From an uncultured Bacteroidota bacterium (GTDB lineage: Bacteria; Bacteroidota; Bacteroidia; Bacteroidales; P3), in NCBI GenBank assembly GCA_902790215.1, contig CADAQX010000005.1, positions 1-64,000 of the forward strand: a DNA stretch of 64,000 nucleotides. Reading direction: 5' to 3'. Made by a program: the position numbers and the translations under genes. The notes below the pieces were generated by a model that worked only from the letters and a program-made list of their open reading frames with translations, did not search any database and was not told the origin of the DNA. Position 1 is the first letter of the stretch. Each line of letters starts with the position of its first letter. Below are positions 1 to 64,000 of the stretch, in pieces.

Positions 1-66
1 CTCGTAGAGCTCTGGAACTTGCGCTATCAGCGGGTCTTTGCTTGACTGTATTTTTATCAAATTCAT
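1..66 (-). CDS. N-terminal fragment of an unidentified protein, possibly GNAT acetyltransferase (cut by window edge)
   Basis: Minus-strand reading from an ATG at 66 gives 22 codons without a stop before the window begins. The peptide (MNLIKIQSSKDPLIAQVPEL...) resembles the start of small Bacteroidetes GNAT acetyltransferases, where a stretch like 'DPLIAQV..LYE' precedes the first helix. Too little sequence is present for a firm call. Confidence 0.3.
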   Translation of the reverse strand, partial: MNLIKIQSSKDPLIAQVPELYE

Positions 67-94
67 GACTATATTACGATTTAACTGTTTGTTA

Positions 95-268
95 TTAGAC
101 TATGGGTAGGCGCGTCCACTGGAGGCTGCCCAGATCGATGTGGCCGCTGTCAGAGAGTGCCACCTTTACGTTGTCAACGAAATCCATTGTCGTTTCCTGT
201 TTGTTCTGCTGTCCGCATGCCGCCAGCATGAGACCAATGCATAATAATGAGAATAGTTGTTTTTTCAT
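95..268 (-). CDS. short lipoprotein, probably the stump of a larger gene
   Basis: A 57-aa reading frame starts at ATG 268 with a clear lipoprotein signal: MKKQ, a hydrophobic core and lipobox LMLAAC at about residues 13-18. The mature part is only about 39 residues (ending WTRLPIV) and has no recognisable domain. The signal peptide is convincing but the length is small, so the gene may be a remnant whose main domain was lost. It lies 29 bp downstream of the Vat-like gene on the same strand. Confidence 0.5.
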   Translation of the reverse strand: MKKQLFSLLCIGLMLAACGQQNKQETTMDFVDNVKVALSDSGHIDLGSLQWTRLPIV

Positions 269-297
269 ATTTGTTATATAGTCCGCTAAATTGGAAT

Positions 298-939
298 TTA
301 TAGGTTTCTGATCAATGATAAATCGCCACTTGACAAAGCTTTGAAATTGCGCTCAATTTTCTCTATGTCCCAATCCCACCATTTCAGTTGCAGCAGAAAG
401 GCGATGAATTCGTCGTCAAAACGCATCCTGACCACTCGGCACGGATTACCCACGGCAACAGCGTATGGAGGAATGTCTGAGGCAACAACAGAGTTGGCCC
501 CGATGATGGCCCCGTCGCCGATATGGACGCCCGGCATGATGGTTACATGCTGGCCAATCCAAACGTCATTGCCCACAACGGTGTCGCCTTTCAGAGGCAA
601 TTCGTCTTTCACAGGTGCGATGGCGCTGCCCCAGTCGCCACCCATGATGTAGAACGGATAGGTGGTCACGCCGTCCATGCGGTGATTAGCACCATTCATC
701 ACAAATTCCACCCCTTTGGCAATGGCGCAGAACTTGCCTATTATCAGTCGGTCGCCAATGAAGTCGTAGAAGTGGGTGACATGCTTCTCGAACTGGTCGG
801 CACCATCCACATCATCGTAGTAGGTATAGTCGCCAATGATGATACGAGGGTTCTTCACCACGTTCTTAATAAAGCATAGGCGCGGAAGATTGGGATTGGG
901 GAATGCCTTATTGGGGTTGGGTCTGCCTGTTATATCCAT
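298..939 (-). CDS. Vat/CatB-type xenobiotic O-acetyltransferase (left-handed beta helix)
   Basis: This 213-aa protein has the length and layout of streptogramin A / type B chloramphenicol acetyltransferases. Seen in the sequence: an N-terminal PNPN-type segment, 'IGDYTYYDD' near residue 35, the signature [10 protein letters not shown] at about 81-90 whose histidine (about 86) is the catalytic base in VatD, TYPF at 93-96, and hexapeptide-repeat coils such as GNDVWIG and [12 protein letters not shown] at 123-152. The C-terminal KWWDWD helix is also typical. It acetylates a hydroxyl using acetyl-CoA. Many chromosomal homologues are not proven resistance factors, so the substrate is unknown. Confidence 0.9.
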
Positions 940-1109
940 GTGGCAATTTGTTAATTGTTTCTATCTTTCTTTATTAACGCCGAATTCTCATTTTTATTGC
1001 CCGCATGAAATTGATTCCATGAATCTCCCCGTACGGCCATTTCTTCTAGCTACTTTACTGTTAACCTTGCATAGAGCTCATACATCTCTTGATTATTATC
1101 TTCATGATT

Positions 1110-2018
1110 TTATACTTTTATATTCCACGATAAGCAGTTCAATGCTCCACCTCGTCTTACGGCTTCCAATGCTGGTATGCCTACTATTTCGCAATCGGGA
1201 AGGGCAATGCTGATTTGCTCCAACGCCTGGTCATCTTCAGGTATTCCTAGTTGCGGAACAAGCACGAGAGTGCCTATTTGCAAGAAGTTGATGTACGACC
1301 AACTGCGCATATGCTTCCGTTTCACATTATATTTCAAAATAGTGACATCAAAATATTTCTCCAAGATTCGAGGATATTCATCAGCAATGCCCTTGTCGAA
1401 GTCGGCATAGTTGGTCATCAACACTCGGTTGTCGCCAAGACAATGGATGATACCGTCGCTGTGACCATATTTCTTGTTCCTATCCCATGGGAGGAAAACG
1501 ACCTCACATTGGAACGCTTCTTCTATCTGACGTTGCACCTCTTGTGGCGTTTTGTCTTTGTTCTCCACAAACACCTTGTCTGTCATCACAACCTTGTCGC
1601 CGCATTTCACCACATTGCCTCCATCCATCACCAATTCCAATTCAATTCGGTGGAATAATGGATGACTTATTGAGATAGGGCGCAACCCATCGAAGCGGAT
1701 TTCTTCCTCCATGCTCATAGGAAGAAGGCGAAGCAACTCGTTTGATTCCTCTTGGAAGACGAGTTCCGGATTGGTTTGGAGGGTGAGGCCCGTCTTGTCC
1801 TGCAGATAATCGGGAGTATATCTATAGAACACGAACCTATCCTTCTCGATTTGGATGGGCATAAAATCGCGACACCAGATGTCTTTTGTTCCTTTCAGAT
1901 AGGTGAATGGAATACTCCGTTTCCTCAACGCATCAACGATATGAGCATTCAGAACTGGGCATTTCTCCGGCAGCAGACTTGAGAAATAGACGGTGTTGGT
2001 GATAGAGTCGGTAATCAT
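1110..2018 (-). CDS. agmatine deiminase / peptidylarginine-deiminase family protein
   Basis: A 302-aa protein of the guanidino-group modifying family (PAD_porph/AguA). Family motifs are visible: DIWCRDFMPIQ at about 46-56, a MDGGNVVKCGDKV strand near 131-143, GHSDG near 190, and a C-terminal GGALNCLSW in which Cys295 matches the nucleophile. AguA enzymes hydrolyse agmatine to N-carbamoylputrescine; the protein is somewhat shorter than the usual 340-370 aa, so another arginine-like substrate is possible. It overlaps the upstream 218-aa gene by 4 bp, suggesting translational coupling. Confidence 0.85.
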   Translation of the reverse strand: MITDSITNTVYFSSLLPEKCPVLNAHIVDALRKRSIPFTYLKGTKDIWCRDFMPIQIEKDRFVFYRYTPDYLQDKTGLTLQTNPELVFQEESNELLRLLPMSMEEEIRFDGLRPISISHPLFHRIELELVMDGGNVVKCGDKVVMTDKVFVENKDKTPQEVQRQIEEAFQCEVVFLPWDRNKKYGHSDGIIHCLGDNRVLMTNYADFDKGIADEYPRILEKYFDVTILKYNVKRKHMRSWSYINFLQIGTLVLVPQLGIPEDDQALEQISIALPDCEIVGIPALEAVRRGGALNCLSWNIKV

Positions 2019-2671
2019 TTTGAAAATCTTTCAACGTTATATGTTCCTTTTCTTTCAATTACACAACCTTTATCCTTATTAAAACTTTTCTTTTTGGGGT
2101 TCCAATAGCCCTTAGAAATAATAATTGAATCATAAAAACAAAGATTAAGATTCCCGTCGATGTTATTATTCATATCTTCTTTGCCCAACAGCCTATACGT
2201 TGATTTAACATCAGGTATCCATTCTCTTTTTCTCTTTTTTCTCTCAATAGCTTTTAACACGGGCATTTCCCTTCGTCCACATGAATTCAGTATTATATCT
2301 TTACAATTCAAAGGTCCAGCAAAGACTTCATTCTCTTCGTTCATAATACTTCTAACAAGAATACCACCAAATTTTGCTTTCTCATAAGAACTCTTAAAAC
2401 AGATATCAAATCCGCTTAGATGAAAAAACAAATCACATGCCTCGTATCCATCTCTTGGGTATGTTACTCTATTCCATTTTTCATTCCATTTTTCCTTTTC
2501 CCAATAATAGAATTCCATTTCTGCGAAATAATATTCTCTTCCATTGCAGTTGATACAATAGTTGCAAAACAGGTCTTTCGCGATGTCAGAACATGTTTTT
2601 TGAAATTCATCTTTTGTTAATCCATCAAAAGGATTATTCAGTTTTTCAATAAGTTTATCCATAATAATCAT
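2015..2671 (-). CDS. unidentified 218-aa protein, weak resemblance to 3-methyladenine DNA glycosylase
   Basis: Real by its length, its -7 box (2700-2707) and its ATGA overlap with the deiminase gene. Base composition is clearly more AT-rich than the neighbours, which suggests separate acquisition. Order of motifs is reminiscent of the AAG/MPG fold: an acidic 'AEMEFYYW' strand, an ACD..FH segment, 'GGILVRSI' and 'GPLNCKDI'. This is only pattern resemblance; no catalytic assignment is made. An in-frame ATG three codons downstream could be the true start. Confidence 0.75.
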   Translation of the reverse strand: MIIMDKLIEKLNNPFDGLTKDEFQKTCSDIAKDLFCNYCINCNGREYYFAEMEFYYWEKEKWNEKWNRVTYPRDGYEACDLFFHLSGFDICFKSSYEKAKFGGILVRSIMNEENEVFAGPLNCKDIILNSCGRREMPVLKAIERKKRKREWIPDVKSTYRLLGKEDMNNNIDGNLNLCFYDSIIISKGYWNPKKKSFNKDKGCVIERKGTYNVERFSK

Positions 2672-2699
2672 TTATTTTTTAGTTATTTACTTTCAAGTG

Positions 2700-2707
2700 C
2701 AAAGGTA
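2700..2707 (-). promoter_or_regulatory. Bacteroidetes -7 box (TACCTTTG)
   Basis: TACCTTTG on the minus strand fits the TAnnTTTG element and lies 29 bp upstream of the 218-aa gene, so it probably drives the 218-aa protein plus the deiminase. Confidence 0.6.
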
Positions 2708-2936
2708 TATACAAAAATCGAGTTGACCAAGCTTTTTTTGCAAAAAGTTGTTAAAGTTTTCGAAAAAGTTATTATCCATAAATCGTTATAAAAATGCCTC
2801 TGGCAGTAAAATCAGCCAGAGGCAAAGTCTTCAATATGTCTTTATGTCTATTCTAATTCTTCTGTTTTATGCCATACTTTCAGTTTTTGTTTCGTGGTGC
2901 AAAGAGCACTATTTATTTGAATTCTCAATACAAATC

Positions 2937-3755
2937 TTATTTCAGCAGATTTCTATTTTCCACTTCCTCCAGAACACTCATTTGCTTGATGGCGATTTTG
3001 TTCAGTCGTTTCAGCCGCTCACGTTGCGGGATGCCATCACCAATGAAGACAGCGTTTAGGTTTTCGAGGTTGGAGAGACAGATGAGCTGATTGATGGTGG
3101 CATAATCGCGCATATTGCCTTTCTTGTCAGGATTGGCATCGCGCCACTCTTTGGCAGTAATACCGAACAAGGCCACATTCAGCACATCGGCTTCCTCTGC
3201 ATAGATGAGCGAGCTGTGGTAGGCATCCACCTCGTCGGGGATAAGGTTGGCACGGACAGCATCGGTGTGGATATGATAATTAATCTTGGAGAGTTCTCGT
3301 TTAGCGCTCCAGCCGATGGCTTGCTGCTCTTCGGCCTTCAGGCGTTGGAATTCCTTAACAAGATAGAGTTCAAATTCGACAGACACCCAGTTGGCGAACT
3401 TAAAGGCAATGTCAGAGATGGCATAGGTGCCGCCATAGCGTCCTGCCTGTGAAAAAAGGCCTATGGCGTTGGTGGCTGTAATCCACTGTGAGGGCGACAA
3501 GGTAAAGGCGTTCAGACCGGCATTGCGTCTAAACCCCTCGAATTCGAGGGGGTTAAAATTCGGATTGTAGAGAGTCTCCCAAAGACCAAGATATTCAATG
3601 GTGTTACGGTTACGCATCCAATTTGCAATCACGCCATTAGGATCAATGGGGTTGCGCTGCTTGGCAATGTCGGTGATGCAGATATAATCGATCCCATCTT
3701 TCGACAATGTTCGGATGGTTGTATCTTTTACAATTATTGTGTTTCGCTTGGCCAT
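2937..3755 (-). CDS. KilA-N domain protein
   Basis: A 272-aa protein. The N-terminal 130 residues carry the KilA-N fold: 'YICITDIAKQRN' near 25-36, 'IANWMRNRNTIEYLGLWE' near 44-61, and 'GRYGGTYAISDIAFKFANWVS' with the conserved A-x-x-F-A-x-W helix. KilA-N is a DNA-binding domain common in phage and in Bacteroidetes chromosomes, usually as a single-gene cassette. The C-terminal half is a conserved Bacteroidetes extension without known function. It stands alone with its own -7 box; no phage structural genes are nearby. Confidence 0.9.
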   Translation of the reverse strand: MAKRNTIIVKDTTIRTLSKDGIDYICITDIAKQRNPIDPNGVIANWMRNRNTIEYLGLWETLYNPNFNPLEFEGFRRNAGLNAFTLSPSQWITATNAIGLFSQAGRYGGTYAISDIAFKFANWVSVEFELYLVKEFQRLKAEEQQAIGWSAKRELSKINYHIHTDAVRANLIPDEVDAYHSSLIYAEEADVLNVALFGITAKEWRDANPDKKGNMRDYATINQLICLSNLENLNAVFIGDGIPQRERLKRLNKIAIKQMSVLEEVENRNLLK

Positions 3756-3776
3756 ATTCTAAACCTTTTCAATTTG

Positions 3777-3784
3777 CAAAAGTA
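3777..3784 (-). promoter_or_regulatory. -7 box (TACTTTTG) for KilA-N gene
   Basis: TACTTTTG on the minus strand, 22 bp before the KilA-N start codon. Confidence 0.55.
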
Positions 3785-3831
3785 CACATTTTATTTGGAT
3801 TGATGAAATTTAATTTCAACCGCCATTTATT

Positions 3832-3907
3832 GAGGTAAGAACTAAGGACTATGAAGTAAGTGACAGCAACCCAAACTTCTTAATTCTTACTTCTCAGTTC
3901 TTACCTC
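3832..3907. repeat. inverted word array (AAGTAAGAACTAAG set)
   Basis: Perfect 12-bp ends GAGGTAAGAACT / AGTTCTTACCTC enclose further degenerate copies of the words AAGTAAG, AACTAAG and their complements around a short loop. It belongs to the same word set as the arrays at 13539, 16399, 34401, 48664 and 54427. Confidence 0.85.
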
Positions 3908-4001
3908 TAACCACATTCCCATTATACTTGGCATATATTTGCTTATGAATCTGGAGGACATTGCCTTTAACGCACTCTATCGCTTCTTCTCTATAATCCA
4001 T
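3894..4001 (-). CDS. 35-aa ORF, possible gene stump ending in a repeat array
   Basis: ATG at 4001 lies 17 nt after the stop of the ElaA-type gene. The peptide MDYREEAIECVKGNVLQIHK... looks protein-like and helical, but the last residues (RGKN) and the TGA stop are encoded by the array at 3832-3907. It may be the 5' stump of a longer gene truncated by the array. Weak call. Confidence 0.25.
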   Translation of the reverse strand: MDYREEAIECVKGNVLQIHKQIYAKYNGNVVRGKN

Positions 4002-4018
4002 TGTAATTATCTGTTAGC

Positions 4019-4456
4019 TTATCTTATCCATGTCATTTTGATGTGGGGTATGCCGTCGAGCATGAAGGTGTCGGAGGATTGCTTGAATCCCACACTTTCG
4101 TAGAAGCCTTTGGCATATTCCTGTGCCTCGATATCGATGAGTGTTGCACCGAAATGCTCAACGGCTGCATCGATGGCATGAAGCATGATTTGCTTGCCAT
4201 AGCCTTTGCCGCGTTCGGTTGTGATGACTCTGCCGATGGAAACCTGTTCCATGTGAGTTCCGGCAGGGCATACACGAGCCAGGGCGACAACCTTGTCATT
4301 GACGGTTAGCCATAGATGGATGGACTGCTGGTCGTCGCCGTCAAGGTCTTGATAGACGCAGTTCTGCTCAACCACAAAGACTTCGCTACGCACTCTCAGC
4401 AGTTCGTATAGCTCGTCGGTGGTTAATTCTTGAAATGATTTCTTATGCAATGTCAT
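4019..4456 (-). CDS. ElaA-type GNAT N-acetyltransferase
   Basis: A 145-aa single-domain GNAT matching the ElaA family in length and motifs: FQELTTDELYELLRVRSEVF at the N-terminus with VVEQNCVYQDLDGDD following, the acetyl-CoA loop region 'IGRVITTERGKGYGKQIM' at about 73-90, and 'FYESVGFKQ' near the end. ElaA-type enzymes transfer acetyl groups to amines; the substrate is not established. No operon partner other than a doubtful 35-aa ORF. Confidence 0.9.
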   Translation of the reverse strand: MTLHKKSFQELTTDELYELLRVRSEVFVVEQNCVYQDLDGDDQQSIHLWLTVNDKVVALARVCPAGTHMEQVSIGRVITTERGKGYGKQIMLHAIDAAVEHFGATLIDIEAQEYAKGFYESVGFKQSSDTFMLDGIPHIKMTWIR

Positions 4457-4460
4457 AAAT

Positions 4461-4538
4461 GAATGTGTTAATGTGTAAATGTGTTAATGTGTGAATCATT
4501 TGACTAACGAATTAACACGTTAACGAATTAACGTGTTA
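4461..4538. repeat. inverted word array (GTGTTAATGTGTAAAT set)
   Basis: Iterated GTGTTAATGTGT and GTAAAT words on the left arm, then the loop CATTTGACTAACG, then ATTAACACGTTAACGAATTA words in complement. It abuts the MITE-like element that begins at 4539. Confidence 0.85.
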
Positions 4539-4734
4539 AACCCAAATCGGTCATTAGGGTTTATGGCAGATTAGTATTTGTTCCGAGCATATTGGTCGCA
4601 TCGCTGGCGAAGTCGTAGCGGGCTACGGCGAGACAGGGATGTGGACAAGATGCCGGAAGAAATGCTGAGATGCCATAAACAGACCTAAAAAAGTGAAATA
4701 GATTGAAATGTCGGCCTAATGACCGATTTGGGTT
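4539..4734. mobile_element. MITE-like element, copy 1 (196 bp, 20-bp terminal inverted repeats)
   Basis: Left end AACCCAAATCGGTCATTAGG and right end CCTAATGACCGATTTGGGTT are exact reverse complements. No open frame of note lies inside. A second copy at 48737-48895 shares both ends and most of the interior, and a left-end half copy lies at 34331-34400. The right end overlaps the TAA stop codon of the next lipoprotein gene. The size and structure fit a non-autonomous element mobilised in trans. Confidence 0.8.
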
Positions 4735-5077
4735 AAATGTAGTCGAATAGATTAATCGTTCCTGCGTCGTTTTTGATATCAAGAGTAGGGACGTACTCTA
4801 CCATTTTTGTAGAGCCGCTGGTTTTGTCAACATTGAAATAGACTAGTGCTCCTGTATAGCTGCGGAACACCACTTGATAGGCAGAGTCGGTCTCCTCGCC
4901 CATCTCAAGAGTCATTATGTCAGGGTTGTCTTCGGCCACAGTCCAGTCATACGCACTGTGGCAATAGTTGCTGACTCCTTCGTAGGCCATTTCTTTCGTT
5001 ATTGTGCTCTTTGATGCGTTGGAAGTACATGAGCACAACAGGATTATTAATGCAAATGATAAAACTATATGTTTCAT
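4733..5077 (-). CDS. small lipoprotein of unknown function
   Basis: A 114-aa protein with a lipoprotein signal peptide (lipobox LLCSC, Cys at about 17). The mature part contains 'VVFRSYTGALVYFNV', a beta-rich stretch with no recognised family. Its stop codon TAA is formed at the boundary of the MITE-like element, so the native 3' end may have been changed by that insertion. Confidence 0.7.
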   Translation of the reverse strand: MKHIVLSFALIILLCSCTSNASKSTITKEMAYEGVSNYCHSAYDWTVAEDNPDIMTLEMGEETDSAYQVVFRSYTGALVYFNVDKTSGSTKMVEYVPTLDIKNDAGTINLFDYI

Positions 5078-5137
5078 TGTGTTAATCGTATATTATTAGT
5101 TATCTTACTGCTCAATTGTTTTTGAAGACGAAGTCGG

Positions 5138-5770
5138 CTATCGTGAAACAGGTCGTAACGTCTTTATTGCCTTTTGAAGTTCATCAAGAAATGTAGCTGC
5201 TTGACCACCATCCATCTGAACATGATGGAACTGGAACGATATAGGGAGCGTTGTTCGTAACAGTCCTTTGCGATACTTTCCCCACATCACCATAGGATTA
5301 CTAAACTGGTCCGTATATTGGTTGAAAATACAATCGAGCTCGGTCTGTATCATGGCTGATGTGCCGATAATCATGCATTCCTCCAGGAATGAGCTCTTAC
5401 ACTCGCCGGCACTTTCAGCAGTCAGTTCCTGATAATCATTGGTGAACTGTTGTAAGTCATCAGAATAGGGAATGTCGCAAGAGTTGATACCCCCTTTGCT
5501 ATTATTCACGATGACATTGATGGCAAGTTTGTCGTATTGGAACAGTTTACCATGTTCAGGTAGAATATAAAATTCCTTGATGCCTTTGGCGGCTGTGCCA
5601 ATGCACCAGCACATTAGCGTATTGAACTTGATGCCCGTTCGCTTGCTAGTTCTGACAATGTGGCCCACATCAAGTGTCTTTACCAACGTGACCATCGGCA
5701 TGGGGGATGATATCCACAGACGGAATGCTTCAGCCCGGATGCTGTCTTGGGGAGTTATCTCCGTTTTCAT
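5138..5770 (-). CDS. CatA-type (chloramphenicol acetyltransferase-like) O-acetyltransferase
   Basis: The open frame reaches 5827, but codons 1-19 of that longer frame are encoded by a repeat array, so the ATG at 5770 is preferred, giving 210 aa, the usual CAT length. The family signature HHVQMDGG is at about 182-189, with His183 and Asp187 matching the catalytic H-x-x-x-D-G. An upstream 'FNTLMCWCIGTAAKGIKEF' helix and 'NPMVMWGKYRKG' strand also match CAT. CAT enzymes are trimers that acetylate chloramphenicol, but many chromosomal members have unknown acceptors. Confidence 0.85.
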   Translation of the reverse strand: MKTEITPQDSIRAEAFRLWISSPMPMVTLVKTLDVGHIVRTSKRTGIKFNTLMCWCIGTAAKGIKEFYILPEHGKLFQYDKLAINVIVNNSKGGINSCDIPYSDDLQQFTNDYQELTAESAGECKSSFLEECMIIGTSAMIQTELDCIFNQYTDQFSNPMVMWGKYRKGLLRTTLPISFQFHHVQMDGGQAATFLDELQKAIKTLRPVSR

Positions 5771-5780
5771 TGTATCGCAC

Positions 5781-5853
5781 GTTATACGTTGATATGTTGA
5801 TACGTTGTGCGGCAGCCTAATTTTCAATTTTCAACTTTCAATTTTCAATTTAA
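5781..5853. repeat. composite word array (GTTGATACG + TTTTCAATTTTCAAC sets)
   Basis: GTTGATATGTTGATACGTTG words, a TGCGGCAGC core, then ATTTTCAATTTTCAACTTTC words. It supplies the TGA stop of the alpha/beta hydrolase gene at 5845 and a false N-terminal extension of the CAT-like gene. Confidence 0.85.
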
Positions 5854-6933
5854 TAAGTTCTTGGGGATATAATTCTTCTCGCCACCGTCGTAGAGGTCGC
5901 AGTGGGTGGCACCGGGTATGATGAGCAGCTGCTTGTTCTCTGGCACAGGATTGGGCTTGCCGATGAAGTTGTAGCCTTCGGCCTTGCCGTCCACCATGTA
6001 GTGGTAAGCAGCCTCACCGAAGTAGCGCGAGTGGGCCTCTGCACCGTGCATCACGAGGACAGCAGAGCGAATCTCGTTGATGTAATAGAGGAAGCGGGCA
6101 TTGGCGTAGGCCTGGGTGCCGATGGTGCGCCAGCCGTCGTTGCTGTTGCCGCTGCGGGGGTGGTAGCCGCGCGGGGTCTTGTAGTAGGCGTGGTAGTCTT
6201 TAACGAATTGCGGGGCATCCTCAGGCAGCGGGTCTATAACACCGCCAGCCATTGCCATGGGGTCGGAGAGACGCTGTTTGCCCATTGCCTCGCGGGCAGC
6301 GTGGCGCGACTCCTCTTTGTCCTCGCTGTCGTAGTAGCCGTTGCCGCTGATACGGCTCATGTCGTACATGGTGGAGGCGACGGTGGCCTTGATACGGGTG
6401 TCGGCAGCGGCAGTATTGAGGGCGATGCCACCCCAGCCACAGATGCCGATGATACCGATGCGTTCAGGATCGACATTCTCCAGCTTGGAGAGGTAGTCGA
6501 CAGCGGCCATAAAGTCCTCGGTGTTGATGTCGGGCGAAGCCGTGCGGCGGGGTTCACCGCCGCTCTCGCCGGTATATGACGGGTCGAAAGCCAGCGCCAC
6601 GAAGCCTCGCTCTGCCATCCGCATGGCGTAGAGTCCGCTGCTCTGCTCCTTCACGGCACCGAAGGGACCGCTCACGGCGATGGCTGCCAGCGTTCCCTGT
6701 GCATCCTTTGGCGTGTAGAGGTCGGCCGCCAGCGTCAGCCCATACTGTGTCTCGAACGTCACCTTGCGGTGGTTCACCTTCTCGCTCAGCGGGAACACCT
6801 TGTCCCACTCCTGAGTCAAAACGAGTTGTTGTTTCATGTTGTCAATGTTTTTAGTTTCCTGTTTGTTGTTGCAGGCTGTTAAAGCCAGTGTTGCCATAAT
6901 TATGCCTGTGGCTAGCAGTGTTTTATTTTTCAT
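5845..6933 (-). CDS. lipoprotein alpha/beta hydrolase with a cysteine nucleophile elbow
   Basis: A 362-aa protein with lipobox LALTAC (Cys21) and an alpha/beta-hydrolase core. The nucleophile elbow reads GICGWGG, placing Cys165 where serine hydrolases have Ser, as in dienelactone-hydrolase-like and YcjY-type proteins. HGAEAHSRY and GATHCDLYD near the C-terminus could supply the acid and the histidine. It starts within the last 4 bp of the cyclophilin-like gene, so the two are probably one operon. Its final codons and stop come from the adjacent array. The physiological substrate is unknown. Confidence 0.85.
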   Translation of the reverse strand: MKNKTLLATGIIMATLALTACNNKQETKNIDNMKQQLVLTQEWDKVFPLSEKVNHRKVTFETQYGLTLAADLYTPKDAQGTLAAIAVSGPFGAVKEQSSGLYAMRMAERGFVALAFDPSYTGESGGEPRRTASPDINTEDFMAAVDYLSKLENVDPERIGIIGICGWGGIALNTAAADTRIKATVASTMYDMSRISGNGYYDSEDKEESRHAAREAMGKQRLSDPMAMAGGVIDPLPEDAPQFVKDYHAYYKTPRGYHPRSGNSNDGWRTIGTQAYANARFLYYINEIRSAVLVMHGAEAHSRYFGEAAYHYMVDGKAEGYNFIGKPNPVPENKQLLIIPGATHCDLYDGGEKNYIPKNLLN

Positions 6934-7388
6934 ATCTCTTTAATTTTTGAAGTAAAATTGATTGTCACAGACCCGATGCCGAGGGCTTCTTTGAGACCTT
7001 TGGGGTTGGTGATGTGGCCGATGGGGGTGTATTGGTAGGTGGTTGTGAAGGTCTCGTAGAAGACCACCACGCAGTTGTCGCCATAGAGCATAATGTCGCC
7101 CGCGTGGATGGTGCCTACTTTGGTGCGGTTGGTGGGGAGCGACTGGGAGAGGTAGTGGTATTTCTCGTTGCCGTTCAGTTCCTGCATCTCCAGCGTCAAG
7201 GGCAGCAGGGCTCGGAAGGCTTCTGAGGAGCTGTTCTGCTCCATCTTAGCCGTGAAACTCTGGTCACCAATGGTAAGCGTTATGTCGCCCACGGTGGTGG
7301 GAGAGGGGGTGAGGGGCTTGTCTTCAGGGGTGCAAGCCGTAGCAAAGAATAACATGATTGCGGCTATCAGGTTCATTAAGTGTTTCAT
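6930..7388 (-). CDS. cyclophilin-like fold lipoprotein
   Basis: A 152-aa protein with a signal peptide and lipobox FATAC (Cys about 19). The body matches the cyclophilin-like_2 family: 'ITLTIGDQSF', 'LPLTLEMQELNGNEKYHYLS', 'IHAGDIMLYGDNCVVVFYETF' and 'YTPIGHI'. Members are small beta barrels often found next to flavodoxins, aldo/keto reductases and hydrolases in anaerobes, as here; their activity is not established. Overlap of 4 bp with the hydrolase gene indicates coupling. Confidence 0.85.
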   Translation of the reverse strand: MKHLMNLIAAIMLFFATACTPEDKPLTPSPTTVGDITLTIGDQSFTAKMEQNSSSEAFRALLPLTLEMQELNGNEKYHYLSQSLPTNRTKVGTIHAGDIMLYGDNCVVVFYETFTTTYQYTPIGHITNPKGLKEALGIGSVTINFTSKIKEI

Positions 7389-7408
7389 GTAGAAGATTGT
7401 CTGAAAAA

Positions 7409-7560
7409 GTTGAGAGTTTAGAAAATTGCTTGATTGTGTTTTTGTTGATATGTTGATACGTTGATATGTTGATATGATGCGAGCCGTATAAACTTATCAA
7501 CTTATCAACGGACAACGATAAATGCGGCAGCAACTAGCATTCACACATTAACACATTCTC
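7409..7560. repeat. composite word array (GTTGATATGTTGATACG set and others)
   Basis: Left words AAAATTGCTTGATTGTG and GTTGATATGTTGATACG, right complement AACTTATCAACTTATCAACG, then a TGCGGCAGCAA module and CATTCACACATTAACAC words. Three word sets are joined in one spacer. Confidence 0.85.
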
Positions 7561-7573
7561 TTGTTTTATGTGA

Positions 7574-8191
7574 TTATCGTATGAAGTGCATCGGCTGCCA
7601 GTCTTCGCCATCGGGGTAATGGACAGGTTCCTGCGAATGGATGCTTTTCAGTAGGAAGGCCATATTGCGCCCCAGCGCACGCATGGTCTGCATGCCTTCG
7701 CTGTCGAGTGCGGCCTCGCCTTCTGCACGGCCATAGACGATGTTCCAATACTGCGACGTAATCATCGGCATGTGCTGCAGTTGGAACATCATGGTGAGCG
7801 ACTGCAGTGCTGCTGTTGCGCCGCCGCGCCGACAGACGGCGATGCCTGCGGCGGGCTTGTGCATTGCCAGGTGGGACTGAGAGTAGAACAGCCGCTGCAT
7901 CAATGCCAGCAGGGCTCCGTTGGGCTGGCCGTAATAAGTAGGGGTGCCCACCACAAGGGCATCGCTCTCTGCCAGCTTCTCGGCGAGACGGTTGCATAGG
8001 TCGTCGTCGAAGACACAGCGTCCCAGTTCGCTGCAACGCCTGCAGGCGATACAGCCATGCACAGGACTTGTGCCGATGCTTGCAATCTCATAGTCAACAC
8101 CATTTTCTTTCAAGGTCTTTCCGACCTCCTCCAAAGCGATGCGCGTGTTGCCGTTGGCGCGTGCGCTTCCGTTAATCAGTAATGCTTTCAT
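7574..8191 (-). CDS. flavodoxin-family NAD(P)H-dependent FMN reductase
   Basis: A 205-aa flavoprotein. The N-terminus MKALLINGSARANGNT is the FMN-phosphate loop of the NADPH-dependent FMN reductase family; 'GCIACRRCSELGRCVFDDD' at about 47-65 is the cysteine-rich segment seen in iron-sulfur-flavoprotein-like members, and 'VVGTPTYYGQPNGALLALMQR' is the second flavin loop. It probably transfers electrons from NAD(P)H to small acceptors. It is followed 5 bp... upstream in transcription by the ABM monooxygenase gene (gap 5 bp), so the two form an operon. Confidence 0.9.
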   Translation of the reverse strand: MKALLINGSARANGNTRIALEEVGKTLKENGVDYEIASIGTSPVHGCIACRRCSELGRCVFDDDLCNRLAEKLAESDALVVGTPTYYGQPNGALLALMQRLFYSQSHLAMHKPAAGIAVCRRGGATAALQSLTMMFQLQHMPMITSQYWNIVYGRAEGEAALDSEGMQTMRALGRNMAFLLKSIHSQEPVHYPDGEDWQPMHFIR

Positions 8192-8196
8192 TGTTG

Positions 8197-8475
8197 TCAG
8201 AATTCAAATTTTTCCACTTTCATCTGGCCGCATTGGCGCATCATGGGCGAGTACTCTTTGAATTCCGACGTGGCGGAATGCTTGTCAAGCGAGGCGGGGT
8301 CCTTCCATGTCTCGCAAATCATGAACACATCCGGTCGGGTGGCGCTTTGGAAAACATCGTAGGCAATGCATCCCTCGTGTTTCTGCGACAGCTCGGTAAG
8401 GGCTATAGCCGCCTGCAGGGCGGTCTTGTACTGCTCGCCGTCATTGGCTTGGAAAAAACAATTCAACCGTATCAT
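8197..8475 (-). CDS. antibiotic biosynthesis monooxygenase (ABM, YgiN-like) domain protein
   Basis: A 92-aa ferredoxin-like single domain. The pattern 'LTELSQKHEGCIAYDVFQS...FMICETWKDPASLDKHSAT' is typical of ABM/YgiN proteins, which act as dimers on quinones, haem or polyketides. It is transcribed just before the flavodoxin-family reductase, a pairing that fits quinone-type redox chemistry. Function in detail is unknown. Confidence 0.88.
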   Translation of the reverse strand: MIRLNCFFQANDGEQYKTALQAAIALTELSQKHEGCIAYDVFQSATRPDVFMICETWKDPASLDKHSATSEFKEYSPMMRQCGQMKVEKFEF

Positions 8476-8550
8476 ATTGTCCTTTTTATTATCTTAACGC
8501 TGAATTTTTAGAATTATTGTGTCGTTGTCGGTGTGCCCGGGAGTAAGTGA

Positions 8551-9510
8551 TTATATGCTTTGTTCAAATAGCCAGTCACGGACGGCGGCAATCTTGTACC
8601 CAAAGTCGAAGGAGGCCATGTGTTCCATGCCTTGTCCGGATTCAGGGAGTACCGAACCCTTCTCAAAGCAAATGAAATTGATATTGCCTCCCTTGGCTAT
8701 CAAGGCTTCTGCCAGACGCTCCTGCTCTGCTGGGGGCAACTTGGCGCTCCATGAGGCTGAGTCGATATGGGCGTTTTGCTTTTTCAGCACTTCCGTCAGG
8801 TCTCTCATACCTCCCGAGGCCTTTCCGTCACCGCCTGCCACGATGTAGAAGAACTTGCGCTTGCCGAAGTCTTTCATCTTCGATGTGTCCCATTGGCTGC
8901 TGACAAACAGCGAAGCAGCGAAAAGGTTAGGATGGGCGATGTTGAAATAGAAGGACATCATGCCACCCATCGATTGGCCGGTTGTGTAAAGTCGTCTTTG
9001 GTCAACCTTATACTCTTTGCATACGTGTTGCAACAGGCGGATAGTCATCTCTACCTCGTCGGTGGTGCTCCAGTCATCCTGCACAGCCCAGCCGGTATAT
9101 TGCGGAACCAATACAAAGGACGGGTGCTTCTGCTGGTCGCGGTCAGAGGCAAACTCAAGTGCTCCGTAGCCCTGGGTGAGAGGGGCGGTCACATCCTTCC
9201 CCACGGTGCTTGCATCGGCCATGAAAAGTACCAGAGGATAACATGTTTTCCCGTCATACCCATCTGGGATAAGAAGATTGAATTGCAAGGTCTTGCCAGT
9301 TGCAGCATCCTCGAAAGTGAACTGCCGGAACTTCCCCAAGGTCTCGTTCTTTAAGGCAACAAATGTAGAATCATCCTCTTTGGAGTTTGTCATCATGCCC
9401 CCACCTCCGAAGCGCAGACCTTTGTCGTTTGGTTTATCCTCGCCACCGTTTTTTTGAGCGCAGGCGGTAAGGCTCAACAGGCATATTGCCCAAATCATTG
9501 TTTTCTTCAT
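8551..9510 (-). CDS. lipoprotein esterase / PHB-depolymerase-like alpha/beta hydrolase
   Basis: A 319-aa protein with lipobox LTAC (Cys17) and a serine-hydrolase core. Visible: 'LLIPDGYDGKTCYPLVLFMADAS' (first strand and oxyanion region), the elbow GQSMGG with Ser180, and 'GMEHMASFD' near the C-terminus for the catalytic histidine. Such proteins cleave ester bonds, for example feruloyl or acetyl esters on plant polysaccharides, at the cell surface. The residues after the signal peptide are glycine-rich and probably a linker. Confidence 0.85.
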   Translation of the reverse strand: MKKTMIWAICLLSLTACAQKNGGEDKPNDKGLRFGGGGMMTNSKEDDSTFVALKNETLGKFRQFTFEDAATGKTLQFNLLIPDGYDGKTCYPLVLFMADASTVGKDVTAPLTQGYGALEFASDRDQQKHPSFVLVPQYTGWAVQDDWSTTDEVEMTIRLLQHVCKEYKVDQRRLYTTGQSMGGMMSFYFNIAHPNLFAASLFVSSQWDTSKMKDFGKRKFFYIVAGGDGKASGGMRDLTEVLKKQNAHIDSASWSAKLPPAEQERLAEALIAKGGNINFICFEKGSVLPESGQGMEHMASFDFGYKIAAVRDWLFEQSI

Positions 9511-9517
9511 TTTGTTT

Positions 9518-9686
9518 AAGGGTTAAAGGGATTGAGGGTTAAAGGGTATAAAGGTTAAAATGATTGCTTAATTGTCTGATTGCTTGATTGCTTGACGAAT
9601 TGAAAATTGAAAATTGAAAGTTGCTGCCGCACCACAGGTCAACAAATTTTCACTTTTCACTTTTCAATTTTCACTTTTCAATTTAA
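9518..9686. repeat. composite word array (GGGTTAAAGG, TTGCTTGATTG, ATTGAAAATTGAAAG sets)
   Basis: Three word sets in a row: GGGTTAAAGGGATTG, GCTTGATTGCTTGACG, and ATTGAAAATTGAAAG. The conserved core GTTGCTGCCGCACCACAGG and GTCAACAAATTTTC follow, then the complement words TTTTCACTTTTCAATTTTC. The core plus flanks recur almost identically at 50460-50520 and 23440-23490. Confidence 0.9.
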
Positions 9687-9763
9687 TTCAATGTGGAGTT
9701 TTCCGCTCTACCAAGCGGAAAAACAGGGGTTTGACCATATGTACATATCCTGTCTTTCAAGTG

Positions 9764-9813
9764 CAAATATACGAAAATTGTTTTTATCTAATCAGAAAAA
9801 ATTGTTATTTTTG
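9764..9813. promoter_or_regulatory. divergent -7 boxes between esterase and DUF2798-like gene
   Basis: TATATTTG on the minus strand (9764-9771) and TATTTTTG on the plus strand (9806-9813). The plus promoter would give an AT-rich leader of about 120 nt before the gene at 9936. The spacer 9511-9935 otherwise holds only the word array. Confidence 0.5.
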
Positions 9814-9935
9814 CATGAGTTCGCTGAATATTATTGCAAGAAGCATAAACTATTAGTTTTCAAGTTTGTTTCTCCAAAACATATAAATAAGCGAAATGAT
9901 GAAAAAACACGAAAAATAAACTTAAAAAAACAGAT

Positions 9936-10604
9936 ATGGTAAAAGCTAAAAAATACATTTCACGGAATCAAATTCAGCATTTGGTATATGCTTTAATCAC
10001 GGTGTTCATTACTGTTCATGCGTTTGTCCTTTATAGTCTGTATGTCATTGAGGGCGACGGCTTGATGCAGGCAACAGGTACTACTTCGGTTTGGCGGGCT
10101 CTCGATTGTCAGGGTGGTGTTTATATGTTCGGTGATTATCTTCCTGTATGGTTGATGATTATTATTGAGATCGCTTTTGCTTTTGTGCTTGCGGTGACAA
10201 TGGGCAGTCCCTTGGCGTTCCGGTTGGCTAGTCGCAAGTTTGACCCACGCCGAAATCACCCGATGATATTCGAGTCGGCCATCATCACGGCTACCGTCTG
10301 CCTGATGTGCCCGGCAATGAGTTTATTGGCCGATTTCTTTTATTATCCTTACTACAAAGGATTTGATGTTATCGACTTCTTGTGCCGTTGGTTCCGTTTG
10401 ATATGCTATAACCTACCGTTTGCCTATTTCTCGCAGATGTTTTTTGTCCAACCTTTTGTGCGATTTGTCATACGACGACTGTTCGCCAATAACATAGCAC
10501 AGCGTAACGAACAGAACAGCAATAAGACAGTCAAACCGTCAGATGAGTCAGAAGCCATAGCCGATGTGATTATCCGCGAAAAAGAAATAGCAGCGATGGA
10601 CTAA
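9936..10604 (+). CDS. four-helix membrane protein, DUF2798-like
   Basis: A 222-aa protein with four predicted membrane helices at about residues 15-37, 68-94, 113-135 and 150-180, and a polar C-terminal tail. The two-by-two helix layout with 'MGSPLAFRLASR' and 'FVQPFVRFVIRRLF' after helices 2 and 4 resembles a duplicated DUF2798 unit. Function unknown. The next gene starts 33 bp downstream and is probably co-transcribed. Confidence 0.75.
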   Translation: MVKAKKYISRNQIQHLVYALITVFITVHAFVLYSLYVIEGDGLMQATGTTSVWRALDCQGGVYMFGDYLPVWLMIIIEIAFAFVLAVTMGSPLAFRLASRKFDPRRNHPMIFESAIITATVCLMCPAMSLLADFFYYPYYKGFDVIDFLCRWFRLICYNLPFAYFSQMFFVQPFVRFVIRRLFANNIAQRNEQNSNKTVKPSDESEAIADVIIREKEIAAMD

Positions 10605-10637
10605 AAAAAACAACTAATCACTTAAAAATACAACATT

Positions 10638-10949
10638 ATGTCAGTAACAAATTTAAACGAAATCGAAAAAGCCGAGGTGCTGGTTTCAGGTCTTAGAAAG
10701 CATCTTAAAGACGTGCAGGAAATCGGCATTACCACCGATGCCATCAACCGATTGGAAGAGGCGGCAAAAGATTTGCGGCAAAAGGATGCCGAAGTGGATA
10801 AACTGCGTAGGCAGGCCACTCTCAAGGCACATGAGAATCTGGAATTGATTGCCGACCTCAAGGCACAGATGCTCAGCATGCGCACAGCCGTCAAAGCCCG
10901 CTACCCGCAGTACGAGTGGATCAAGTACGGTGTGCAGGATAAGAGATGA
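10638..10949 (+). CDS. small coiled-coil protein of unknown function
   Basis: A 103-aa protein dominated by charged heptads (about residues 5-85, e.g. 'LEEAAKDLRQKDAEVDKLRR'), which predict a coiled coil. The end 'KARYPQYEWIKYGVQDKR' is more ordered. No family recognised. It is followed by a terminator and faces the AraC gene tail to tail. Confidence 0.7.
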   Translation: MSVTNLNEIEKAEVLVSGLRKHLKDVQEIGITTDAINRLEEAAKDLRQKDAEVDKLRRQATLKAHENLELIADLKAQMLSMRTAVKARYPQYEWIKYGVQDKR

Positions 10950-10960
10950 ACGCCTTCCAC

Positions 10961-11002
10961 AAAGCCCGAGGCCGTGAGATTTCTTGCCGCCCGGGCTTTT
11001 GT
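10961..11002 (+). terminator. Rho-independent terminator between convergent genes
   Basis: AAGCCCG and CGGGCTT form a stem, with an extended GGC/GCC pairing inside, followed by TTTTGT on the plus strand. Confidence 0.75.
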
Positions 11003-11032
11003 AAAACCCTCCCCAATGTGCCATTGAGTGGT

Positions 11033-11863
11033 TTATGCTTGTTTGCGATACTGCAAGGGAGTTGTGCCGGTCTGCTGCCGGAAGAAACGGATGAAGAATG
11101 AGGGGGTGGCGAAGCCGAGCGTTTCGGCAACCTCGGCCACTGGCATCTGCGTGTGGTGCAGCAGTACCTTGGCTTCACGCACCAAAGCACGGTCAATCCA
11201 CTGCAAAGCTGTCATTCCGCTATGGCGTTTCACCATAGTGCTTACGTATCCCGCAGTGACACATAGCCGGTCGGCATAAAAGTCGATGGAATGCTTCACC
11301 CTTCCTTCTTGTGTGAGGAGTTGCAAAAAGCGATGCATAAAGGATTTTTTTTGTGCCGGGGCCGACACGGAACTGAGACTTTGCACATCGAGTATCAGGG
11401 AATCAAACAAGCGTGCCACAATGTCTGTAGGGGCATCCCCTCGTTTCGCCTGTAGGGTGATTAGGTCAATATATTTCTCTATTCTCAATTGGGTACCCTC
11501 ATCGCAACGAGCCATAAAGCATTCCTGCCGCCCGTCGCCCGTCGGCATTTGGGTAAACGTCACAAGACTGACAACACAATCACATCCCAACCTGTTGACA
11601 ATGGCCAATGAACCGGGTATGGCTAACGCGATGTCGCCCGGCTCCAGATGATATTCTTCCAAGTCAAGCTCCAAATCTATCGTTTCGCGGTGCACCATCA
11701 GGATTCGGCCTTCGGCGAGGCGGTAGGGTTGGCCTTCGAGAAAGAAGGAGAGGTTTTGCTGCAACGGTGTGTGGAAGTTGAATCCGTAATCTCCGGCACG
11801 ACGGAAGCCGTGGTGCGAGAGCTCAGTGGATATTTTCCCCGTGTCAAAGTTTCGTATTGCCAT
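11033..11863 (-). CDS. AraC-family transcriptional regulator
   Basis: A 276-aa protein. The first 170 residues form a cupin-like sensor domain ('HYHLEPGDIALAIPGSLAIVNRLG' type strand near 70-95). The last 100 carry two helix-turn-helix motifs: 'YADRLCVTAGYVSTMVKRHSG' and 'MPVAEVAETLGFATPSFFIR FFRQ', ending in 'GTTPLQYRKQA', the AraC signature. It is divergent from the HXXEE membrane-protein genes and probably controls them. Confidence 0.92.
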   Translation of the reverse strand: MAIRNFDTGKISTELSHHGFRRAGDYGFNFHTPLQQNLSFFLEGQPYRLAEGRILMVHRETIDLELDLEEYHLEPGDIALAIPGSLAIVNRLGCDCVVSLVTFTQMPTGDGRQECFMARCDEGTQLRIEKYIDLITLQAKRGDAPTDIVARLFDSLILDVQSLSSVSAPAQKKSFMHRFLQLLTQEGRVKHSIDFYADRLCVTAGYVSTMVKRHSGMTALQWIDRALVREAKVLLHHTQMPVAEVAETLGFATPSFFIRFFRQQTGTTPLQYRKQA

Positions 11864-11978
11864 CTCGGTGCTTTTTTTGTGCTATTATAACGCTCTGTTT
11901 CTTCGTTTATTGTACCGTTAGTTAAGGATATGGATATTTTTGTCTTGTATTGTGGTATTTTATTTTACAGAATAACAG

Positions 11979-11986
11979 TAATTTTG
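11979..11986 (+). promoter_or_regulatory. -7 box (TAATTTTG) for HXXEE gene
   Basis: TAATTTTG 42 bp before the chosen start at 12029. A longer in-frame start at 11930 would lie upstream of this box, which argues for the shorter protein. Confidence 0.55.
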
Positions 11987-12028
11987 CAGCCGAAAAATCA
12001 AATCAGTTCAACAACGAAAAACGAGATT

Positions 12029-12700
12029 ATGAAGGTATTCAGATTTTATTGCAGGTACTGGGCAGCCATCGGAGGCTTGCTTTTTGTACTGTTGGCTTTC
12101 TTTGTCGGCCTGATGCCGGACTTGGTTCCCGCAACACAGCGGCTGACGATTCTGCTTTTTTTGGCGTTGCTCTTTCATCAGTTCGAGGAGTATGTGTTTC
12201 CCGGCGGTTTTCCTGCCGCTGCCAACCGCGGACTTTTCGGTGAGAAAGAGGATGTCGCACGCTTCCCGCTGAACGAGCTGAGTGCAACGATTGTCAACAC
12301 ATTCCTTGCCTACACACTCTATATCATCGGCATATTCTGCCACAACTGCTTATGGCTGGGCATATTCATTGCCTACTTCACGATGGCGCAGGTGCTGATG
12401 CATTGCTTGAAACTGAACATCTCGCTCAAGGCTTGGTATTCGCCGGGATGTCTTTCATCTCTCTTCATTATGCTGCCGATGGGTGTGTATTACCTTTGGT
12501 ATATTGCCACCCATTTCGCTGTGCCGCACTACTACTGGTGGGGTCCTTTAGTGGCATCTCCCATTGTGGCTATTGTGATGATTTTACTTCCCATCCTGAC
12601 CTGCCGCAGTCGTAAAACAACCTTTGGATTTGCCCCTTATCAGGCAGAGGAGTTCGATGTCAAACACGGCATTGCCACACTTTGGCGCAAACAATCGTAA
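12029..12700 (+). CDS. HXXEE-domain membrane protein (first of two)
   Basis: A 223-aa membrane protein starting MKVFRFYCRYW. The family signature HQFEEY lies at about 51-56, following a hydrophobic helix, and is followed by 'VFPGGFP'. Four to five further hydrophobic segments include 'LAYTLYIIGIFCHNCLWLGIF' and 'VAIVMILLPIL'. The HXXEE motif suggests metal binding in or near the membrane, but no activity is established. Its paralogue begins 114 bp downstream. Confidence 0.88.
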   Translation: MKVFRFYCRYWAAIGGLLFVLLAFFVGLMPDLVPATQRLTILLFLALLFHQFEEYVFPGGFPAAANRGLFGEKEDVARFPLNELSATIVNTFLAYTLYIIGIFCHNCLWLGIFIAYFTMAQVLMHCLKLNISLKAWYSPGCLSSLFIMLPMGVYYLWYIATHFAVPHYYWWGPLVASPIVAIVMILLPILTCRSRKTTFGFAPYQAEEFDVKHGIATLWRKQS

Positions 12701-12713
12701 TATTCAATCTTCA

Positions 12714-12788
12714 AGTGAATAGTGATTAGTGAATAGTGAATACGATTCACAATTCCACAATTCACAATTTCAACTCATCAACGGACAA
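12714..12788. repeat. inverted word array (GTGAATAGTGATTAG set)
   Basis: AGTGAATAGTGATTAGTG words on the left and ATTCACAATTCCACAATTC on the right, followed by CATCAACGGACAACAAC, which recurs near 7507. It separates the two HXXEE genes. Confidence 0.8.
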
Positions 12789-12814
12789 CAACAAATCTAA
12801 AATAAAGAAAAGAC

Positions 12815-13438
12815 ATGGGTAAATTCATCAAACATTATGCACTGGAGATTTACACAGTGCTTGCAATGCTCTTTATGGTAATCACCTCGATGATGGACGG
12901 CTTGTCTGCTGTGCAGCGTTTCGTGGTGGTGTTCAATTTTCTCTTCATCCTGCACGAATGGGAAGAAGGCGTATATCCTGGTGGCTTCGTCGATTTGATT
13001 GCAAGACTTATTGACAAGGAACTGACCGACGACCTGCGCAGGGCAAGCCGAATACCCACAAGCATCTTTTTAATATCGATAACCCTTGTGCCGTTCATCT
13101 TTGACGATACCACAATGTTCGCTGTTTCCATTGCCACATTTGGCATTTTCGAAGGTTTGGTACACACTTTAGGCATCAAGTTATTCCGATTAAAGAGAAA
13201 ATATACCCCCGGAATGGCTACAGCATGGGTCGAGACCGCTGTCGGTATTTCTCTCTTGTGGTATCTCGCCAGCAATCATCTTGCCTCTTGGTACGACTAT
13301 GTATTGGGCGTCATCATATTCTTTGCGGCTTTTGTCACCATGCAGAAGACGCTAACCATGATGGTCGGGATACGTTACAGAGACATGCCCCGAATGCTGA
13401 AAAAACAGTTACAAAATCGAACCAAATTTCAAAATTAA
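12815..13438 (+). CDS. HXXEE-domain membrane protein (second of two)
   Basis: A 207-aa paralogue of the gene before it, with HEWEEG at about 47-52 followed by 'VYPGGFVDL', matching 'VFPGGFP' in the first copy. Hydrophobic segments near 11-40, 78-95, 97-120, 140-160 and 165-180 suggest a polytopic protein. The last residues (QNRTKFQN) run into AT-rich array sequence. The pair probably arose by tandem duplication and has since diverged strongly. Confidence 0.86.
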   Translation: MGKFIKHYALEIYTVLAMLFMVITSMMDGLSAVQRFVVVFNFLFILHEWEEGVYPGGFVDLIARLIDKELTDDLRRASRIPTSIFLISITLVPFIFDDTTMFAVSIATFGIFEGLVHTLGIKLFRLKRKYTPGMATAWVETAVGISLLWYLASNHLASWYDYVLGVIIFFAAFVTMQKTLTMMVGIRYRDMPRMLKKQLQNRTKFQN

Positions 13439-13605
13439 TAAAGTTGAATTTCGAATTTCGAATTTCAAAATTACTCAGACAATTCGGTGTGCGGGATAAG
13501 CGATAATGGTTTGAATACAGAAGAAGCAAGGCTTCATTTGAAGTAGGAATTATGAGGTAAGTGGCACCCGCCAAACTTCTTAATTCTTAGTTCTTACTTC
13601 TTAGC
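13425..13605. repeat. two adjoining arrays (AATTTCGAATTTCG set; AAGTAGGAATTATGAGG set)
   Basis: AATTTCGAATTTCGAATTTC at about 13444-13466, then a non-repetitive stretch, then from 13539 GAAGTAGGAATTATGAGG with the complement CTTCTTAATTCTTAGTTC up to the stop of the acetyltransferase gene. Confidence 0.75.
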
Positions 13606-14148
13606 TCACTTGATGCCCCTCTTCACCTTGGCGGGCGTGCCGGCCACCACCGTGTTGGCGGGCACATCTTTGGTGACGACCGAGCCGGCGGCGACGATGG
13701 CGTTCTCGCCGATGGTGACACCTGCCAGTACGGTGACGTTGGCACCCAGCCAGGCGTTGCGGCCTATGACGATGGGCTTGGTGAGCAGAGTGTGGCGTGT
13801 GGCGGGGTCTTCGGGATGGTACTCGGTGGCCAGCACGCAGTGGGGGCCGATGAAGGCACCGTCGCCGATGGTGATGCCGCCGATGGCCAGTAGTGTGCAG
13901 CCGAAGTTGAGAAAGCAGTCATCGCCGATGCGCACGCCGGGGCCATAGTTGATGTTGAGCGGTGTGAAGACACGCACGGTGTCGGGCACTTGGCTGCGGG
14001 TAATCTCACGCAGGTATTCGCGCACCTCGGCCTCGGTGTGGTAGCCGCTGTTCATCTCGGCACAGAGCCGCATGGTGCGCTGCACGTCGGCATAGAGTTC
14101 GTCGCTGCCGACGTAAGTCTTTCCAGTGGGTATGGGATCTTCAGTCAT
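13606..14148 (-). CDS. maltose/galactoside-type O-acetyltransferase
   Basis: A 180-aa left-handed beta-helix enzyme of the LacA/Maa group: N-terminal 'YADVQRTMRLCAEMNSGYHTE' helix, 'LNINYGPGVRIGDDCFLNFGCTLLAIG', 'GPHCVLATEYHPEDPATR' with the catalytic histidine, and C-terminal coils 'IGRNAWLGANVTVLAGVTIG' and 'AAGSVVTKDVPANTVVAGTP'. It acetylates sugar hydroxyls with acetyl-CoA. It overlaps the upstream gene by 4 bp. Confidence 0.9.
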   Translation of the reverse strand: MTEDPIPTGKTYVGSDELYADVQRTMRLCAEMNSGYHTEAEVREYLREITRSQVPDTVRVFTPLNINYGPGVRIGDDCFLNFGCTLLAIGGITIGDGAFIGPHCVLATEYHPEDPATRHTLLTKPIVIGRNAWLGANVTVLAGVTIGENAIVAAGSVVTKDVPANTVVAGTPAKVKRGIK

Positions 14149-15341
14149 TGTCTTGTTTTATAAATGCGGATAAGTATTTCTATGATAGCTTCGAGTTGGG
14201 GCGGTACAGCGCCGCTGCTGGTGGTATAGCGGTGATAGTGTCCGTCGGTGACATATTCCAATACGAAGGTGGAGCCGTCGATGACATATAGGCCTCTCTC
14301 GTCGTCAGGCCGTCCGGCACGCTGGAACGCTACCACTGCATTCGCCACCGAATCAAGTTCCTCGGCAGTAAGTCTATAGGAGTCTCTATCTGTCAGTTTC
14401 CAACCCCTTCCTCCCAAGCGAAAAAGATATAGCCGTCCGTTCTCAATACGGTATATGGCCACGCCGTCAAAGGGATTAATCTCCATGTAACGCATGGTGC
14501 CGTCGGCAGCCAAAGGGTAACAGAGACTTCTCTCGCCGGCTTTGCCGAGGGTGTGGTCGCGGGCGTAGGTGTTTTCCCAGTCATGCTTCTCCCAAGGCGT
14601 GAAGAGGTCGGCGGTGGTGTCTGTCCACCAATGATCGGGCATCTCGGGCTGTGGGAGATATGTGTGCTTGTCGGGGGCTTTGGGTGGACGCACTTTTAGT
14701 TGTTTGCCCAAATGCTGTGCCAATTGGCGCAAGGGGTAGTAAAGGAAAGGGTGTTGCTTGTAAGCATGCAGGAGGTAGCGGTAGGCACTGTCGGCGGCAT
14801 GAGGCCAAGTGCGCCATGATGCGAGTGGTGCAATCCAGTCGGCATAGTAAAGTCGTGCCAGTTTCAGCGAATGTGGTTCGTCGTCAAGCCAAAACTCGTC
14901 TTCATACCAGAAGGTATCACGTCCATCGACATCGCTGCCCCATCGAGCAGCACGATTCTGCAACGTGGTGTCCTTCTGTATCTTGGACCAAAACACCTCT
15001 TCCTTGCTTGGGTCTCGTCTCAACATCAGCGAATCGATGTGCGTGTCGGCGGCGATGGTGAATACGGGACAAGTGTATAGCTCGCCAAAGTCGCAATAAA
15101 AGAAACTGCAGCGCGAACCGACCGGGATGTTGTCGTAGCGCACTGTGGCGGTGGAGTCGCAACCGATGCAGCGCACGGTGTCTTCGCCATCCACAGTCAG
15201 ACAAAAACCTTTAGGCATTAGATACTTGATGTCGATAGGACTTTCTGGCGGGAATAACACCCGTGCCGAAAACGACACCTGCGCCTCGGCACAGACAACG
15301 AAGGCAAGCAGGGCGGCAAATATGGGCATAATCTTCTTCAT
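14145..15341 (-). CDS. secreted protein of unknown function
   Basis: A 398-aa protein with a signal peptide (MKKIMPIFAALLAFVVCAEA). The N-terminal 95 residues look like a carboxypeptidase-regulatory-type beta domain with 'DNIPVGSRCSFFYCDFGELY'. The middle is rich in W, H and D ('HDWENTYARDHTLGKAGERS') and the end is a mixed fold. I do not recognise a family. Coupled by overlap to the acetyltransferase. Confidence 0.8.
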   Translation of the reverse strand: MKKIMPIFAALLAFVVCAEAQVSFSARVLFPPESPIDIKYLMPKGFCLTVDGEDTVRCIGCDSTATVRYDNIPVGSRCSFFYCDFGELYTCPVFTIAADTHIDSLMLRRDPSKEEVFWSKIQKDTTLQNRAARWGSDVDGRDTFWYEDEFWLDDEPHSLKLARLYYADWIAPLASWRTWPHAADSAYRYLLHAYKQHPFLYYPLRQLAQHLGKQLKVRPPKAPDKHTYLPQPEMPDHWWTDTTADLFTPWEKHDWENTYARDHTLGKAGERSLCYPLAADGTMRYMEINPFDGVAIYRIENGRLYLFRLGGRGWKLTDRDSYRLTAEELDSVANAVVAFQRAGRPDDERGLYVIDGSTFVLEYVTDGHYHRYTTSSGAVPPQLEAIIEILIRIYKTRQ

Positions 15342-15370
15342 TGTATTTGGTTAGAAGTTGGGTTTAAACT

Positions 15371-15510
15371 AAAAAGTAAAAACTAAGAGAATGTGTTAAC
15401 GTGTGAATGTGTGAATGTGTTAGTCCTTGGCGCGGTCAAATGACTCACGAATTAACGAATTAACACATTAACGAATTCAGAATGGTAGCCTACTTTTTAA
15501 TTTTTACTTC
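15371..15510. repeat. composite word array (GTGTGAATGTGTTAACG set inside an AAGTAAAAACTAAG set)
   Basis: Nested design: outer words AAAGTAAAAACTAAG / TTTTTAATTTTTACTTC, inner words AATGTGTGAATGTGTTAG / GAATTAACACATTAACG, and the loop GGCGCGGTCAAATGACTCA. It provides the TGA stop of the gene that ends at 15509. Confidence 0.88.
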
Positions 15511-16330
15511 AATAGTGTGTCAAGCTGTCGGGGTTGATTTTGGGGATGGTTATATCGCCGAATATCGGTTCTGGCTGGTCGATGACGATTTCTTGTTGGC
15601 GTTTCTTCATAAAGTCCTTCAACTCCTGCTCGGTGATGCCTATGATTACCATGTTTTTCCGGTTGCTATAGCGCAGAAATTTGGCCTGGTAACAAGTCCA
15701 TTTGCGCAAACTGTGAATCATTAGTAGTTTCTGGCGGAAACCCGGGTCGCGGGCAATCTTGGCACTTGTCGTCTTGCCGGTGTATTGGTCGGGATGGGCC
15801 GCTATCTCACTGAAAGTGGCAGATAACACATTCTGATGGCCATTCCATTTTTCTTCGCATAGTCGCATCGTGGAGAAGCAGGTGCCGACGATGTCGATGA
15901 ATTGGAAGTTGCCCATGTTCTTCCAAGTCTCGATGTTGTTGGAGAATATGCTCTCGGTGGTTTTGTCGTAGTTTATAAATCCGATACTCTTGGCTTTTGA
16001 TATGATGGGTAACAGCTCAGACAGAGTCATTTCGTCTAAGGAATCTTCCGGTATATTCAGCAGCCAGGCAACGGCAGTGTCGGCGCTTGCCGCCTGAATC
16101 CATGCTGTGTCCAGTTGCTGGGCGAAGGATTCGATGTTGCTCATCACCATCAAGGCCGTCAGGCGGCGGTCGTTGGCGCGCTGTTTCTTTTCGATGACTT
16201 GTGCTGTGCCAAAGGTGAGCACCAGCGACACTGTGGTGCCCAGTACCAACATACCCAACTGTTTCCAAAATCCACCGCGAATGCCTTTCATATTGACTTC
16301 TGGCGGAGATACAATGTTAGAATTATCCAT
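15509..16330 (-). CDS. single-pass membrane protein of unknown function
   Basis: A 273-aa protein with a proline-rich start, one membrane helix at about 24-44 ('LGMLVLGTTVSLVLTFGTAQV') followed by basic residues 'EKKQRANDRRLTALMVMSNIE', then a helical extracytoplasmic domain. The arrangement of a helix followed by a KKQRxxDRR-like segment occurs in a conserved Bacteroidetes family without known function. Its stop codon comes from the adjacent array. Confidence 0.75.
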   Translation of the reverse strand: MDNSNIVSPPEVNMKGIRGGFWKQLGMLVLGTTVSLVLTFGTAQVIEKKQRANDRRLTALMVMSNIESFAQQLDTAWIQAASADTAVAWLLNIPEDSLDEMTLSELLPIISKAKSIGFINYDKTTESIFSNNIETWKNMGNFQFIDIVGTCFSTMRLCEEKWNGHQNVLSATFSEIAAHPDQYTGKTTSAKIARDPGFRQKLLMIHSLRKWTCYQAKFLRYSNRKNMVIIGITEQELKDFMKKRQQEIVIDQPEPIFGDITIPKINPDSLTHY

Positions 16331-16398
16331 AAAGCATAAATTATAATATTATAATTAACGCTTTTAGGAACAAAATATTGTCCACAGGGGCGTTTTTT

Positions 16399-16485
16399 GA
16401 AGTAAGAACTAAGAAGTAAGAATTAAGAAGTTTGGACGGCTGCCCCCCTTACTTCATAGTTCTTAGTTCTTACTTCATAGTTCTA
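16399..16485. repeat. inverted word array (GAAGTAAGAACTAAG set)
   Basis: GAAGTAAGAACTAAGAAG and AAGTAAGAATTAAGAAG on the left, TACTTCATAGTTCTTAG words on the right, loop TTTGGACGGCTGCCCCCC. The last two codons and TGA stop of the flavodoxin gene (16475) lie in this array. Confidence 0.9.
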
Positions 16486-17083
16486 AAAGCCATTTCTCCA
16501 CTTTGGCTTTGCCTGTGCGGACTTCGTGGCCGTAGATGGAGAAACCTTTGGTGACGTTTGCCTTGGGGAAGGCTTTCTTCACGTCGCTGACGCAGTTGGC
16601 CAGGCCGCTGCCCTCGTGGGTGGTGAAAGGAATGACGGTCTTGCCGGCGAGGTCGATGTCCTTGAAGAGGGTGAACATCACCTGCGGGTAGGTGCCCCAC
16701 CACACGGGGCCGCCGATGAAGACGGTGTCGTACTGCGAGAGGTCGGGGGCAGCGCCCTCGTAGGGAGGCAATTCGCCCTTGTTGGCCTCTTCCTGCGCCA
16801 GGTTGATGAGCGGCGTGTAGGCCATACCGTCGTATTTGTGGGTGACGATTTCGTACTGGTCGGCACCGGTGATTTCGCTGATGTAGTCGGCCACAATATT
16901 GGTGTTGCCGACCTCGATGTTGCCCACGCTGTAATTATCGCCCGCGTGGGAGAAGAAGATGACTATCTTGTTCATTGCTTGATTGTTTGATTGCGTTATT
17001 GCGTTAGTATTCTTTTGTTTGCTTTGCGCATTGCAGCCGGTGGCCAAAAGGAGTGCGAGGGCTGCTGTAAGGATCTTGTTCAT
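16475..17083 (-). CDS. flavodoxin-domain lipoprotein
   Basis: From ATG 17083 the protein has 202 aa: lipoprotein signal (MNKILTAALALLLATGC), a low-complexity linker with NTNAITQSNNQA, then a flavodoxin_4 domain beginning MNKIVIFFSHAGDNYSVG with 'GGPVWWGTYPQVMFTLFKDIDLAGKTVIPFTTHEGSG'. A cytoplasmic product could start at the inner ATG 16975. Both ATGs are preceded by the same array-like sequence and followed by AACAAGAT, so a short duplication created two start contexts. Upstream codons to 17224 are unlikely to be used. Confidence 0.8.
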   Translation of the reverse strand: MNKILTAALALLLATGCNAQSKQKNTNAITQSNNQAMNKIVIFFSHAGDNYSVGNIEVGNTNIVADYISEITGADQYEIVTHKYDGMAYTPLINLAQEEANKGELPPYEGAAPDLSQYDTVFIGGPVWWGTYPQVMFTLFKDIDLAGKTVIPFTTHEGSGLANCVSDVKKAFPKANVTKGFSIYGHEVRTGKAKVEKWLLEL

Positions 17084-17122
17084 TGCGTTATTGTGTGAAT
17101 GCGTTATTGTGTTAGTATTTTG
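16973..17122. repeat. duplicated array segment upstream of and inside the flavodoxin gene
   Basis: The stretch AATACTAACRCAATAACGCA... ending in ATGAACAAGAT occurs twice on the minus strand (about 17010-16965 and 17120-17073). Words TTATTGCGTTAG and TTGATTGCG link it to the other arrays. Confidence 0.7.
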
Positions 17123-17126
17123 CAAA

Positions 17127-17354
17127 TTACTGCATGGTATTGTATTGCTCGTCGGTGACAGGTTCGAGCCATTGAGTTTCACTCGACTTCTGTCGCGACT
17201 CGGCAGAGTTGATGCGAGCATCACTCTGCTCTCGCTGCTCCATCAGTTCATTGCTGTTGCCGGGCTTGGCGTTGGCGTGGTAGGTGAGGTGCTGCATCCA
17301 GCTGTCCTTGGCGGCTCCGTGCCAATGCTTCACGCCCTCGCCGACGGCGCGCAT
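17127..17354 (-). pseudogene. truncated cupin (carboxymuconolactone-decarboxylase-associated) remnant
   Basis: The 75-aa frame contains only the C-terminal half of a cupin: GVKHWHGAAKDSWMQHL is the second metal-binding strand, and EPVTDEQYNTMQ is the usual end of cupins fused or linked to carboxymuconolactone decarboxylases. The N-terminal half, with the other metal ligands, is missing, and a 28-residue S/Q/E-rich insertion interrupts the remainder. Its ATG overlaps the EamA stop (TAATG), so it may still be translated, but it should be inactive. Confidence 0.7.
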
Positions 17355-17773
17355 TACGCCTTCATCAGCATCAGCAGGCTGCCGAGGGTTATCAGTACGG
17401 CTCCGGCAATCACGTTCACGCTAACCTTTTCTTGCAGGAACACGAAGGCGAGGATGATGGTGATGACAACGCTCAGCTTGTCGATAGGGGCGACCCGTGA
17501 GACATCGCCCAGCTGGATGGCCTTGAAGTAGCAGAGCCACGACAGCCCTGTGGCCACCCCCGAGAGGATGAGGAACAGCCACGTGTGGCGGCTGACATCG
17601 CGAATCTCCCGCAGGTGTGAGCCGAACAGCACGATGCCCCACGTCAGCACAAGGATGATGGTGGTTCTGATGGCCGTGGCGAGGTTGGAGTTGACATCCT
17701 TGACACCCACCTTGGCGAAGATGGCTGTCAGGGCGGCGAAGAACGCCGAAAGGAGTGCATAGAATTTCCACAT
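17354..17773 (-). CDS. EamA/DMT-family small transporter
   Basis: A 139-aa protein with four membrane helices (about 3-21, 35-52, 65-83, 97-135), the half-size form of the drug/metabolite transporter family. The typical C-terminal pattern 'VAPIDKLSVVITIILAFVFLQEKVSVNVIAGAVLITLGSLLM' is clear. Half-size members act as dimers to move small metabolites; the substrate is unknown. Confidence 0.92.
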   Translation of the reverse strand: MWKFYALLSAFFAALTAIFAKVGVKDVNSNLATAIRTTIILVLTWGIVLFGSHLREIRDVSRHTWLFLILSGVATGLSWLCYFKAIQLGDVSRVAPIDKLSVVITIILAFVFLQEKVSVNVIAGAVLITLGSLLMLMKA

Positions 17774-17782
17774 ATCTACTCG

Positions 17783-18049
17783 TTATTGTGTGATGTTTTT
17801 TCGGAACAATCGGTATGTATACTCTTCGTCGGCGGTGCTGTATTCGGGCACGCGGCCGAAGCCCACTTGCTCGTAGCCGTGGCGCGGGTAGTACTGCCAG
17901 CTGCACGAGCTGTCGGTCCAGAGGTAGAGCAGCGTGTGGCCGCCGCGGGCGATGGCGCGGCCGAGCTGCCGCGCGGCCTCTGTGATTTGTTCGCTGTGCG
18001 GGAGCGACGCCCCGCAGAAGACCTCCGCTACGGTCGGTGGCCATAGCAC
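17783..18049 (-). pseudogene. 5'-truncated GNAT acetyltransferase remnant
   Basis: The 88-aa frame matches only the C-terminal half of a GNAT: 'ITEAARQLGRAIARGGHTLLYLWTD' is the helix after the acetyl-CoA loop and the following strand, and 'YYPRHGYEQVGFGRVPEYS' the last motif. Motif A and the N-terminal half are absent; the first 15 residues are unrelated. The gene is probably dead. Confidence 0.7.
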
Positions 18050-18089
18050 GCAAGGATGGCAGCCGTTTTGGTTTGAGAATGCGTTGCTT

Positions 18090-18329
18090 CTAAACTAATA
18101 TAGTAAGAATTACAATGACACCGATAACAAATGAAGCGATATTTATGATTAGAATCCATTTTTGAAACTTATCGCCTTCTTTTCTACACATTTTCCAATA
18201 CTTCACAATGTCATACGGTGGAGTGGACCCAACTAAGTCATAGTTGTCGTAGTATTTATATACTTTATCAGCAATATACCAACCAGAGACAAGCCATATC
18301 AGGCCGAGAACGATAGCAATTATTACCAT
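18090..18329 (-). CDS. small two-helix membrane protein
   Basis: A 79-aa protein with membrane helices at about 2-20 and 59-79 and a polar, tyrosine-rich loop (YKYYDNYDLVG). AT-rich relative to the flanks. No family recognised. Confidence 0.6.
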   Translation of the reverse strand: MVIIAIVLGLIWLVSGWYIADKVYKYYDNYDLVGSTPPYDIVKYWKMCRKEGDKFQKWILIINIASFVIGVIVILTILV

Positions 18330-18385
18330 AATAATGTCTGTGTTTATTGTTTCTGTTCAATCTTTTGTTTCATTCGTGCATTTTC

Positions 18386-18569
18386 GCCGCGCTCGTGAGC
18401 GGGGTATTGTTTTTGTACGAAAATCGGCCGCGCTCATGAGCGGAGGGCACTTTCCGGGTGAAAATCGGCCGCGCTCGTGAGCGGAGGGCACTTCCGGGCT
18501 GAAAATCGGCCGCGCTCGTGAGCGGGGTGCGTTTTCCGGCCTCGTCCGTGGTTGCGCTCATGAGCGCGG
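18386..18569. repeat. five-unit tandem palindromic array, about 41-bp period
   Basis: The palindrome CGCTCRTGAGCG occurs at 18390, 18430, 18471, 18512 and 18556, at spacings of 40, 41, 41 and 44 bp. The spacer consensus is close to GAGGGCACTTTCCGGG then TGAAAATCGGC. The period is not a multiple of three, so the array is not coding. It starts 8 bp after the stop of the DUF6261 gene and so lies in its 3' untranslated region. Confidence 0.92.
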
Positions 18570-18576
18570 TGTGTTT

Positions 18577-19350
18577 TCACGCCTCCGTCGGCTCTTCGCC
18601 CGGTGTCGCGGGGTCGGCGTCGAGCTCGGGCGTCTTCTTGTCGCGGTGCGAGGGTGCCATCGCGTGCTTGCGGAAGTATTCGAGGTCTTCGCTGACGAGG
18701 GCGACGAGTTTCTGTGCCTCGGCGCGGTCGGGGTTGAGGAGGGCGTAGGCGTTGGTGAGGCGCACGAGGGTGAGGTAGGCGCGGTCGGTGGCTTCGCGGG
18801 CGGCCTTGAGCTCGCCCATGATTTGCGCCGAACGCTGGTCGTTGCGCTCGGCGAGGAGCTGGCGCACGCGGTCGTTGGCGGCCTTGAGGCGGTCGGCGAT
18901 GATTTCGAGGCCGAGGCGGCGCAGCTGGGTGCGGTACTGGAAGAGGTCCTGCAGCATGTTGTCGACGAGGCCGCTCTCCTTCATGTAGTTCTCCGTGGTC
19001 TTGATTTTGTAGTTGCGGACGACGCGCAGCAGGGGCTCGGCGTGCTGTGCGGTCTCGGCGATGGGGAACTTGGCGTAGGCCTTGACGGTGTCGCGCAGCG
19101 AGGCGTAGAGCTTGTCGCGCTCCTCGTCGGCGGCCTTCAGGGGGTCGGTGAGCTCGCTGTCGCGGTAGCGCTTGAAGGCTTCGTCCTCGGCCCTGAAGGC
19201 GGTGTCGAACTCGTCCTTGCCCTTGCGCCAGAGCTCGTGGTCGACGGGCAGCTCGGCGGTGCGCTTGCCGAAGGTGGTCATGTACTCGTAATGGGGCGCG
19301 TTGGCCGCCCGCGCGATGGAGATTTGGTCGATTTGCATAGGGATTTCCAT
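18577..19350 (-). CDS. DUF6261-like helical protein
   Basis: A 257-aa, almost wholly helical, highly charged protein: 'ADEERDKLYASLRDTVKAYAKFPI..TAQHAEPLLRVVRNYK', 'NYMKESGLVDNMLQDL', and 'AYLTLVRLTNAYALLNP' match the Bacteroidetes DUF6261 pattern. Function unknown. GC content is higher than around it. The gene ends directly in the 41-bp palindromic array, and I suspect the two form a unit. Confidence 0.75.
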   Translation of the reverse strand: MEIPMQIDQISIARAANAPHYEYMTTFGKRTAELPVDHELWRKGKDEFDTAFRAEDEAFKRYRDSELTDPLKAADEERDKLYASLRDTVKAYAKFPIAETAQHAEPLLRVVRNYKIKTTENYMKESGLVDNMLQDLFQYRTQLRRLGLEIIADRLKAANDRVRQLLAERNDQRSAQIMGELKAAREATDRAYLTLVRLTNAYALLNPDRAEAQKLVALVSEDLEYFRKHAMAPSHRDKKTPELDADPATPGEEPTEA

Positions 19351-19446
19351 AATCTTGAAGTTTTATTGATGATACTTTCTTACGCCATATTTAACGTCAA
19401 CTCCCCGAAAATATTGTGCCTGCTGGGGACAAATCGTGCAACATAA

Positions 19447-19496
19447 AGAGCCATCCGCCAAGGAGGTGTGGCTCCCGAGGCGGATGGCTTTTTTGC
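19447..19496 (-). terminator. strong hairpin downstream of the aldo/keto reductase operon
   Basis: An 11-bp perfect stem AGCCATCCGCC / GGCGGATGGCT. On the plus strand it is followed by TTTTTT, on the minus strand by CTTTATG. Position fits the end of the minus-strand operon 21036-19520. Sequence 19351-19446 holds nothing else I recognise. Confidence 0.7.
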
Positions 19497-19519
19497 TTCG
19501 GATGGGATAAATGCGGGTT

Positions 19520-19630
19520 TTACTCCTTCCCGTCGATGGAGACCAGCTTGTACTGGCGGCTGCCGAGACCTATCTTCTCGGCGTGCTCGACGGTGTGGAT
19601 GCCGTGGCGGCTCTCGATGCGCTCACGCAT
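19520..19630 (-). pseudogene. 36-aa C-terminal remnant of an unidentified gene
   Basis: ATG at 19630, 5 nt after the aldo/keto reductase stop. The peptide (MRERIESRHGIHTVEHAEK...) is well ordered, and its end 'IGLGSRQYKLVSIDGKE' reads like the C-terminus of a larger conserved protein that I cannot name. Same strand as the reductase, before the terminator. Confidence 0.45.
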
Positions 19631-19635
19631 AGAGG

Positions 19636-20481
19636 CTATCCGTAATTCTCTATCAAATACTTCACAAACTGCGGGTCGCCGAAGTCAATCGTGCCCGTGT
19701 CGTGCTGGTTTAATTTGGCAATACTCTTCATATCGTCATCCGTTAGGGAGAAGTCGAGGATGTCGAAATTCTGCGCCATACGTTCTTTGTGGCTGGACTT
19801 GGGGATGGCCACAACACCTCGCTGGGTCAGCCACCGTAGGGCTACCTGAGCGGCACTTTTGCCGTACTTGGCACCTATGGCGGCAAGATCTTCACTCTTC
19901 ACGATGCCATCGACTCCTTGTCCGCCGAGCGGTCCCCAAGCCATCATACGTGTGCCGAATTCTGCAAGTATCGGCTCGATGGCTGTCTGCTGTATGAGGG
20001 TGTTGCATTGCAGCTGGTTCACCATCGGCTTTACATCCACATAGTGGGCGAAGTCGAAGAAACGGCCCGACTGGAAGTTGCTCACTCCGATGGCGCGCAC
20101 CTTGCCGTCACGATAGGCTTTCTCCATCGCCCGCCACGTGCCGAACACGTCGCCGTACGCCTGATGGATGAGAAGCAGGTCGATGTAATCCGTCTGCAAC
20201 TTACGCAGGCTCTCGTCGATACTCTTGGCTGCCTTTTCCTCTCCGTTGTTCGCTATCCACACCTTTGTCACGAGGAAAAGCTCCTCGCGTTTCAGGCCAC
20301 TTTTGCGCCATGCATTACCCACGCCCTCTTCGTTGGCATACGCTTGTGCCGTGTCTATCAGCCGGTAGCCGACGCTCAGCGCATCGCTGACACAACGCTC
20401 GCACTCAGCGGGCGACACTTGAAAAACGCCGTAACCCAGCAGGGGCATTTTTACTCCATTGGATAATTTGATGTACTCCAT
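19636..20481 (-). CDS. aldo/keto reductase
   Basis: A 281-aa TIM-barrel oxidoreductase. Catalytic tetrad residues are visible: Asp in YRLIDTAQAY (about 43), Tyr in AQAYANEEGVG (about 48), Lys in FLVTKVW (about 73) and His in LLLIHQAYG (about 106). 'VRAIGVSNFQ' and the C-terminal NADP-binding 'VVAIPKSSHKERMAQNFDILDF' complete the family pattern. It reduces aldehydes and ketones with NADPH, substrate unknown. It follows an O-acetyltransferase gene by 18 bp. Confidence 0.95.
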   Translation of the reverse strand: MEYIKLSNGVKMPLLGYGVFQVSPAECERCVSDALSVGYRLIDTAQAYANEEGVGNAWRKSGLKREELFLVTKVWIANNGEEKAAKSIDESLRKLQTDYIDLLLIHQAYGDVFGTWRAMEKAYRDGKVRAIGVSNFQSGRFFDFAHYVDVKPMVNQLQCNTLIQQTAIEPILAEFGTRMMAWGPLGGQGVDGIVKSEDLAAIGAKYGKSAAQVALRWLTQRGVVAIPKSSHKERMAQNFDILDFSLTDDDMKSIAKLNQHDTGTIDFGDPQFVKYLIENYG

Positions 20482-20499
20482 AATTGTATTGATAATTGA

Positions 20500-21036
20500 T
20501 TATTGTTTTTCGGGAATTTCTTTGATAAACTTGGCAGGATTGCCACCCACGATGGTGTTGGGGGCAACGTCTTTGGTCACCACAGCTCCAGCGGCTACGA
20601 CGGCGTTGTCACCAATGGTCACGCCTGGCAGGATGGTGGCACCTGCGCCCACCCAGGCATTCTTGCCGATATGTACGGGCTTGCAGCGCAGTATCTGGCG
20701 GTCGTGCAGGTCGTGGTTGTTGGAGATAAGCTGGGCGTTGGCGGCAATCATAGCACCGTCATCTATGGTAATTCCCCCGCGTGCCATCATCAGGCAGTTG
20801 TTCATAATCATCACGCCGCGCCCAATCTTCACGCGGTCGAAGCATACGCCTGTCAATCCGGGCATCACCCAACCCCCTTCACCGAGGCCCGCGCCGAAGA
20901 GCTCGCGCACCAGCGCGTTGTACTCATCTGTATAGGGCATTGTGTGGTTCAGCTTGAAAAGCACCTGCGCCTGACGCACACCCTCGGCGTGTTCTTCGGC
21001 AGTTGTGAGCCTCGGGTCAACTATTGTTTCTTGCAT
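20500..21036 (-). CDS. maltose/galactoside-type O-acetyltransferase
   Basis: A 178-aa left-handed beta-helix enzyme. 'FGAGLGEGGWVMPGLTGVCFDRVKIG' precedes the helix, 'SNNHDLHDRQILRCKPVHIG' holds the active-site histidines, and 'AWVGAGATILPGVTIGDNAVVAAGAVVTKDVAPNTIVGGNPAK' is the classic C-terminal coil set. It is the first gene of an operon with the aldo/keto reductase, preceded by a -7 box. Confidence 0.9.
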   Translation of the reverse strand: MQETIVDPRLTTAEEHAEGVRQAQVLFKLNHTMPYTDEYNALVRELFGAGLGEGGWVMPGLTGVCFDRVKIGRGVMIMNNCLMMARGGITIDDGAMIAANAQLISNNHDLHDRQILRCKPVHIGKNAWVGAGATILPGVTIGDNAVVAAGAVVTKDVAPNTIVGGNPAKFIKEIPEKQ

Positions 21037-21091
21037 AAGAAGTTGATTTTAAAGATTGTTATTGCGATTTATTATCATCAGTTTGACATTG

Positions 21092-21099
21092 CAAAATTA
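21092..21099 (-). promoter_or_regulatory. -7 box (TAATTTTG) for acetyltransferase-reductase operon
   Basis: TAATTTTG on the minus strand, 56 bp before the acetyltransferase start codon. Confidence 0.55.
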
Positions 21100-21160
21100 C
21101 TACCATTTTTCCATATAGCACTTTCATAAATAGCACCAATATTTTCACAATATACATAAA

Positions 21161-21370
21161 ATGCCTGAACGTGTGAATGTGTTAACGTGTTTGATGTTTT
21201 TAGGGGAGAAAGGTTTTAGGGTTTTAAGGTTTAATGGTTTTAAGGGAGGAAGGTTTCAATAATTGAAAATTGAAAGTTGAAAATTGAAAGTTGCTGCCGC
21301 GGTCAAATTACTCAAACAATCAAGCAATCACACAATCAGGCAATCAACAGATTTACGAATTAACGAATTC
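21161..21370. repeat. largest composite array: four nested word sets
   Basis: Order: CGTGTGAATGTGTTAACG; GGTTTTAGGGTTTTAAGG; AATTGAAAATTGAAAGTTG; core GTTGCTGCCGCGGTCAAATT; ACAATCAAGCAATCACAC; ACGAATTAACGAATTC. The first and last sets pair with each other around the others. The core fuses the GCTGCCGC module with the GGTCAAATTACTCA module seen separately elsewhere. Confidence 0.9.
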
Positions 21371-21426
21371 TTTTTACACATTTTGTGTTACACATTTTGT
21401 GTAATTATGTTTTTTTTGTATTTTTG
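21371..21426 (+). promoter_or_regulatory. promoter with duplicated ACACATTTTGTGT operator-like boxes
   Basis: TTACACATTTTGTG occurs twice in tandem (about 21375-21403). Each copy has inverted ends ACACA/TGTGT. The TTTG of the second copy sits 19 bp before the -7 box TATTTTTG (21419-21426), so it can be the -33 element. A protein bound here would block transcription of the ATPase gene. Confidence 0.6.
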
Positions 21427-21449
21427 CATCAGAAAAGAATTTGTGAAAT

Positions 21450-22580
21450 ATGGATAATCCGTTTATTTTCAGGACGTATAAGACGAAAGAACAGTTCTGT
21501 GACCGCCAAAAAGAGCTGGAAAAACTGCTTTCGAATGCTCTTTCTGGAGCCGATACTACCCTTATTGCGCAGCGGAGAATAGGAAAAACAGGGTTGATTT
21601 TTCGTCTTTTTGATGAGATAAAGACAGAAAAACTACCCATAATTCCCATCTATGTCGATATTTTTGCCACCCGCTCATTGGACGATTTTGTGAAGACGCT
21701 CTCAGAAGCCATCATGGCGGCGTTGCCCGAAAAAAGCAGCATCGGGAAGAAATTCTCAAAATTCATCAAATCGCTCCGCCCGATAATCACATACGACCCG
21801 TTGACCTCTGTGCCCCAAATACAACTGACGCTGCAAAATGACGTAGAAAGACAGCAGACCATGAAGGGGTTGCTCACCTTTCTTGACATCCAGAATGAAA
21901 AGGTGTTGCTTGCAATCGACGAATTCCAGCAGATACGTGAGTATCCCGAAACCAATGTGGAGGCTATGCTGCGCACTATCATACAGAACCTTAACAACGT
22001 GACATTCCTCTACTGCGGAAGCAAGCGACACGTGATGCTGGATATCTTCAGTGGGGAACGCAACCCATTCTATCGCAGCACCGAGTTTCTCACATTGCAG
22101 AAACTTGATCCCATTGTTTATTCTGATTTTATTGAGGCTCATTTTGAGAACGCGGGCATCCATATTGAACACGAAGCTACCGACTATATCCTCGACTGGA
22201 CGCGAAGGCACACCTATTTCACACAACGGCTATGCCACACGGTATTTGCTATGGCCAGGAAAAAGGTGGATGTGGATCTTGTCAAAAAAGCTGCCGTTGA
22301 GATATTGCAAGCCGACTCTGCCGTATTTGGCCAATATCAGCAACTCCTGACTGCCGGACAGTGGAATCTGTTGATAGCTATTGCAAAGGAAGGTTCCGTG
22401 TCTCAAATTGCCTCAAGCCAGTTTCTCCACAAATACCGTCTGGGCAACCCCTCCTCGGTGATTCGCACCATGTCATCGCTGATAGAGAAGAACATTGTAG
22501 ATGAGGATTTGGCAGATGGCAAGTCAATATACAGCTTGAACGACGTGTTCCTGTCCCGTTGGTTGGAGGAGAAGTACTGA
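21450..22580 (+). CDS. AAA-type ATPase (archaeal-ATPase / STAND-like)
   Basis: A 376-aa protein with the layout of stand-alone ATPases common in archaea and Bacteroidetes: N-terminal 'DRQKELEKLLSNAL', variant Walker A QRRIGKTGL (41-49), Walker B VLLAIDEFQQ (151-160), a sensor-like 'VTFLYCGSKRH', and a C-terminal winged-helix segment near 310-370. The role of this family is unclear; nucleic-acid or signalling functions have been proposed. Its stop overlaps the start of the AraC gene (TGATG), so they are coupled. Confidence 0.85.
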   Translation: MDNPFIFRTYKTKEQFCDRQKELEKLLSNALSGADTTLIAQRRIGKTGLIFRLFDEIKTEKLPIIPIYVDIFATRSLDDFVKTLSEAIMAALPEKSSIGKKFSKFIKSLRPIITYDPLTSVPQIQLTLQNDVERQQTMKGLLTFLDIQNEKVLLAIDEFQQIREYPETNVEAMLRTIIQNLNNVTFLYCGSKRHVMLDIFSGERNPFYRSTEFLTLQKLDPIVYSDFIEAHFENAGIHIEHEATDYILDWTRRHTYFTQRLCHTVFAMARKKVDVDLVKKAAVEILQADSAVFGQYQQLLTAGQWNLLIAIAKEGSVSQIASSQFLHKYRLGNPSSVIRTMSSLIEKNIVDEDLADGKSIYSLNDVFLSRWLEEKY

Positions 22581-23410
22581 TGAAAATCGATTTTCAATAC
22601 TCGACGGATTTCCTCGGCATGAATGCTCCGGAGCTGGCGCACACATGCATGCACCTGCTGTGCACGGCAGGGGAGGGGAGTTTTGTGTTCAACGAGCGGT
22701 GCTACCATATAGTGAAGAACGACCTGGTGGTGATGCCGCATCCCAACAGGGCGAAGAACCTCGTCGCGGCTCCGGGCATGCAGGTAGAGTGGTTTGCCGC
22801 CGACAACAAGTTCCTTGGTGGGTTGCTGCCATCCAACAACTACAGCATTGGGGGCAGCATCAGCCTCAACCGGAACCCCGTCATCAAAGTCGACGACCAC
22901 CAGGCGGCCATCATGCTGGAGGACTTCCACCGCTTGAGAGACCGCCTTGAAGACCGTCACCTGCTCTTCTACCGCGAAATGATGGGGAGCCTTTGCCTGA
23001 CAATGATATACGACATCTTCGAGCTCCATGCACGGCGCGAGGCCACCGACACCCACAGCGACCGCACCGCCTACATCGTCCGTCAGTTGACGGATATGCT
23101 CTCTACAGGCGTCAGCCGCACCGAGCGCGACGTGAGCTACTATGCCGAGCGCCTCAACGTCTCGACCAAGTACCTCTCCGCCACCGTCAAGCGCGTGACG
23201 GGGCACAGCGTCAGCAGCTTCATTGACCGCGCCACCGTGCCCATCCTGAAGAAATACCTCAACGACGAGCGCCTCTCGCTATCGCAGATAGCCGACTGCA
23301 TGAACTTCACCTCCCTGAGCTACTTCAGCCGCTACTGCACCAAGCACCTCGGCCAGTCGCCCAGCGACTACCGCCGCAGCCTCCAGCCAAGGGAAAGTGA
23401 AAACAATTAA
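22580..23410 (+). CDS. AraC-family transcriptional regulator
   Basis: A 276-aa protein starting MKIDFQYSTDF in the overlap with the ATPase stop. The N-terminal 160 residues form a cupin-like sensor ('VFNERCYHIVKNDLVVMPHPNRAKNL'). The C-terminal region has the double helix-turn-helix ('YYAERLNVSTKYLSATVKRVTG', 'LSLSQIADCMNFTSLSYFSRY') and the end 'HLGQSPSDYRRS'. Translational coupling to an ATPase is unusual for AraC regulators. Confidence 0.92.
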   Translation: MKIDFQYSTDFLGMNAPELAHTCMHLLCTAGEGSFVFNERCYHIVKNDLVVMPHPNRAKNLVAAPGMQVEWFAADNKFLGGLLPSNNYSIGGSISLNRNPVIKVDDHQAAIMLEDFHRLRDRLEDRHLLFYREMMGSLCLTMIYDIFELHARREATDTHSDRTAYIVRQLTDMLSTGVSRTERDVSYYAERLNVSTKYLSATVKRVTGHSVSSFIDRATVPILKKYLNDERLSLSQIADCMNFTSLSYFSRYCTKHLGQSPSDYRRSLQPRESENN

Positions 23411-23508
23411 ATTGAAAATTGAAAGTTGAAAATTGAAAGTTGCTGCCGCACCATTTGTCAACAAATTTCAATTTTCACTTTTCATTTTTCAATTCGTTTC
23501 AATTTTCT
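23411..23508. repeat. inverted word array (ATTGAAAATTGAAAGTTG set)
   Basis: AATTGAAAATTGAAAGTTG twice, core GTTGCTGCCGCACCATTTGT, CAACAAATTTCAATTTTC, then TTTTCATTTTTCAATTCG words reaching to the -7 box of the OmpA gene. Confidence 0.9.
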
Positions 23509-23511
23509 TCG

Positions 23512-23519
23512 TATCTTTG
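23512..23519 (+). promoter_or_regulatory. -7 box (TATCTTTG) for OmpA-family gene
   Basis: TATCTTTG 32 bp before the start codon. The usual -33 position falls inside the word array. Confidence 0.6.
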
Positions 23520-23550
23520 CAAATTGAAATAATCGAAAAAAACTATCATT

Positions 23551-24651
23551 ATGAAGAAATCATTGTTTGCAGTGGCATTGCTATTGCTGGCTGGTATGAC
23601 CCTTAGGGCTCAGGAGAGCAACTATGCAAAGACCGACTTCGTCCCAGGCGACGAAATCATTTTCGACGACAACTTTGAACATGAAAAACTGGGCGAGTTC
23701 CCGCTGAGGTGGGATTTGCTGGACGGCTATGCGGAAACGGCGCAGCAGAAAGGGCGCAACGTGATCGCGTTCACGGACAACGGACTGGGACAGGTGATGC
23801 CGCTGATGAAAGAAAAGTGGGATTGGCTGCCGGAGGTGTTCACGGTGGAGTTCGACCTCTATGTGGCTCCGATGAGTACAACCGACGAGGAGTCGTCGCT
23901 CGAAATGAGCATTTATTTTGGCGAACGCGGCGACGAGAGCTACTACAATGCTTCGAGCTATGTGCGCTTCTGGTATAGGGAAGACGGGTCGTGCAACCTC
24001 ACGTGGTCTCTGTTGAAACCGGACGGGAGCAACCAGGCGAGTGGAGAGAAGATGCTGGGGCTGAACTCGGGCAACAGCGACTATCTGGAGAAGGACAACC
24101 CCGTGGTTGCCGGCGAGTGGAACCACTTCGCCTTCTCGTTCAACAAGCGAGCCTTCAAGGGCTATGTGAACGGTGTACGCATAATCAATGTGCCGGCCAT
24201 GAAGGCTCCGGGCTATTGTTTCTTTACCAGTGGATCAGCCTATCGTTTCTCGGGATTGAGCAATGTGCGCATCGCCCAAGGCGCCGTGCCGCTCTACGAC
24301 CGCCTCACCACCGACGGCAAGATTGTGACCTACGCCATCACCTTCGAGAGTGGCAATGCCGACCTGAAGCCAGAATCCATTGTCGAAATCAACCGCGTGG
24401 CCAAGTTGATGCAGGAACACACCGACCTAAGCTTCGAGGTGCAGGGTCACTGCGACAACACAGGCAGCGACGCTGTGAACGACCCGCTCAGCCAGAAGCG
24501 TGCCGAAGCCATCGTGGCCGCCCTGGTAAAACAGGGCATCGACAAATCGCGCCTCACGGCCGTGGGCAAGGGTTCGCACTCGCCCATCGCGCCCAACGCC
24601 ACCGACGAGGGTCGCGCCAAGAACCGCCGCGTGGAATTTGTAAAGAAATAA
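23551..24651 (+). CDS. OmpA-family peptidoglycan-binding outer-membrane protein
   Basis: A 366-aa protein with signal peptide (MKKSLFAVALLLLAGMTLRAQ). Residues about 35-240 form a jelly-roll (LamG/glucanase-like) domain with 'EWNHFAFSFNKRAFKGYVNGVRI'. Residues 255-366 are an OmpA C-terminal domain: 'ITFESGNADLKPESIVEINRVAKLM', 'FEVQGHCDNTGSDAVNDPLSQKRAEAIVAAL' and 'NRRVEFVKK'. It should sit in the periplasm or outer membrane and bind peptidoglycan. Confidence 0.9.
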   Translation: MKKSLFAVALLLLAGMTLRAQESNYAKTDFVPGDEIIFDDNFEHEKLGEFPLRWDLLDGYAETAQQKGRNVIAFTDNGLGQVMPLMKEKWDWLPEVFTVEFDLYVAPMSTTDEESSLEMSIYFGERGDESYYNASSYVRFWYREDGSCNLTWSLLKPDGSNQASGEKMLGLNSGNSDYLEKDNPVVAGEWNHFAFSFNKRAFKGYVNGVRIINVPAMKAPGYCFFTSGSAYRFSGLSNVRIAQGAVPLYDRLTTDGKIVTYAITFESGNADLKPESIVEINRVAKLMQEHTDLSFEVQGHCDNTGSDAVNDPLSQKRAEAIVAALVKQGIDKSRLTAVGKGSHSPIAPNATDEGRAKNRRVEFVKK

Positions 24652-24658
24652 GAACGCT

Positions 24659-24823
24659 AATAATTCTGATTGCTTGATTGCCTGAATACTTGATTGCCTG
24701 AGTGATAAATGGTTTAAAGGTTAAAAGGTTTAAGGGTTTGAGGGTTTGATACACTAAAACCTTAAGACCTTTCTCCCATAAAACCTTAAAGCATTTACAC
24801 ATTCAAGCCTTCAAGCAATCATT
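24659..24823. repeat. composite word array (TGATTGCTTGATTGCC; AAGGTTTAAGGGTTTG sets)
   Basis: GATTGCTTGATTGCCTGAAT words, GGTTAAAAGGTTTAAGGG words, complement CTTAAGACCTTTCTCCC, then ACATTCAAGCCTTCAAGC words. Two sets are nested. Confidence 0.85.
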
Positions 24824-24824
24824 T

Positions 24825-25063
24825 AAGCGTCGTCATTTATTCGATCGTTCTTCGATCGTTTTCCCTTTCTTTTCCGTTTCACAAAGGGAAAACGATGGGA
24901 AACATATCGAAAAACGATATGATAAAGAACGGCACAACATCGAGTCCAAAAGGCTCACTGAGGAACGATAGGGAAAATATGCGACACTATCGGAACGGCG
25001 GCGTAAGGTGGCGTAAGGTGGCGTAAACCTTCACGGAATATAAAGTAACTTCCGCGCGAAACG
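24825..25063 (+). repeat. 230-bp dispersed element, copy A
   Basis: Begins AAGCGTCGTCATTTATTCG and ends TTCCGCGCGAAACG. The reverse complement of 34477-34706 aligns along its whole length, with shared blocks such as CGATCGTTTTCC, AACGATATGA, CACTGAGGAACG and TTCCGCGCGAA. It contains three GGCGTAAGGT-like units near 25000. No ORF. Function unknown; ends do not form inverted repeats that I can see. Confidence 0.8.
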
Positions 25064-25154
25064 ACAAGTGCCTCAACGAAAAATACGTTGTTACCATTCC
25101 GTCGCGACGCTACTGGATATAAGGGATGAAACTTGTCATACTTTAGTCAATAAT

Positions 25155-25195
25155 AAAATAACCGCCTCTCTTTAACAGAAGGGCGGTTATTGTTT
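25155..25195 (-). terminator. Rho-independent terminator after the Cthe_2159-like gene
   Basis: Stem ATAACCGCC / GGCGGTTAT with a T-rich run on both sides. It lies 20 bp downstream of the minus-strand stop at 25216. Sequence 25064-25154 holds nothing recognised. Confidence 0.8.
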
Positions 25196-25215
25196 TATGA
25201 AATGCTCCGAAAAAG

Positions 25216-27141
25216 TTACTGCAGCTTGATATGCTTCTTACCGTTCTGGATGTAGACACCGCGGAAGCTGGCGGGAACTTCAGTGCCAAGGTAGCGGCCG
25301 TCGAGGGTGAAGACGCGCGGGTCGTTGACACTCTGCTGCTCGGTCTCCACTTCATCGATGCCAACACTGCCGCCTCCTACATAGCAATTGCCTTCGAAAT
25401 GAGAGGTGCCTCCGGTGACGTTGTTGCCAGTGGCAAGAGAGGGAGTGCTGGGGGCGGAAATGACAAGTCCGCTTGAATTGCCACCGCCGGGGCCGCCGGG
25501 GCCGCCACCGCCGGGGCCACCACCAGTGCTGATGGTGGGAGTTTTGAAAGCTACAGTGTTGTCGCCGTAGGTGACGGTGTACCAGGTATTGCTGCTGACG
25601 GAGGATTGCTGAATCTTGGGTTGGTTGTAGGAGGCTCCGTTCTCAATGCCGCCCACGGCGATGATGACACCGCCGTTGATGAATACTTTCTTGCCTTCCT
25701 CGCTGTTGGCGTCAATGCCCAGTTCCGGTGAGCGTGAGCCGATGGCATACACCAGACCTCCGTTAAGGTATATATTTCCGTTGGCGTCGATGCCGTCGTT
25801 GTTGTTGGAGTGGGAATAGACATAGCCGCCCGTGATGGTCATATCTTGCGCCGAGTTGATGCCGTCGTCGTAGGCGTTGACATAGATCTCGCCTCCGGTG
25901 ATATTGAGGTAGTTCTTGCACTCGATGCCTTCGCCGTTATAGCCACTGGTGGTCACCTTCACCTTGCCGCCGCTGATGACCATTCCGCCCCCATAGGTGT
26001 AGCTGTTGCCCACCTGGGTCTTCACCCCGGCCTTGATGCCTTTGGGCGACGAATAGTAGTCGCTGCTGATACGGTCGGTGTTGCCGGTAAAGTTGGTATT
26101 CTCCGTGGTGCCGTTGTTGTAGTAGAGACCACCGGAAGTGGTCACAGTGATGTCGCCACCGCTGATGGTCAGCACGCTGTCGCACTTCATGCCCTTGCCG
26201 CCCGAACCGGTGGATGTGAGCGTGAGGGTGCCGCCACTGATGTCGATGTCGCCGTCAGCACTGATGCCACAGGCCGCATTGGTCTCCAGGTCGTCCTCGT
26301 CCCACTCACCTTTGCCGCTGGTGGTTACATCAATGACAGGTTCACCGGAGATGAAAATATCGCCGGCCGCCTTGACGCCCTTGGCGGCGATGGCGGCGCA
26401 GTTGATGGTGATGTTGCCGCCCTCAATATAGATATTGCCGCTGTCCTCGTCCTCGTGGTCCTCGGTGATGGCGGTGGCAGTGTCGCCCTCCAGGTCGCAC
26501 TGGATGCCGTCATCGCCGGTTCCGCTGATGTTGACGGTGCCGCTTTCCATCAGGAAATATTGGTTGCACGAGATGCCGTCGCCCACGGCCGAGGTGATGT
26601 TGAGCGTGGCATTCTTGAGGCTGATGTACTCGCCTGCCTTGATGGCGTGCTTCACGTTGCCTACCACGTTGAGGGTGCCCTGCTGCTTGAACTCGGCGTG
26701 TCCTTTCACGTAGAGGCAGCCTTTTTGCGAGCCGTTGGCGGCATCGACAAGGGTGTTGGTGGTGCCGGTGATGACCTTTACATTGATGCGCTTGCCGTTC
26801 TGGATGTGTATGGCGGCACCGCTGTAGACGGGCGTGGCGTTGGTCAAGGTGAGACCGTTCAGTTCGACGGTAGCTTTGTAGCTGCCTGACATGTAGAACT
26901 CGCCGTCGGTCGATGTGCCGGTGAGTCTGTAGGTGATTTCGCTGGCGAGGGAGTCGCTTTGCGCAATGGAGACGTGAGCCCCTTGCTGGGTGACGGTCAG
27001 GTGCTGGCTGATGTTGTCGGCCACGGTTACTGTCGCCGTGGTGCCGTTGTAGGCGATTTCCACGGTGTTGTCGGTTTGTGCCTGTGCAATGCTGTAGGAT
27101 GCGAATGCAAACAGAATGAATAAGATGGATGCCCTTTTCAT
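25216..27141 (-). CDS. Cthe_2159-like carbohydrate-binding surface protein
   Basis: From ATG 27141 the protein has 641 aa with signal peptide (MKRASILFILFAFASYSIAQAQ); codons upstream to 27297 are not used because they precede the -7 box at 27169. The body is a parallel beta-helix with repeated 'GDIDISGGTLTLTSTGSGGKG'-type strands, the pattern of Cthe_2159 polysaccharide-binding proteins. A GGPGGGGPGGPGG linker near 540 precedes a C-terminal sorting-type tail ('VFTLDGRYLGTEVPASFRGVYIQNGKKHIKLQ'). Confidence 0.85.
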   Translation of the reverse strand: MKRASILFILFAFASYSIAQAQTDNTVEIAYNGTTATVTVADNISQHLTVTQQGAHVSIAQSDSLASEITYRLTGTSTDGEFYMSGSYKATVELNGLTLTNATPVYSGAAIHIQNGKRINVKVITGTTNTLVDAANGSQKGCLYVKGHAEFKQQGTLNVVGNVKHAIKAGEYISLKNATLNITSAVGDGISCNQYFLMESGTVNISGTGDDGIQCDLEGDTATAITEDHEDEDSGNIYIEGGNITINCAAIAAKGVKAAGDIFISGEPVIDVTTSGKGEWDEDDLETNAACGISADGDIDISGGTLTLTSTGSGGKGMKCDSVLTISGGDITVTTSGGLYYNNGTTENTNFTGNTDRISSDYYSSPKGIKAGVKTQVGNSYTYGGGMVISGGKVKVTTSGYNGEGIECKNYLNITGGEIYVNAYDDGINSAQDMTITGGYVYSHSNNNDGIDANGNIYLNGGLVYAIGSRSPELGIDANSEEGKKVFINGGVIIAVGGIENGASYNQPKIQQSSVSSNTWYTVTYGDNTVAFKTPTISTGGGPGGGGPGGPGGGNSSGLVISAPSTPSLATGNNVTGGTSHFEGNCYVGGGSVGIDEVETEQQSVNDPRVFTLDGRYLGTEVPASFRGVYIQNGKKHIKLQ

Positions 27142-27168
27142 AATAAAAGCGTATTTGTTTTCGTTTTG

Positions 27169-27270
27169 CAAAATTACGGTGAAAAGGTCGTTTGCACAAT
27201 AGCATATCGACGGCTGTGTTTGGCAAAAAGTCGGATTTTCTGTTTGTGTCAAAAAAAATCCGTATTTTTG
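27169..27270. promoter_or_regulatory. divergent promoters: TAATTTTG (minus) and TATTTTTG (plus)
   Basis: Minus-strand TAATTTTG at 27169-27176 serves the surface protein. Plus-strand TATTTTTG at 27263-27270 ends 5 nt before the AraC ATG, so that transcript would start at or within the start codon. Confidence 0.6.
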
Positions 27271-27274
27271 CACT

Positions 27275-28141
27275 ATGAATACAGCGCATCCATACACTCA
27301 CCCGATGAATCTTTATCCTCAAAGAATCAAGGAGGAGGGCATCGTGGTCTTCGACGACGTGAGGGAACTGCCCACGGGAGACGAGCCCCTTGTTTCGTCC
27401 GATTATGTAATCTGTATTGGCCATAGGGGGCATATCGAGCTTATGTACGACGACCTCGTTGACTATTCGGAGCAGCATACTGTGGGAGTGATATTCCCCA
27501 ACCACTGTCTGCGCAAGGTGAGTGTGACCGACGATTATCTTGCCACTCTGATTATTGTCGATGCCTCGGTGCTTAACGACCCCATGCTTCAAATCATCAA
27601 CCAGATGCGCTACCGCTACGAGCCGCATCCCAATGTGAAGCTCGACAGACACGAGTACAAGATGATTGCGAGTGTGGTGGAGGGCATGCGCGAAATCAAG
27701 CGTCTTGAGCTGCCCGACCGGCGCATGCTGATGTCGCGCCTGCTGGAATTCCTCCTGCGGCTGCTAAGTCGTTACCGCGAGAACAAACTGAACGAAAGCC
27801 ACACGGACAAACAGGTCAGCATACGGTTTCATAACGGCCTTGCACAGCATTTCCGCGAGCATCGCGACGTGGGCTTTTACGCTAGTCAGGCCTGCCTGTC
27901 GACCAAGCATTTTAGTGCCATCATTAAGCATGAAACCGGGCAAACGGCTGCATATTGGATACATCGCCATATTGTGAGGGAAGCCAAGATGCTTCTCCAC
28001 ATGCGGCACGACCTCTCGGTGCAGGCCATCGCCTACATGTTGGGCTTTAGTGAACAGGCGGCTTTCAGCCGCTATTTCCGCCGCGAGACGGGGCTTTCCC
28101 CGTCGGAGTTCAGAGACGCCAGCCGTTTGCCGAGTTCGTAG
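27275..28141 (+). CDS. AraC-family transcriptional regulator
   Basis: A 288-aa protein; an inner ATG at 27305 (MNLYPQRIKEEG) is an alternative start. N-terminal sensor domain to about residue 180, then 'FYASQACLSTKHFSAIIKHETG' and 'LSVQAIAYMLGFSEQAAFSRYFRRETGLSPSEFRD', the two helix-turn-helix motifs. It is divergent from the Cthe_2159-like gene and may regulate it. The last 70 bp overlap, in antisense, the remnant of a flavodoxin gene. Confidence 0.92.
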   Translation: MNTAHPYTHPMNLYPQRIKEEGIVVFDDVRELPTGDEPLVSSDYVICIGHRGHIELMYDDLVDYSEQHTVGVIFPNHCLRKVSVTDDYLATLIIVDASVLNDPMLQIINQMRYRYEPHPNVKLDRHEYKMIASVVEGMREIKRLELPDRRMLMSRLLEFLLRLLSRYRENKLNESHTDKQVSIRFHNGLAQHFREHRDVGFYASQACLSTKHFSAIIKHETGQTAAYWIHRHIVREAKMLLHMRHDLSVQAIAYMLGFSEQAAFSRYFRRETGLSPSEFRDASRLPSS

Positions 28142-28308
28142 GCTTTCTGCAGGTCTTTGGGGAATTGCGTTTCGCGCATGCGGGCTTTGTGCTCTTCGGG
28201 GAGCATGGCAGCGTCGTAGCGGCTGTAGTCGTTGAACTGGTAGGTGTCGAAGCTGTAGAGGATTTCTGTGGGGCCGAACATGCCCAGCTGGCGGGCAGTG
28301 GTGTCCAT
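28072..28308 (-). pseudogene. 5'-truncated flavodoxin-family remnant overlapping the AraC 3' end
   Basis: The frame MDTTARQLGMFGPTEILYSF...QFNDYSRYDAAMLPEEH...QFPKDLQKAYELGKRLA matches only the C-terminal third of NADPH-dependent FMN reductase / flavodoxin-like proteins. The flavin loops are absent. Immediately upstream is a word array (28315-28397), and the 3' end runs antisense into the AraC gene. Confidence 0.7.
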
Positions 28309-28314
28309 CAAGTT

Positions 28315-28397
28315 TAATGCCTGAATGCTTGAATGTGTAAATGCTTGAGTGATAAATACTCAAACAATTAAACAATCAGACAATCAAGCAATCAATA
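28315..28397. repeat. inverted word array (AATGCTTGAATGTGTAAATG set) between two truncated genes
   Basis: GAATGCTTGAATGTGTAAATG words, ATACTCAAACAATTAAAC and CAGACAATCAAGCAATCAA words. It supplies the TGA stop of the HxlR gene at 28392 and begins where the flavodoxin remnant starts. Confidence 0.9.
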
Positions 28398-28697
28398 CCT
28401 CTCCATGAAGGCGCGCAATCCCGCCGTGGGGTAGCCGCGGCACTCGAACCTTTCGATAAGACGGTCGTCGACCATCTGGCGCAACCTTTCGGTCAGCACC
28501 TTGTCGCTCAGTCCGTGTATGGCCGTCAGGATGTCCTTGAAACGAGTGTTGCCGCAGAGGATGGCTGTCAGTATCTCCACGATCCACTTGCTGCGCAGCA
28601 CATCCATTGTGTCGCCGATGGACAGCACCTCGCGGCACAGCACCTGCGAGTCTTTGGCAGCTATCTCGCCTAAGATATCATCAATGTCGTTCTGCAT
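28392..28697 (-). CDS. HxlR-family transcriptional regulator, C-terminus truncated by array
   Basis: A 101-aa winged-helix protein: 'SIGDTMDVLRSKWIVEILTAILCGNTRFKDILTAIHGLSDKVLTERLRQMVDDRLIERF' is the HxlR core with the leading cysteine at about 21. The usual C-terminal 'PP.VEY.LT..G' strand is replaced by YPTAGLRAFMERY and the stop is in the array, so the wing end is lost. HxlR proteins sense electrophiles or redox through the cysteine. It is 13 bp downstream of the flavin reductase gene. Confidence 0.82.
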   Translation of the reverse strand: MQNDIDDILGEIAAKDSQVLCREVLSIGDTMDVLRSKWIVEILTAILCGNTRFKDILTAIHGLSDKVLTERLRQMVDDRLIERFECRGYPTAGLRAFMERY

Positions 28698-28710
28698 AAA
28701 GCCGACTGCC

Positions 28711-29277
28711 TCATTTCTTCATCTTCAGGCCGTCCTTGAAGGCTTCGCCTACGCGCTGCGACACCTGGTAGTAGCCGTGGGTGTAGGGGTCGAAGGCAAT
28801 GGCGTGGAGGGCTTCCACGTCCACCTTGCCGTCCTTTATCTTGTCGGCCTCGACAGAGGTCTGCAGCACGCGGCCGATGACACCAAGTCCAGTGTCGTCG
28901 CTTTGGTATTCGATAAACTCGCACTCCAAGGCAATGGGCAGCTCGTTGATGACAGGGGCATCCACCAACTGCGATTTGACCGCGGTGAGGCCACTGTTGG
29001 CGAACTTGTCTTTCTCCTTGTGACCCGACACCACGCCGAAATAGTCGGCCTCCACCACATGGGCGGCATCGGCGATATGCACTACAAAGCCTTTGCGGCG
29101 TTTGATGTTCTCCACGGTCTTGTGGGTCTCGGTAAGGTTGAGGGCTACGCGCTCGCGGTCGAGCATGGTGCCCCAGGCGGCGTTCATCACATCCACGCTG
29201 CCGTCCTCGTTATAGGTGGCCACGAGCAGCACAGGCATCGGGAAGATGGCTTCAGTTACTTTGATGGGTTGTTTCAT
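28711..29277 (-). CDS. flavin reductase family protein
   Basis: A 188-aa FMN-binding split-barrel protein: 'PMPVLLVATYNEDGSVDVMNAAWGTMLDRERVALNL' at the start, 'NIKRRKGFVVHIADAAHVVEADYFGVVSG' in the middle. Such proteins bind FMN and reduce flavins or act as small oxidoreductases. Probably one transcript with the HxlR regulator. Confidence 0.93.
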   Translation of the reverse strand: MKQPIKVTEAIFPMPVLLVATYNEDGSVDVMNAAWGTMLDRERVALNLTETHKTVENIKRRKGFVVHIADAAHVVEADYFGVVSGHKEKDKFANSGLTAVKSQLVDAPVINELPIALECEFIEYQSDDTGLGVIGRVLQTSVEADKIKDGKVDVEALHAIAFDPYTHGYYQVSQRVGEAFKDGLKMKK

Positions 29278-29300
29278 AGCATGTCAGTTTTATTGGGGTT

Positions 29301-29418
29301 AGAAAATTGAAAATTGAAAGTTGAAAATGTGTGAATGTGTAAACGTGTTAATGTGTGAGTCATTGACTAACGAATTAACACATTTACGAATTAACGAATT
29401 CATCTCTCAACTCTCAAA
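29301..29418. repeat. composite word array (AATTGAAAATTGAAAG; GTGTGAATGTGTAAACG sets)
   Basis: Both sets in succession with the loop GAGTCATTGACTAACG and complement ATTAACACATTTACG. The last residues and TGA stop of the amidohydrolase (29400) are encoded in its right end. Confidence 0.88.
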
Positions 29419-30662
29419 AGTTGGGCGTGTCTGCGGGCTTGGGTTCGTATCTCCTCTTCGCCTTCCACATGGCGGTTGCGCATCACGATGCGACCGTTGC
29501 AGACGACGGTGTCCACGGCATCGCCGTGTGCGGCGTAGAAGAGGCCGGAGAGGGGGTTGTGCATGGGAACGAAAGCCAGATTGTCCAAATCGACAAGAAT
29601 GAGGTCGGCCACTTTTCCCACCTCGATGCGTCCGGCATTGATTCCGGCGGCTTTGAAGCCGTTTTCCGAGACTACCTGCATCAGCTCGGTGGCGGGCAGC
29701 ACGGTGGGGTCTTGCCGCACCCCTTTCTGTAGGTACGACATGAGGCGTGCGGCCTCTATCATGTCCAGACTGTTGCTGCTGGCGCTGCCGTCGGTGCCGA
29801 GGGCGACGTTCACCCCGGCGTTGCGCATTTCGGTGTAGAGGAATCGGTAGCCCGAGCCCAGTTTCAGGTTCGAGGCGGGATTGTGCGTCACCGTTATGCG
29901 GTGGCGAGCCATCAGGTCTATCTCCTCGGCGTCCAGATAGAGGCTGTGTGCTCCTACAAAACGGCCTTCGGTGAGTCCCAGCACACCCAGGTGCTCAAGA
30001 AGGGCGTAGGGGCGGAATTGGTGGTTGGAAAGGCATTCCTGCACCTCGTGTTCCGTCTCCGACATGTGGATTTGGAATATCGTGTCGTGCCGGCTGCTCA
30101 TCTCGGCGCAGTGTACAAGGCCTTTTTCGCTGACGGTGTAGACTGAGTGGGGGGCGATGCTGAGTTTGAGCAGTTCCCCTGCACCTTCCACTTCGCCGCG
30201 CAGCTGCCGGAATGACTCGTCGGTCAGTTCGTCGCCGTCGCCGAACACGTTGAGGCCGAGCACGCCGCGTATGCCCATCTCGGCCACGGCTTTGGCCGCG
30301 TGGGGGAGATGGAAATACATGTCGTTGAAGAGGGTGGTGCCGCTCTTTATCATTTCGAGGCAGGCCAGCTTCACGCCCCAGTACACGGCTTCGCCGTCGA
30401 GGTGCTTTTCGGCAGGCCAGATGCTTTCGTTCAGCCATTGCTGCAGGGGCATGTCGCTGCCCATGCCTTTGAGCAGGGTCATGGCGGCGTGGGTGTGCAT
30501 GTTGGCGAATGCGGGGAAGGCTGCTTTGCCGCGGCCGTCTATTCTGATAGCATTAACCGGCATCGGAATCTGTGTTCCAATGCCGGTTATCTTGCTGTTT
30601 TCTATCAGAATATTGGTACGATTTTCGTTCAGCAGCACATTTTCGATAATGATAGGTTCCAT
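29400..30662 (-). CDS. amidohydrolase, MTA/SAH deaminase-like
   Basis: A 420-aa metal-dependent hydrolase of the MtaD/TrzA group. Metal and substrate residues are visible: 'FANMHTHAAMTLLKGMGSDMPLQQWL' (HxH, about 54-80), 'FQIHMSETEHEV' (His about 198), 'FVGAHSLYL' (His about 236) and 'ALGTDGSASSNSLDMIEAA' (Asp about 291). Family members deaminate 5'-methylthioadenosine or S-adenosylhomocysteine. It follows atpC by 14 bp and may be read with it. Confidence 0.9.
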   Translation of the reverse strand: MEPIIIENVLLNENRTNILIENSKITGIGTQIPMPVNAIRIDGRGKAAFPAFANMHTHAAMTLLKGMGSDMPLQQWLNESIWPAEKHLDGEAVYWGVKLACLEMIKSGTTLFNDMYFHLPHAAKAVAEMGIRGVLGLNVFGDGDELTDESFRQLRGEVEGAGELLKLSIAPHSVYTVSEKGLVHCAEMSSRHDTIFQIHMSETEHEVQECLSNHQFRPYALLEHLGVLGLTEGRFVGAHSLYLDAEEIDLMARHRITVTHNPASNLKLGSGYRFLYTEMRNAGVNVALGTDGSASSNSLDMIEAARLMSYLQKGVRQDPTVLPATELMQVVSENGFKAAGINAGRIEVGKVADLILVDLDNLAFVPMHNPLSGLFYAAHGDAVDTVVCNGRIVMRNRHVEGEEEIRTQARRHAQLLRVER

Positions 30663-30676
30663 TGTCGTGTGTTGCG

Positions 30677-30913
30677 CTATTGTACCAAAATCAGGATGTC
30701 GTTCTGCTGCCCTTTCACCACACCGCCGCGGATGTCGAAAGTCTTGGTCTCGTCGCTGTCGGTGACAAGGCGCAGGGTGCCTTTGCCAAGCGAGGAGATG
30801 ATGGGGGCATGGTTCTGCAGTATCTCAAACAGGCCGCCTGTGCCGGGCAGCTGTATCAGTTTGGCCTCGCCCTCGTATACCGTCGAGTCGGGTTTTGTGA
30901 TTTTAACTTTCAT
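30677..30913 (-). CDS. atpC: ATP synthase F1 subunit epsilon
   Basis: A 78-aa protein consisting of only the N-terminal beta-sandwich ('ITKPDSTVYEGEAKLIQLPGTGGLFEILQNHAPIISSL'). The C-terminal helical domain, which inhibits hydrolysis in other bacteria, is missing, as is usual in Bacteroidales. It lies 12 bp after atpD. Confidence 0.96.
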   Translation of the reverse strand: MKVKITKPDSTVYEGEAKLIQLPGTGGLFEILQNHAPIISSLGKGTLRLVTDSDETKTFDIRGGVVKGQQNDILILVQ

Positions 30914-30925
30914 GGTTGCAGAGCA

Positions 30926-32494
<1,569 letters not shown>

Positions 32495-32556
32495 TTATTC
32501 CCAATTGACAAAATTTTTAACACAAAAAAAATATCAACATGGGGTAATTAGCTGTT

Positions 32557-33663
32557 TTATTTTACCTTATATAACCTGCCGGGAAGGCATCGGATGACGT
32601 TTTTGAGCTCCAAATCCATCAGTGTCGAGGCAATTTTCGGGAGTGACAGTCCACTTTTGGCCACTATTTCGTCCAGCGTCATCTCCCGGTTGTCCGTCAG
32701 CAGCTGCACCACGGCCTGCTCGTTGCTGCTGAGTGCCGCGAAGATGGAGAGCTGCTCCTCCCGTTGCCGCTGCCGGTCGAAGGTGTTTTTCCACCCCATC
32801 TGGTAGAACAGGTCCCCGGCATTGCGAATCATGACTGCTTTGTTGTTTATAATAAGGTTGTTGCATCCTTCCGACAGACTGTCGTCCAACCGTCCGGGTA
32901 CGGCAAACACCTCGCGGTGGTAGCTGTTGGCAATGTTGGCCGTGATAAGTGCGCCGCCGCGCTCGGCAGCCTCCACGACGATGGTGGCGTCGCTCAGTGC
33001 CGCCACGATGCGGTTGCGGGCGGGGAAATAGGCGGCATTGATGCCGGTGTGGATGGGGTATTCACTGAGCAGGGCACCGCCCTGGTCGAGGATGCGTCGG
33101 GCAAGGTAGCGGTTCTGATAGGGATACACGATGTCCAGCCCATGCCCCATGACGGCCACCGTGGGCAGCCCGTTGTCCAAGGCCGCAGTGTGCGCTGCCG
33201 TGTCTATGCCATAGGCAAGGCCACTTACTATCAGAGTGTTGTCGGCTTTCATCTCCTGCACCAGCCTCGTCGTGGTGCATATGCCGTAGTCGGTGCACTT
33301 GCGCGAGCCCACCATGGCCACGGAGTGGTTGGCATTCAGATTGCAGCGTCCTTTGCGGTAGAGCAGGACGGGCGTGTCCTCGCACCCGGCCTCGTTCAGC
33401 CGTTGCGGGTAGTCCGCCTCGGTGCAGAAAAGCGTGTCCACCCCGTAGCCTTCCATCAAGGGGAGCATCTGCTCGGCTTGCGCCACAACAGCCTTGCTTT
33501 CAATGGTGGAGATAATGGAGTCGTGGCGCTGGAATAACTCCTTCAGCTGGGCGTGCGACATAGAGAACAACGCCTCCGGCTCCGGGCACAGCGCCAGCAG
33601 CTGACGGATGCCCCTGTTCCCCAGGCCGGGGATGAGCGTGAGTGCTATATGATATGGATTCAA
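32557..33663 (-). CDS. dprA: DNA-processing protein DprA
   Basis: A 368-aa protein from a TTG start at 33663 whose bases overlap the TGA of the NUDIX gene. Domains: N-terminal helix-hairpin-helix/SAM-like ('LTLIPGLGNRGIRQLLALCP'), the Rossmann core with 'VAMVGSRKCTDYG', 'IVSGLAYGIDTAAHTAAL', 'FPARNRIVAALSDATIVVEAAERGGALITAN', and a C-terminal winged helix (DprA_WH, 'MTLDEIVAKSGLSLPKIASTLMDLELKNVI'). DprA loads RecA on incoming single-stranded DNA. Codons upstream to 34281 are a shadow of the NUDIX gene. Confidence 0.94.
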   Translation of the reverse strand: MNPYHIALTLIPGLGNRGIRQLLALCPEPEALFSMSHAQLKELFQRHDSIISTIESKAVVAQAEQMLPLMEGYGVDTLFCTEADYPQRLNEAGCEDTPVLLYRKGRCNLNANHSVAMVGSRKCTDYGICTTTRLVQEMKADNTLIVSGLAYGIDTAAHTAALDNGLPTVAVMGHGLDIVYPYQNRYLARRILDQGGALLSEYPIHTGINAAYFPARNRIVAALSDATIVVEAAERGGALITANIANSYHREVFAVPGRLDDSLSEGCNNLIINNKAVMIRNAGDLFYQMGWKNTFDRQRQREEQLSIFAALSSNEQAVVQLLTDNREMTLDEIVAKSGLSLPKIASTLMDLELKNVIRCLPGRLYKVK

Positions 33664-34187
33664 GGTGTTGTGCTTTCTTTTGGTGAAACGATGCGGGATA
33701 GAAGCCTGAGGCTTGCAAACGAGTTCCAGAGCCTTTCGAGGCAATCCTGCCGCGGGACCCACAGGGCTTGGGCAATGTCCTCCTCCGTCTGCGGACGGGG
33801 TTGCAGCCGCTGTGCCTCCATGGCGAACCATGAGGTCTGCTTCAGGTGCCAGCCTCCGTACTTGTCGTAGATGTGGTAAGTCTTTGTTATCAGGCGGCCT
33901 GTATCGGTGGGACGGATGCCGGTCTCTTCCTCCACTTCGCGCAGGGCTGCCTGTACAAGGGTCTCGCCGGGTTCCACCATGCCTTTGGGCAGGTCCCAGC
34001 GTCCTTGGCGGTAAATCATCAGGCAGTCGCCCTCGGGAGAAACCACCATCCCGCCGGCGGCTTTCACAAAGCGGTAGCGGGCTGCAAGATAGTCGGCCAA
34101 GTGCCTGGCACCCCGATGTTGCCAGACCCATACGTCGCGCCCCTCGGCAAGCCGGGCGAAGCAGTCGTCGAGCTGAAGGTCGTTCAT
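33660..34187 (-). CDS. NUDIX hydrolase
   Basis: About 175 aa from ATG 34187; the frame is open to 34334 but the extra residues are not protein-like. The Nudix box GMVEPGETLVQAALREVEEETGI is complete. 'WDLPKG' precedes it and 'WFAMEAQRLQPRPQTEEDI' follows. It hydrolyses nucleoside diphosphates linked to another group; the substrate is unknown. It overlaps dprA. Confidence 0.88.
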   Translation of the reverse strand: MNDLQLDDCFARLAEGRDVWVWQHRGARHLADYLAARYRFVKAAGGMVVSPEGDCLMIYRQGRWDLPKGMVEPGETLVQAALREVEEETGIRPTDTGRLITKTYHIYDKYGGWHLKQTSWFAMEAQRLQPRPQTEEDIAQALWVPRQDCLERLWNSFASLRLLSRIVSPKESTTP

Positions 34188-34330
34188 GGGTAAACAGCCG
34201 TTTGGCACCTGCGCCGAGCCTTGCAGCGCAGCGGGGCAAAAGTGCATGAGAGAGTCTTGACAGGCGATAATCATAATGCAATATAACGCGGCGGCCGCTC
34301 TTTTATTGTGGCAGAATCCGGCCTGATTTA

Positions 34331-34400
34331 TCACAAATCGGTCATTAGGATTTATGCCAGATTAATATTTGTGTCGGGCAGATTGACCCGCACGAGTTTG
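34331..34400. mobile_element. left half of the MITE-like element (copy 3, decayed)
   Basis: CACAAATCGGTCATTAGG, TTTATGCCAGATTAATATTTGT and a diverged GGGCAGATTG block match the left 70 bp of the copies at 4539 and 48737. The right end is missing and a word array follows directly. Confidence 0.7.
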
Positions 34401-34464
34401 GAGGTAAGAAATAAGAGCCAGGAGCTGAGGCATACAATCCTGGTTCTTAACTCTTATCTCTTAC
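34401..34464. repeat. inverted word array (GAGGTAAGAAATAAGAG set)
   Basis: GAGGTAAGAAATAAGAGCC and GGTTCTTAACTCTTATCTC arms around a CTGAGGCATACAATC loop. Confidence 0.85.
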
Positions 34465-34476
34465 TTTGCTCTCTGC

Positions 34477-34706
34477 CGCTTCGCGCGGAATTTACTTTTT
34501 ATTCTGTGAGGGGTAACGTCAACTTTCGTCAGTTTTCCGATATTGTCACATATTTGTCCCCAACGTTCCTCAGTGTGCTTTCAGGACCTGGTGTTGCGTC
34601 GTTCTTTGTCATATCGTTTTTCTATATGTTTCCCTCATTTTTCCCTTTCTGAAACGGAGAAAGAGTGGAAAACGATCGAATAACGATCGAATAAATGACG
34701 ACGCTT
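34477..34706 (-). repeat. 230-bp dispersed element, copy B (inverted)
   Basis: Reverse complement aligns to 24825-25063 end to end. Shared blocks include ATTTATTCGATCGTT, GGGAAACATAT, AAAAACGATATGA, CACTGAGGAACG and AATTCCGCGCGAA. It lacks the GGCGTAAGGT triplication of copy A. Sequence 34707-34864 after it has no gene or repeat I recognise. Confidence 0.8.
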
Positions 34707-34864
34707 GATGGTTTCTACATATCGGGTAGGTCCTATCAAGAGCGCGTGTACTTCTGTGGCGAAGGGTTAGACTTTCTCGGCCACGTCATGTCATGTGGCA
34801 ACTGGGAATGTAACCCTAATGATATGCATGGGCTGTAAAATGCTGGCATGCAGTGGCGGATAAA

Positions 34865-34900
34865 AAGAGAAGGATGTCCGCGCGGCGGCGGACATCCTTC
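34865..34900 (-). terminator. terminator of the giant secreted protein gene
   Basis: Perfect 12-bp stem AAGGATGTCCGC / GCGGACATCCTT, followed on the minus strand by CTCTTTTTAT. It lies 21 bp downstream of the stop at 34922. Confidence 0.85.
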
Positions 34901-34921
34901 AGGAGAGTGCCCCGGGAGGGG

Positions 34922-37900
34922 TTATTTGATGACAAGTTTTTTGACAAACGTGTCGCCTGCGCAGCTGACGCGCACAAAGTAGGTGCCCTGAGCCAGGCGC
35001 GAGAGGTCGAGCTGTTGCGAGCACTGACCGTTGCAGGTGACGTCAATGACGTTGAGTGTGCGACCCTGCATGTCGAGCAGTGTGATGGAGGCGCGGCCTT
35101 CAACACCAGAGAACTGGACGGTGGCATGCTGCGACGTGGGGTTGGGTGAGATGGTAAAATTGTGGGGGTTGTCGATGTTGTCGATACCTATGGCGGGAGC
35201 GGTGGTGAAAGTGCCGCCCGATGTCCACACGCTCGACCACTCGTCGGCGCAGAGTGCCTGAACGTACACCTCATAGGCAATCTCGGGTTCAAGGTTCATG
35301 ATGGTGTAGGAAGTGGTGTAGGCGGTGTCGGTCATGCCGCTGCCTGCCGTCATGCCTTCATAGCCGTAGTTCACCAGCCAAGTGCCGTTGTTGTTGTCGC
35401 CTGCAGTCCACTGCACGAAGGCACTGCTCTGGGAAATGTTGGAGACGGTGACGTCCTCAACGGGCTGGCACAGGTCGGTGGTGACGGTGAGCGTGTCGCT
35501 CGGGTCGCTGATGACGATGCCTCCGCCGCAGAGCGTGCTGACAGTGATATTATAGGTGAATCCCGATGTCAGTCCTTCTATGGTGAAGGGGTGTGCCGAG
35601 GTGGTGATGAACGTGTCGACGACGGTGTTGAACAGGTGTATCTGCCAAGGGTTGGTGTCGGTTTCGGCAGTCCAGTCAATCTGGATGTCGAAGCCGCCTA
35701 TGGCAAGTGCCTGCAGGTTGGTCGGGGTGTGGCAGGGCAGGGTGTCGGTGACAAACTGTCCGGACAGCCAGTCGGAGTAGGTGACACTGTCGCAGATCTG
35801 TCGGATGCTGTACAGGTAGGTAGTGGCGGGCATGAGGCTGTCGAGGCGGTAGGAGTTGGTGTTGACGCGCACGGCTTCGGGCCAGACGGGCTCGGAAGCC
35901 GGCTTGACGGCTATTTCGTATTCGGTCATGCCGCCGTCCCACACGATTTCAGCTGTGGTGTAGGTGGTGGTGATGTGGTCGAGTTCCGGCTGGTGGCAGG
36001 TGCGGTCGCCGCAAGTGACCAGGCGCATCAGGTTGCGGAATTGGGTGCGGGTGCCTGCCGCGGGGGAGTGAATGTCGATGGCGCTGCCGGTGCTATAGGA
36101 GTAGAGCGAAGTGTAGTCGTCCATCAGGTTGACCCGTTTGGCCGCATATCCGCCGTAGTATTCCTGGCTGCCGGTGCGGACAACGGCGACAATCACGTTC
36201 CGGTGACCGTCCCATACAAAGGCCGAGTCGAAGGTGAAGCGGTTCCAGCCCGGCGTCATGTTCATGCTGCCTGCGTAGTAGGGTATGAGGTCGTAGCCCG
36301 ACTGCCAGTCGGTTGTCGAGGCAAACTCGCTCTTGGTGGTGTGGCAGAGGTAGATGGTGCAGTTTTCGGCGTTGGAGATGGCGTTGTTGGTGTAGAAGTC
36401 GATGGCGTCGATCATCACCAAGTCCTGCATCGAGGCAGAGTCGATAATCTGCTGGGAGTAAGTGTGCATGTAGTATTCGTAGAAGGGCAGGTAGCTGTAG
36501 TCGCTGGAGTAAACCTCTATTCCGACGGTGTCGACCTCGGAATTGTCGCAGAGTTCGGTGCGGAAGGTTCCGTCGACCACAGAGCTGCTGTCGGTCGAGT
36601 CACAGACGGCTATGAGCTGATACTCGTAGGCAGTGTTCTGTGTGAGGCCGGTGAGCGTCACGCTGTTGGTGTAGAGGTTCATGGTGGTGAAATCCGATGT
36701 ACTGCCATAGGGACGATAGCTGAATTGGAATTCAGGAGCGGAGGAAGTCCAGGAGAGCGTGGCATCAGTGGTTGTGGAAGTGAAATACACGTCGGTCGGC
36801 GGTGTGCAGTGGGTGATATGGGTGAGGGTGATATCGTCCACATAGGCATACCATACCACTGTTCCGCGGTCGGCCTTGATGGCCACGTAGGCGCCGTTGC
36901 CTGTGTAGCTCTCGAAGGTGGTGGTGTACTCGGTCCATGTGGTGCCGGAATGGTGGATGGTGTCAATTCCTACAAATGTATTGATGTCGGTCGGGTCGGT
37001 GAGCACGCCCACTTTGAAGACAGGAGAGTAGGTGGTGGAAGAGGCTTTGGTCCAGAAGGAGAGCACGAGCGAGCGTGTGGGTGCCACATTGGTGTCCACT
37101 TCGGGCAGCACGATGCACTGGTAGTCGCCATAGGTGTTGAGGGTTGTGGCGTCGTACCAGTAGAGGCCTTTGGTGCCGCTGGGGGTGTGGTTGTAGGTGG
37201 TGGAGGAGTTGACGTAGGGATAGCCGAAGTAGGTGGTGCCGTTGTTGAGTCGGTTCCAGCAGTAGGCAAAGGTGTTGAGGGTGGTCGAGCCAGTGGGTTC
37301 ATCCTCGAAGTCCTGGACATAGGGGAATGTGTTGATGGCTGCGCAGCCGGTGCGGATCACCACGGGGAAACTCCACTGGCTGGTGTCGGTGGCTGAGCAG
37401 ATGCCGCGCACTTGTACGGTGTAGGGTGTGTTGCTGTTGAGCCCTGTCAGGCTGACGTGGTTGACAGTGGTGGTGATGGTGGTGTCGTATTCGGACGCGT
37501 GGTAGATATGCACCTGGTAGGTGTTGACGCTGGAATCGTTGTCCCAGTAGATGTCGAAGCTGTTGGCGGACACGTTGCTGTCGGTTACATGTGCCGGACG
37601 TGAGCAGTTGGGTGTCACGAAGAGCTCGATGTCATCCACGTAGCTGTACCAGTAGGCTGTGGGACGGAATGACTTGAGGGCTGCGTAGCGGCCTGTGCCG
37701 GTGTAGGAGGCAAAAGAGGTCTCGAAGCCTTGCCATTCGAGGATGTTCTGGACGTGCACGGTGTCGATGGGCACAAAGGAGTCGGCCGAGTCGGGGTTGT
37801 CCATGACGCCCACTACAAACACGGGATGGTAGCTGACGCTGGTTGGACGTGCCCAGAACAACAGCGAGGTGTTGGCGATGTTGTAGCTGCCACCCAGTTC

Positions 37901-40900
37901 GGGCAGCGAGACGATGGTGTAGTCGGGATAGGTTGTTGCAGAGGCTCCGTACCAGTAGAGGTAGTTGGCTCCGCTGTGCGCTGTGGTGGCGTTGCTGTTG
38001 ACGTAGGGGAAGTAGTTGGTGGTGGCGCCGGGAGCCTGGGTGCGGTACCAGCAGTAGGGGAAGGGTGCGTCAGTGCCGGTGGCTGCTCCTTCAAATCCGT
38101 AGGTGAAGGGGAGTGTGGTGAGTGCATCGCATTCCGTGCGTATGTTCTCGGACACAGCATCGCTGCTGTCGATTCCGCAGATGCCACGGATGGTTATCGT
38201 ATAGGGGGTGTTGGGCTGCAGACTACCGATGCTGAAAGTGGTGTCGTAGGTGTAGAATTGCGCGTTGCTAAGTGTGCCGCCGTTGATTTCGACTATGTAT
38301 TCGGCAGAGGTTCCTGTCCAGACAATGTTGGCACTGTCGGTTGTGGCCTCGGCGCTCAGGATGACGGGCGGCGGGCAGGGTGAGTATTCGAGTGTGATTT
38401 CATCTACATAGGCATACCAGTAAGTATAGGTACCTTCGGTAGAGCTCACGTCACGGATGGCTACATAGGAGCCGGTGCCGGTGTAGTTACTCAGGGAGCC
38501 AATCAGTTCGTTCCAGTTGTCAGTGCCGTCGGTGGTTACAGTCTGGCAGGGGACAAAAGTGCTGTCGTCTGTCGGGTCGGTCATCACACCCACGGCAAGT
38601 GTGGGAACATAGGAGGTGCTTGTTGCTTTAACCCACATCTTCACCACAATGTTCTGGATGGAGTAGGTGCTGGGTATTTCGGGTGACACCAGTGTGGTGT
38701 AGTAGTTGACGGGGACGTGGCCGCTTGTGGTGGGGTGGAACCAATAGGCGCAGCGAGTGCCGAGGTGCTGGTACGATGCTGTGCTGGATACGTAAGGATA
38801 GTAGGCCGTTGGGTTGGTGGTGATGTAGTTCCAGCAGGGAATCTCGGGCGCAATCGTGGTGCTGGAGACGTTCACTTCTTCCCAGTCAAAGGTGTAGGGC
38901 AGTGAGTCTAACGGCAGGCAATGGGTGCGGAAGCTGTAGCGCAGGGGTTCGGCCACGCCGCCTTCGAAGCAGGTGGGCAGAATCCATACGTCATACTCCG
39001 TGTTGGGCTGGAGATTATAGAGTGAATACATTGTGTCGCTGGCAGGATAGGAAGAACTGTCTTGGTAGTCGAATCCCGCGATGCCATAATAGATTTGCCA
39101 TGAGGAGGCAAGGGTGTCAGTCCAGTGTATGTCGGCAGAGGAGGTAGTGATATTGTCCACATACACATCATTCACCCTCGGGCAGTCGGGAATGAGCTGC
39201 AGACTCACCTGGTCTATATAGAAATAGCGGTAGGTGGTGGCGTTGCGGTGGGCCATAAAGGCCAGATGACTGCGGCCGGCGGGGGCATTGTATAGGTTTA
39301 TCTCGTGCAGGGCGGGACGAGTGGTGTTGACATACACCGAGTCGAATGCCACAAAGGTGCTGGCATCGTTGGGATCGGACACAGTGCCGAGATAGAGATA
39401 GTCATAGTAGGAGGCACTGCTTGTCGATGCGTAGAAACTCAGGCGCAGCTGGCTGAGCATGGCCTCGTTGGTATCGACTTCGGGCAATACCAAGCACTCA
39501 TATGTGGGCATGCCTGAGGTGGTTGTGGTGGCAGGGGGCAGATAAACATAGATGTATTGTCCGTTGCCGCCATAGGCATAGGTTGTGCCGGAGGTGATGT
39601 AGGGATAGTAGTTGAGGTATGTGCCTGAACCGTCGCTGAGGAAATGCCAGCAGGGATGTGACGTGCGGACACCGGTGGAGCAGCTCTCGAAGTCTTCCTC
39701 CCAAGGCAGTAGTCTGATTTTGCCACAGTCTGTGGTGAAGGTGATTTCATTCCACTGGCCTGCCGTGGCGCAGTAGGAGCGCAGGTAGAGCGTATAGCTG
39801 GTGTTGGGTGTCAGTCCGGTGAACGTCAGTGTGGTGTCGGGGGTTGAATGGGCTATGGTGTCAATCGCCGGAAATCTCCATTGATAGAACGAGGCATTCG
39901 TGCTCAGCCAGGTGAATGAGGCCGAGGTGTCGGTGATGACACTCTCCGTAACGGACGGACGGATGCAGCTCTCAAAATCCAGCACGATATCGTCCACATA
40001 GGCATAGTATGATGTACCGCTGGAGGGCGTTGCGGTCATCAAGGCCACATAGCGCCCATTGCCCGTGTAGTTGCTCAGCGGCACGATGAATTGGGAATGG
40101 GTTGTGGAGTTGGTCGTCACTGTGTCGCAGGCAACGAAAGAGTTCACGTTGTAGGGGTCGCTCATTACGCCCACTACCAAGCGGGGGAAGTAGGTGGTGC
40201 TTGACGAGCGCATCCAGAATTTCATAACCACGCTTTGCATATCCACTGTGTCGCCTAAGCGTGGCATGATGATGCCGCTCTTTTTGGGGTAGTTGGCCGT
40301 GGAGGTATAGTAGAAATAGAAGCTGTGGGTGCCTGTGTGGGCATAGCTTGCAGTTGAACTAAGGTAGGGGTAACCCTTATAGTTTGCACTATTGGCGTCG
40401 TTGAAGTGACCCCAGCAGGGCAGCTCAGGGGGAGTGCTGGCTGAACCGAAGGTGGTGGCGCTGTCGAGGTCGAAGGAGTAGGGGAACGTGTAAATCTCGG
40501 GGCAGCTTGTGCCGGGTACATGTATGTGGTAGGTGGAAATCAGACTGCTCGATGTTGTGCACAAGGCGCGCACGACAAACTCATATTGTCCGTTGGCAAA
40601 CAGGTTTCTTATCGTGTAGCTGTTGGTGATGACGGTGTCGATGTGTGCCCATCCCGATGTGGTGCCGAGGGTGTCCCATGCCACCTCGTAGGCGGCTGCG
40701 GTGCCGCCCCAGGCAAGGGTCACGGTGGTGTCGGTGAGGCGGTCAACCACCAGATTCTCGGGAGCGGGGCAGTCGTGCGGCACAATAGAAATGTCGTCAA
40801 TCATAAGCGGAGGGTTTTCACCTATGTTGCCGTCGTTCAACCACATGACAGCCAAGCGGTAGGCGCCCGGTGTGGTGATAGTGAAAGTCTGGGTGTGGTA

Positions 40901-41461
40901 GCGCATTTCCGCACTGCCTGAAAGAGGACGGTTTCCGTTGAGCGAGATGCACACGTTGGGCGTCAGCACGGCTCCCAGATACTGGCCGGGGATGCTGCTC
41001 GCGGTGTCCCAGCCTGTGGTGCTGGCCGTAAACACATACGTCGTCGGGGCAAGGATGACGCGCCCGAAGTCGTAAACGGTCTCACCCATGCAGTGCCACC
41101 AATAGCCCACGTCGTAAGTTCCCGCTGTGGGGAAATAGATGGTGGTGTAGGCGAACACGCGCGACTGCACATATGTGGAGTCGCCCGTAGTGGACGAACC
41201 GATTTTATAGGAGTTCGGCTGCCCGTTCTGAAACTGCTGAGTCACATACAGCGACTTGTGCCCACCGTAGGTGGTGTTCACCGCGGTGTCTAAGGCCAGG
41301 TAGTTGTAGCATGACCCGTTGACAAGAGTCCAATGAGAGTTCTGCACTTCGCTCTCAAAGTTGCAATGATAAGGCACTGTGTCCACGGTCGATTGTGCCC
41401 ACGAGACCGTCGGCAAAAGAATCAGCGCCAGCAAACAAAGCAAATAATTGTATTTACTCAT
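34922..41461 (-). CDS. giant type IX secreted protein with alternating FN3 and jelly-roll (choice-of-anchor-like) domains
   Basis: A 2179-aa protein: signal peptide (MSKYNYLLCLLALILLPTVSWAQ), a variant first jelly-roll domain, then five similar units of about 280-300 residues. Each unit has a domain opening with 'PY.FD/E...PCW', containing 'YPY.SS.T.Y.HTG', 'VLPEVDT', 'VGVM.DP.D..TFV' and closing 'WYAYVDDI.L', followed by an FN3 domain ('ITW.G....Y'). More FN3 units and a C-terminal type A sorting domain follow ('ISPNPTSQHATVQFSG', 'LLDMQGR', 'YFVRVSCAGDTFVKKLVIK'). It should be exported by the type IX system and attached to the surface; probable adhesin or matrix protein. Confidence 0.93.
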   Translation of the reverse strand: MSKYNYLLCLLALILLPTVSWAQSTVDTVPYHCNFESEVQNSHWTLVNGSCYNYLALDTAVNTTYGGHKSLYVTQQFQNGQPNSYKIGSSTTGDSTYVQSRVFAYTTIYFPTAGTYDVGYWWHCMGETVYDFGRVILAPTTYVFTASTTGWDTASSIPGQYLGAVLTPNVCISLNGNRPLSGSAEMRYHTQTFTITTPGAYRLAVMWLNDGNIGENPPLMIDDISIVPHDCPAPENLVVDRLTDTTVTLAWGGTAAAYEVAWDTLGTTSGWAHIDTVITNSYTIRNLFANGQYEFVVRALCTTSSSLISTYHIHVPGTSCPEIYTFPYSFDLDSATTFGSASTPPELPCWGHFNDANSANYKGYPYLSSTASYAHTGTHSFYFYYTSTANYPKKSGIIMPRLGDTVDMQSVVMKFWMRSSSTTYFPRLVVGVMSDPYNVNSFVACDTVTTNSTTHSQFIVPLSNYTGNGRYVALMTATPSSGTSYYAYVDDIVLDFESCIRPSVTESVITDTSASFTWLSTNASFYQWRFPAIDTIAHSTPDTTLTFTGLTPNTSYTLYLRSYCATAGQWNEITFTTDCGKIRLLPWEEDFESCSTGVRTSHPCWHFLSDGSGTYLNYYPYITSGTTYAYGGNGQYIYVYLPPATTTTSGMPTYECLVLPEVDTNEAMLSQLRLSFYASTSSASYYDYLYLGTVSDPNDASTFVAFDSVYVNTTRPALHEINLYNAPAGRSHLAFMAHRNATTYRYFYIDQVSLQLIPDCPRVNDVYVDNITTSSADIHWTDTLASSWQIYYGIAGFDYQDSSSYPASDTMYSLYNLQPNTEYDVWILPTCFEGGVAEPLRYSFRTHCLPLDSLPYTFDWEEVNVSSTTIAPEIPCWNYITTNPTAYYPYVSSTASYQHLGTRCAYWFHPTTSGHVPVNYYTTLVSPEIPSTYSIQNIVVKMWVKATSTSYVPTLAVGVMTDPTDDSTFVPCQTVTTDGTDNWNELIGSLSNYTGTGSYVAIRDVSSTEGTYTYWYAYVDEITLEYSPCPPPVILSAEATTDSANIVWTGTSAEYIVEINGGTLSNAQFYTYDTTFSIGSLQPNTPYTITIRGICGIDSSDAVSENIRTECDALTTLPFTYGFEGAATGTDAPFPYCWYRTQAPGATTNYFPYVNSNATTAHSGANYLYWYGASATTYPDYTIVSLPELGGSYNIANTSLLFWARPTSVSYHPVFVVGVMDNPDSADSFVPIDTVHVQNILEWQGFETSFASYTGTGRYAALKSFRPTAYWYSYVDDIELFVTPNCSRPAHVTDSNVSANSFDIYWDNDSSVNTYQVHIYHASEYDTTITTTVNHVSLTGLNSNTPYTVQVRGICSATDTSQWSFPVVIRTGCAAINTFPYVQDFEDEPTGSTTLNTFAYCWNRLNNGTTYFGYPYVNSSTTYNHTPSGTKGLYWYDATTLNTYGDYQCIVLPEVDTNVAPTRSLVLSFWTKASSTTYSPVFKVGVLTDPTDINTFVGIDTIHHSGTTWTEYTTTFESYTGNGAYVAIKADRGTVVWYAYVDDITLTHITHCTPPTDVYFTSTTTDATLSWTSSAPEFQFSYRPYGSTSDFTTMNLYTNSVTLTGLTQNTAYEYQLIAVCDSTDSSSVVDGTFRTELCDNSEVDTVGIEVYSSDYSYLPFYEYYMHTYSQQIIDSASMQDLVMIDAIDFYTNNAISNAENCTIYLCHTTKSEFASTTDWQSGYDLIPYYAGSMNMTPGWNRFTFDSAFVWDGHRNVIVAVVRTGSQEYYGGYAAKRVNLMDDYTSLYSYSTGSAIDIHSPAAGTRTQFRNLMRLVTCGDRTCHQPELDHITTTYTTAEIVWDGGMTEYEIAVKPASEPVWPEAVRVNTNSYRLDSLMPATTYLYSIRQICDSVTYSDWLSGQFVTDTLPCHTPTNLQALAIGGFDIQIDWTAETDTNPWQIHLFNTVVDTFITTSAHPFTIEGLTSGFTYNITVSTLCGGGIVISDPSDTLTVTTDLCQPVEDVTVSNISQSSAFVQWTAGDNNNGTWLVNYGYEGMTAGSGMTDTAYTTSYTIMNLEPEIAYEVYVQALCADEWSSVWTSGGTFTTAPAIGIDNIDNPHNFTISPNPTSQHATVQFSGVEGRASITLLDMQGRTLNVIDVTCNGQCSQQLDLSRLAQGTYFVRVSCAGDTFVKKLVIK

Positions 41462-41481
41462 AAGGTGTGAATTTATTGTTT

Positions 41482-41535
41482 TAGGTTCTTTTGTTTAAAT
41501 GCAGACAGGAAAGAACCTGTTACCCTGCCTGCATT
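41482..41535 (-). promoter_or_regulatory. pseudoknot-capable leader of the giant protein mRNA
   Basis: On the minus strand AATGCAGGCAGG pairs with CCTGTCTGCATT (12 bp, one G-U), and AGGTTCTTT, inside that loop, pairs perfectly with AAAGAACCT further downstream. The stems interleave, so they form an H-type pseudoknot or alternate. The element lies about 20 bp before the start codon. Confidence 0.65.
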
Positions 41536-41552
41536 AACCGTTTTCGAGGGTG

Positions 41553-41560
41553 CAAATGTA
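41553..41560 (-). promoter_or_regulatory. -7 box (TACATTTG) for the giant protein
   Basis: TACATTTG on the minus strand gives a leader of about 87 nt containing the pseudoknot. Confidence 0.55.
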
Positions 41561-41870
41561 CAAAAACATATGTATTTTTTGCCTAAATAATTTCGATTTT
41601 ATGGTTATTTAACAGTGCTATGTGCTTTAATATGCAGTGTTTTAGTTTTGTATGAGATAGATTTTTTTGATTTCTTTTTGCTTGATTGATATTGTCAAAT
41701 CAATGTTTCGTAGGAGGCGTAGAGTTGTCTTTTTTTTGTTGGAAAAAGGTGTTGTTGTGTCGCAAGTGAGGCGCTGTAGTCACCGTGTCTGTCCGGTACG
41801 CTGAAAAGTGGAGGGAGGGGGTGCGACGGACTGTTTCAAAAAAAAATCATGCCAATCCAAAAATAATCCG
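41561..41870. other. AT-rich intergenic spacer without recognised content
   Basis: Spacer between the divergent giant-protein and pyrE promoters. I see T-runs and one TTGATTGATATTGTCAAATC stretch but no gene, array or clear hairpin. Confidence 0.5.
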
Positions 41871-41878
41871 TATCTTTG
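41871..41878 (+). promoter_or_regulatory. -7 box (TATCTTTG) for pyrE
   Basis: TATCTTTG ends 5 nt before the pyrE ATG at 41883, predicting a leaderless mRNA or use of the next ATG at 41901. Confidence 0.65.
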
Positions 41879-41882
41879 CGGT

Positions 41883-42539
41883 ATGATTACAAACAACGAC
41901 ATGGCCATTAAAATGGCAACTTTCTTACTGCAAGTCAAGGCAGTAAAACTCAACAACGAGCACCCCTTCACATGGGCGTCGGGTCGCAAATCGCCTATTT
42001 ATTGCGACAACCGCGTGACTCTTTCCTATCCCGAAATCCGCACCTTCATCCGTCAGCGCTTCGTCGATGTGGTGAACGAGAGCTGGGGCGACGTGGATGT
42101 CGTGGCCGGCGTGGCCACAGGCGGCATAGCCCAGGGTGCATTGGTAGCCCAGGAGCTGGGCAAACCCTTTGTGTATGTGCGTTCCGAGGCCAAATCCCAC
42201 GGCCTTACCAACCAGATAGAAGGCGAGATTCATGCCGGGCAGTCTGTGGTGGTGATTGAGGACCTGGTGTCCACGGGCAAGAGCAGCCTCATCGCCGTGC
42301 ATGCCCTGCGCGAGCGCGGCTGCGTGGTGAAAGGCATGGCGGCCATCTTCACCTACGGCCTTGCCGTGGCCGAGAAGAACTTTGCCGAGGCCGACGTGGA
42401 GCTGCGCACCCTCACCGACTACGACACGCTTATCGAGGCGGCATGCAAAGAGGAGTATATCCGTGCTGCCGACCAGGAGTCCCTTGCCAACTGGCGCAAG
42501 AACCCCGAGGCATGGAGCGATGCCCACATGAATGCATAA
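41883..42539 (+). CDS. pyrE: orotate phosphoribosyltransferase
   Basis: A 218-aa protein starting MITNNDMAIK. 'HPFTWASGRKSPIYCDNR' at 27-44 binds orotate, 'VRSEAKSHGLTNQIEG' is the flexible loop, and 'VVVIEDLVSTGKSS' at 122-135 is the PRPP motif. It makes OMP from orotate and PRPP in pyrimidine synthesis. The frame is open upstream to 41808 but that part precedes the promoter. Start at residue 7 (ATG 41901) is possible. Confidence 0.96.
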   Translation: MITNNDMAIKMATFLLQVKAVKLNNEHPFTWASGRKSPIYCDNRVTLSYPEIRTFIRQRFVDVVNESWGDVDVVAGVATGGIAQGALVAQELGKPFVYVRSEAKSHGLTNQIEGEIHAGQSVVVIEDLVSTGKSSLIAVHALRERGCVVKGMAAIFTYGLAVAEKNFAEADVELRTLTDYDTLIEAACKEEYIRAADQESLANWRKNPEAWSDAHMNA

Positions 42540-42540
42540 A

Positions 42541-42712
42541 ATTGAAAAGTGAAAAATGAAAATTCGTTAATTCGTAAATGTGTTAATTCGTTAGTCAAGG
42601 ACTCACACATTCTGAACTCGTTAATTCGTTAATTCTTGAGTCTTTGATGCGCCAAGGACTAACACGTTAACACGTTTACACATTCACACATTTAATCAGA
42701 CAATCAAGCAAT
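42541..42712. repeat. composite word array (GAATTAACACATTTACG and CAATCAAGC sets)
   Basis: Words TTCGTTAATTCGTAAATG, loop GTTAGTCAAGGACTCACAC, a second loop TTTGATGCGCCAAGGAC, then CACGTTAACACGTTTAC and ACAATCAAGCAATTTG. The TTG start of the next gene is at its very end. Confidence 0.88.
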
Positions 42713-43750
42713 TTGAAACGGTACTTCGCCATACTCATGCTTTTGTTGGCCGGAGTCACACTCCGGGCACAGCTGGTATCGGATGTCTCTTTCACGCTCC
42801 ACGACGACAGCCTGGCCATCACCTACACCCTTAGCCGCAAGGCCGACATCTGTGTGAGGGTCTCGCTAGCGGGAGGACGCTATACCGAACCCCTCAAAGG
42901 CCTTTCGGGGGCTGTGGGGAAGGATGTCATGCCGGGCGAAGGGCTGCAAATCACTGCCGTGCGCCTGCCTGAAATCCGGGGCGTGGACTCGTCGGAGATC
43001 AGTTTCCTCGTCGAAGAGGACGACGGCGCCCTGCTGGTGTATGTGGACAAACTCTCATTCCGCATGATGCCCGTGGAGGGCGGCACCTTCACCATGGGCT
43101 GCACCCATCCCCGTGGCGAGAAGCACACCTATGCCGACGAGCTGCCTCTCCACAAGGTCACGCTGAACAGCTACCTCGTCGGGCAGCACGAGGTGACCCA
43201 AGCGCTATGGAAAGCCGTCATGGGCGAGAACCCCTCCAAATGGAGCGGCAACGACAGCTTGCCAGTAGAACAGGTGTCGTGGAACGCCGTGCAGATATTC
43301 ATCGCCCGCCTCAGCCAGATCACCGGCTACCGGTTCCGGCTGCCCACCGAGGCCGAATGGGAGTATGCCGCCCGTGGCGGCAACCGGAGCCACAACACCC
43401 CCTATCCCGGAGTGCGCAGCCAGATGTGGGAGACCTGCTGGTATGGCGGCAACAGCAACGGCCACAGCCATCCTGTGGGACGCCTTATGCCCAACGAGCT
43501 GGGGCTTTACGACATGGGCGGCAACGTCATGGAATGGTGCAGCGACTGGATGGCACCCTACACTGCCGCGCCCCAGAGTAGCCCCCAGGGGCCGCGTACC
43601 GGCGAGAACCGCATCCTGCGCGGCGGCTGCTTCAACAGCCCCACATGGGGATGCAGCGTCTTCGAGCGCGGATGGTACCTGCCCGACTACGGTTACAGCT
43701 ACTTCGGCCTCCGTCTGGTGCTCGACAGCGCAGAACAGGAAGTTGATTAA
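42713..43750 (+). CDS. SUMF1 (formylglycine-generating-enzyme-like) secreted protein
   Basis: A 345-aa protein from a TTG start that is the last triplet of the array. Signal peptide (MKRYFAILMLLLAGVTLRAQ) nearly identical at its end to that of the OmpA-family protein. Residues about 115-340 are an FGE-sulfatase domain: 'MMPVEGGTFTMGCTHP', 'DELPLHKVTLNSYLVGQHEVTQALWKAVMGENPSKW', 'YRFRLPTEAEWEYAARGG', 'NELGLYDMGGNVMEWCSDW' and 'RGGCF'. Most bacterial members are not real FGEs but binding or structural domains, so no catalysis is assigned. Confidence 0.9.
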   Translation: MKRYFAILMLLLAGVTLRAQLVSDVSFTLHDDSLAITYTLSRKADICVRVSLAGGRYTEPLKGLSGAVGKDVMPGEGLQITAVRLPEIRGVDSSEISFLVEEDDGALLVYVDKLSFRMMPVEGGTFTMGCTHPRGEKHTYADELPLHKVTLNSYLVGQHEVTQALWKAVMGENPSKWSGNDSLPVEQVSWNAVQIFIARLSQITGYRFRLPTEAEWEYAARGGNRSHNTPYPGVRSQMWETCWYGGNSNGHSHPVGRLMPNELGLYDMGGNVMEWCSDWMAPYTAAPQSSPQGPRTGENRILRGGCFNSPTWGCSVFERGWYLPDYGYSYFGLRLVLDSAEQEVD

Positions 43751-43811
43751 TTGAATTCGTTAATTCGTAAATTCTTTAATTCGTTAGTCAAGCATTCTCA
43801 ATTCTTAACAA
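43749..43811. repeat. word array (GAATTCGTTAATTCGTAAATTC set)
   Basis: Iterated TTAATTCGTAAATTC and TTCGTTAGTCAAGC words between the SUMF1 gene and hpt. It lies where the hpt start codon would be expected. Confidence 0.75.
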
Positions 43812-43838
43812 GTATTAGACAAGACATTCCAGCTCTAC

Positions 43839-44333
43839 ATGCCCGAATCGGAGATACAGAGCGTTGTCAAGCGTGTGGCCGCCGAGATTTCGCGCGACTA
43901 CCAGGGCAAGAAACCCTTGTTCTGCCCCATACTCACAGGCAGCTTCATGTTCGCCGCCGACCTGCTGCGCGAGCTCGACCTCGACAGCAACGTCTCCTTC
44001 GTGCGCTACTCTTCCTACGCCGGCATGGCCACCACTGGGCAGGTTAAGGAACTCCTCGGCTTCCCCAAGGACTGCCGCGGCCGCGACGTCATCATCATCG
44101 AGGACATCATCGACAGCGGTATCTCGATGGAGTTCATGATTGACCAGCTCAAACAGCAGAAACCCTCGAACATAGCCATCTGCGCCTTCCTCTTCAAGCC
44201 CGGCAGCTTCAAGCGCAACTACAAGATAGACTATATCGGCAAGGAAATTCCCGACGACTTCATCGTGGGCTACGGCCTCGACTACGACGGCATGGGACGC
44301 ACCTACCGCGACATATACGTTTACAAAGGATGA
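43839..44333 (+). CDS. hpt: hypoxanthine phosphoribosyltransferase, N-terminus abnormal
   Basis: From ATG 43839 the protein has 164 aa with 'FCPILTGSFMFAADLLREL', the PRPP motif 'VIIIEDIIDSGISM' and 'FIVGYGLDYDGMGRTYRDIYVYKG'. It salvages hypoxanthine and guanine to nucleotides. In-frame codons upstream read VLDKTFQLY and match the family N-terminus, but no ATG, GTG or TTG lies between them and an in-frame TAA 30 bp upstream. The first residues seem to have been lost to the array. Stop overlaps the next start. Confidence 0.92.
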   Translation: MPESEIQSVVKRVAAEISRDYQGKKPLFCPILTGSFMFAADLLRELDLDSNVSFVRYSSYAGMATTGQVKELLGFPKDCRGRDVIIIEDIIDSGISMEFMIDQLKQQKPSNIAICAFLFKPGSFKRNYKIDYIGKEIPDDFIVGYGLDYDGMGRTYRDIYVYKG

Positions 44334-44713
44334 AAAAACGCTTCTTATCATACTGTCTGCTCCTGACGGCAATGGCCGCCATGGTCGGCTGCACCGAGAA
44401 GGCCGAGGTGGTTGTGGACCGGAACGCACTCGTGGGCAAATGGCAGGCCACCGACAACACCTCAGAGTTCTGGCGCTACAACGCCGACGGCACCGGCAAG
44501 ACCTGGGACGAGTCCGACGACGTCCACGAGACCGACACCGTCGGTGTGCTGCACTTCAACTGGACCACCGTCCAGTCCCACATCGAGCTGGACTACTACG
44601 GCGAAATGGGCCAGCATGCCTACGAAAACTACACCGTCACCCGTCAGACATCCGACAGCCTGGTGTGGAAAGACCTCTACGGCGATTACCGAACATTTGT
44701 CAAGATACAATAA
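44330..44713 (+). CDS. lipocalin-like lipoprotein
   Basis: A 127-aa protein with lipobox AMVGC (Cys about 21). The remainder, 'LVGKWQATDNTSEFWRYNADGTGKTWDES...HFNWTTVQSHIELDYYGEMG', is the calycin/lipocalin-like pattern common in Bacteroidales lipoproteins. Overlaps hpt by 4 bp and precedes the AsmA gene with no gap, so hpt, this gene and the AsmA gene form one operon. Confidence 0.85.
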   Translation: MKKRFLSYCLLLTAMAAMVGCTEKAEVVVDRNALVGKWQATDNTSEFWRYNADGTGKTWDESDDVHETDTVGVLHFNWTTVQSHIELDYYGEMGQHAYENYTVTRQTSDSLVWKDLYGDYRTFVKIQ

Positions 44714-47700
44714 ATGAAAAAAGGTTGGAAAATAGCCCTCATCTCCCTCGGCTCTCTGATAGGGACAATAGCCATTGTGGTGGCTGTGGCGTGCTGGCTG
44801 CTCTTTACCCCCGCACGGCTCACATCCATTGTAAATAAACTGTCCGATAAATACCTGCTGTGCGAAAACCACTTCGGCAAGGTAAGCCTCTCCCTCTTCA
44901 AAACCTGGCCCGACGCCGGTCTGGAGGTGGAGGACGTGGTGCTGATTAACCCCTACCGTCTGCCCGAAGGCAACGCACTGGCGGCAAGTGCCGTGCAAAA
45001 CGACACACTGGCTCGGATGAAGTCGCTCACCGTAGGCATTGACCTGAAGAGATTCCTGAAAGACCGGACCATCATTGTGCGGCAGCTTAGGGTGGATGAT
45101 ACCTACGCCAACCTCTATACCGCTCCCGACGGCTGGAGCAACCTCGACATCTTCGCCCCCGGCGAAGAAACACCCCAAGAGGAAGAAAGCACCGGCGAAC
45201 CGATGCAGGTGCAGCTGGAAAAAGTCAGTGTCAACAACCTCTCGGCGCAGTACTGCAACCTGCAGCAGAATATGCTGGCCAGTTTGGGCGGCCTGGATTT
45301 GACCCTCAAGGGCTCCATGCTCGACGGGACGGTGGATGCCGACCTCGATGCCGAAGCCCCCAACCTGATGGTGGATATGCGCGACAGCGTGGGCAACCCC
45401 TCGCTCTGCGCCCGGGTCGCCGACCTAGCGCTGCGGGCCGAGGGCAAAGGCTCCACCGACACACTGCAGGGCTGCCTGAAACTCGTCATGCCCAAAGGAC
45501 AGGTTGTCATGGGCTCCACAGCCTACACCACCGATGCAATGCTTGTCTCGCGCCGTGACCTCCTGACGCTCGACGTGCCTTTTGCCGCCAATCTGGACAA
45601 GATGCGCTTCTCCCTGTCCGATGCATCGCTGCAATTGGTCGATTATGAAATGACAGTGAACGGCGATGTGGCCCTTGCCAATGAGGGGAACCCCATGGCC
45701 ATGGACCTCCGTCTCGCTGCCGACCGCTGGCAGGTGGGTGACCTGATTGCCATGCTCCCGCCGTTCATCACCCAAAGCCTCAAAGGCATGCGTGTCGATG
45801 GCAAAGCGTCGCTGGCAGCCCATGTCTATGGACAGATGGCCGAGGGACGCATGCCCCTGGTCGATGCCGAAGTGGAGTTGGCCAAAGGCTCCTTTGCCGC
45901 ACCCAAGATGCTGCCGGCACCCCTGCGCGACATCGACGCCAAGCTCTCCGCACGGCTCAACCTCTCGTCCGACACCGCTTTCAGCGGCATATCCAAAGTT
46001 GATATTGACCATCTCAATGCCAAACTCAAGCATTCCACGGTAAGTGTCTCCGGCACAGTTGACGACCTGATGGGCGACATGCTGGTCGACGCCCACATCA
46101 AAGGAAATGTGGAAATGCCCGACCTGCAGTGTTTTCTGCCCGACACCATGCCCCTTGACATGCAAGGCACTGCTCGGCTCAACCTTTACGCCAAGAGCCG
46201 CCTCTCGGCATTGACCGGCATGGCTCTCGAAAAAATCAAGGCCACCGGCACCATGCGGCTCAGCAAGCTCGATGTCACCTACGACAGCATCCATGCCAAC
46301 TCCCCGCAACTGGATGTGGCGCTGGCTCTCCCCACCAAACGACAGAGCAGCAAAGTGGCCGAACTGATAGGCGTGCAGGTGAAGGGTGGCAGCCTTTATG
46401 TCAAAATGGACAACCTCAACATGGATGCCCACATCGACAACCCCGATATCAAGGTAGGCCTTCCCAACATCCTGAACGACAAGCAGCCCCTGGCTGCCGC
46501 CTTCAATATTAAGGCCAGCAGGATAAATGCCGAAAAGGACTCGATGATCGTCTATTCCGACACACTCCTGCTAAAAGGCAGCGTGCGCAACGACACCACA
46601 CAGGACAACGTGCTCAAGCAGTGGAACCCCGATGTCGATATCGACCTCCACCGCGGTGTGGTGGCCATGGCCGGCATGTCCGAGGCGGTGCGTATGCCCT
46701 CCTTCAAGTTCAACTACAAACCCGAAGTGTGCCAGATAGAGCAGGCCGACATCCTGTGGGGAGTCTCCGACTACCACCTTTCGGGCAAAGTGTATGGCGT
46801 TGAAGACTGGCTCAGCCACAAAGCCATGCTCCACGGCACACTCGATTTCAGCTCGCAGTATGCCGACATCGACCAGCTCATGGGCATCCTCAGCGGTATG
46901 GGCACCGACGAAGACACCCTGCAGCAGCAGCGCATGGAGGACAACGTGCCCGCCGAGGCCAACCCCTTCATCGTGCCCAAGGATGTCAACGTGCGCCTCA
47001 ACACCAGCATCACCCGTTGTGTGGCCTTCGGCAACGACCTCAACACACTGGGCGGGTCGCTCACAATCAACAACGGTGTGGCGGTGCTCGACCAGATGGG
47101 TTTCACCTGCAAGGCCGCGCGCATGCAGCTCACCGGCGTCTACAAGTCGCCCAGAGTCAACAACCTCTTCACTGGACTCGATTTCCACCTGCTCGACATA
47201 CAGATAGAAGACCTGCTCGACATGATACCCTCCATCGACACCCTCGTGCCGATGCTCAAGGCCTTCAAGGGCAAAGCCAACTTCCATCTGGCGGCAGAGT
47301 GCGCCCTCGACGCCTTCTACCATCCCAAGATGAGCACCCTCCTCGGAGCGGCGGCCATCAGCGGCAAAGACCTTGTGGTGCTCGACAACGAAAGCCTTGC
47401 CTCCATGGCGCGGCTGCTGCAGTTCAAGAACTGGCGCGAGAAAGACAACAACATCGGTGTCGATAGCATCAGTGTCGAGGCGCAAGTGGTTCGCCGCAAC
47501 ATCACCGTCTATCCCTTCTTGCTCAACCTCCACAACTACCAGCTCTGCATCGGAGGCCACCACTCGCTCGACAACAAGTGCAGCTACCATCTCGAACTGC
47601 TCAAATGTCCGCTGCCGGCACGCTTAGCCATCGATGTGACGGGCAACATCTCCAAGCCCAAGATAGAGCTTGGCCAGGTGATGTATTCCGATATGTACAA

Positions 47701-47785
47701 ACCCGAAGAGAAAGACTATCTGAGCGCCTACACCCTGCGGGTGAAGAATCAGGTACGTCAATACCTTGAAGCAAATGTACGGTAA
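44714..47785 (+). CDS. AsmA-family inner-membrane/periplasmic protein
   Basis: A 1023-aa protein: N-terminal membrane anchor (MKKGWKIALISLGSLIGTIAIVVAVACWLLF), then 'TPARLTSIVNKLSDKYLLCENHFGKVSLSLFKTWPDAGLEVEDVVL', the AsmA N-terminal pattern, and a long beta-rich periplasmic region with an AsmA-like C-terminal domain ('AFKGKANFHLAAECALDAFYHPKMSTLLGAAAISGKDLVVLDNE'). AsmA-like proteins are thought to form lipid-carrying bridges between the membranes. Confidence 0.9.
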   Translation: MKKGWKIALISLGSLIGTIAIVVAVACWLLFTPARLTSIVNKLSDKYLLCENHFGKVSLSLFKTWPDAGLEVEDVVLINPYRLPEGNALAASAVQNDTLARMKSLTVGIDLKRFLKDRTIIVRQLRVDDTYANLYTAPDGWSNLDIFAPGEETPQEEESTGEPMQVQLEKVSVNNLSAQYCNLQQNMLASLGGLDLTLKGSMLDGTVDADLDAEAPNLMVDMRDSVGNPSLCARVADLALRAEGKGSTDTLQGCLKLVMPKGQVVMGSTAYTTDAMLVSRRDLLTLDVPFAANLDKMRFSLSDASLQLVDYEMTVNGDVALANEGNPMAMDLRLAADRWQVGDLIAMLPPFITQSLKGMRVDGKASLAAHVYGQMAEGRMPLVDAEVELAKGSFAAPKMLPAPLRDIDAKLSARLNLSSDTAFSGISKVDIDHLNAKLKHSTVSVSGTVDDLMGDMLVDAHIKGNVEMPDLQCFLPDTMPLDMQGTARLNLYAKSRLSALTGMALEKIKATGTMRLSKLDVTYDSIHANSPQLDVALALPTKRQSSKVAELIGVQVKGGSLYVKMDNLNMDAHIDNPDIKVGLPNILNDKQPLAAAFNIKASRINAEKDSMIVYSDTLLLKGSVRNDTTQDNVLKQWNPDVDIDLHRGVVAMAGMSEAVRMPSFKFNYKPEVCQIEQADILWGVSDYHLSGKVYGVEDWLSHKAMLHGTLDFSSQYADIDQLMGILSGMGTDEDTLQQQRMEDNVPAEANPFIVPKDVNVRLNTSITRCVAFGNDLNTLGGSLTINNGVAVLDQMGFTCKAARMQLTGVYKSPRVNNLFTGLDFHLLDIQIEDLLDMIPSIDTLVPMLKAFKGKANFHLAAECALDAFYHPKMSTLLGAAAISGKDLVVLDNESLASMARLLQFKNWREKDNNIGVDSISVEAQVVRRNITVYPFLLNLHNYQLCIGGHHSLDNKCSYHLELLKCPLPARLAIDVTGNISKPKIELGQVMYSDMYKPEEKDYLSAYTLRVKNQVRQYLEANVR

Positions 47786-47798
47786 AGCGAGAGTATAG

Positions 47799-47914
47799 TA
47801 ATTGCTTGAATGCTTGATTGTGTTAATGCTTGAATTATTACTTGAATGCTTGAATGTGTAAATGCTTGAGTGAAAATACTCAAACAATCAAGCAATCAGA
47901 CAGTCAAGCAATCA
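47799..47914. repeat. inverted word array (TTGCTTGAATGCTTGATTG set)
   Basis: ATTGCTTGAATGCTTGATTG words, TACTTGAATGCTTGAATGTG words, then ATACTCAAACAATCAAGC and CAGACAGTCAAGCAATC. Very similar to the array at 28315. Confidence 0.9.
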
Positions 47915-48002
47915 ATAAGACGCTTGCCGTTTCTCAACTTTTTTTGCGTTTTTTCGAGATAGGGTGTAAACGATTGTCGGTCTCTGGAATGTTAAAAGTG
48001 GT

Positions 48003-48653
48003 GTGGCTGTTTGTGAATGCTGGATTTATTTGTATATTTGTATTTGTGGATACTACAGTGATTATGAGCCTGTTTATCGGTTTTCCCCCATATATGAATT
48101 CTATTTTGACAAACCTGTCAGCGTGACCGGTACTTTTTTAGCCACGGCTACCCTTAATTCTGATGGTCTTTTGTTTGGCGACGTAGCCCAATGGGAAAAT
48201 CTACTAAGAGGGTATGAAGCATGGATACAAAAGGAGAAGCAGAAAAAATATGCCCTTTGGTATGGTAATCTCGATGATGAGGATTTCTATTATGATTCGG
48301 CAGGATTGCCGGCACCCGATATTGAACTTCAAGGAATAGTAATGAGAAAAGCACAATGGTTGTTCCCGATATTGGTGCCGGAGGGGACTACGGCAATCCC
48401 GGCGGTGGAGGGTGAGACCTTTGGGGTGCAGTTGTAACCCAACCCTGCCGCAGGGCGGGTGGTGGTGGCTGCGGAGGTGGGTATCCGCAGCGTCGAGGTG
48501 GTGGACATGACGGGACGCACCGTCATCCGGCGTTCCTGTGAGGATACGCCCCTGCGCGTGACATTCACCGTAAAGGACTTGCCCCACGGCATCTACGCCG
48601 TGAAGGTCGATACCCCGCAGGGCATTGCCACCAAAAAACTGGCAGTTGAGTAG
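48003..48653 (+). pseudogene. broken type IX secretion substrate (nonsense mutation before the sorting domain)
   Basis: One reading frame runs from about 48003 to the TAG at 48653, broken by a single TAA at 48435. The first part holds 'EFYFDKPVSVTGTFLATATLN', 'DIELQGIVMRKAQWLFPILVPE' and 'GETFGVQL', typical of Bacteroidales secreted proteins. The second part reads 'PNPAAGRVVVAAEVGIRSVEVVDMTGR' and ends 'GIYAVKVDTPQGIATKKLAVE', a type A sorting domain. The family normally has Tyr before PNPA, so TAA probably arose from TAT or TAC. The 5' end is also missing. Confidence 0.82.
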
Positions 48654-48663
48654 CCCTATGGAA

Positions 48664-48722
48664 TAGAAAGAACTAAGAACAGAGGTGAACAAATCTTAGT
48701 TCTTAACACTTAACTCTTACTT
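48664..48722. repeat. inverted word array (AAAGAACTAAGAACAG set)
   Basis: AAAGAACTAAGAACAGAGG and ATCTTAGTTCTTAACAC arms with an ACTTAACTCTTACTTG end. Confidence 0.85.
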
Positions 48723-48736
48723 GTATCTTTTGGTTT

Positions 48737-48895
48737 AACCCAAATCGGTCGTTAGGGTTTATGCCAGATTAGTATTTGTTTCGAGCAGATTGGCCTCATC
48801 GCTGTCGAAGGCGTAGCGGGCTACGGCGAGACGCATAAAGAGACCTGAAAAAAGCGAGATTGATTGAAAAGTCGGTCTAATGACCGATTTGGGTT
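48737..48895. mobile_element. MITE-like element, copy 2 (159 bp)
   Basis: Ends AACCCAAATCGGTCGTTAGG and TCTAATGACCGATTTGGGTT, one difference each from copy 1. The interior matches copy 1 (GCCAGATTAGTATTTGTT; GCGTAGCGGGCTACGGCGAG) but lacks a block of about 37 bp. Its right end again overlaps the TAA stop of a minus-strand gene. Confidence 0.82.
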
Positions 48896-50403
48896 TAAAG
48901 AAAGTAGTAGGTGAGGTTGAAGGACGACATGGTGTTGAGAGTACGGGGCATGCCGACGGCTTCGAAGAGGGGGTTGAGCTGGTAGAGAAAAGTGCAGCCG
49001 AAATTCCAGTTATAGCCCAATCGGAAACCGAAGCCCCAGGCTATGCCGTATTGGTGGGTACAGCAGGGCGCCAGGTCGGTGGGAAGGGTGTGCGCGTGGG
49101 CAGGCTCTTGGATGTGGTAGAACTGGCTGGCAATCGAATAGCTGTAGTAGCCGCCGAAATTGAGGTATGCCGAGAAGGTGGGTTCGCCGATGTTGATCTG
49201 TAGCATTACGGGCACAGTGAGAGCGTGCTGGCGAAGGCGCAACGTGTTGCTGTATAGGTCGAGGGGGTCGGGGTAGGGTGTGCGTGAGTAGGTGTAGAGT
49301 ATATCGGTGTGGAGAGAGAATTTGTTTTTTAAATTGAACTGCAGTGCGAGACCGGCCTGCCAGCCAAGGAGTTCCTTGCTGTTGAATGCGGCAGTGGGGA
49401 AGCTGAGCCGGGAGTTGTTGAACCCTGCGCTGATGCCTATGTTGATGGGGGTGGTCATGCTTCTGTGCTTGGGTGCCACCTGTCCGGAGGGGATAGGCTC
49501 GTGGCGGTTGGCGGCGCGGAGGGCGAATGCTGCCATGTAGTCGGTGACGAGGCTGAGACCGTCGTAGTCTATCAGGTTGGCATCGTCCTCGGGTTTGTGG
49601 TAGGGTGATTTGAGGCCGGTGGTGACTGCCAGGGTTGATACGCCCCGTTTGGCAAAGGGCTCGGTGTCGGTGGCGGTGAAGATGGAGTTCTCGAATCGTT
49701 TGGAGGTTATCTTGATGGGGATGCCGAGCAGTTCGGGGTCGGTGAGTTGGTTGCTGTGGAGCAGTGTGCCGGTGCCTTCGAGGGTCAGGCTACCGCCTTG
49801 TTTGAGCCAGCCCACCATGTCGATGCTCACCATGAGCTGCACACGGCCGATGAGGTTGTTCTTTTGCATGTATTCTGCCAGGGCGTTCGAGCCGTAGAGC
49901 CCCATTTCCTCGGCGTCGAAGGCGCAGATGATGACACTGCGTTTCAGTTCACCTTGGTGTGCCAGCAGTTGTCGTGCCACCTCGGTGACACAGGCTGTGC
50001 CGGAGGCGTTGTCGTCGGCACCATTGTATATCTTGCCATTTCTCACGCCCAGATGATCGTAGTGCCCGCCGATGACGATGTACTCGTTCTTAAGTTCGGG
50101 GTCATTGCCTTCGATGATGGCAATGAGGTTGTTGTATCCACTTGTGCCGTGGGTTTCAAAAGGCATTCGGTAGTCGTTGTTCCAAAGGGGTTTGAGCCCC
50201 ATTTCGCGCCATTGGCGTGTGATGTAGTTGGCGGCACGGACGGCGTCGGGACTGCCGGCCTGGCGCCCGTTGAGGCTGTCGGCTGCCAGGGTATAGACGT
50301 GTTGCTCCAGCCGCTGGCGCTGTGTGGTGTTTTGTGCCGTGAGGGTTGCGGAGGCCAATAGGCAGATGCCAAGGACTAATGCGGAAATACTGATGTGTCT
50401 CAT
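48895..50403 (-). CDS. M28 zinc aminopeptidase fused to an outer-membrane beta-barrel
   Basis: A 502-aa protein. Signal peptide (1-23), then an M28 peptidase at about 90-300 with all metal ligands visible: 'IGGHYDHLG' (111-119), 'NGADDNASG' (Asp130), 'FDAEEMGLYG' (Glu165/166), 'SIDMVGW', and 'YHKPEDDANLIDYD'. Residues about 318-502 form an OMP_b-brl_2-type barrel: 'INIGISAGFNNSRLSFP', 'LALQFNLKNKFSLHTDILYTY', 'LTVPVMLQINIGEPTFSAYLNFGGYYSY' and an aromatic last residue pattern (TYYFL). This suggests a peptidase anchored in the outer membrane. Confidence 0.9.
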   Translation of the reverse strand: MRHISISALVLGICLLASATLTAQNTTQRQRLEQHVYTLAADSLNGRQAGSPDAVRAANYITRQWREMGLKPLWNNDYRMPFETHGTSGYNNLIAIIEGNDPELKNEYIVIGGHYDHLGVRNGKIYNGADDNASGTACVTEVARQLLAHQGELKRSVIICAFDAEEMGLYGSNALAEYMQKNNLIGRVQLMVSIDMVGWLKQGGSLTLEGTGTLLHSNQLTDPELLGIPIKITSKRFENSIFTATDTEPFAKRGVSTLAVTTGLKSPYHKPEDDANLIDYDGLSLVTDYMAAFALRAANRHEPIPSGQVAPKHRSMTTPINIGISAGFNNSRLSFPTAAFNSKELLGWQAGLALQFNLKNKFSLHTDILYTYSRTPYPDPLDLYSNTLRLRQHALTVPVMLQINIGEPTFSAYLNFGGYYSYSIASQFYHIQEPAHAHTLPTDLAPCCTHQYGIAWGFGFRLGYNWNFGCTFLYQLNPLFEAVGMPRTLNTMSSFNLTYYFL

Positions 50404-50410
50404 AATAATT

Positions 50411-50530
50411 GTTTGAAAAGTTAAGAGTTGAAAGTTGTTTGGGAATTGAAAATTGAAAATTGAAAATTGAAAGTTGCTGCCGCACCACAGGTCAACAAAT
50501 TTTCACTTTTCACTTTTCAATTTAACAATT
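50411..50530. repeat. inverted word array (ATTGAAAATTGAAAG set)
   Basis: GAATTGAAAATTGAAAATTG words, core GTTGCTGCCGCACCACAGG, TCAACAAATTTTCAC, then TTTTCACTTTTCAATTTAAC words. The core and flanks match 9600-9686 almost base for base. Confidence 0.92.
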
Positions 50531-50624
50531 TTCAATTTGTAAAATAACGGCTTTTGCACTGTTTTATTGTGTGTGGCAAAGAAAAACATAGGGTTGGGCA
50601 ATAAAATTGGAGAAGGAACGTTAT

Positions 50625-50765
50625 AAAGTTGAAAATTGAAAAGTGAAAAATGATTGCTTTATTGTCTGATTGCTTGATTGCTAGAGTTATTTGACCGCGC
50701 AAGCCACTCAGGAATTAACACAATCAAGCATTCAAGCAATATTCCACTTTCACCTTTCATTCTAA
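50625..50765. repeat. composite word array (ATTGAAAAGTGAAAAATG; GATTGCTTGATTGC sets)
   Basis: Words AATTGAAAAGTGAAAAATG and CTGATTGCTTGATTGC, loop TTTGACCGCGCAAGCCACTC (the complement of the CGCGGTCAAA module), then ACAATCAAGCATTCAAGC and CACTTTCACCTTTCATTC. The 50531-50624 stretch between the two arrays shows nothing else. Confidence 0.88.
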
Positions 50766-50796
50766 TTGATTTAACTAATTAATACAGTAGTTTGTT

Positions 50797-52206
50797 ATGT
50801 CTTCTTTTGCTTCACTTTCTGCATGGGGATGGTTGATACAGTTCTTTATCATCGTCGTTGCCATGCTGTTGGCCAACCTTATCCGTTGCAATGTGCCGCT
50901 ACTGAAACGCAGTCTGCTACCCTCGGCGTTGGTGGCGGGATTGATAATTCTTTGCCTGAAACCGTTTGGGTTTTTCTCGGCATTGGTCAGCAAACCATCC
51001 ATGGAGATTATCACGTATCACGCCTTGGGTCTCGGTTTTGTGGCTATGGCCTTGAAGAACAAGAAAATCAAGAGTGCCACCACTACCATGAAGGTGGTGG
51101 AGACGGGAGCCGTCACAGCCAGCACCTATATCCTGCAGGGATTGGCCGGGCTGCTGATCACCATCCCGCTGTTCCTGCTGTGGAACAACCGTGATTTCTT
51201 CTATGCGTCGGGTCTGCTGTTGCCCATGGGCTACGGGCAGGGACCGGGGCAGGCTCTCAATTTCGGTGTGACTTATTCCGGCTGGGCCGAGGGTCAGGGC
51301 ATCGCGTTCCACGGTGCCGACTTTGGCCTGAGCATTGCGGCCACGGGCTTTATTGTAGGCAGCTTGGTGGGTGTGATATATATGAACATCCTGCGCCGCA
51401 AGGGCAGGCTGAAAAGGCAGGATGGCGACTATAAGGAGGAATACACGCTGGCCGACTACCAGTCGGAGAACGAGATACCCCACGCCGAGTCTATTGACAA
51501 GCTGACGGTGCAGGTTAGCATGGTGTTGATGGTCTATCTGCTGGTGTTCCTGCTTATGTATGGGGTGGAGAACCTCGACCTCGGCAATTTCGGCACCAAG
51601 ACCCTCAAGCCCATGGTGTGGGGCTTCAACTTCCTGTGGGGTACCCTGCTGGGTGTGCTGGTGAAGGTGATTATCAACCGTCTGCGCAAGACCCACCTGA
51701 TGCATCGGGAATATATCAACAACTTTACTCTCGACCGCATTGCCGGCACCTGTTTCGACTTCATGATTGTGGCCGGCACCGCTGCCATCGACTTCAACAA
51801 CCTGCGCGGCATATGGATGCCGTTGGTGCTGGTGTGCACGGTGGGCGCCGTGGTGACGTTCTTCTATGTGCGCGCCTGTGCCAAGCACCTCTATCCCGAC
51901 TACCAGTACGAGGGTTTCTTCTCGATGTTCGGCATGCTCACGGGCACGGCCAGCAACGGCATGATTCTGCTGCGCGAGATTGACCCCAAGTTCGAGACCC
52001 CCGCCGCCAACAACCTGGTGCTGCAGACCATCCCGGCCATCGTCTTCGGTTTCCCCGTTCTGCTGCTCATGGGGTTCGGCCCGCAGAGCATGAAGAGCTG
52101 CCTCATTACCCTCGGCATCCTGGCAGCGGCATTCCTTGTCTTTGCCATCTTCATTTTCAGGAAGAAATTGTTTAAAAAATCCAATAAGTCTAATAAGTCC
52201 AAATAG
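50797..52206 (+). CDS. GltS-like sodium/glutamate symporter
   Basis: A 469-aa polytopic protein with 10 or more helices in two inverted halves. Family motifs: 'YASGLLLPMGYGQGPGQALNFG' and 'GFFSMFGMLTGTASNGMILLREIDP', the paired re-entrant regions of the ESS/GltS family. It is longer than E. coli GltS (401 aa) because of a hydrophilic central loop near 200-240. Substrate glutamate is inferred from the family only. Confidence 0.88.
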   Translation: MSSFASLSAWGWLIQFFIIVVAMLLANLIRCNVPLLKRSLLPSALVAGLIILCLKPFGFFSALVSKPSMEIITYHALGLGFVAMALKNKKIKSATTTMKVVETGAVTASTYILQGLAGLLITIPLFLLWNNRDFFYASGLLLPMGYGQGPGQALNFGVTYSGWAEGQGIAFHGADFGLSIAATGFIVGSLVGVIYMNILRRKGRLKRQDGDYKEEYTLADYQSENEIPHAESIDKLTVQVSMVLMVYLLVFLLMYGVENLDLGNFGTKTLKPMVWGFNFLWGTLLGVLVKVIINRLRKTHLMHREYINNFTLDRIAGTCFDFMIVAGTAAIDFNNLRGIWMPLVLVCTVGAVVTFFYVRACAKHLYPDYQYEGFFSMFGMLTGTASNGMILLREIDPKFETPAANNLVLQTIPAIVFGFPVLLLMGFGPQSMKSCLITLGILAAAFLVFAIFIFRKKLFKKSNKSNKSK

Positions 52207-52210
52207 TCCT

Positions 52211-53551
52211 ATGAAAAAAGCACTTGTATTACTCCTCATTTTCAATTTTCAATTTTCAATTTTCAATTCCCTGAGGGCGCAGGACAGTGCCAATGTCCGC
52301 AAGGGCTGGACATTCGGTGTGCTGCCCAGTTTTGCCTACGATGCCGACCTGGGGCTGCAACTCGGACTGCTGTCCAACGTCTATTACTTCGGCGACGGAG
52401 CTGTCTATCCCGACTATTACCATTCTTTCTATGTCGAGGCTGCCACCACGTCAAAGCACTACGGCCTTTACAGGTTTGCATACGACTCCAAGTACCTCAT
52501 CCCCGGTCATCGCCTGAGCATCGACCTCACCTATCTGCCCGACCAGATGTGCGATTTCTACGGTTTTAACGGCTATGAGGCTCGGTATCGCCCCGATTAC
52601 GCCGACCAGTCGAGTGATCTTTACCGCACCCGTGCCTACTACAAATTCAAGCGCGACATGTTCCGCCTCAGTGCCGACCTGCAGGGCACCATTGCCAAGC
52701 CTTGGTACTGGAATGCGGGCATCGGGCTGCTCTACTACAATGTAGGTACAGTTGATGTGGCACGGCTGAACAAGTACACCAAGGACGAAGATGCAAAACT
52801 GCCTGAGGGCGTCGGGACGCTCTATGACCAATATGTGACGCTGGGCTATATCAGCCCTGCCGAAGCCAACGGGGGCTTCCATCCCTACCTGCACGGAGGG
52901 CTTACCTTCGACACCCGCGACCGTCAGCAGAATCCCCGCCAAGGCATCCATGCCGACGCTTTCCTCACCTATTATGCCGGCTTGGGCAAAATGTCCGAAT
53001 ACAACGACGTCAAGTTCAATGCCGCCTGGCGGCACTATCTGCCCATCATCCCCGACCGCCTCACTTTTGCCTACCGTCTGGGTACCCAGCTGAATGTGGC
53101 GGGCAAGAGTCCCTTCTATCTTAACACCTACCTCAACCAGCTGTATATGCAGCGCGTCATCTATGAGGGACTGGGCGGCGCCAACTCCATTCGTGGCATC
53201 ATGCGCAACCGCATCCTCGCCCAGGGCGTGGCCTTCGCCAATGTGGAGTTCCGCGTGCAGGTGGTGCACTTCAAGATTGGCAAGGAGAACTTCTATATAG
53301 GCCTCAACCCCTTCATGGATGCCGGCATGGTGGTGCAGCCGTACGACAGAGTGGTGGCAGACCCTGAATATCCAATAGGATTAACCCAGAATAGGGACAA
53401 TCTCTATGCTCCCCACCTCTCGGCGGGCTGCGGTCTCAAGGTTGCTATGAACGACAACTTTGTCCTCAGTGTGGATTGGGCTACAGCCCTCGACAAGCAG
53501 GACAACAACAAGTTCAGCAACCTCTACATCAAGATGGGATATATGTTTTAA
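52211..53551 (+). CDS. BamA/TamA-type outer-membrane barrel (surface antigen) protein
   Basis: A 446-aa protein from ATG 52211, 4 nt after the transporter stop. The signal peptide (MKKALVLLLIFNFQFSIFNS) is partly encoded by tandem ATTTTCA heptamers. The rest is a beta-barrel of the Omp85 C-terminal type without POTRA domains: 'HPYLHGGLTFDTRDRQQNPRQG', 'YEGLGGANSIRGIMRNRILAQG' (the conserved R-G loop) and a C-terminal 'LYIKMGYMF'. It likely inserts or exports a surface component. Confidence 0.88.
   Translation: MKKALVLLLIFNFQFSIFNSLRAQDSANVRKGWTFGVLPSFAYDADLGLQLGLLSNVYYFGDGAVYPDYYHSFYVEAATTSKHYGLYRFAYDSKYLIPGHRLSIDLTYLPDQMCDFYGFNGYEARYRPDYADQSSDLYRTRAYYKFKRDMFRLSADLQGTIAKPWYWNAGIGLLYYNVGTVDVARLNKYTKDEDAKLPEGVGTLYDQYVTLGYISPAEANGGFHPYLHGGLTFDTRDRQQNPRQGIHADAFLTYYAGLGKMSEYNDVKFNAAWRHYLPIIPDRLTFAYRLGTQLNVAGKSPFYLNTYLNQLYMQRVIYEGLGGANSIRGIMRNRILAQGVAFANVEFRVQVVHFKIGKENFYIGLNPFMDAGMVVQPYDRVVADPEYPIGLTQNRDNLYAPHLSAGCGLKVAMNDNFVLSVDWATALDKQDNNKFSNLYIKMGYMF
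52238..52269 (+). repeat. in-frame word array inside a signal peptide (four ATTTTCA heptamers)
   Basis: ATTTTCAATTTTCAATTTTC words identical to the right arm of the intergenic arrays encode IFNFQFSIFNS. Three heptamers span 21 nt, so the reading frame is preserved by each block of three. Confidence 0.9.
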
Positions 53552-53553
53552 AG

Positions 53554-53645
53554 AATTGAAAGTTGAAAGTTGAAAATTGAAAGTTGCTACCGCACTCGGA
53601 TAATTCTCAATTCTCAACTTTCAACTCTCAACTTTTGAGAGTTGA
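53554..53645. repeat. inverted word array (ATTGAAAGTTGAAAG set)
   Basis: GAATTGAAAGTTGAAAGTTG words, core GTTGCTACCGCACTCGG, ATAATTCTCAATTCTCAAC and TTTCAACTCTCAACTTTTG words. Confidence 0.9.
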
Positions 53646-53647
53646 GG

Positions 53648-54442
53648 ATGGTTCCCAGTTGGTTTAAGCCGTTTGCATACTTGGTGTGTGCTGTCAACAG
53701 TCTGCTGCTGTTGTTGTTTGCAGTGGATTATCTCCTGTGCGAGATAGACCTCTTCTTATTTGTCTGGATATCTTCGATGCTCCTTTTGGTGACAGTCCCT
53801 TTGGGTTTGGCATTGTTTGTCTATTCCCTGTTCCGCCTTCGTCACAAGGAGGGACGGGTCGTGGCTATATGGTCACTCGCTTTGGTGGCAGTCGTTTTCG
53901 TGGTGTTCTGGCTGCTGCCATCAGGCAGTTCGCGTGTCCCTTCAAAGATGGAGGCACATTGCATCAAGCATGAGGCCACCATGCTCTCCCTTGCGGCCGA
54001 CCTGTACGGGGTGATGCCCGACAGCTCGATGCTGGAATATTCTCCCGCCAAAGGTGCCAGACTGTCGCACATTGCCTCTTGGGAAAACCTGTGGGGCTAT
54101 CCTGGAATCGAGGATTCCATCGAAATGGCTCCCGTCAGCCTCACCCCGTCGCAGATAGACAGTGTCACCCGCGTGATGGAGTCGTTTCATTGCGATGAGC
54201 TGACAATATACAAGCCTAAAGGACTGGCCATGTTCAAATATCTTACCTGTGGCTTTGCCAGCTACTGGTTCGAGGTGTCGCTCACCCCCTACACCGAAGA
54301 GGCGCGACAGGGGCAACTCAACATATACAATGTCATCCCCTTCTCGCAGCACGTCTGTTTCCGATACCACGGCGGTGCCATAGGAGGGGATGACCCGTTC
54401 CCCTACAAGGAAGAGTATTTGGAACAAAGAGGTAAGAAATAA
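53648..54442 (+). CDS. membrane protein of unknown function
   Basis: A 264-aa protein from ATG 53648 (a TTG two codons upstream lies in the array). Three membrane helices at about 7-30, 34-58 and 70-92, then an extracytoplasmic domain with 'SHIASWENLWGYPGIEDS' and 'YWFEVSLTPYTEEAR'. The C-terminal residues RGKK are encoded by the next array. No family recognised. Confidence 0.75.
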   Translation: MVPSWFKPFAYLVCAVNSLLLLLFAVDYLLCEIDLFLFVWISSMLLLVTVPLGLALFVYSLFRLRHKEGRVVAIWSLALVAVVFVVFWLLPSGSSRVPSKMEAHCIKHEATMLSLAADLYGVMPDSSMLEYSPAKGARLSHIASWENLWGYPGIEDSIEMAPVSLTPSQIDSVTRVMESFHCDELTIYKPKGLAMFKYLTCGFASYWFEVSLTPYTEEARQGQLNIYNVIPFSQHVCFRYHGGAIGGDDPFPYKEEYLEQRGKK

Positions 54443-54494
54443 GAACAAAGAGGATTTTTCAGTCGAACTTCTTAACTCTTAGTTCTTACTTCCA
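54427..54494. repeat. inverted word array (GAGGTAAGAAATAAGAAC set)
   Basis: AGAGGTAAGAAATAAGAAC and ACTTCTTAACTCTTAGTTC arms. It contains the stop codon of the preceding gene. Confidence 0.85.
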
Positions 54495-54497
54495 GGA

Positions 54498-55580
54498 TCA
54501 CTTCCCGCCCTTCTCGCGGTTGCATTTGCGGCACAGCATCTGACAGTTCTCCGCCACCGTGCGGCCGCCTTTACTCCATGGGGTGATGTGGTCGGCCTCC
54601 ATCTGTTCTATCTCGAAGTGCTGCCCGCATATCGGACAAACACCCAGCTGCCTTTCATATACCTCTCGTTTTGTATTGTCGTCAAATGCGCGGATGTCCA
54701 GATGCCGCTCGTTGTGGTCGAACACATACTGGTATATGCCTTTCTTCCGTTGCACATCGCTGTCGGCCATCAGTCTTTTAACTTCTGTTTCCAGCATGAC
54801 AGCGTTGTAGTCGCCCTCGTGGTACAGATTGTACAGCGTCCCCCAGTCCACATTCTTCATCTCCCTGCGGTAGTTAGGAAACAGAGCCTTCACCCAGTTG
54901 ATAACGTTGCAGAAATGGTTCCATAGCTGCACCGCGTTGCCGTCGTGCTGATGCTTGCCCATGTAGGTCTCAATGTTGCCCTCAGAAATCCAGCGGATAG
55001 CGGTCTCAAGGTATGCCTGTCGGTTCACCTCGCCACTCACGTAAGGCTTGCCCATATTGTATGCTGCGCAGTTGTTTTTTGAGAAATACCGTTTCGCATC
55101 TGCCAGCCAGGTACCCGCATACACCGCGTTGCGCAACTCCTGCTCCGTTAGTTCCTCGCCCGCGATGTTGATAGTCTTAAACCATCGCAACTTCTCACTG
55201 TCTGTGCCCGAACAGAAATATACCTGCAAGTCATAATCTAGTATTTGCCGTTGTTCGTCGTCTGTCAGGTTGTGGAAGTAGCGGAACATATAGGCAAAGT
55301 CCCCGTTCACGTACTGACAGATACTCAGTGTGCGTTGCTGTCCGTCGATAATCTCGTAGGTGCCATCGTCTCGTACTGCCCAGTACATTACGTTCAGCGG
55401 AAACCCCTGTGTCAAGGTATCAATTACTGCGTCACGCTGCTTCTCCTTATATACAAATTCTCTCTGGTAGGGTGGTCTTACATCCAGTCGTCCGCCATAG
55501 GCACGCACTCCATCCTCTTGATTGTCCACATATCCCTCCACGAGGGCACGAACCTTAATTTGATGCAATGTAATCTCCAT
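54498..55580 (-). CDS. DUF262 (GmrSD-N-like) protein with C-terminal HNH nuclease
   Basis: A 360-aa protein. The N-terminal DUF262 domain has 'VRPPYQREFVYKEKQRDAVIDTL' and the signature IIDGQQRTLSI (DGQQRT at 79-84), which in related proteins binds or hydrolyses NTP. The C-terminus (about 315-360) is a full HNH with CPIC and CRKC zinc pairs, 'EADHITPWSKGG' and 'ENCQMLCRKCNREKGGK'. It probably cleaves DNA under nucleotide control, as in type IV and BREX-type systems. It is 12 bp downstream of the methyltransferase gene. Confidence 0.92.
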   Translation of the reverse strand: MEITLHQIKVRALVEGYVDNQEDGVRAYGGRLDVRPPYQREFVYKEKQRDAVIDTLTQGFPLNVMYWAVRDDGTYEIIDGQQRTLSICQYVNGDFAYMFRYFHNLTDDEQRQILDYDLQVYFCSGTDSEKLRWFKTINIAGEELTEQELRNAVYAGTWLADAKRYFSKNNCAAYNMGKPYVSGEVNRQAYLETAIRWISEGNIETYMGKHQHDGNAVQLWNHFCNVINWVKALFPNYRREMKNVDWGTLYNLYHEGDYNAVMLETEVKRLMADSDVQRKKGIYQYVFDHNERHLDIRAFDDNTKREVYERQLGVCPICGQHFEIEQMEADHITPWSKGGRTVAENCQMLCRKCNREKGGK

Positions 55581-55592
55581 GGTCTATGATAT

Positions 55593-56594
55593 TTATGATT
55601 CTGCTGCTATAAGTTGTTGTTCGTCTTGAATATCGAAGTTGTTTTTTCTTTGAACAAGAATTCTAAAATATGGACACTTTCCATTAATAGAAAGGTCTTT
55701 TTCGTCGTTTCCTTTTCTGAACTTAATAATATTAAACTGAGAAGGATTATAGCAGTCTAGAAATGTGATGGGAACTCCCATTACCCCAAAATAATCTATG
55801 GGTATGTCAGTTACTCTATCTACATTAATGGCATCGTAATTGTCATAATGGAAATATTCTTCGGATGAGTATTGCTTATAAAAAATCAATTCTTCGTGAC
55901 GCTTCTTAATGTCTATATTTGTGTACCAAGTACAGTTCCTGAACTTGACAAGTCCGGTTGAGGCATCATATACCCCTTCTGCGTAGTCGTGTGAAGAAGC
56001 TTTCGGTATCTTGAAATATGCGTTCCCAGCCTTAAAGCCATATCCTAACCACAATCTGTTGTCTTTTATTAACGGAAATATCTCCTTATATGTAATTGCA
56101 TTATAAGGACCAATTATAATGAATTTCTTGTTGTATTCAAATAGTTGCGCAACATACTCTCTGAACAAGGAAAAAGGAGGATTTGTCACCACAATATCCG
56201 CCTGTTTCAGTAACTCGATGCATTCTGAGGAACGGAAATCCCCGTCACCTTTTAAGTAGTTGATGCCGATTTCTTCCGGATCCGGTACTCGGTTGCCGTT
56301 GCGGTCACCTGTATACTCCAGCCAGATGGCACGCTCTGAGTCATGCTGGCTAAATAAGTCGCGTTCCTGGCTCTTATAGCAGGTGGTGATGAGTTTCTTC
56401 AGCCCTAGTTGCTCAAAATTGTAGCTGAAGTAGTGAAAGAAATTGCTAACCCTTGGGTCGTCGCAGTTGCATAAGACAGTCTTGCCTCGGAAGTGCTCGC
56501 GGTAGTGTCGTAGCTCGTTCTCGATGTCTACCAGTTGTGTATAAAACTCATCTTTCTTGGCATTTTTAGCCTGATTAAGGTTTTTGTTTGCCAT
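55593..56594 (-). CDS. EcoRI-family adenine-specific DNA methyltransferase
   Basis: A 333-aa protein starting MANKNLNQAKNAKKDEFYTQ, the usual start of this family; the frame extends 12 codons further upstream without need. The catalytic motif NPPF is at about 138-141 and 'VLCNCDDPRVSNFFHYFSYNF' precedes it. It methylates adenine in a specific site. More AT-rich than its neighbours, which fits horizontal arrival. With the downstream DUF262-HNH gene it forms a restriction-modification-like pair. Confidence 0.92.
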   Translation of the reverse strand: MANKNLNQAKNAKKDEFYTQLVDIENELRHYREHFRGKTVLCNCDDPRVSNFFHYFSYNFEQLGLKKLITTCYKSQERDLFSQHDSERAIWLEYTGDRNGNRVPDPEEIGINYLKGDGDFRSSECIELLKQADIVVTNPPFSLFREYVAQLFEYNKKFIIIGPYNAITYKEIFPLIKDNRLWLGYGFKAGNAYFKIPKASSHDYAEGVYDASTGLVKFRNCTWYTNIDIKKRHEELIFYKQYSSEEYFHYDNYDAINVDRVTDIPIDYFGVMGVPITFLDCYNPSQFNIIKFRKGNDEKDLSINGKCPYFRILVQRKNNFDIQDEQQLIAAES

Positions 56595-56639
56595 TGTGAT
56601 TGATAATTGTTGTGCATTGCTATCAATCACTTATCGGCA

Positions 56640-56930
56640 ATAAGAAAGGTGCAGACCTTTCTATCGCATTCACGAGGAGCCTCGCAAGAACCCCGCTGTA
56701 CCACTAGATTAGCCCACACCTATAGTGTGAGCATTAACTCTATGTGGTACAGCATAAGCCAAAGGCTCCCCGTGAACTACTATCCGATTTTTCTAATCTC
56801 CAGTTTGCGAGGCTTTTGATTCGAATGCGAATAATAGTAATGCTGTTAATAATTCAATTCAGTGGTTCACCACTCCTGTGAACCTGTATGTCTGCAAAGT
56901 ATTGTGGCATGATGACACTTGCCTTTACGA
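56640..56930 (-). ncRNA. candidate structured RNA (about 290 nt, 6S-like rod or methyltransferase leader)
   Basis: On the minus strand a promoter (56934-56941) is followed by long-range perfect stems: CGCATTC with GAATGCG, AGCCTCGCAA with TTGCGAGGCT, GCTGTACCAC with GTGGTACAGC, and an apical CACAC/GTGTG hairpin. A hairpin GAAAGGT/ACCTTTC with a short T-rich run closes the unit at 56644-56661. A competing stem, TTCACGGGGAGCC with GGCTCCTCGTGAA, overlaps two of the others. Possible identities are a 6S-like RNA or a leader that controls the methyltransferase. It is not a tRNA, tmRNA, SRP or RNase P RNA by motif. Confidence 0.6.
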
Positions 56931-56933
56931 GTG

Positions 56934-56941
56934 CAAAGATA
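56934..56941 (-). promoter_or_regulatory. -7 box (TATCTTTG) with TTTG -33 box for the RNA candidate
   Basis: TATCTTTG on the minus strand is preceded by TTTG at a 19-bp spacing, one of the best full promoter matches in the window. Confidence 0.7.
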
Positions 56942-57044
56942 CAAAGTTTTTCTCATATTGCAAATAAAAAAAAACAATAAGCGTGTTTATACGTTGTTGT
57001 TCAGTAAGATGAACGACAGGATAGCATACATGTACCGAATAATA

Positions 57045-57080
57045 TAAAAAATGTTCCCCAAGTCAGCTGACTTGGAGAAC
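57045..57080 (-). terminator. terminator of the rubredoxin gene
   Basis: Palindrome CCAAGTCAGCTGACTTGG, extended by GTTC/GAAC, followed on the minus strand by CATTTTTTATATT. Confidence 0.85.
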
Positions 57081-57107
57081 ACTCGTTCTTCATGGTAATC
57101 CGCACTT

Positions 57108-57272
57108 TTATTCCGCTGCAGGGCTGAAGTCTTCCTTGCCTACGCCGCAAAGGGGGCATACCCAGTCGGCGGGCAGGTCTTCGAAGGCGGTGCCGGGGGC
57201 AATGCCGTTGTCGGGGTCGCCCTTGGCGGGATCATACTCATAGTGGCAGATGTCGCAAATGTACTTTTTCAT
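57108..57272 (-). CDS. rubredoxin
   Basis: A 54-aa protein from ATG 57272. Both iron-binding knuckles are present: [11 protein letters not shown] (C-x2-C) and [13 protein letters not shown] (C-x2-C), with the usual '[15 protein letters not shown]' between them. It carries single electrons in anaerobic metabolism or oxidative-stress defence. It has its own promoter and terminator and is monocistronic. Confidence 0.96.
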
Positions 57273-57333
57273 GGTGTTGGGTTTTTGATTGTTGTTTTTA
57301 AAAGATGAATTGTTCTCAAGGAATTTGAGAGTG

Positions 57334-57341
57334 CAAAAATA
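57334..57341 (-). promoter_or_regulatory. -7 box (TATTTTTG) for rubredoxin
   Basis: TATTTTTG on the minus strand, 61 bp before the rubredoxin start. Confidence 0.6.
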
Positions 57342-57368
57342 CGCATTATTTCCGAAATAAACACTTTT

Positions 57369-57453
57369 GAATAATTGAAAGTTGAAAATTGAAAGTTGAA
57401 AATTATCCGGGTGCGGCAGCCATTTTCACTTTTCACTTTTCACTTTTCAAGCA
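57369..57453. repeat. inverted word array (AATTGAAAGTTGAAAATTG set)
   Basis: ATAATTGAAAGTTGAAAATTG words, core GGGTGCGGCAGCC (reverse of the GCTGCCGCACC module), then TTTTCACTTTTCACTTTTC words. Confidence 0.9.
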
Positions 57454-57497
57454 ATATTTTTCACAAGTATGCGTTATATTAAAAACATTTTTGCGCT

Positions 57498-58958
57498 ATG
57501 ATTCGTTTTGTTCGTTTTCTAAGTATCGCTATATTAGTGGCATGCACCGGAACGGTGGCCGCACAGACCAATATCACCATCCACGGCGAGGTAGTCGATG
57601 GGGCAGGGAAGGAGGTATTCCTCTACCGCTACACCGACATGCTCACCCGCACGGAAGTAATGGTGGACCATTCCACCATCAACACCAACCGCACCTTTGA
57701 GTTGAAAGCCTACGCCAACTACCCCACCATGATGATGCTGCAGATTGAGAACTACAGCCAGTCGTTCTTTGTAGAGCCGGGACGCGACTACGAGGTGTAT
57801 GTGCCGCGTTTTGACTGGAACATCGACGAGCAGCGCAATGTCTTTCTGGAGCCCGAGGTGCTGCCGGTGGAGTTTGTCAACATGCCTGCCGGGGAACTGA
57901 ACGGGCTTATCTCGAATTTCGAGGCTGTGGTGGCCGATTATATCGATGCGCACCGGATGTACTTCGACGCCCGTTTCCGTCCGCAGAAACGCTATTTCGA
58001 CAGCCTCGAGGCCGTGGTGGCCAAGCAATGCCCCGACACGAAAAACGAGTTCTTCAACCGCTATAAGCGCTATCAGCTGGCAAGCATGAAATACAGCTTC
58101 CATTTCGACACACGGCGCGGAATGGTGAACCGCTACATCAAGAACCAGCCCATACTGTACTACGACGACAACTACATGGCCTTCTTCACCACACTGTTTG
58201 CCAATTCGGTGTCGAAAGGAACAACGAAAATACCCGTGTGGCAGATGGCCTGGTGGGTGAACAATTTGAACGTGAACGTCTATCTCGACTCACTGGGCAC
58301 CGACACACTGCTGCGCAACGAGCAGGTGCGCGAGCTGGTGGCGCTCCAGGCGCTGCAGGAAGCCTACTATCAGCCCCGTTACTATGAAAGCGACAAAGTG
58401 GTGCAGATGATAGACCTGATTGGCAACCGCTCCAAATTCCCTGAACACAAGATTCTGGCCCAGCGGTTGGTGGAGTCGTTCCGTCAGCAGGAACAGGGAG
58501 CCGAGACTCCAGACTTCACCCTGCCTGATGTGGACAAGAAGCAGGTGTCATTGGCTGGTCTGAAAGGGAAGTGGGTGTATATGGCCTTTGTCCGAGTGGG
58601 CGACCCCAACTGCCTGGCCGAGATAGAGACCATGGCGCACTTCCGCGACAGCGTCTATGCCCGGAGCAAGAACGTCGAGTTTGTCACCATCTGCTGCGAC
58701 CGCGAGTTCCAAAAGATGTACCATTTCCTGAAGAACAGCCGCCGTGGGCAGAAATACAACTGGACGTGGCTGCACTTCAACGGCAACTACAAATTGCTGG
58801 AGCATTATCAAGTTGTTTCCTTCCCCTACTTCATCCTCATCAACCCCGAAGGGCAGATGCAGTACACCGTCACCCCGTCGCCCGCCAGCGGCTTCTTCCT
58901 CAATGCCCCGTGGCAGCCCAAACAGAAAGAGGAGGAACGACCGTTCTTCCTGCGATAA
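57498..58958 (+). CDS. thioredoxin-like (TlpA/DUF4369-type) secreted protein lacking the CxxC
   Basis: A 486-aa protein with signal peptide (MIRFVRFLSIAILVACTGTVAAQ; VACT may be a lipobox). Residues 25-120 resemble the DUF4369 beta domain ('ITIHGEVVDGAGKEVFLYRYTD'). A helical middle follows, and residues about 340-475 are a thioredoxin fold: 'PDFTLPDVDKKQVSLAGLKGKWVYMAFVRVGDPNC'. The active-site WCxxC is replaced by VGDPNC, leaving one cysteine, so classical disulfide exchange is unlikely. 'VVSFPYFILINPEG' is the cis-Pro loop. Confidence 0.85.
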   Translation: MIRFVRFLSIAILVACTGTVAAQTNITIHGEVVDGAGKEVFLYRYTDMLTRTEVMVDHSTINTNRTFELKAYANYPTMMMLQIENYSQSFFVEPGRDYEVYVPRFDWNIDEQRNVFLEPEVLPVEFVNMPAGELNGLISNFEAVVADYIDAHRMYFDARFRPQKRYFDSLEAVVAKQCPDTKNEFFNRYKRYQLASMKYSFHFDTRRGMVNRYIKNQPILYYDDNYMAFFTTLFANSVSKGTTKIPVWQMAWWVNNLNVNVYLDSLGTDTLLRNEQVRELVALQALQEAYYQPRYYESDKVVQMIDLIGNRSKFPEHKILAQRLVESFRQQEQGAETPDFTLPDVDKKQVSLAGLKGKWVYMAFVRVGDPNCLAEIETMAHFRDSVYARSKNVEFVTICCDREFQKMYHFLKNSRRGQKYNWTWLHFNGNYKLLEHYQVVSFPYFILINPEGQMQYTVTPSPASGFFLNAPWQPKQKEEERPFFLR

Positions 58959-58959
58959 A

Positions 58960-59075
58960 ATATTGATTGCTTGAATGCTTAATTGTGTTACTTCGTGACG
59001 TTGTTTTGGCTCGGCATAGTGAGCAAGCTCCCTCTGCTCTCACCCTGTACAACGTTAATGCTTGAGTGCTGGCGC
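58960..59075. repeat. word array (ATTGCTTGAATGCTTAATTG set) interrupted by a hairpin
   Basis: The words GATTGCTTGAATGCTTAATTG and GTTAATGCTTGAGTGC are separated by 58998-59055, whose ends ACGTTGT / ACAACGT pair and which contains GTGAGCA / TGCTCTCAC. Looks like a small insert in an array. Confidence 0.6.
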
Positions 59076-59176
59076 AGTCATTTTAACACTTGTTTGTTGA
59101 AAAAAGAACAGCCCGGACAGCGGGTAGTGTATTTATTATTAGTAATTTTACGTTTTGAATCAAGTAATCATTGTTT

Positions 59177-62100
59177 ATGCAACGTATTAAATCACTTTTA
59201 GTTATTGCTGTGCTGGCATTGTCGGCAATGCCTGTTTTTGCTCAGAAGTCGTCGCCGGACGATGCCGTGAGGCAGCTTTACCGCCAGGCCGTGGATCTGT
59301 ATCAGAAAGAAAAATACGCCTCGGCACAGAGTTTGTTCGACAAACTGACGGCCGATGCCGCAGCAGTGGATGCCGAGATGGCCAGCGAGGCCTGTTTCTA
59401 CGGCGCCGTGTGTGCCGAGATGCTGGGCAACCGCGATGCCGACTTCCGGCTGACGGAGTTCCTCCGCCTCTACCCGCAGAACAAGCATGTGAATATGGCC
59501 AATTTCTACTTGGGCAACTATCACTATATGGCCGGTGACTACGCCAAGGCCCTGAAGTATTTCAAGAAGGTGCCCGCTCGCGAGGTGGAGTATGGCCACA
59601 GGAGCGAGTATAACTTCAAGGTGGGCTATTGCTACTTCGTGGATGAGGACTATGCCGAGGCCAAGAAGTTCTTCTCGCAGGACATCAACGGCCGCACCAA
59701 GTACACTAACGCCTCGCTCTACTATTATGCCCACCTGCAGTATATGGAGGGCAAGTATGACCTGGCTCTGCGCAACTTCGAGAAGCTGCAGTCGGACCAC
59801 AAGTTTGCCAAGATTGTCCCCTCTTATGTGGCAAGGATATACTATTATCTGGGCAAGAACGACGAGCTGCTGGAGATGGCTCCCACACTGCTGCTGGAGG
59901 AGGATGTGTTTAAGAAGAACGAGATACGCCAGATGGTGGCAGAGGTCTATTTCAACCGTGGGGAGTATAAGAACGCCCTCGACTACTATATGGCCGCCCT
60001 GCGCAACAGCGACAGGGAAGAGACCGCCCCCGTGCAGGACATCGCCCCCGGCACTGCAAAGGGCAAGAAAGCCGCTGGCCCCGCCGCCTGCACGCCGCAG
60101 GACAGCTACTACCAGATTGGCTATTGCCACTATATGCTGCACCAGTACGACTCGGCGCAGTTCTATCTCTCGAAAAAGACTGCCTGCGACGACAGCGTGG
60201 CACAGAACGCCCTCTATGTGCTGGGCGATGTGGACATCAAGCTTGACCGCAAGAACGATGCACGCAGCATGTTCCTCCAGGCCTCGAAGATGGACTATGA
60301 CCCCAAGATTAAGGAGGATGCCTTGTTCAACTACGCCAAGCTGTCGTATGAGCTCAACGCCAACCCTTACAACGAGTCAATCCGCTCCTTCGAGGACTAC
60401 TTGGTCAAGTACCCCAAGAGCAAACACAAGGCCGAGGTGCAGGAAATACTCAGCTCGCTCTATTTCAGCACGCGGAACTACAAGGATGCCCTTACGCTGA
60501 TTGAGAAGATACCCGACCGCAGCCCCGAGATGAACCAGGCCTATCAGCGCATCGTCATCAACAGGGGTATAGAGGTGTTCAATACGGGCAACATGAAGAC
60601 GGCGGCCACCTATTTCTCCAAGGCGGCCAAGATTAATGCCCTGCCCAAGTACACCACCGATGCCTACTATCTGCTGGCCGAGTCGCGCTACCGCATGGGG
60701 GAATTCGAGGCTGCAGGCAAGACTCTCGACCGCTTTATGGTGAGTAGCAACGCCACTACCTCGCCCTACTACCGCCAGGCTCTCTACACCCACGGCTACC
60801 TCAGCATGAAGCGCAACAACATTGCCGATGCCGCCGACGATTTCAAGATTTTTCTCCGCCTTGTCGATGCCTCGATAGACAAGCACCTGATTAACGACGT
60901 GAACAACCGCCTGGGCGACTGCAGCTATCTGGACAGCAAGTATGCCGACGCCATCAAGTACTACGACCGTGTGATTGAGGCCAACGACGCCGACGCCGAC
61001 TATGCCACCTACCAGAAGGCGCTCTCCTACGGGGCCATGGGCAGGTATAACGACAAGCTCACTTATTTGAACCAGATATTCGAGCGTTTCAACGAGTCGC
61101 CCTTGGCCGCCAAGGCTCTCTTCGAGATTGGCAACACCTATCTGGTGTGCGACAACAACCCGATGGCCTTGATGTACTTCAACAACTTCCGCAACAAGTA
61201 CCCGCAGAACAGTCTTGTCAAGACCGCCCTCCTCAATATGGGGCTTATCTACTACAACACCGACCGCAATTCCGAGGCCCTCGACATCTTCGACGAGCTG
61301 CTGACCCATTATGCCGGCACCGACGAGGCACGCGACGCCCTCAGCACGGTGAAGAACATCTACGTGAGCCAGAACCGTGTGGATGAGTACTTCTCCTATG
61401 TCAAGCGCACCACCAAGACCAATGTCTCCACTGTGGAGCAGGACAGCACCCTCTACATGTCGGCCGAGAACCTCTATATGAACGGCGACTGTGAGAGCTC
61501 GGTGAGGGGCTTCGAAAACTACCTTGCCAAGTTCCCCGAGGGGCTTTTCCACTTGCAGGCCCACTACTATGCCGCCGACTGCCTCTTCCGCAACGGGCAG
61601 AACGAGCAGGCTCTGCCTCACTACGAGGCTGTGGCCGCGGCCTATAACAACAGCTACACCGAAAAGGCTTTGCACAACGCCGCCAACATCGCCTACAACC
61701 TGAACAACTTCACCAAGGCCCTCGACCTCTACTGGCAGCTGGCCTCCATGGCCGAGAGCGACAACAACCGCCTTGCCGGACGCGTGGGCTACCTGCGCAG
61801 CTGGGTGCACCTCGGACAGAGCGACAGCGTGATCTCGGCTGCACAGCGGCTCCTGGCCGAGCCCAAGATTACCGATGCCCTCCGCGACGAGGCCCGCATC
61901 AGCATTGCCCGCAGCTACTACGAAATGCCCGCCACCTATCCGCAGGCCGACAGCGTCTATTCCCTGCTGACCAATTCCACCAACGGCGACTATAGCGGCG
62001 AAGCCTCCTACCGCAAGGCCGAAATACGCTTCCTCCAGGCCGACTACGACGCTGCCGAAAGGGTGATAGAGTCCATCACCGCAGCACCCGTCAGCGACTA

Positions 62101-62329
62101 CTGGCTGGCCAAGTCCTTCATCCTTTGGGCCGACATTTTCCATGCCCGCGGCAACAACCTGCAGGCCAAGCAAACCCTACAGAGCATCATAGACAACTAC
62201 GAGGGCGACGACCTCGTGCAGCTGGCTCTGCAGAAACGCAACGCCATCCTCGAAGAGGAAAAGCCCGTGCAGCAACCCGAAGAGGAAGAGATAGTAATTG
62301 AACTTGAAAAAGAAACTGAAAATCAATAG
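59177..62329 (+). CDS. large tetratricopeptide-repeat periplasmic protein
   Basis: A 1050-aa protein from ATG 59177 with signal peptide (MQRIKSLLVIAVLALSAMPVFAQ). TPR-type helix pairs run through almost the whole protein, e.g. 'AVDLYQKEKYASAQSLFDKL', 'ANFYLGNYHYMAGDYAKALKYFKKV', 'LYYYAHLQYMEGKYDLALRNFEKLQ' and 'AYNLNNFTKALDLYWQLASMAES'. The C-terminus is acidic (EEEKPVQQPEEEEIVIELEK). It is 2 bp ahead of an outer-membrane barrel gene, and such TPR-barrel pairs are conserved in Bacteroidales; a role in envelope assembly is an inference. Confidence 0.9.
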   Translation: MQRIKSLLVIAVLALSAMPVFAQKSSPDDAVRQLYRQAVDLYQKEKYASAQSLFDKLTADAAAVDAEMASEACFYGAVCAEMLGNRDADFRLTEFLRLYPQNKHVNMANFYLGNYHYMAGDYAKALKYFKKVPAREVEYGHRSEYNFKVGYCYFVDEDYAEAKKFFSQDINGRTKYTNASLYYYAHLQYMEGKYDLALRNFEKLQSDHKFAKIVPSYVARIYYYLGKNDELLEMAPTLLLEEDVFKKNEIRQMVAEVYFNRGEYKNALDYYMAALRNSDREETAPVQDIAPGTAKGKKAAGPAACTPQDSYYQIGYCHYMLHQYDSAQFYLSKKTACDDSVAQNALYVLGDVDIKLDRKNDARSMFLQASKMDYDPKIKEDALFNYAKLSYELNANPYNESIRSFEDYLVKYPKSKHKAEVQEILSSLYFSTRNYKDALTLIEKIPDRSPEMNQAYQRIVINRGIEVFNTGNMKTAATYFSKAAKINALPKYTTDAYYLLAESRYRMGEFEAAGKTLDRFMVSSNATTSPYYRQALYTHGYLSMKRNNIADAADDFKIFLRLVDASIDKHLINDVNNRLGDCSYLDSKYADAIKYYDRVIEANDADADYATYQKALSYGAMGRYNDKLTYLNQIFERFNESPLAAKALFEIGNTYLVCDNNPMALMYFNNFRNKYPQNSLVKTALLNMGLIYYNTDRNSEALDIFDELLTHYAGTDEARDALSTVKNIYVSQNRVDEYFSYVKRTTKTNVSTVEQDSTLYMSAENLYMNGDCESSVRGFENYLAKFPEGLFHLQAHYYAADCLFRNGQNEQALPHYEAVAAAYNNSYTEKALHNAANIAYNLNNFTKALDLYWQLASMAESDNNRLAGRVGYLRSWVHLGQSDSVISAAQRLLAEPKITDALRDEARISIARSYYEMPATYPQADSVYSLLTNSTNGDYSGEASYRKAEIRFLQADYDAAERVIESITAAPVSDYWLAKSFILWADIFHARGNNLQAKQTLQSIIDNYEGDDLVQLALQKRNAILEEEKPVQQPEEEEIVIELEKETENQ

Positions 62330-62331
62330 CC

Positions 62332-64000
62332 ATGAGATACAACCGAATCCCCGTCATCCTGACAACTCTTTGCCTGCTGGCCGCCGGCAACGTCTGCCGT
62401 GCCCAGTCCGACAGCAATGTATATAACGAGCGCGTGGTGGTCACCAGCCGCTACAAGCCCGTTGTGGAGGAAAGCCAGAAGGTGAACGTGGCGCCCTCCA
62501 TCACCGACACCGTCGCCACCATGCCCAAAAACCTCTCCTACGACATCACCACCACCCGTCTCACCTCGCTCTACCAGCCCTCGCGCATCAAGGCGGCACG
62601 CATCATCGGCGAACCCGCCACGCGCCTCTACAACAACTACGTCAAAGTAGGCTTCGGCAACTACTGGTCACCCCTTGCCGAGTTCTACTACAACTCCCTG
62701 CGCAGCTCCGACCGCACCTTTGGTGTCCGTGCCACGCACCGTTCATCGTGGGGCACCATAGGCCACGCCGTTGACACCATCTACTCCCCCGACCACTACG
62801 GCCAGGCTCCGTTCTCCTACACGGATATCACCGCCTTCGGCAAATACATCACCAAGAATCACCTGCAGCTCAGTGCCGACCTCGGCTTCCAGAACGACTT
62901 TACCCGCTACTACGGCTTCTCCGACAGCACCCTTCACCGTGTGCTGGCCGTACCGCGCGACTCTATCCTCCGCTCCGACTACCGCATAGCCTACAACACC
63001 GCCGGACTCAACCTCGGCGTCAAAACCCTCAACACCGATGTCAACGCCCTCGGCTATGAGGCAAACCTCGGCATCACCGACCTTTTTGCAACATATGGCC
63101 AGAACGAGTTCAACATCAATGTGGATGGGAACATACACTACGGCTTCACCATCGCACAGCAGTACAAAGCCATCGCCTACCTCCACCTAACTTACGACGG
63201 CTATGCCAACAGCTTCAACCCCAAGCAGCTCCCCCTGGGCTACGACCGGACGCTGGCCGTCGGCCTTGCCGACACCGCCAACGGCCGCTGTGCGCTCAGC
63301 GACAGCAAATACCGCCGTCTCTACAACGTCAACCCCTACATTGACTTCATCTTCTCGGGCTTCCAAATCCATGCCGGTGCTGTGGTGGCCCTCGACGGCT
63401 ACAACATCCCCGAGATTGAACCCCGCGTCTATCCCGATGCCGTCGTCAGCAAGTCTTTCTTCCACGACCTTGTCAACGTGGCACTCTCCGCCCGCGGCAA
63501 CATCGAGGCCGTCAGCTGGAACAAACTCCGTCTCGTCAACCCCTATATTGCCCCCAACAGCGCTGTACGCGCCACCAGCCACTACGACTTCGGCGCCAAT
63601 ATCCGTCTCAACCTCAGCAAGAAGATTGACTTCAATCTCTACGGCTTCTACAGCTACCTGAACGACGACCTTTCCTTCCGTCTCAGCGAGCACTACCGTC
63701 TCCACAATGTCTTCACACCTGAATATGACAGCCTCACCCGCATCAAGGTGGGCGGCTCCTTTGTCTTCCTCAACGACGAGATGCTCCGCCTCGAGCTCAA
63801 AGGCAACTACTACATCTACCATAACAACAAGACCATTACGGTCGACAACAAGCCCGTGGAGCTGCCACTCTACTACCGTCCCGACTTCGACGCAGCCCTT
63901 GCCGCCACTGTCAACTACAATAACAAAGTCATCGGCCGTGCCGAATTCCAGGTGCTGGGCACCATGCCCTACGCCACCGTCAAGGACCAGACCGGAGCCG
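62332..64000 (+). CDS. outer-membrane beta-barrel protein (TonB-receptor-like, no plug), 3' end beyond window
   Basis: Open for 556 codons to the window end. Signal peptide (MRYNRIPVILTTLCLLAAGNVCRA), then 'NERVVVTSRYKPVVEESQKVN' and 'PSRIKAARIIGEPATRLYNNYVKVGFGNYWSPLAEFYYN', followed by many alternating amphipathic strands ('FNLYGFYSYLNDDLSFRLSEHYRLHN', 'ELKGNYYIYHNN'). The pattern fits a porin-like barrel that pairs with TPR proteins in Bacteroidales. No plug domain is seen. Confidence 0.85.
   Translation, partial: MRYNRIPVILTTLCLLAAGNVCRAQSDSNVYNERVVVTSRYKPVVEESQKVNVAPSITDTVATMPKNLSYDITTTRLTSLYQPSRIKAARIIGEPATRLYNNYVKVGFGNYWSPLAEFYYNSLRSSDRTFGVRATHRSSWGTIGHAVDTIYSPDHYGQAPFSYTDITAFGKYITKNHLQLSADLGFQNDFTRYYGFSDSTLHRVLAVPRDSILRSDYRIAYNTAGLNLGVKTLNTDVNALGYEANLGITDLFATYGQNEFNINVDGNIHYGFTIAQQYKAIAYLHLTYDGYANSFNPKQLPLGYDRTLAVGLADTANGRCALSDSKYRRLYNVNPYIDFIFSGFQIHAGAVVALDGYNIPEIEPRVYPDAVVSKSFFHDLVNVALSARGNIEAVSWNKLRLVNPYIAPNSAVRATSHYDFGANIRLNLSKKIDFNLYGFYSYLNDDLSFRLSEHYRLHNVFTPEYDSLTRIKVGGSFVFLNDEMLRLELKGNYYIYHNNKTITVDNKPVELPLYYRPDFDAALAATVNYNNKVIGRAEFQVLGTMPYATVKDQTGA

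Follow-up and report, generated by a model that had tools for sequence, protein, structure and literature searches.

Introduction

The 64,000 nucleotides of uncultured Bacteroidales DNA analysed here (the whole stretch is called the window below) hold, in spacer after spacer, tandem arrays of short degenerate words, and the question raised is what these arrays are and how so many spacers came to carry them. A sequence-only reading had offered two answers, a copying process that iterates a short template in both orientations or a recurrently expanding regulatory hairpin. The genus of the host appears to include Candidatus Colimorpha, Bacteroidales of the ruminant and horse gut. A literature search, with most subscription journals outside its scope, gave no publication recognised as describing these Bacteroidales arrays.

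Occurrence of the arrays

Tandem words with a period of 7-9 were found throughout the window (72 TRF rows, some of which are not word arrays). A strict word scan gave 24 clusters, one of them intragenic (52240-52267) and another possibly due to chance (16975-16990), and about 26 arrays were seen when the spacers were read by eye, in agreement with the earlier estimate of about 25 array-bearing spacers. The eight word sets originally named all exist, and more were found: GATAGA+NNN in the own genome, and GTCGGAG and GTGAACTGTGATC in relatives. In layout, an array has words of 7-9 bp in its left arm, then an apex, then reverse-complement words in its right arm. This arrangement, described at the outset as general, holds in many spacers but is not universal, 43754-43790 being one-armed; likewise the arrays are mostly intergenic, as claimed, but 52240-52267 sits in the first codons of a gene. 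The window contains no tRNA and no Rfam match at gathering score.

The best inverted-repeat (IR) score of each own-genome spacer of 60-900 bp was compared with five dinucleotide shuffles of that spacer. Over 464 kb, a score of at least 15 was reached in 83 of 184 spacers (1.8 expected) and of at least 20 in 48 of 184 (0.0 expected). A word-built hairpin is present in only 45 of the 83; 14 have a MITE-like repeat only and 24 neither, so the excess is not wholly due to word arrays. The 61 word hairpins discussed below are those with a score of at least 15 and a periodic arm of at least 60%, both this class and the word sets having been defined after looking; two of them, neither with G on the left, resemble ordinary hairpins rather than word arrays. 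MITE-like repeats (32 of 156 hairpins) were stripped by pattern before counting, 15 coding hairpins were handled separately, and 49 other noncoding hairpins fell outside the rule, though a few resemble word arrays. Genes were called with a crude dicodon finder, the coverage being 67-83% by contig. Assembly artefact, raised earlier as a danger, is unlikely because the same words recur in separately assembled relatives. The parallel worry that orthologous spacers would look like shuffled sequence was half borne out: the array is often missing there, but those arrays that do occur far exceed shuffles.

Word sets in the window

The AAGTAAG set (F6) forms a hairpin array at 3832..3907 (IR score 19, shuffle maximum 12), a hairpin at the 3' end of the minus-strand gene starting at 16475 (16399..16484), a short hairpin seen by eye next to a CCCAAATCGG repeat (48668..48720), a short half array between convergent genes (54470..54492) and another half array together with GAATTTC words (F9) at 13446..13604. 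The F3 set gives a GTGTTAAT/ACGAATTA hairpin at 4462..4540, a hairpin with IR score 21 and, by eye, a GGCGCGGTCAAATGACTC apex at 15366..15503, and one-armed runs at 17084..17126 (by eye) and, as TTCGTTAA words on the + strand, at 43754..43790. F3 hairpins are also combined with other sets, with F1 words at the 3' end of gene 29400-30662 (29302..29400) and, as a double hairpin, with F1 and F2 words at 42540..42711. Words of GTTGATAT (F4) make a hairpin with apex GATGCGAGCCGTATAA that is linked via GCTGCCGC to F3 words (7439..7560), and at 5779..5851 they form a chimera with a GGCTGCCGCAC apex and TTGAAA words (F1).

F1 hairpins begin at the stop of gene 22580-23410 (23409..23505) and at that of gene 52211-53551 (53551..53636), and two more lie at 50421..50542 and 57336..57480, the former missing from the orthologous spacer of the relatives compared and the latter from those of G017 and G018. 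An F1 hairpin with a GTTGCTGCCGCACC apex is joined to F5 and F2 words at 9514..9684; the orthologous spacers in G002 and G021 show no array and are shorter by about 120 bp. At 50625..50760 the nesting is F1(F2 F2')F1' around a GACCGCGCAAGCC apex, and at 24666..24821, adjoining a 340-bp CGATCG repeat, it is F2(F5 F5')F2'. F2 hairpins are found at the 3' end of gene 28392-28697 (28313..28395) and downstream of gene 44714-47785 (47801..47918), and an F2 array with a 65-bp non-word insert lies at 58966..59080. The GTGAATAG set (F7) is an 83-bp insertion at 12711..12793 with AATCT on each side; the corresponding G017 spacer is 24 bp long and has a single AATCT and no array. Nested order had been thought clearest at 21161..21370, and this is indeed a five-set chimera, F3-F5-F1-(GCTGCCGCGGTCAAAT apex)-F2'-F3', but it is the least palindromic of the arrays checked (IR score 16, shuffle maximum 14; a seed of 9 gives no inverted pair).

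Copying and polymorphic sites

Near-identical units recur, orthologous sites are polymorphic, arrays are nested, and apexes or halves are swapped at shared sequence. At seven own loci, that of the window included, an F2 array is interrupted at one and the same point by the 65-bp insert, and copies of the 58966..59080 array with 93-96% identity to the window copy were found at six other own loci, with one of 88% in G017. Similarly, the F1 array at about 50440-50540 has copies 95.7-98.8% identical over 85-92 bp in four other own places. At C2:41792 an array has entered between the last sense codon and the stop, relative to G021 and G017; the C2:7142 site has three differing states in the own genome, G021 and G017; and at 58959 a reading by eye shows 8 of 20 close-relative loci with an array of another kind and none with the window's. 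The apex has been swapped and the outer words retained within a coding gene and at 4457, where G021 has the same outer left words and a different apex. The copying process proposed earlier is thus supported by near-identical units that are present at several loci and absent or different at orthologous sites.

A 5-mer is shared by the flanks of 16 of 61 arrays (7.8 expected), a near-empty counterpart was found under strict criteria for 4 of 104 arrays, with a clean 5-bp duplication in one of those four, and no fixed element ends were seen among the arrays; the comparison with MITEs, which would have fixed terminal inverted repeats and a constant target duplication, comes down to these same observations. 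The search for a mover covered two families. In the own genome it found no RVT_1 (PF00078), which leaves a reverse transcriptase unsupported as mover. The Y1 transposase (PF01797) has two matches in the own genome and none in the array-bearing G014 (97% complete), G006 and G017 (72-82% complete), and a RAYT/Y1 mover is also unsupported.

Across the genus the same exact 16-mer was found in 17 of 25 genomes, among which its reversed control gave no match. F2 words have 387 matches in the own genome and none in 7 of 24 congeners; the expansion of word sets is lineage-specific. The reversed control for TTGARAR, with 104 matches in the own genome, is compromised by overlap of the reversed word with real words.

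Arms and apexes

Word variants in the two arms of 30 two-armed TTGAAA hairpins were only weakly correlated (0.32, p 0.05; 0.10, p 0.3). Own arms were also compared with the arms of other arrays in four word sets: they matched no better in F3 and F4 and a little better in F2 (p 0.07), while in F1 the advantage was clear, the hairpins having been preselected by the same score. The evidence for exact inverted copies is weak and mixed across word sets, the arms are often not mutual inverted copies, and the proposed iteration of a short template in both orientations is unsupported as stated.

The motif GCTGNCGC is present in 17 of 61 apexes, and chimeric arrays join there. By eye, 31 of its 37 noncoding copies lie at array apexes. 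Its density is 0.34 per kb in noncoding and 0.46 in coding sequence, and in relatives it is modestly above control motifs (18 against 3-13 in genus loci and 22 against 5-19 in the wider group, with six controls, one of which had no match in the genus loci); its meaning rests on position. In the relatives' loci L057, L182, L103, L104, L105 and L117 the apex motif was seen by eye beside other words.

Polarity and gene ends

The 5' side carries the G-bearing words in 59 of 61 hairpins, in 54 of 54 belonging to a named word set and, among relatives, in 19 of 19. All three frames are stopped on 56% of arms at the entry side and 4.6% at the exit side, compared with 20% after shuffling. The distance to the neighbouring gene 3' end or stop codon has a median of 4.5 bp (30 bp or less in 42 of 60) and that to start codons a median of 84.5 bp (30 bp or less in 16 of 56), three of the 61 word hairpins, in very long spacers, being left out of the location count. 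Polarity is kept in all seven hairpins found in divergent spacers, of which there are 38, and so is not explicable by translation entry there. Some G-polar words are nearly stop-free (L186, GTCGGAG), and F3 and F5 words have TAA whichever way they are read. The gene-end rule does not hold in more distant relatives (median 99 bp, one of eight within 30 bp), where 9 of 11 show the polarity and the ratio of stops is 56 on entry to 44 on exit.

Genes next to arrays showed no clear enrichment of TGA (15 of 42, against 105 of 331); their stop lies in a word in 14 of 42 cases, against 44 of 331. Of 30 arrays inside genes, 27 are in the stop-poor orientation, some copies being mutual orthologs. One of these is 52240..52267, where F1 words in that orientation make up the hydrophobic core of what is, as judged by eye, a predicted signal peptide (MKKALVLLLIFNFQFSIFNSLRAQD).

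Comparison with known systems

The closest kin are the heptamer hairpins of cyanobacteria and the TAACTGA arrays. The P6b stem of the Nostoc tRNA-Leu(UAA) intron is described as consisting of degenerate 7-nt words (TDNGATT in Class I and NNTGAGT in Class II) with a constant core and free positions, whole-word indels and replacement of one word class by another (PMC4476775). The arrays share its tandem degenerate words with two complementary sides, in words of 7, 8 and 9 bp rather than 7, but P6b is one cyanobacterial intron locus, whereas the arrays occupy many intergenic loci with about ten word sets, nesting and a gene-end location. The group I intron setting does not apply, given the window's lack of tRNAs and Rfam matches.

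TAACTGA direct repeats are reported from Beggiatoaceae, Cyanobacteria and five Bacteroidetes (MacGregor 2015, PMC4679880). They are described there as intergenic heptamers with forward stops in all three frames and an open reverse, a patchy distribution without a known mover, and mixed heptamer assemblages in Elizabethkingia; the repeats are of one word, direct and, in the Maribeggiatoa genome, mostly upstream of starts. The arrays here, in contrast, pair many different words in inverted orientation, lie downstream of stops and have recurring apexes, and 464 kb contained no TAACTGA direct pair and 11 single copies.

REP elements (GTAG- and CGTC-tagged) are also short dispersed palindromes, and for the CGTC class no dedicated transposase is known (PMC3733652). 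The arrays are longer, with arms of tandem words, and show no excess of either foot tag (GTAG 1 of 61, 7.1 expected; CGTC 1 of 61, 1.1 expected), so the REP reading is rejected as far as the tags go. Integron attC sites are imperfect palindromes right after a stop codon, a position that the arrays share. The inverse cores RYYYAAC/GTTRRRY were found in none of the 61 hairpins and the opposite order in one, and attC is likewise rejected.

Origin of the arrays

Closeness to stop codons would also fit hairpins that terminate transcription or stabilise mRNA and that selection on RNA structure has maintained, as would the folding z-scores (medians -5.5 and -5.0 on the two strands) and, by eye, the C2:48957 array, in which GATAGA cores are kept and spacers change between the own genome and G021. 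This explanation is improbable, since arrays are missing in many orthologs, occur in divergent spacers as well, and have a T-rich tail on 15 of 122 sides (a raw count without a shuffle baseline), which does not match the hairpin-then-T-run form of intrinsic terminators, while a conventional hairpin with a T tail is found next to them (C2:84242). In the mRNA sense G.U is not in excess of A.C (28 and 30), so there is no wobble signature of RNA-structure selection, and the regulatory hairpin suggested earlier finds little support.

About equally improbable is local tandem expansion, in which slippage in place and snap-back synthesis would start from chance seeds and the words would be alike through composition. 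Between relatives, the right arms of L046 and L050 differ in length by whole words, arm variants are partly independent and some arrays (L171, L172) have unusual apexes, all as such a process predicts; against it stand the 16-mer identical across the genus, the apexes common to several arrays, the near-identical copies and the 65-bp marker, whose copies already weaken it. Slightly less likely still is that the word cores are arrayed sites for a DNA- or RNA-binding protein, spaced at 7-9 bp and with inverted arms for dimer pairs. The constant core and free spacer bases of GATAGA-NNN would suit such a role, which has been proposed for the TAACTGA repeats (PMC4679880), but a single genus has some ten different cores, and loss at orthologous genes is rapid.

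The arrays probably form a superfamily of dispersed repeats, short and non-autonomous, that are imperfect palindromes of about 60-180 bp and spread by copying. Spread would occur through transposition or ectopic recombination by machinery acting in trans, and arm length may change by slippage in whole words, so that word sets would diverge by lineage. Arrays would settle at gene 3' ends because these are a free zone. As the words tend to have all frames stopped where a ribosome would enter, whichever direction it comes from, an insertion at or into the last codons would end translation at once; in reverse orientation most word sets are stop-poor and could be absorbed into proteins. Arrays might persist without needing a host function, genes occasionally adopting one as stop codon or signal peptide. 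More tentatively, the apex (GCTGNCGC and its relatives) could be the heritable part of a mobile-repeat lineage whose arms are continually rewritten, with halves exchanged at the apex, word sets replaced in each lineage and words constrained mainly to block translation inward from both sides and stay open outward. Such a lineage would spread independently of reverse transcriptase and Y1 transposase, and would be a source of stop codons, protein linkers and signal peptides for its hosts.

Conclusions

In the parts of the literature drawn on, heptamer arrays are described piecemeal, as one intron in Nostoc and one word in Beggiatoaceae. Here one genus has many word sets, nested and chimeric copies, array-free orthologous sites and coding copies, and the origin and spread of word arrays can therefore be tested by comparison of close strains. 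The stop-polarity rule gives a tangible explanation of how an element can occupy the ends of genes on either strand. As to the signal peptide, it suggests that a noncoding repeat has supplied part of a protein. The arrays apparently spread by copying, and now and then one seems to end up as the stop signal or export signal of a gene.

Abundance and word structure

The own genome is a 2.98 Mb draft in which the window is positions 1-64000 of contig C5; the own sequence analysed (464 kb) consisted of the window, C1:1-180000 and C2:1-220000. Homologues of the window protein encoded at 57498-58958 were found at 79 loci, titled Bacteroidales or Bacteroidetes MAGs and including one Bacteroidaceae, one 'bacterium P3' and two Candidatus Colimorpha; many were of ruminant or horse source.

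TRF gave 72 rows of tandem repeats for the window, chiefly with periods of 7, 8 and 14-16 and located in spacers. Among the 184 own spacers of 60-900 bp, 83 held an inverted repeat scoring at least 15, against 1.8 expected from shuffles, and 48 held one scoring at least 20, against 0.0. A word-built hairpin was present in 45 of the 83, a MITE-like repeat only in 14 and neither in 24. A gene-blind scan found 156 hairpins scoring at least 15: 61 noncoding with periodic word arms, 49 other noncoding, 32 MITE-like (assigned by pattern) and 15 coding, one hairpin being able to fall into two groups. Shuffling a 100 kb stretch in blocks of 100 bases left 2 hairpins compared with 44 in the unshuffled stretch.

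The words were sorted, after inspection, into sets F1 (TTGA[AG]A[AG]), F2 (GATTGCTT), F3 (TGTGTTAA/TTCGTTAA), F4 (GTTGATAT), F5 (AAGGTTTA), F6 (AA[GCT]TAAG), F7 (GTGA[AT]TA), F8 (GATAGA plus 3 free bases) and F9 (GAATTTC). Sets nest within one another: F2 lies inside F1 at C2:123513, F4 inside F2 at C1:70106 and C2:3932, and F5 inside F2 at 24666-24821 of the window. Some sets have their own recurring apex (GTTGCTGCCGCACCCGGATAA for F1, GAGTGGCTGGCGCRGTCAAATYACTC for F2 and GATGCGAGCCGTATAA for F4), and the motif GCTGNCGC is shared by the F1 and F2 apexes. By eye, 31 of its 37 noncoding copies are at array apexes, and it lies within 14 nt of the apex in 17 of the 61 own word hairpins. Chimeras at this apex, also identified by eye, join an F1 left arm to an F2 right arm (C2:68091 and window 21292) or to an F4 right arm (window 5808). 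In relatives the motif adjoins other words by eye at the extracted loci L057, L182, L103, L104, L105 and L117, and the majority of its remaining noncoding copies are away from arrays.

Copying and turnover

Copying of arrays as units is supported most strongly by a 65-bp non-word segment. Seven own loci and one in the congener G017 carry it at an identical point of an F2 array, the six further own copies being 93-96% and the G017 copy 88% identical to that of the window; one of these F2 arrays is itself nested in an F1 hairpin. In the window the segment (about 58990-59055) has inverted ends ACGTTGT/ACAACGT, is inserted in an F2 array and has been carried to several loci; it may be a mobile element in its own right. 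Similarly, four more own places, among them window 9598-9684, hold copies of the F1 array at 50440-50540 with 95.7-98.8% identity.

When 26 window spacers, some without arrays, were compared with 20 congener stretches, both flanks of ten could be located in one or more relatives; for one of the ten the flanks are too widely separated for comparison. At 12701-12814 the G017 spacer is 24 bp, whereas the window carries an 83-bp array (12711-12793) with AATCT on either side. Both arrays of 50404-50862 are missing from all three relatives compared, and that of 57273-57497 from two. With the frame judged by eye, the array at C2:41792 follows the final sense codon in common and precedes the stop codon used by G021 and G017, and the gene is now terminated by the array's own TGA. 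Sites also differ in content: C2:7142 is occupied by an F1/F2 nest in the own genome and by an F3/F4 nest in G021 and is array-free in G017, and the G021 ortholog of 4457 keeps the outer left words around a different apex. Such an apex change with retained outer words also occurs in frame within a gene common to the own genome, G021 and G017, putatively of the A2M family. An automatic search of own and congener stretches gave a near-empty counterpart for 4 of 104 arrays, one with a clean short duplication.

Repeats of other kinds were also present. A repeat of about 340 bp with CGTCGTCATTTATTCGATCGTT ends (window 24806-25148 and 34596-34704) has at least 12 own-genome copies, including those of the window, and several directly adjoin word arrays (e.g. 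C2:93140, C2:194427, C9:208993 and C16:61756). At 4536-4738, about 34335-34460 and about 48738-48894 there is a MITE-like repeat of 200 bp with ends CCCAAATCGGTCATTAGG / CCTAATGACCGATTTGGG, and the own genome, G006, G017 and G021 hold many copies of it at about 88-96% identity. Three copies of a 41-bp tandem repeat (18419-18539) adjoin the gene at 18577-19350. Several short congener contigs end near compared spacers (G006:C123, C135 and C155, G009:C36, G011:C46 and G019:C21), a pattern that dispersed repeats would produce by interrupting assembly.

The arrays recur as unit copies, have polymorphic sites, nest, exchange apexes, sit at gene ends, are polar and have coding copies. They would spread in trans by separate machinery, and their arms probably grow by whole-word slippage, as loci L046 and L050 share an apex and have right arms one word different in length. 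As movers, a reverse transcriptase (zero in the own genome) and a Y1 transposase (two own matches, zero in the array-bearing G006, G014 and G017) were not supported. Termination and RNA-structure selection were not supported as the role of the arrays.

Distribution and coding copies

Of 25 genus genomes, 17 contain the 16-mer AATTGAAAATTGAAAG, as does 1 of 16 others. In the own genome 387 matches to the F2 pattern were counted, and in seven of 24 congeners zero; a reversed control gave zero. Among 395 Bacteroidota genomes from 171 genera, 23 (from 17 genera) contain three consecutive F1 words, the loci shown being, by eye, mostly one-armed and some apparently coding. At L133, L134 and L136, from other Bacteroidota, TTGAGAA words stand by eye in apparent coding sequence, where the stop-free direction reads NSQFSILNSQLS.

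Gene calls contain 30 of the 234 word-array arms of the own and congener sequence; the stop-poor orientation accounts for 27 of these and the stop-bearing orientation for 3, although several are orthologs of each other or both arms of one array and so are not independent. Window 52240-52267 encodes the core of the N-terminal stretch (MKKALVLLLIFNFQFSIFNSLRAQD) of an Omp85-like protein (Pfam), and G017, for instance, has MKKHLVPFLAFSFCLLVSVPLSAQD at the same position. By eye we read both as putative signal peptides, and that of the window would be expected to work. The N-terminus of L025, the G019 ortholog of 52211-53551, likewise looks, by eye, to be encoded by word-array DNA and is possibly a second independent coding case.

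The nearest kinds are the stem of the Nostoc tRNA-Leu intron, built of heptamer words (TDNGATT, NNTGAGT) that show indels of entire words and replacement of one class by another (PMC4476775), and the arrays of TAACTGA (PMC4679880), whose word, in contrast, is not repeated in the own 464 kb. REP tags and integron attC cores were absent from the own word hairpins, and no description of these Bacteroidales arrays was recognised in literature searches.

Gene-end placement and polarity

Own word hairpins lie a median of 4.5 bp from a neighbouring stop codon (within 30 bp in 42/60) and 84.5 bp from a neighbouring start codon (16/56). The 58 that were placed, leaving out 3 in very long spacers, number 42 in 148 same-strand, 9 in 36 convergent and 7 in 38 divergent spacers; between same-strand genes the upstream stop is the closer end for 35 of 42. 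Of the 42 array-adjacent genes, 14 have a stop codon that overlaps a word, compared with 44 of all 331 genes. Genus loci match this placement (median 6 bp, 21/24 within 30); wider-group loci do not (median 99 bp, 1/8).

On either strand, G-bearing words are 5' and C-bearing words 3' in 59 of the 61 own word hairpins, the two others resembling ordinary hairpins, and in all 54 assignable to one of seven named sets. The same polarity was found in 31/49 other noncoding, 8/32 MITE-like and 9/15 coding hairpins, and elsewhere in 19/19 genus and 9/11 wider-group loci. Stop triplets on the entry side, where a ribosome would come in, outnumber those on the exit side by 543 to 162 in own hairpins, 155 to 42 in genus loci and 56 to 44 in the wider group. 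Among 108 arms, all three frames are stopped within 30 nt in 56% on entry, compared with 4.6% reading outwards and 20% in dinucleotide shuffles. Because neither a period of 7 nor one of 8 is divisible by three, a single stop in each word blocks every frame, an argument already made by MacGregor for TAACTGA (PMC4679880).

Some caution is needed in reading the polarity through stops, as F3 and F5 words give TAA in either direction, some G-polar words are nearly stop-less (L186, GTCGGAG), and the polarity also holds in 7/7 divergent-spacer hairpins. This last result argues that polarity is inherent in the element and not a local filter. We read the stop polarity as what permits the element to land harmlessly at gene ends.
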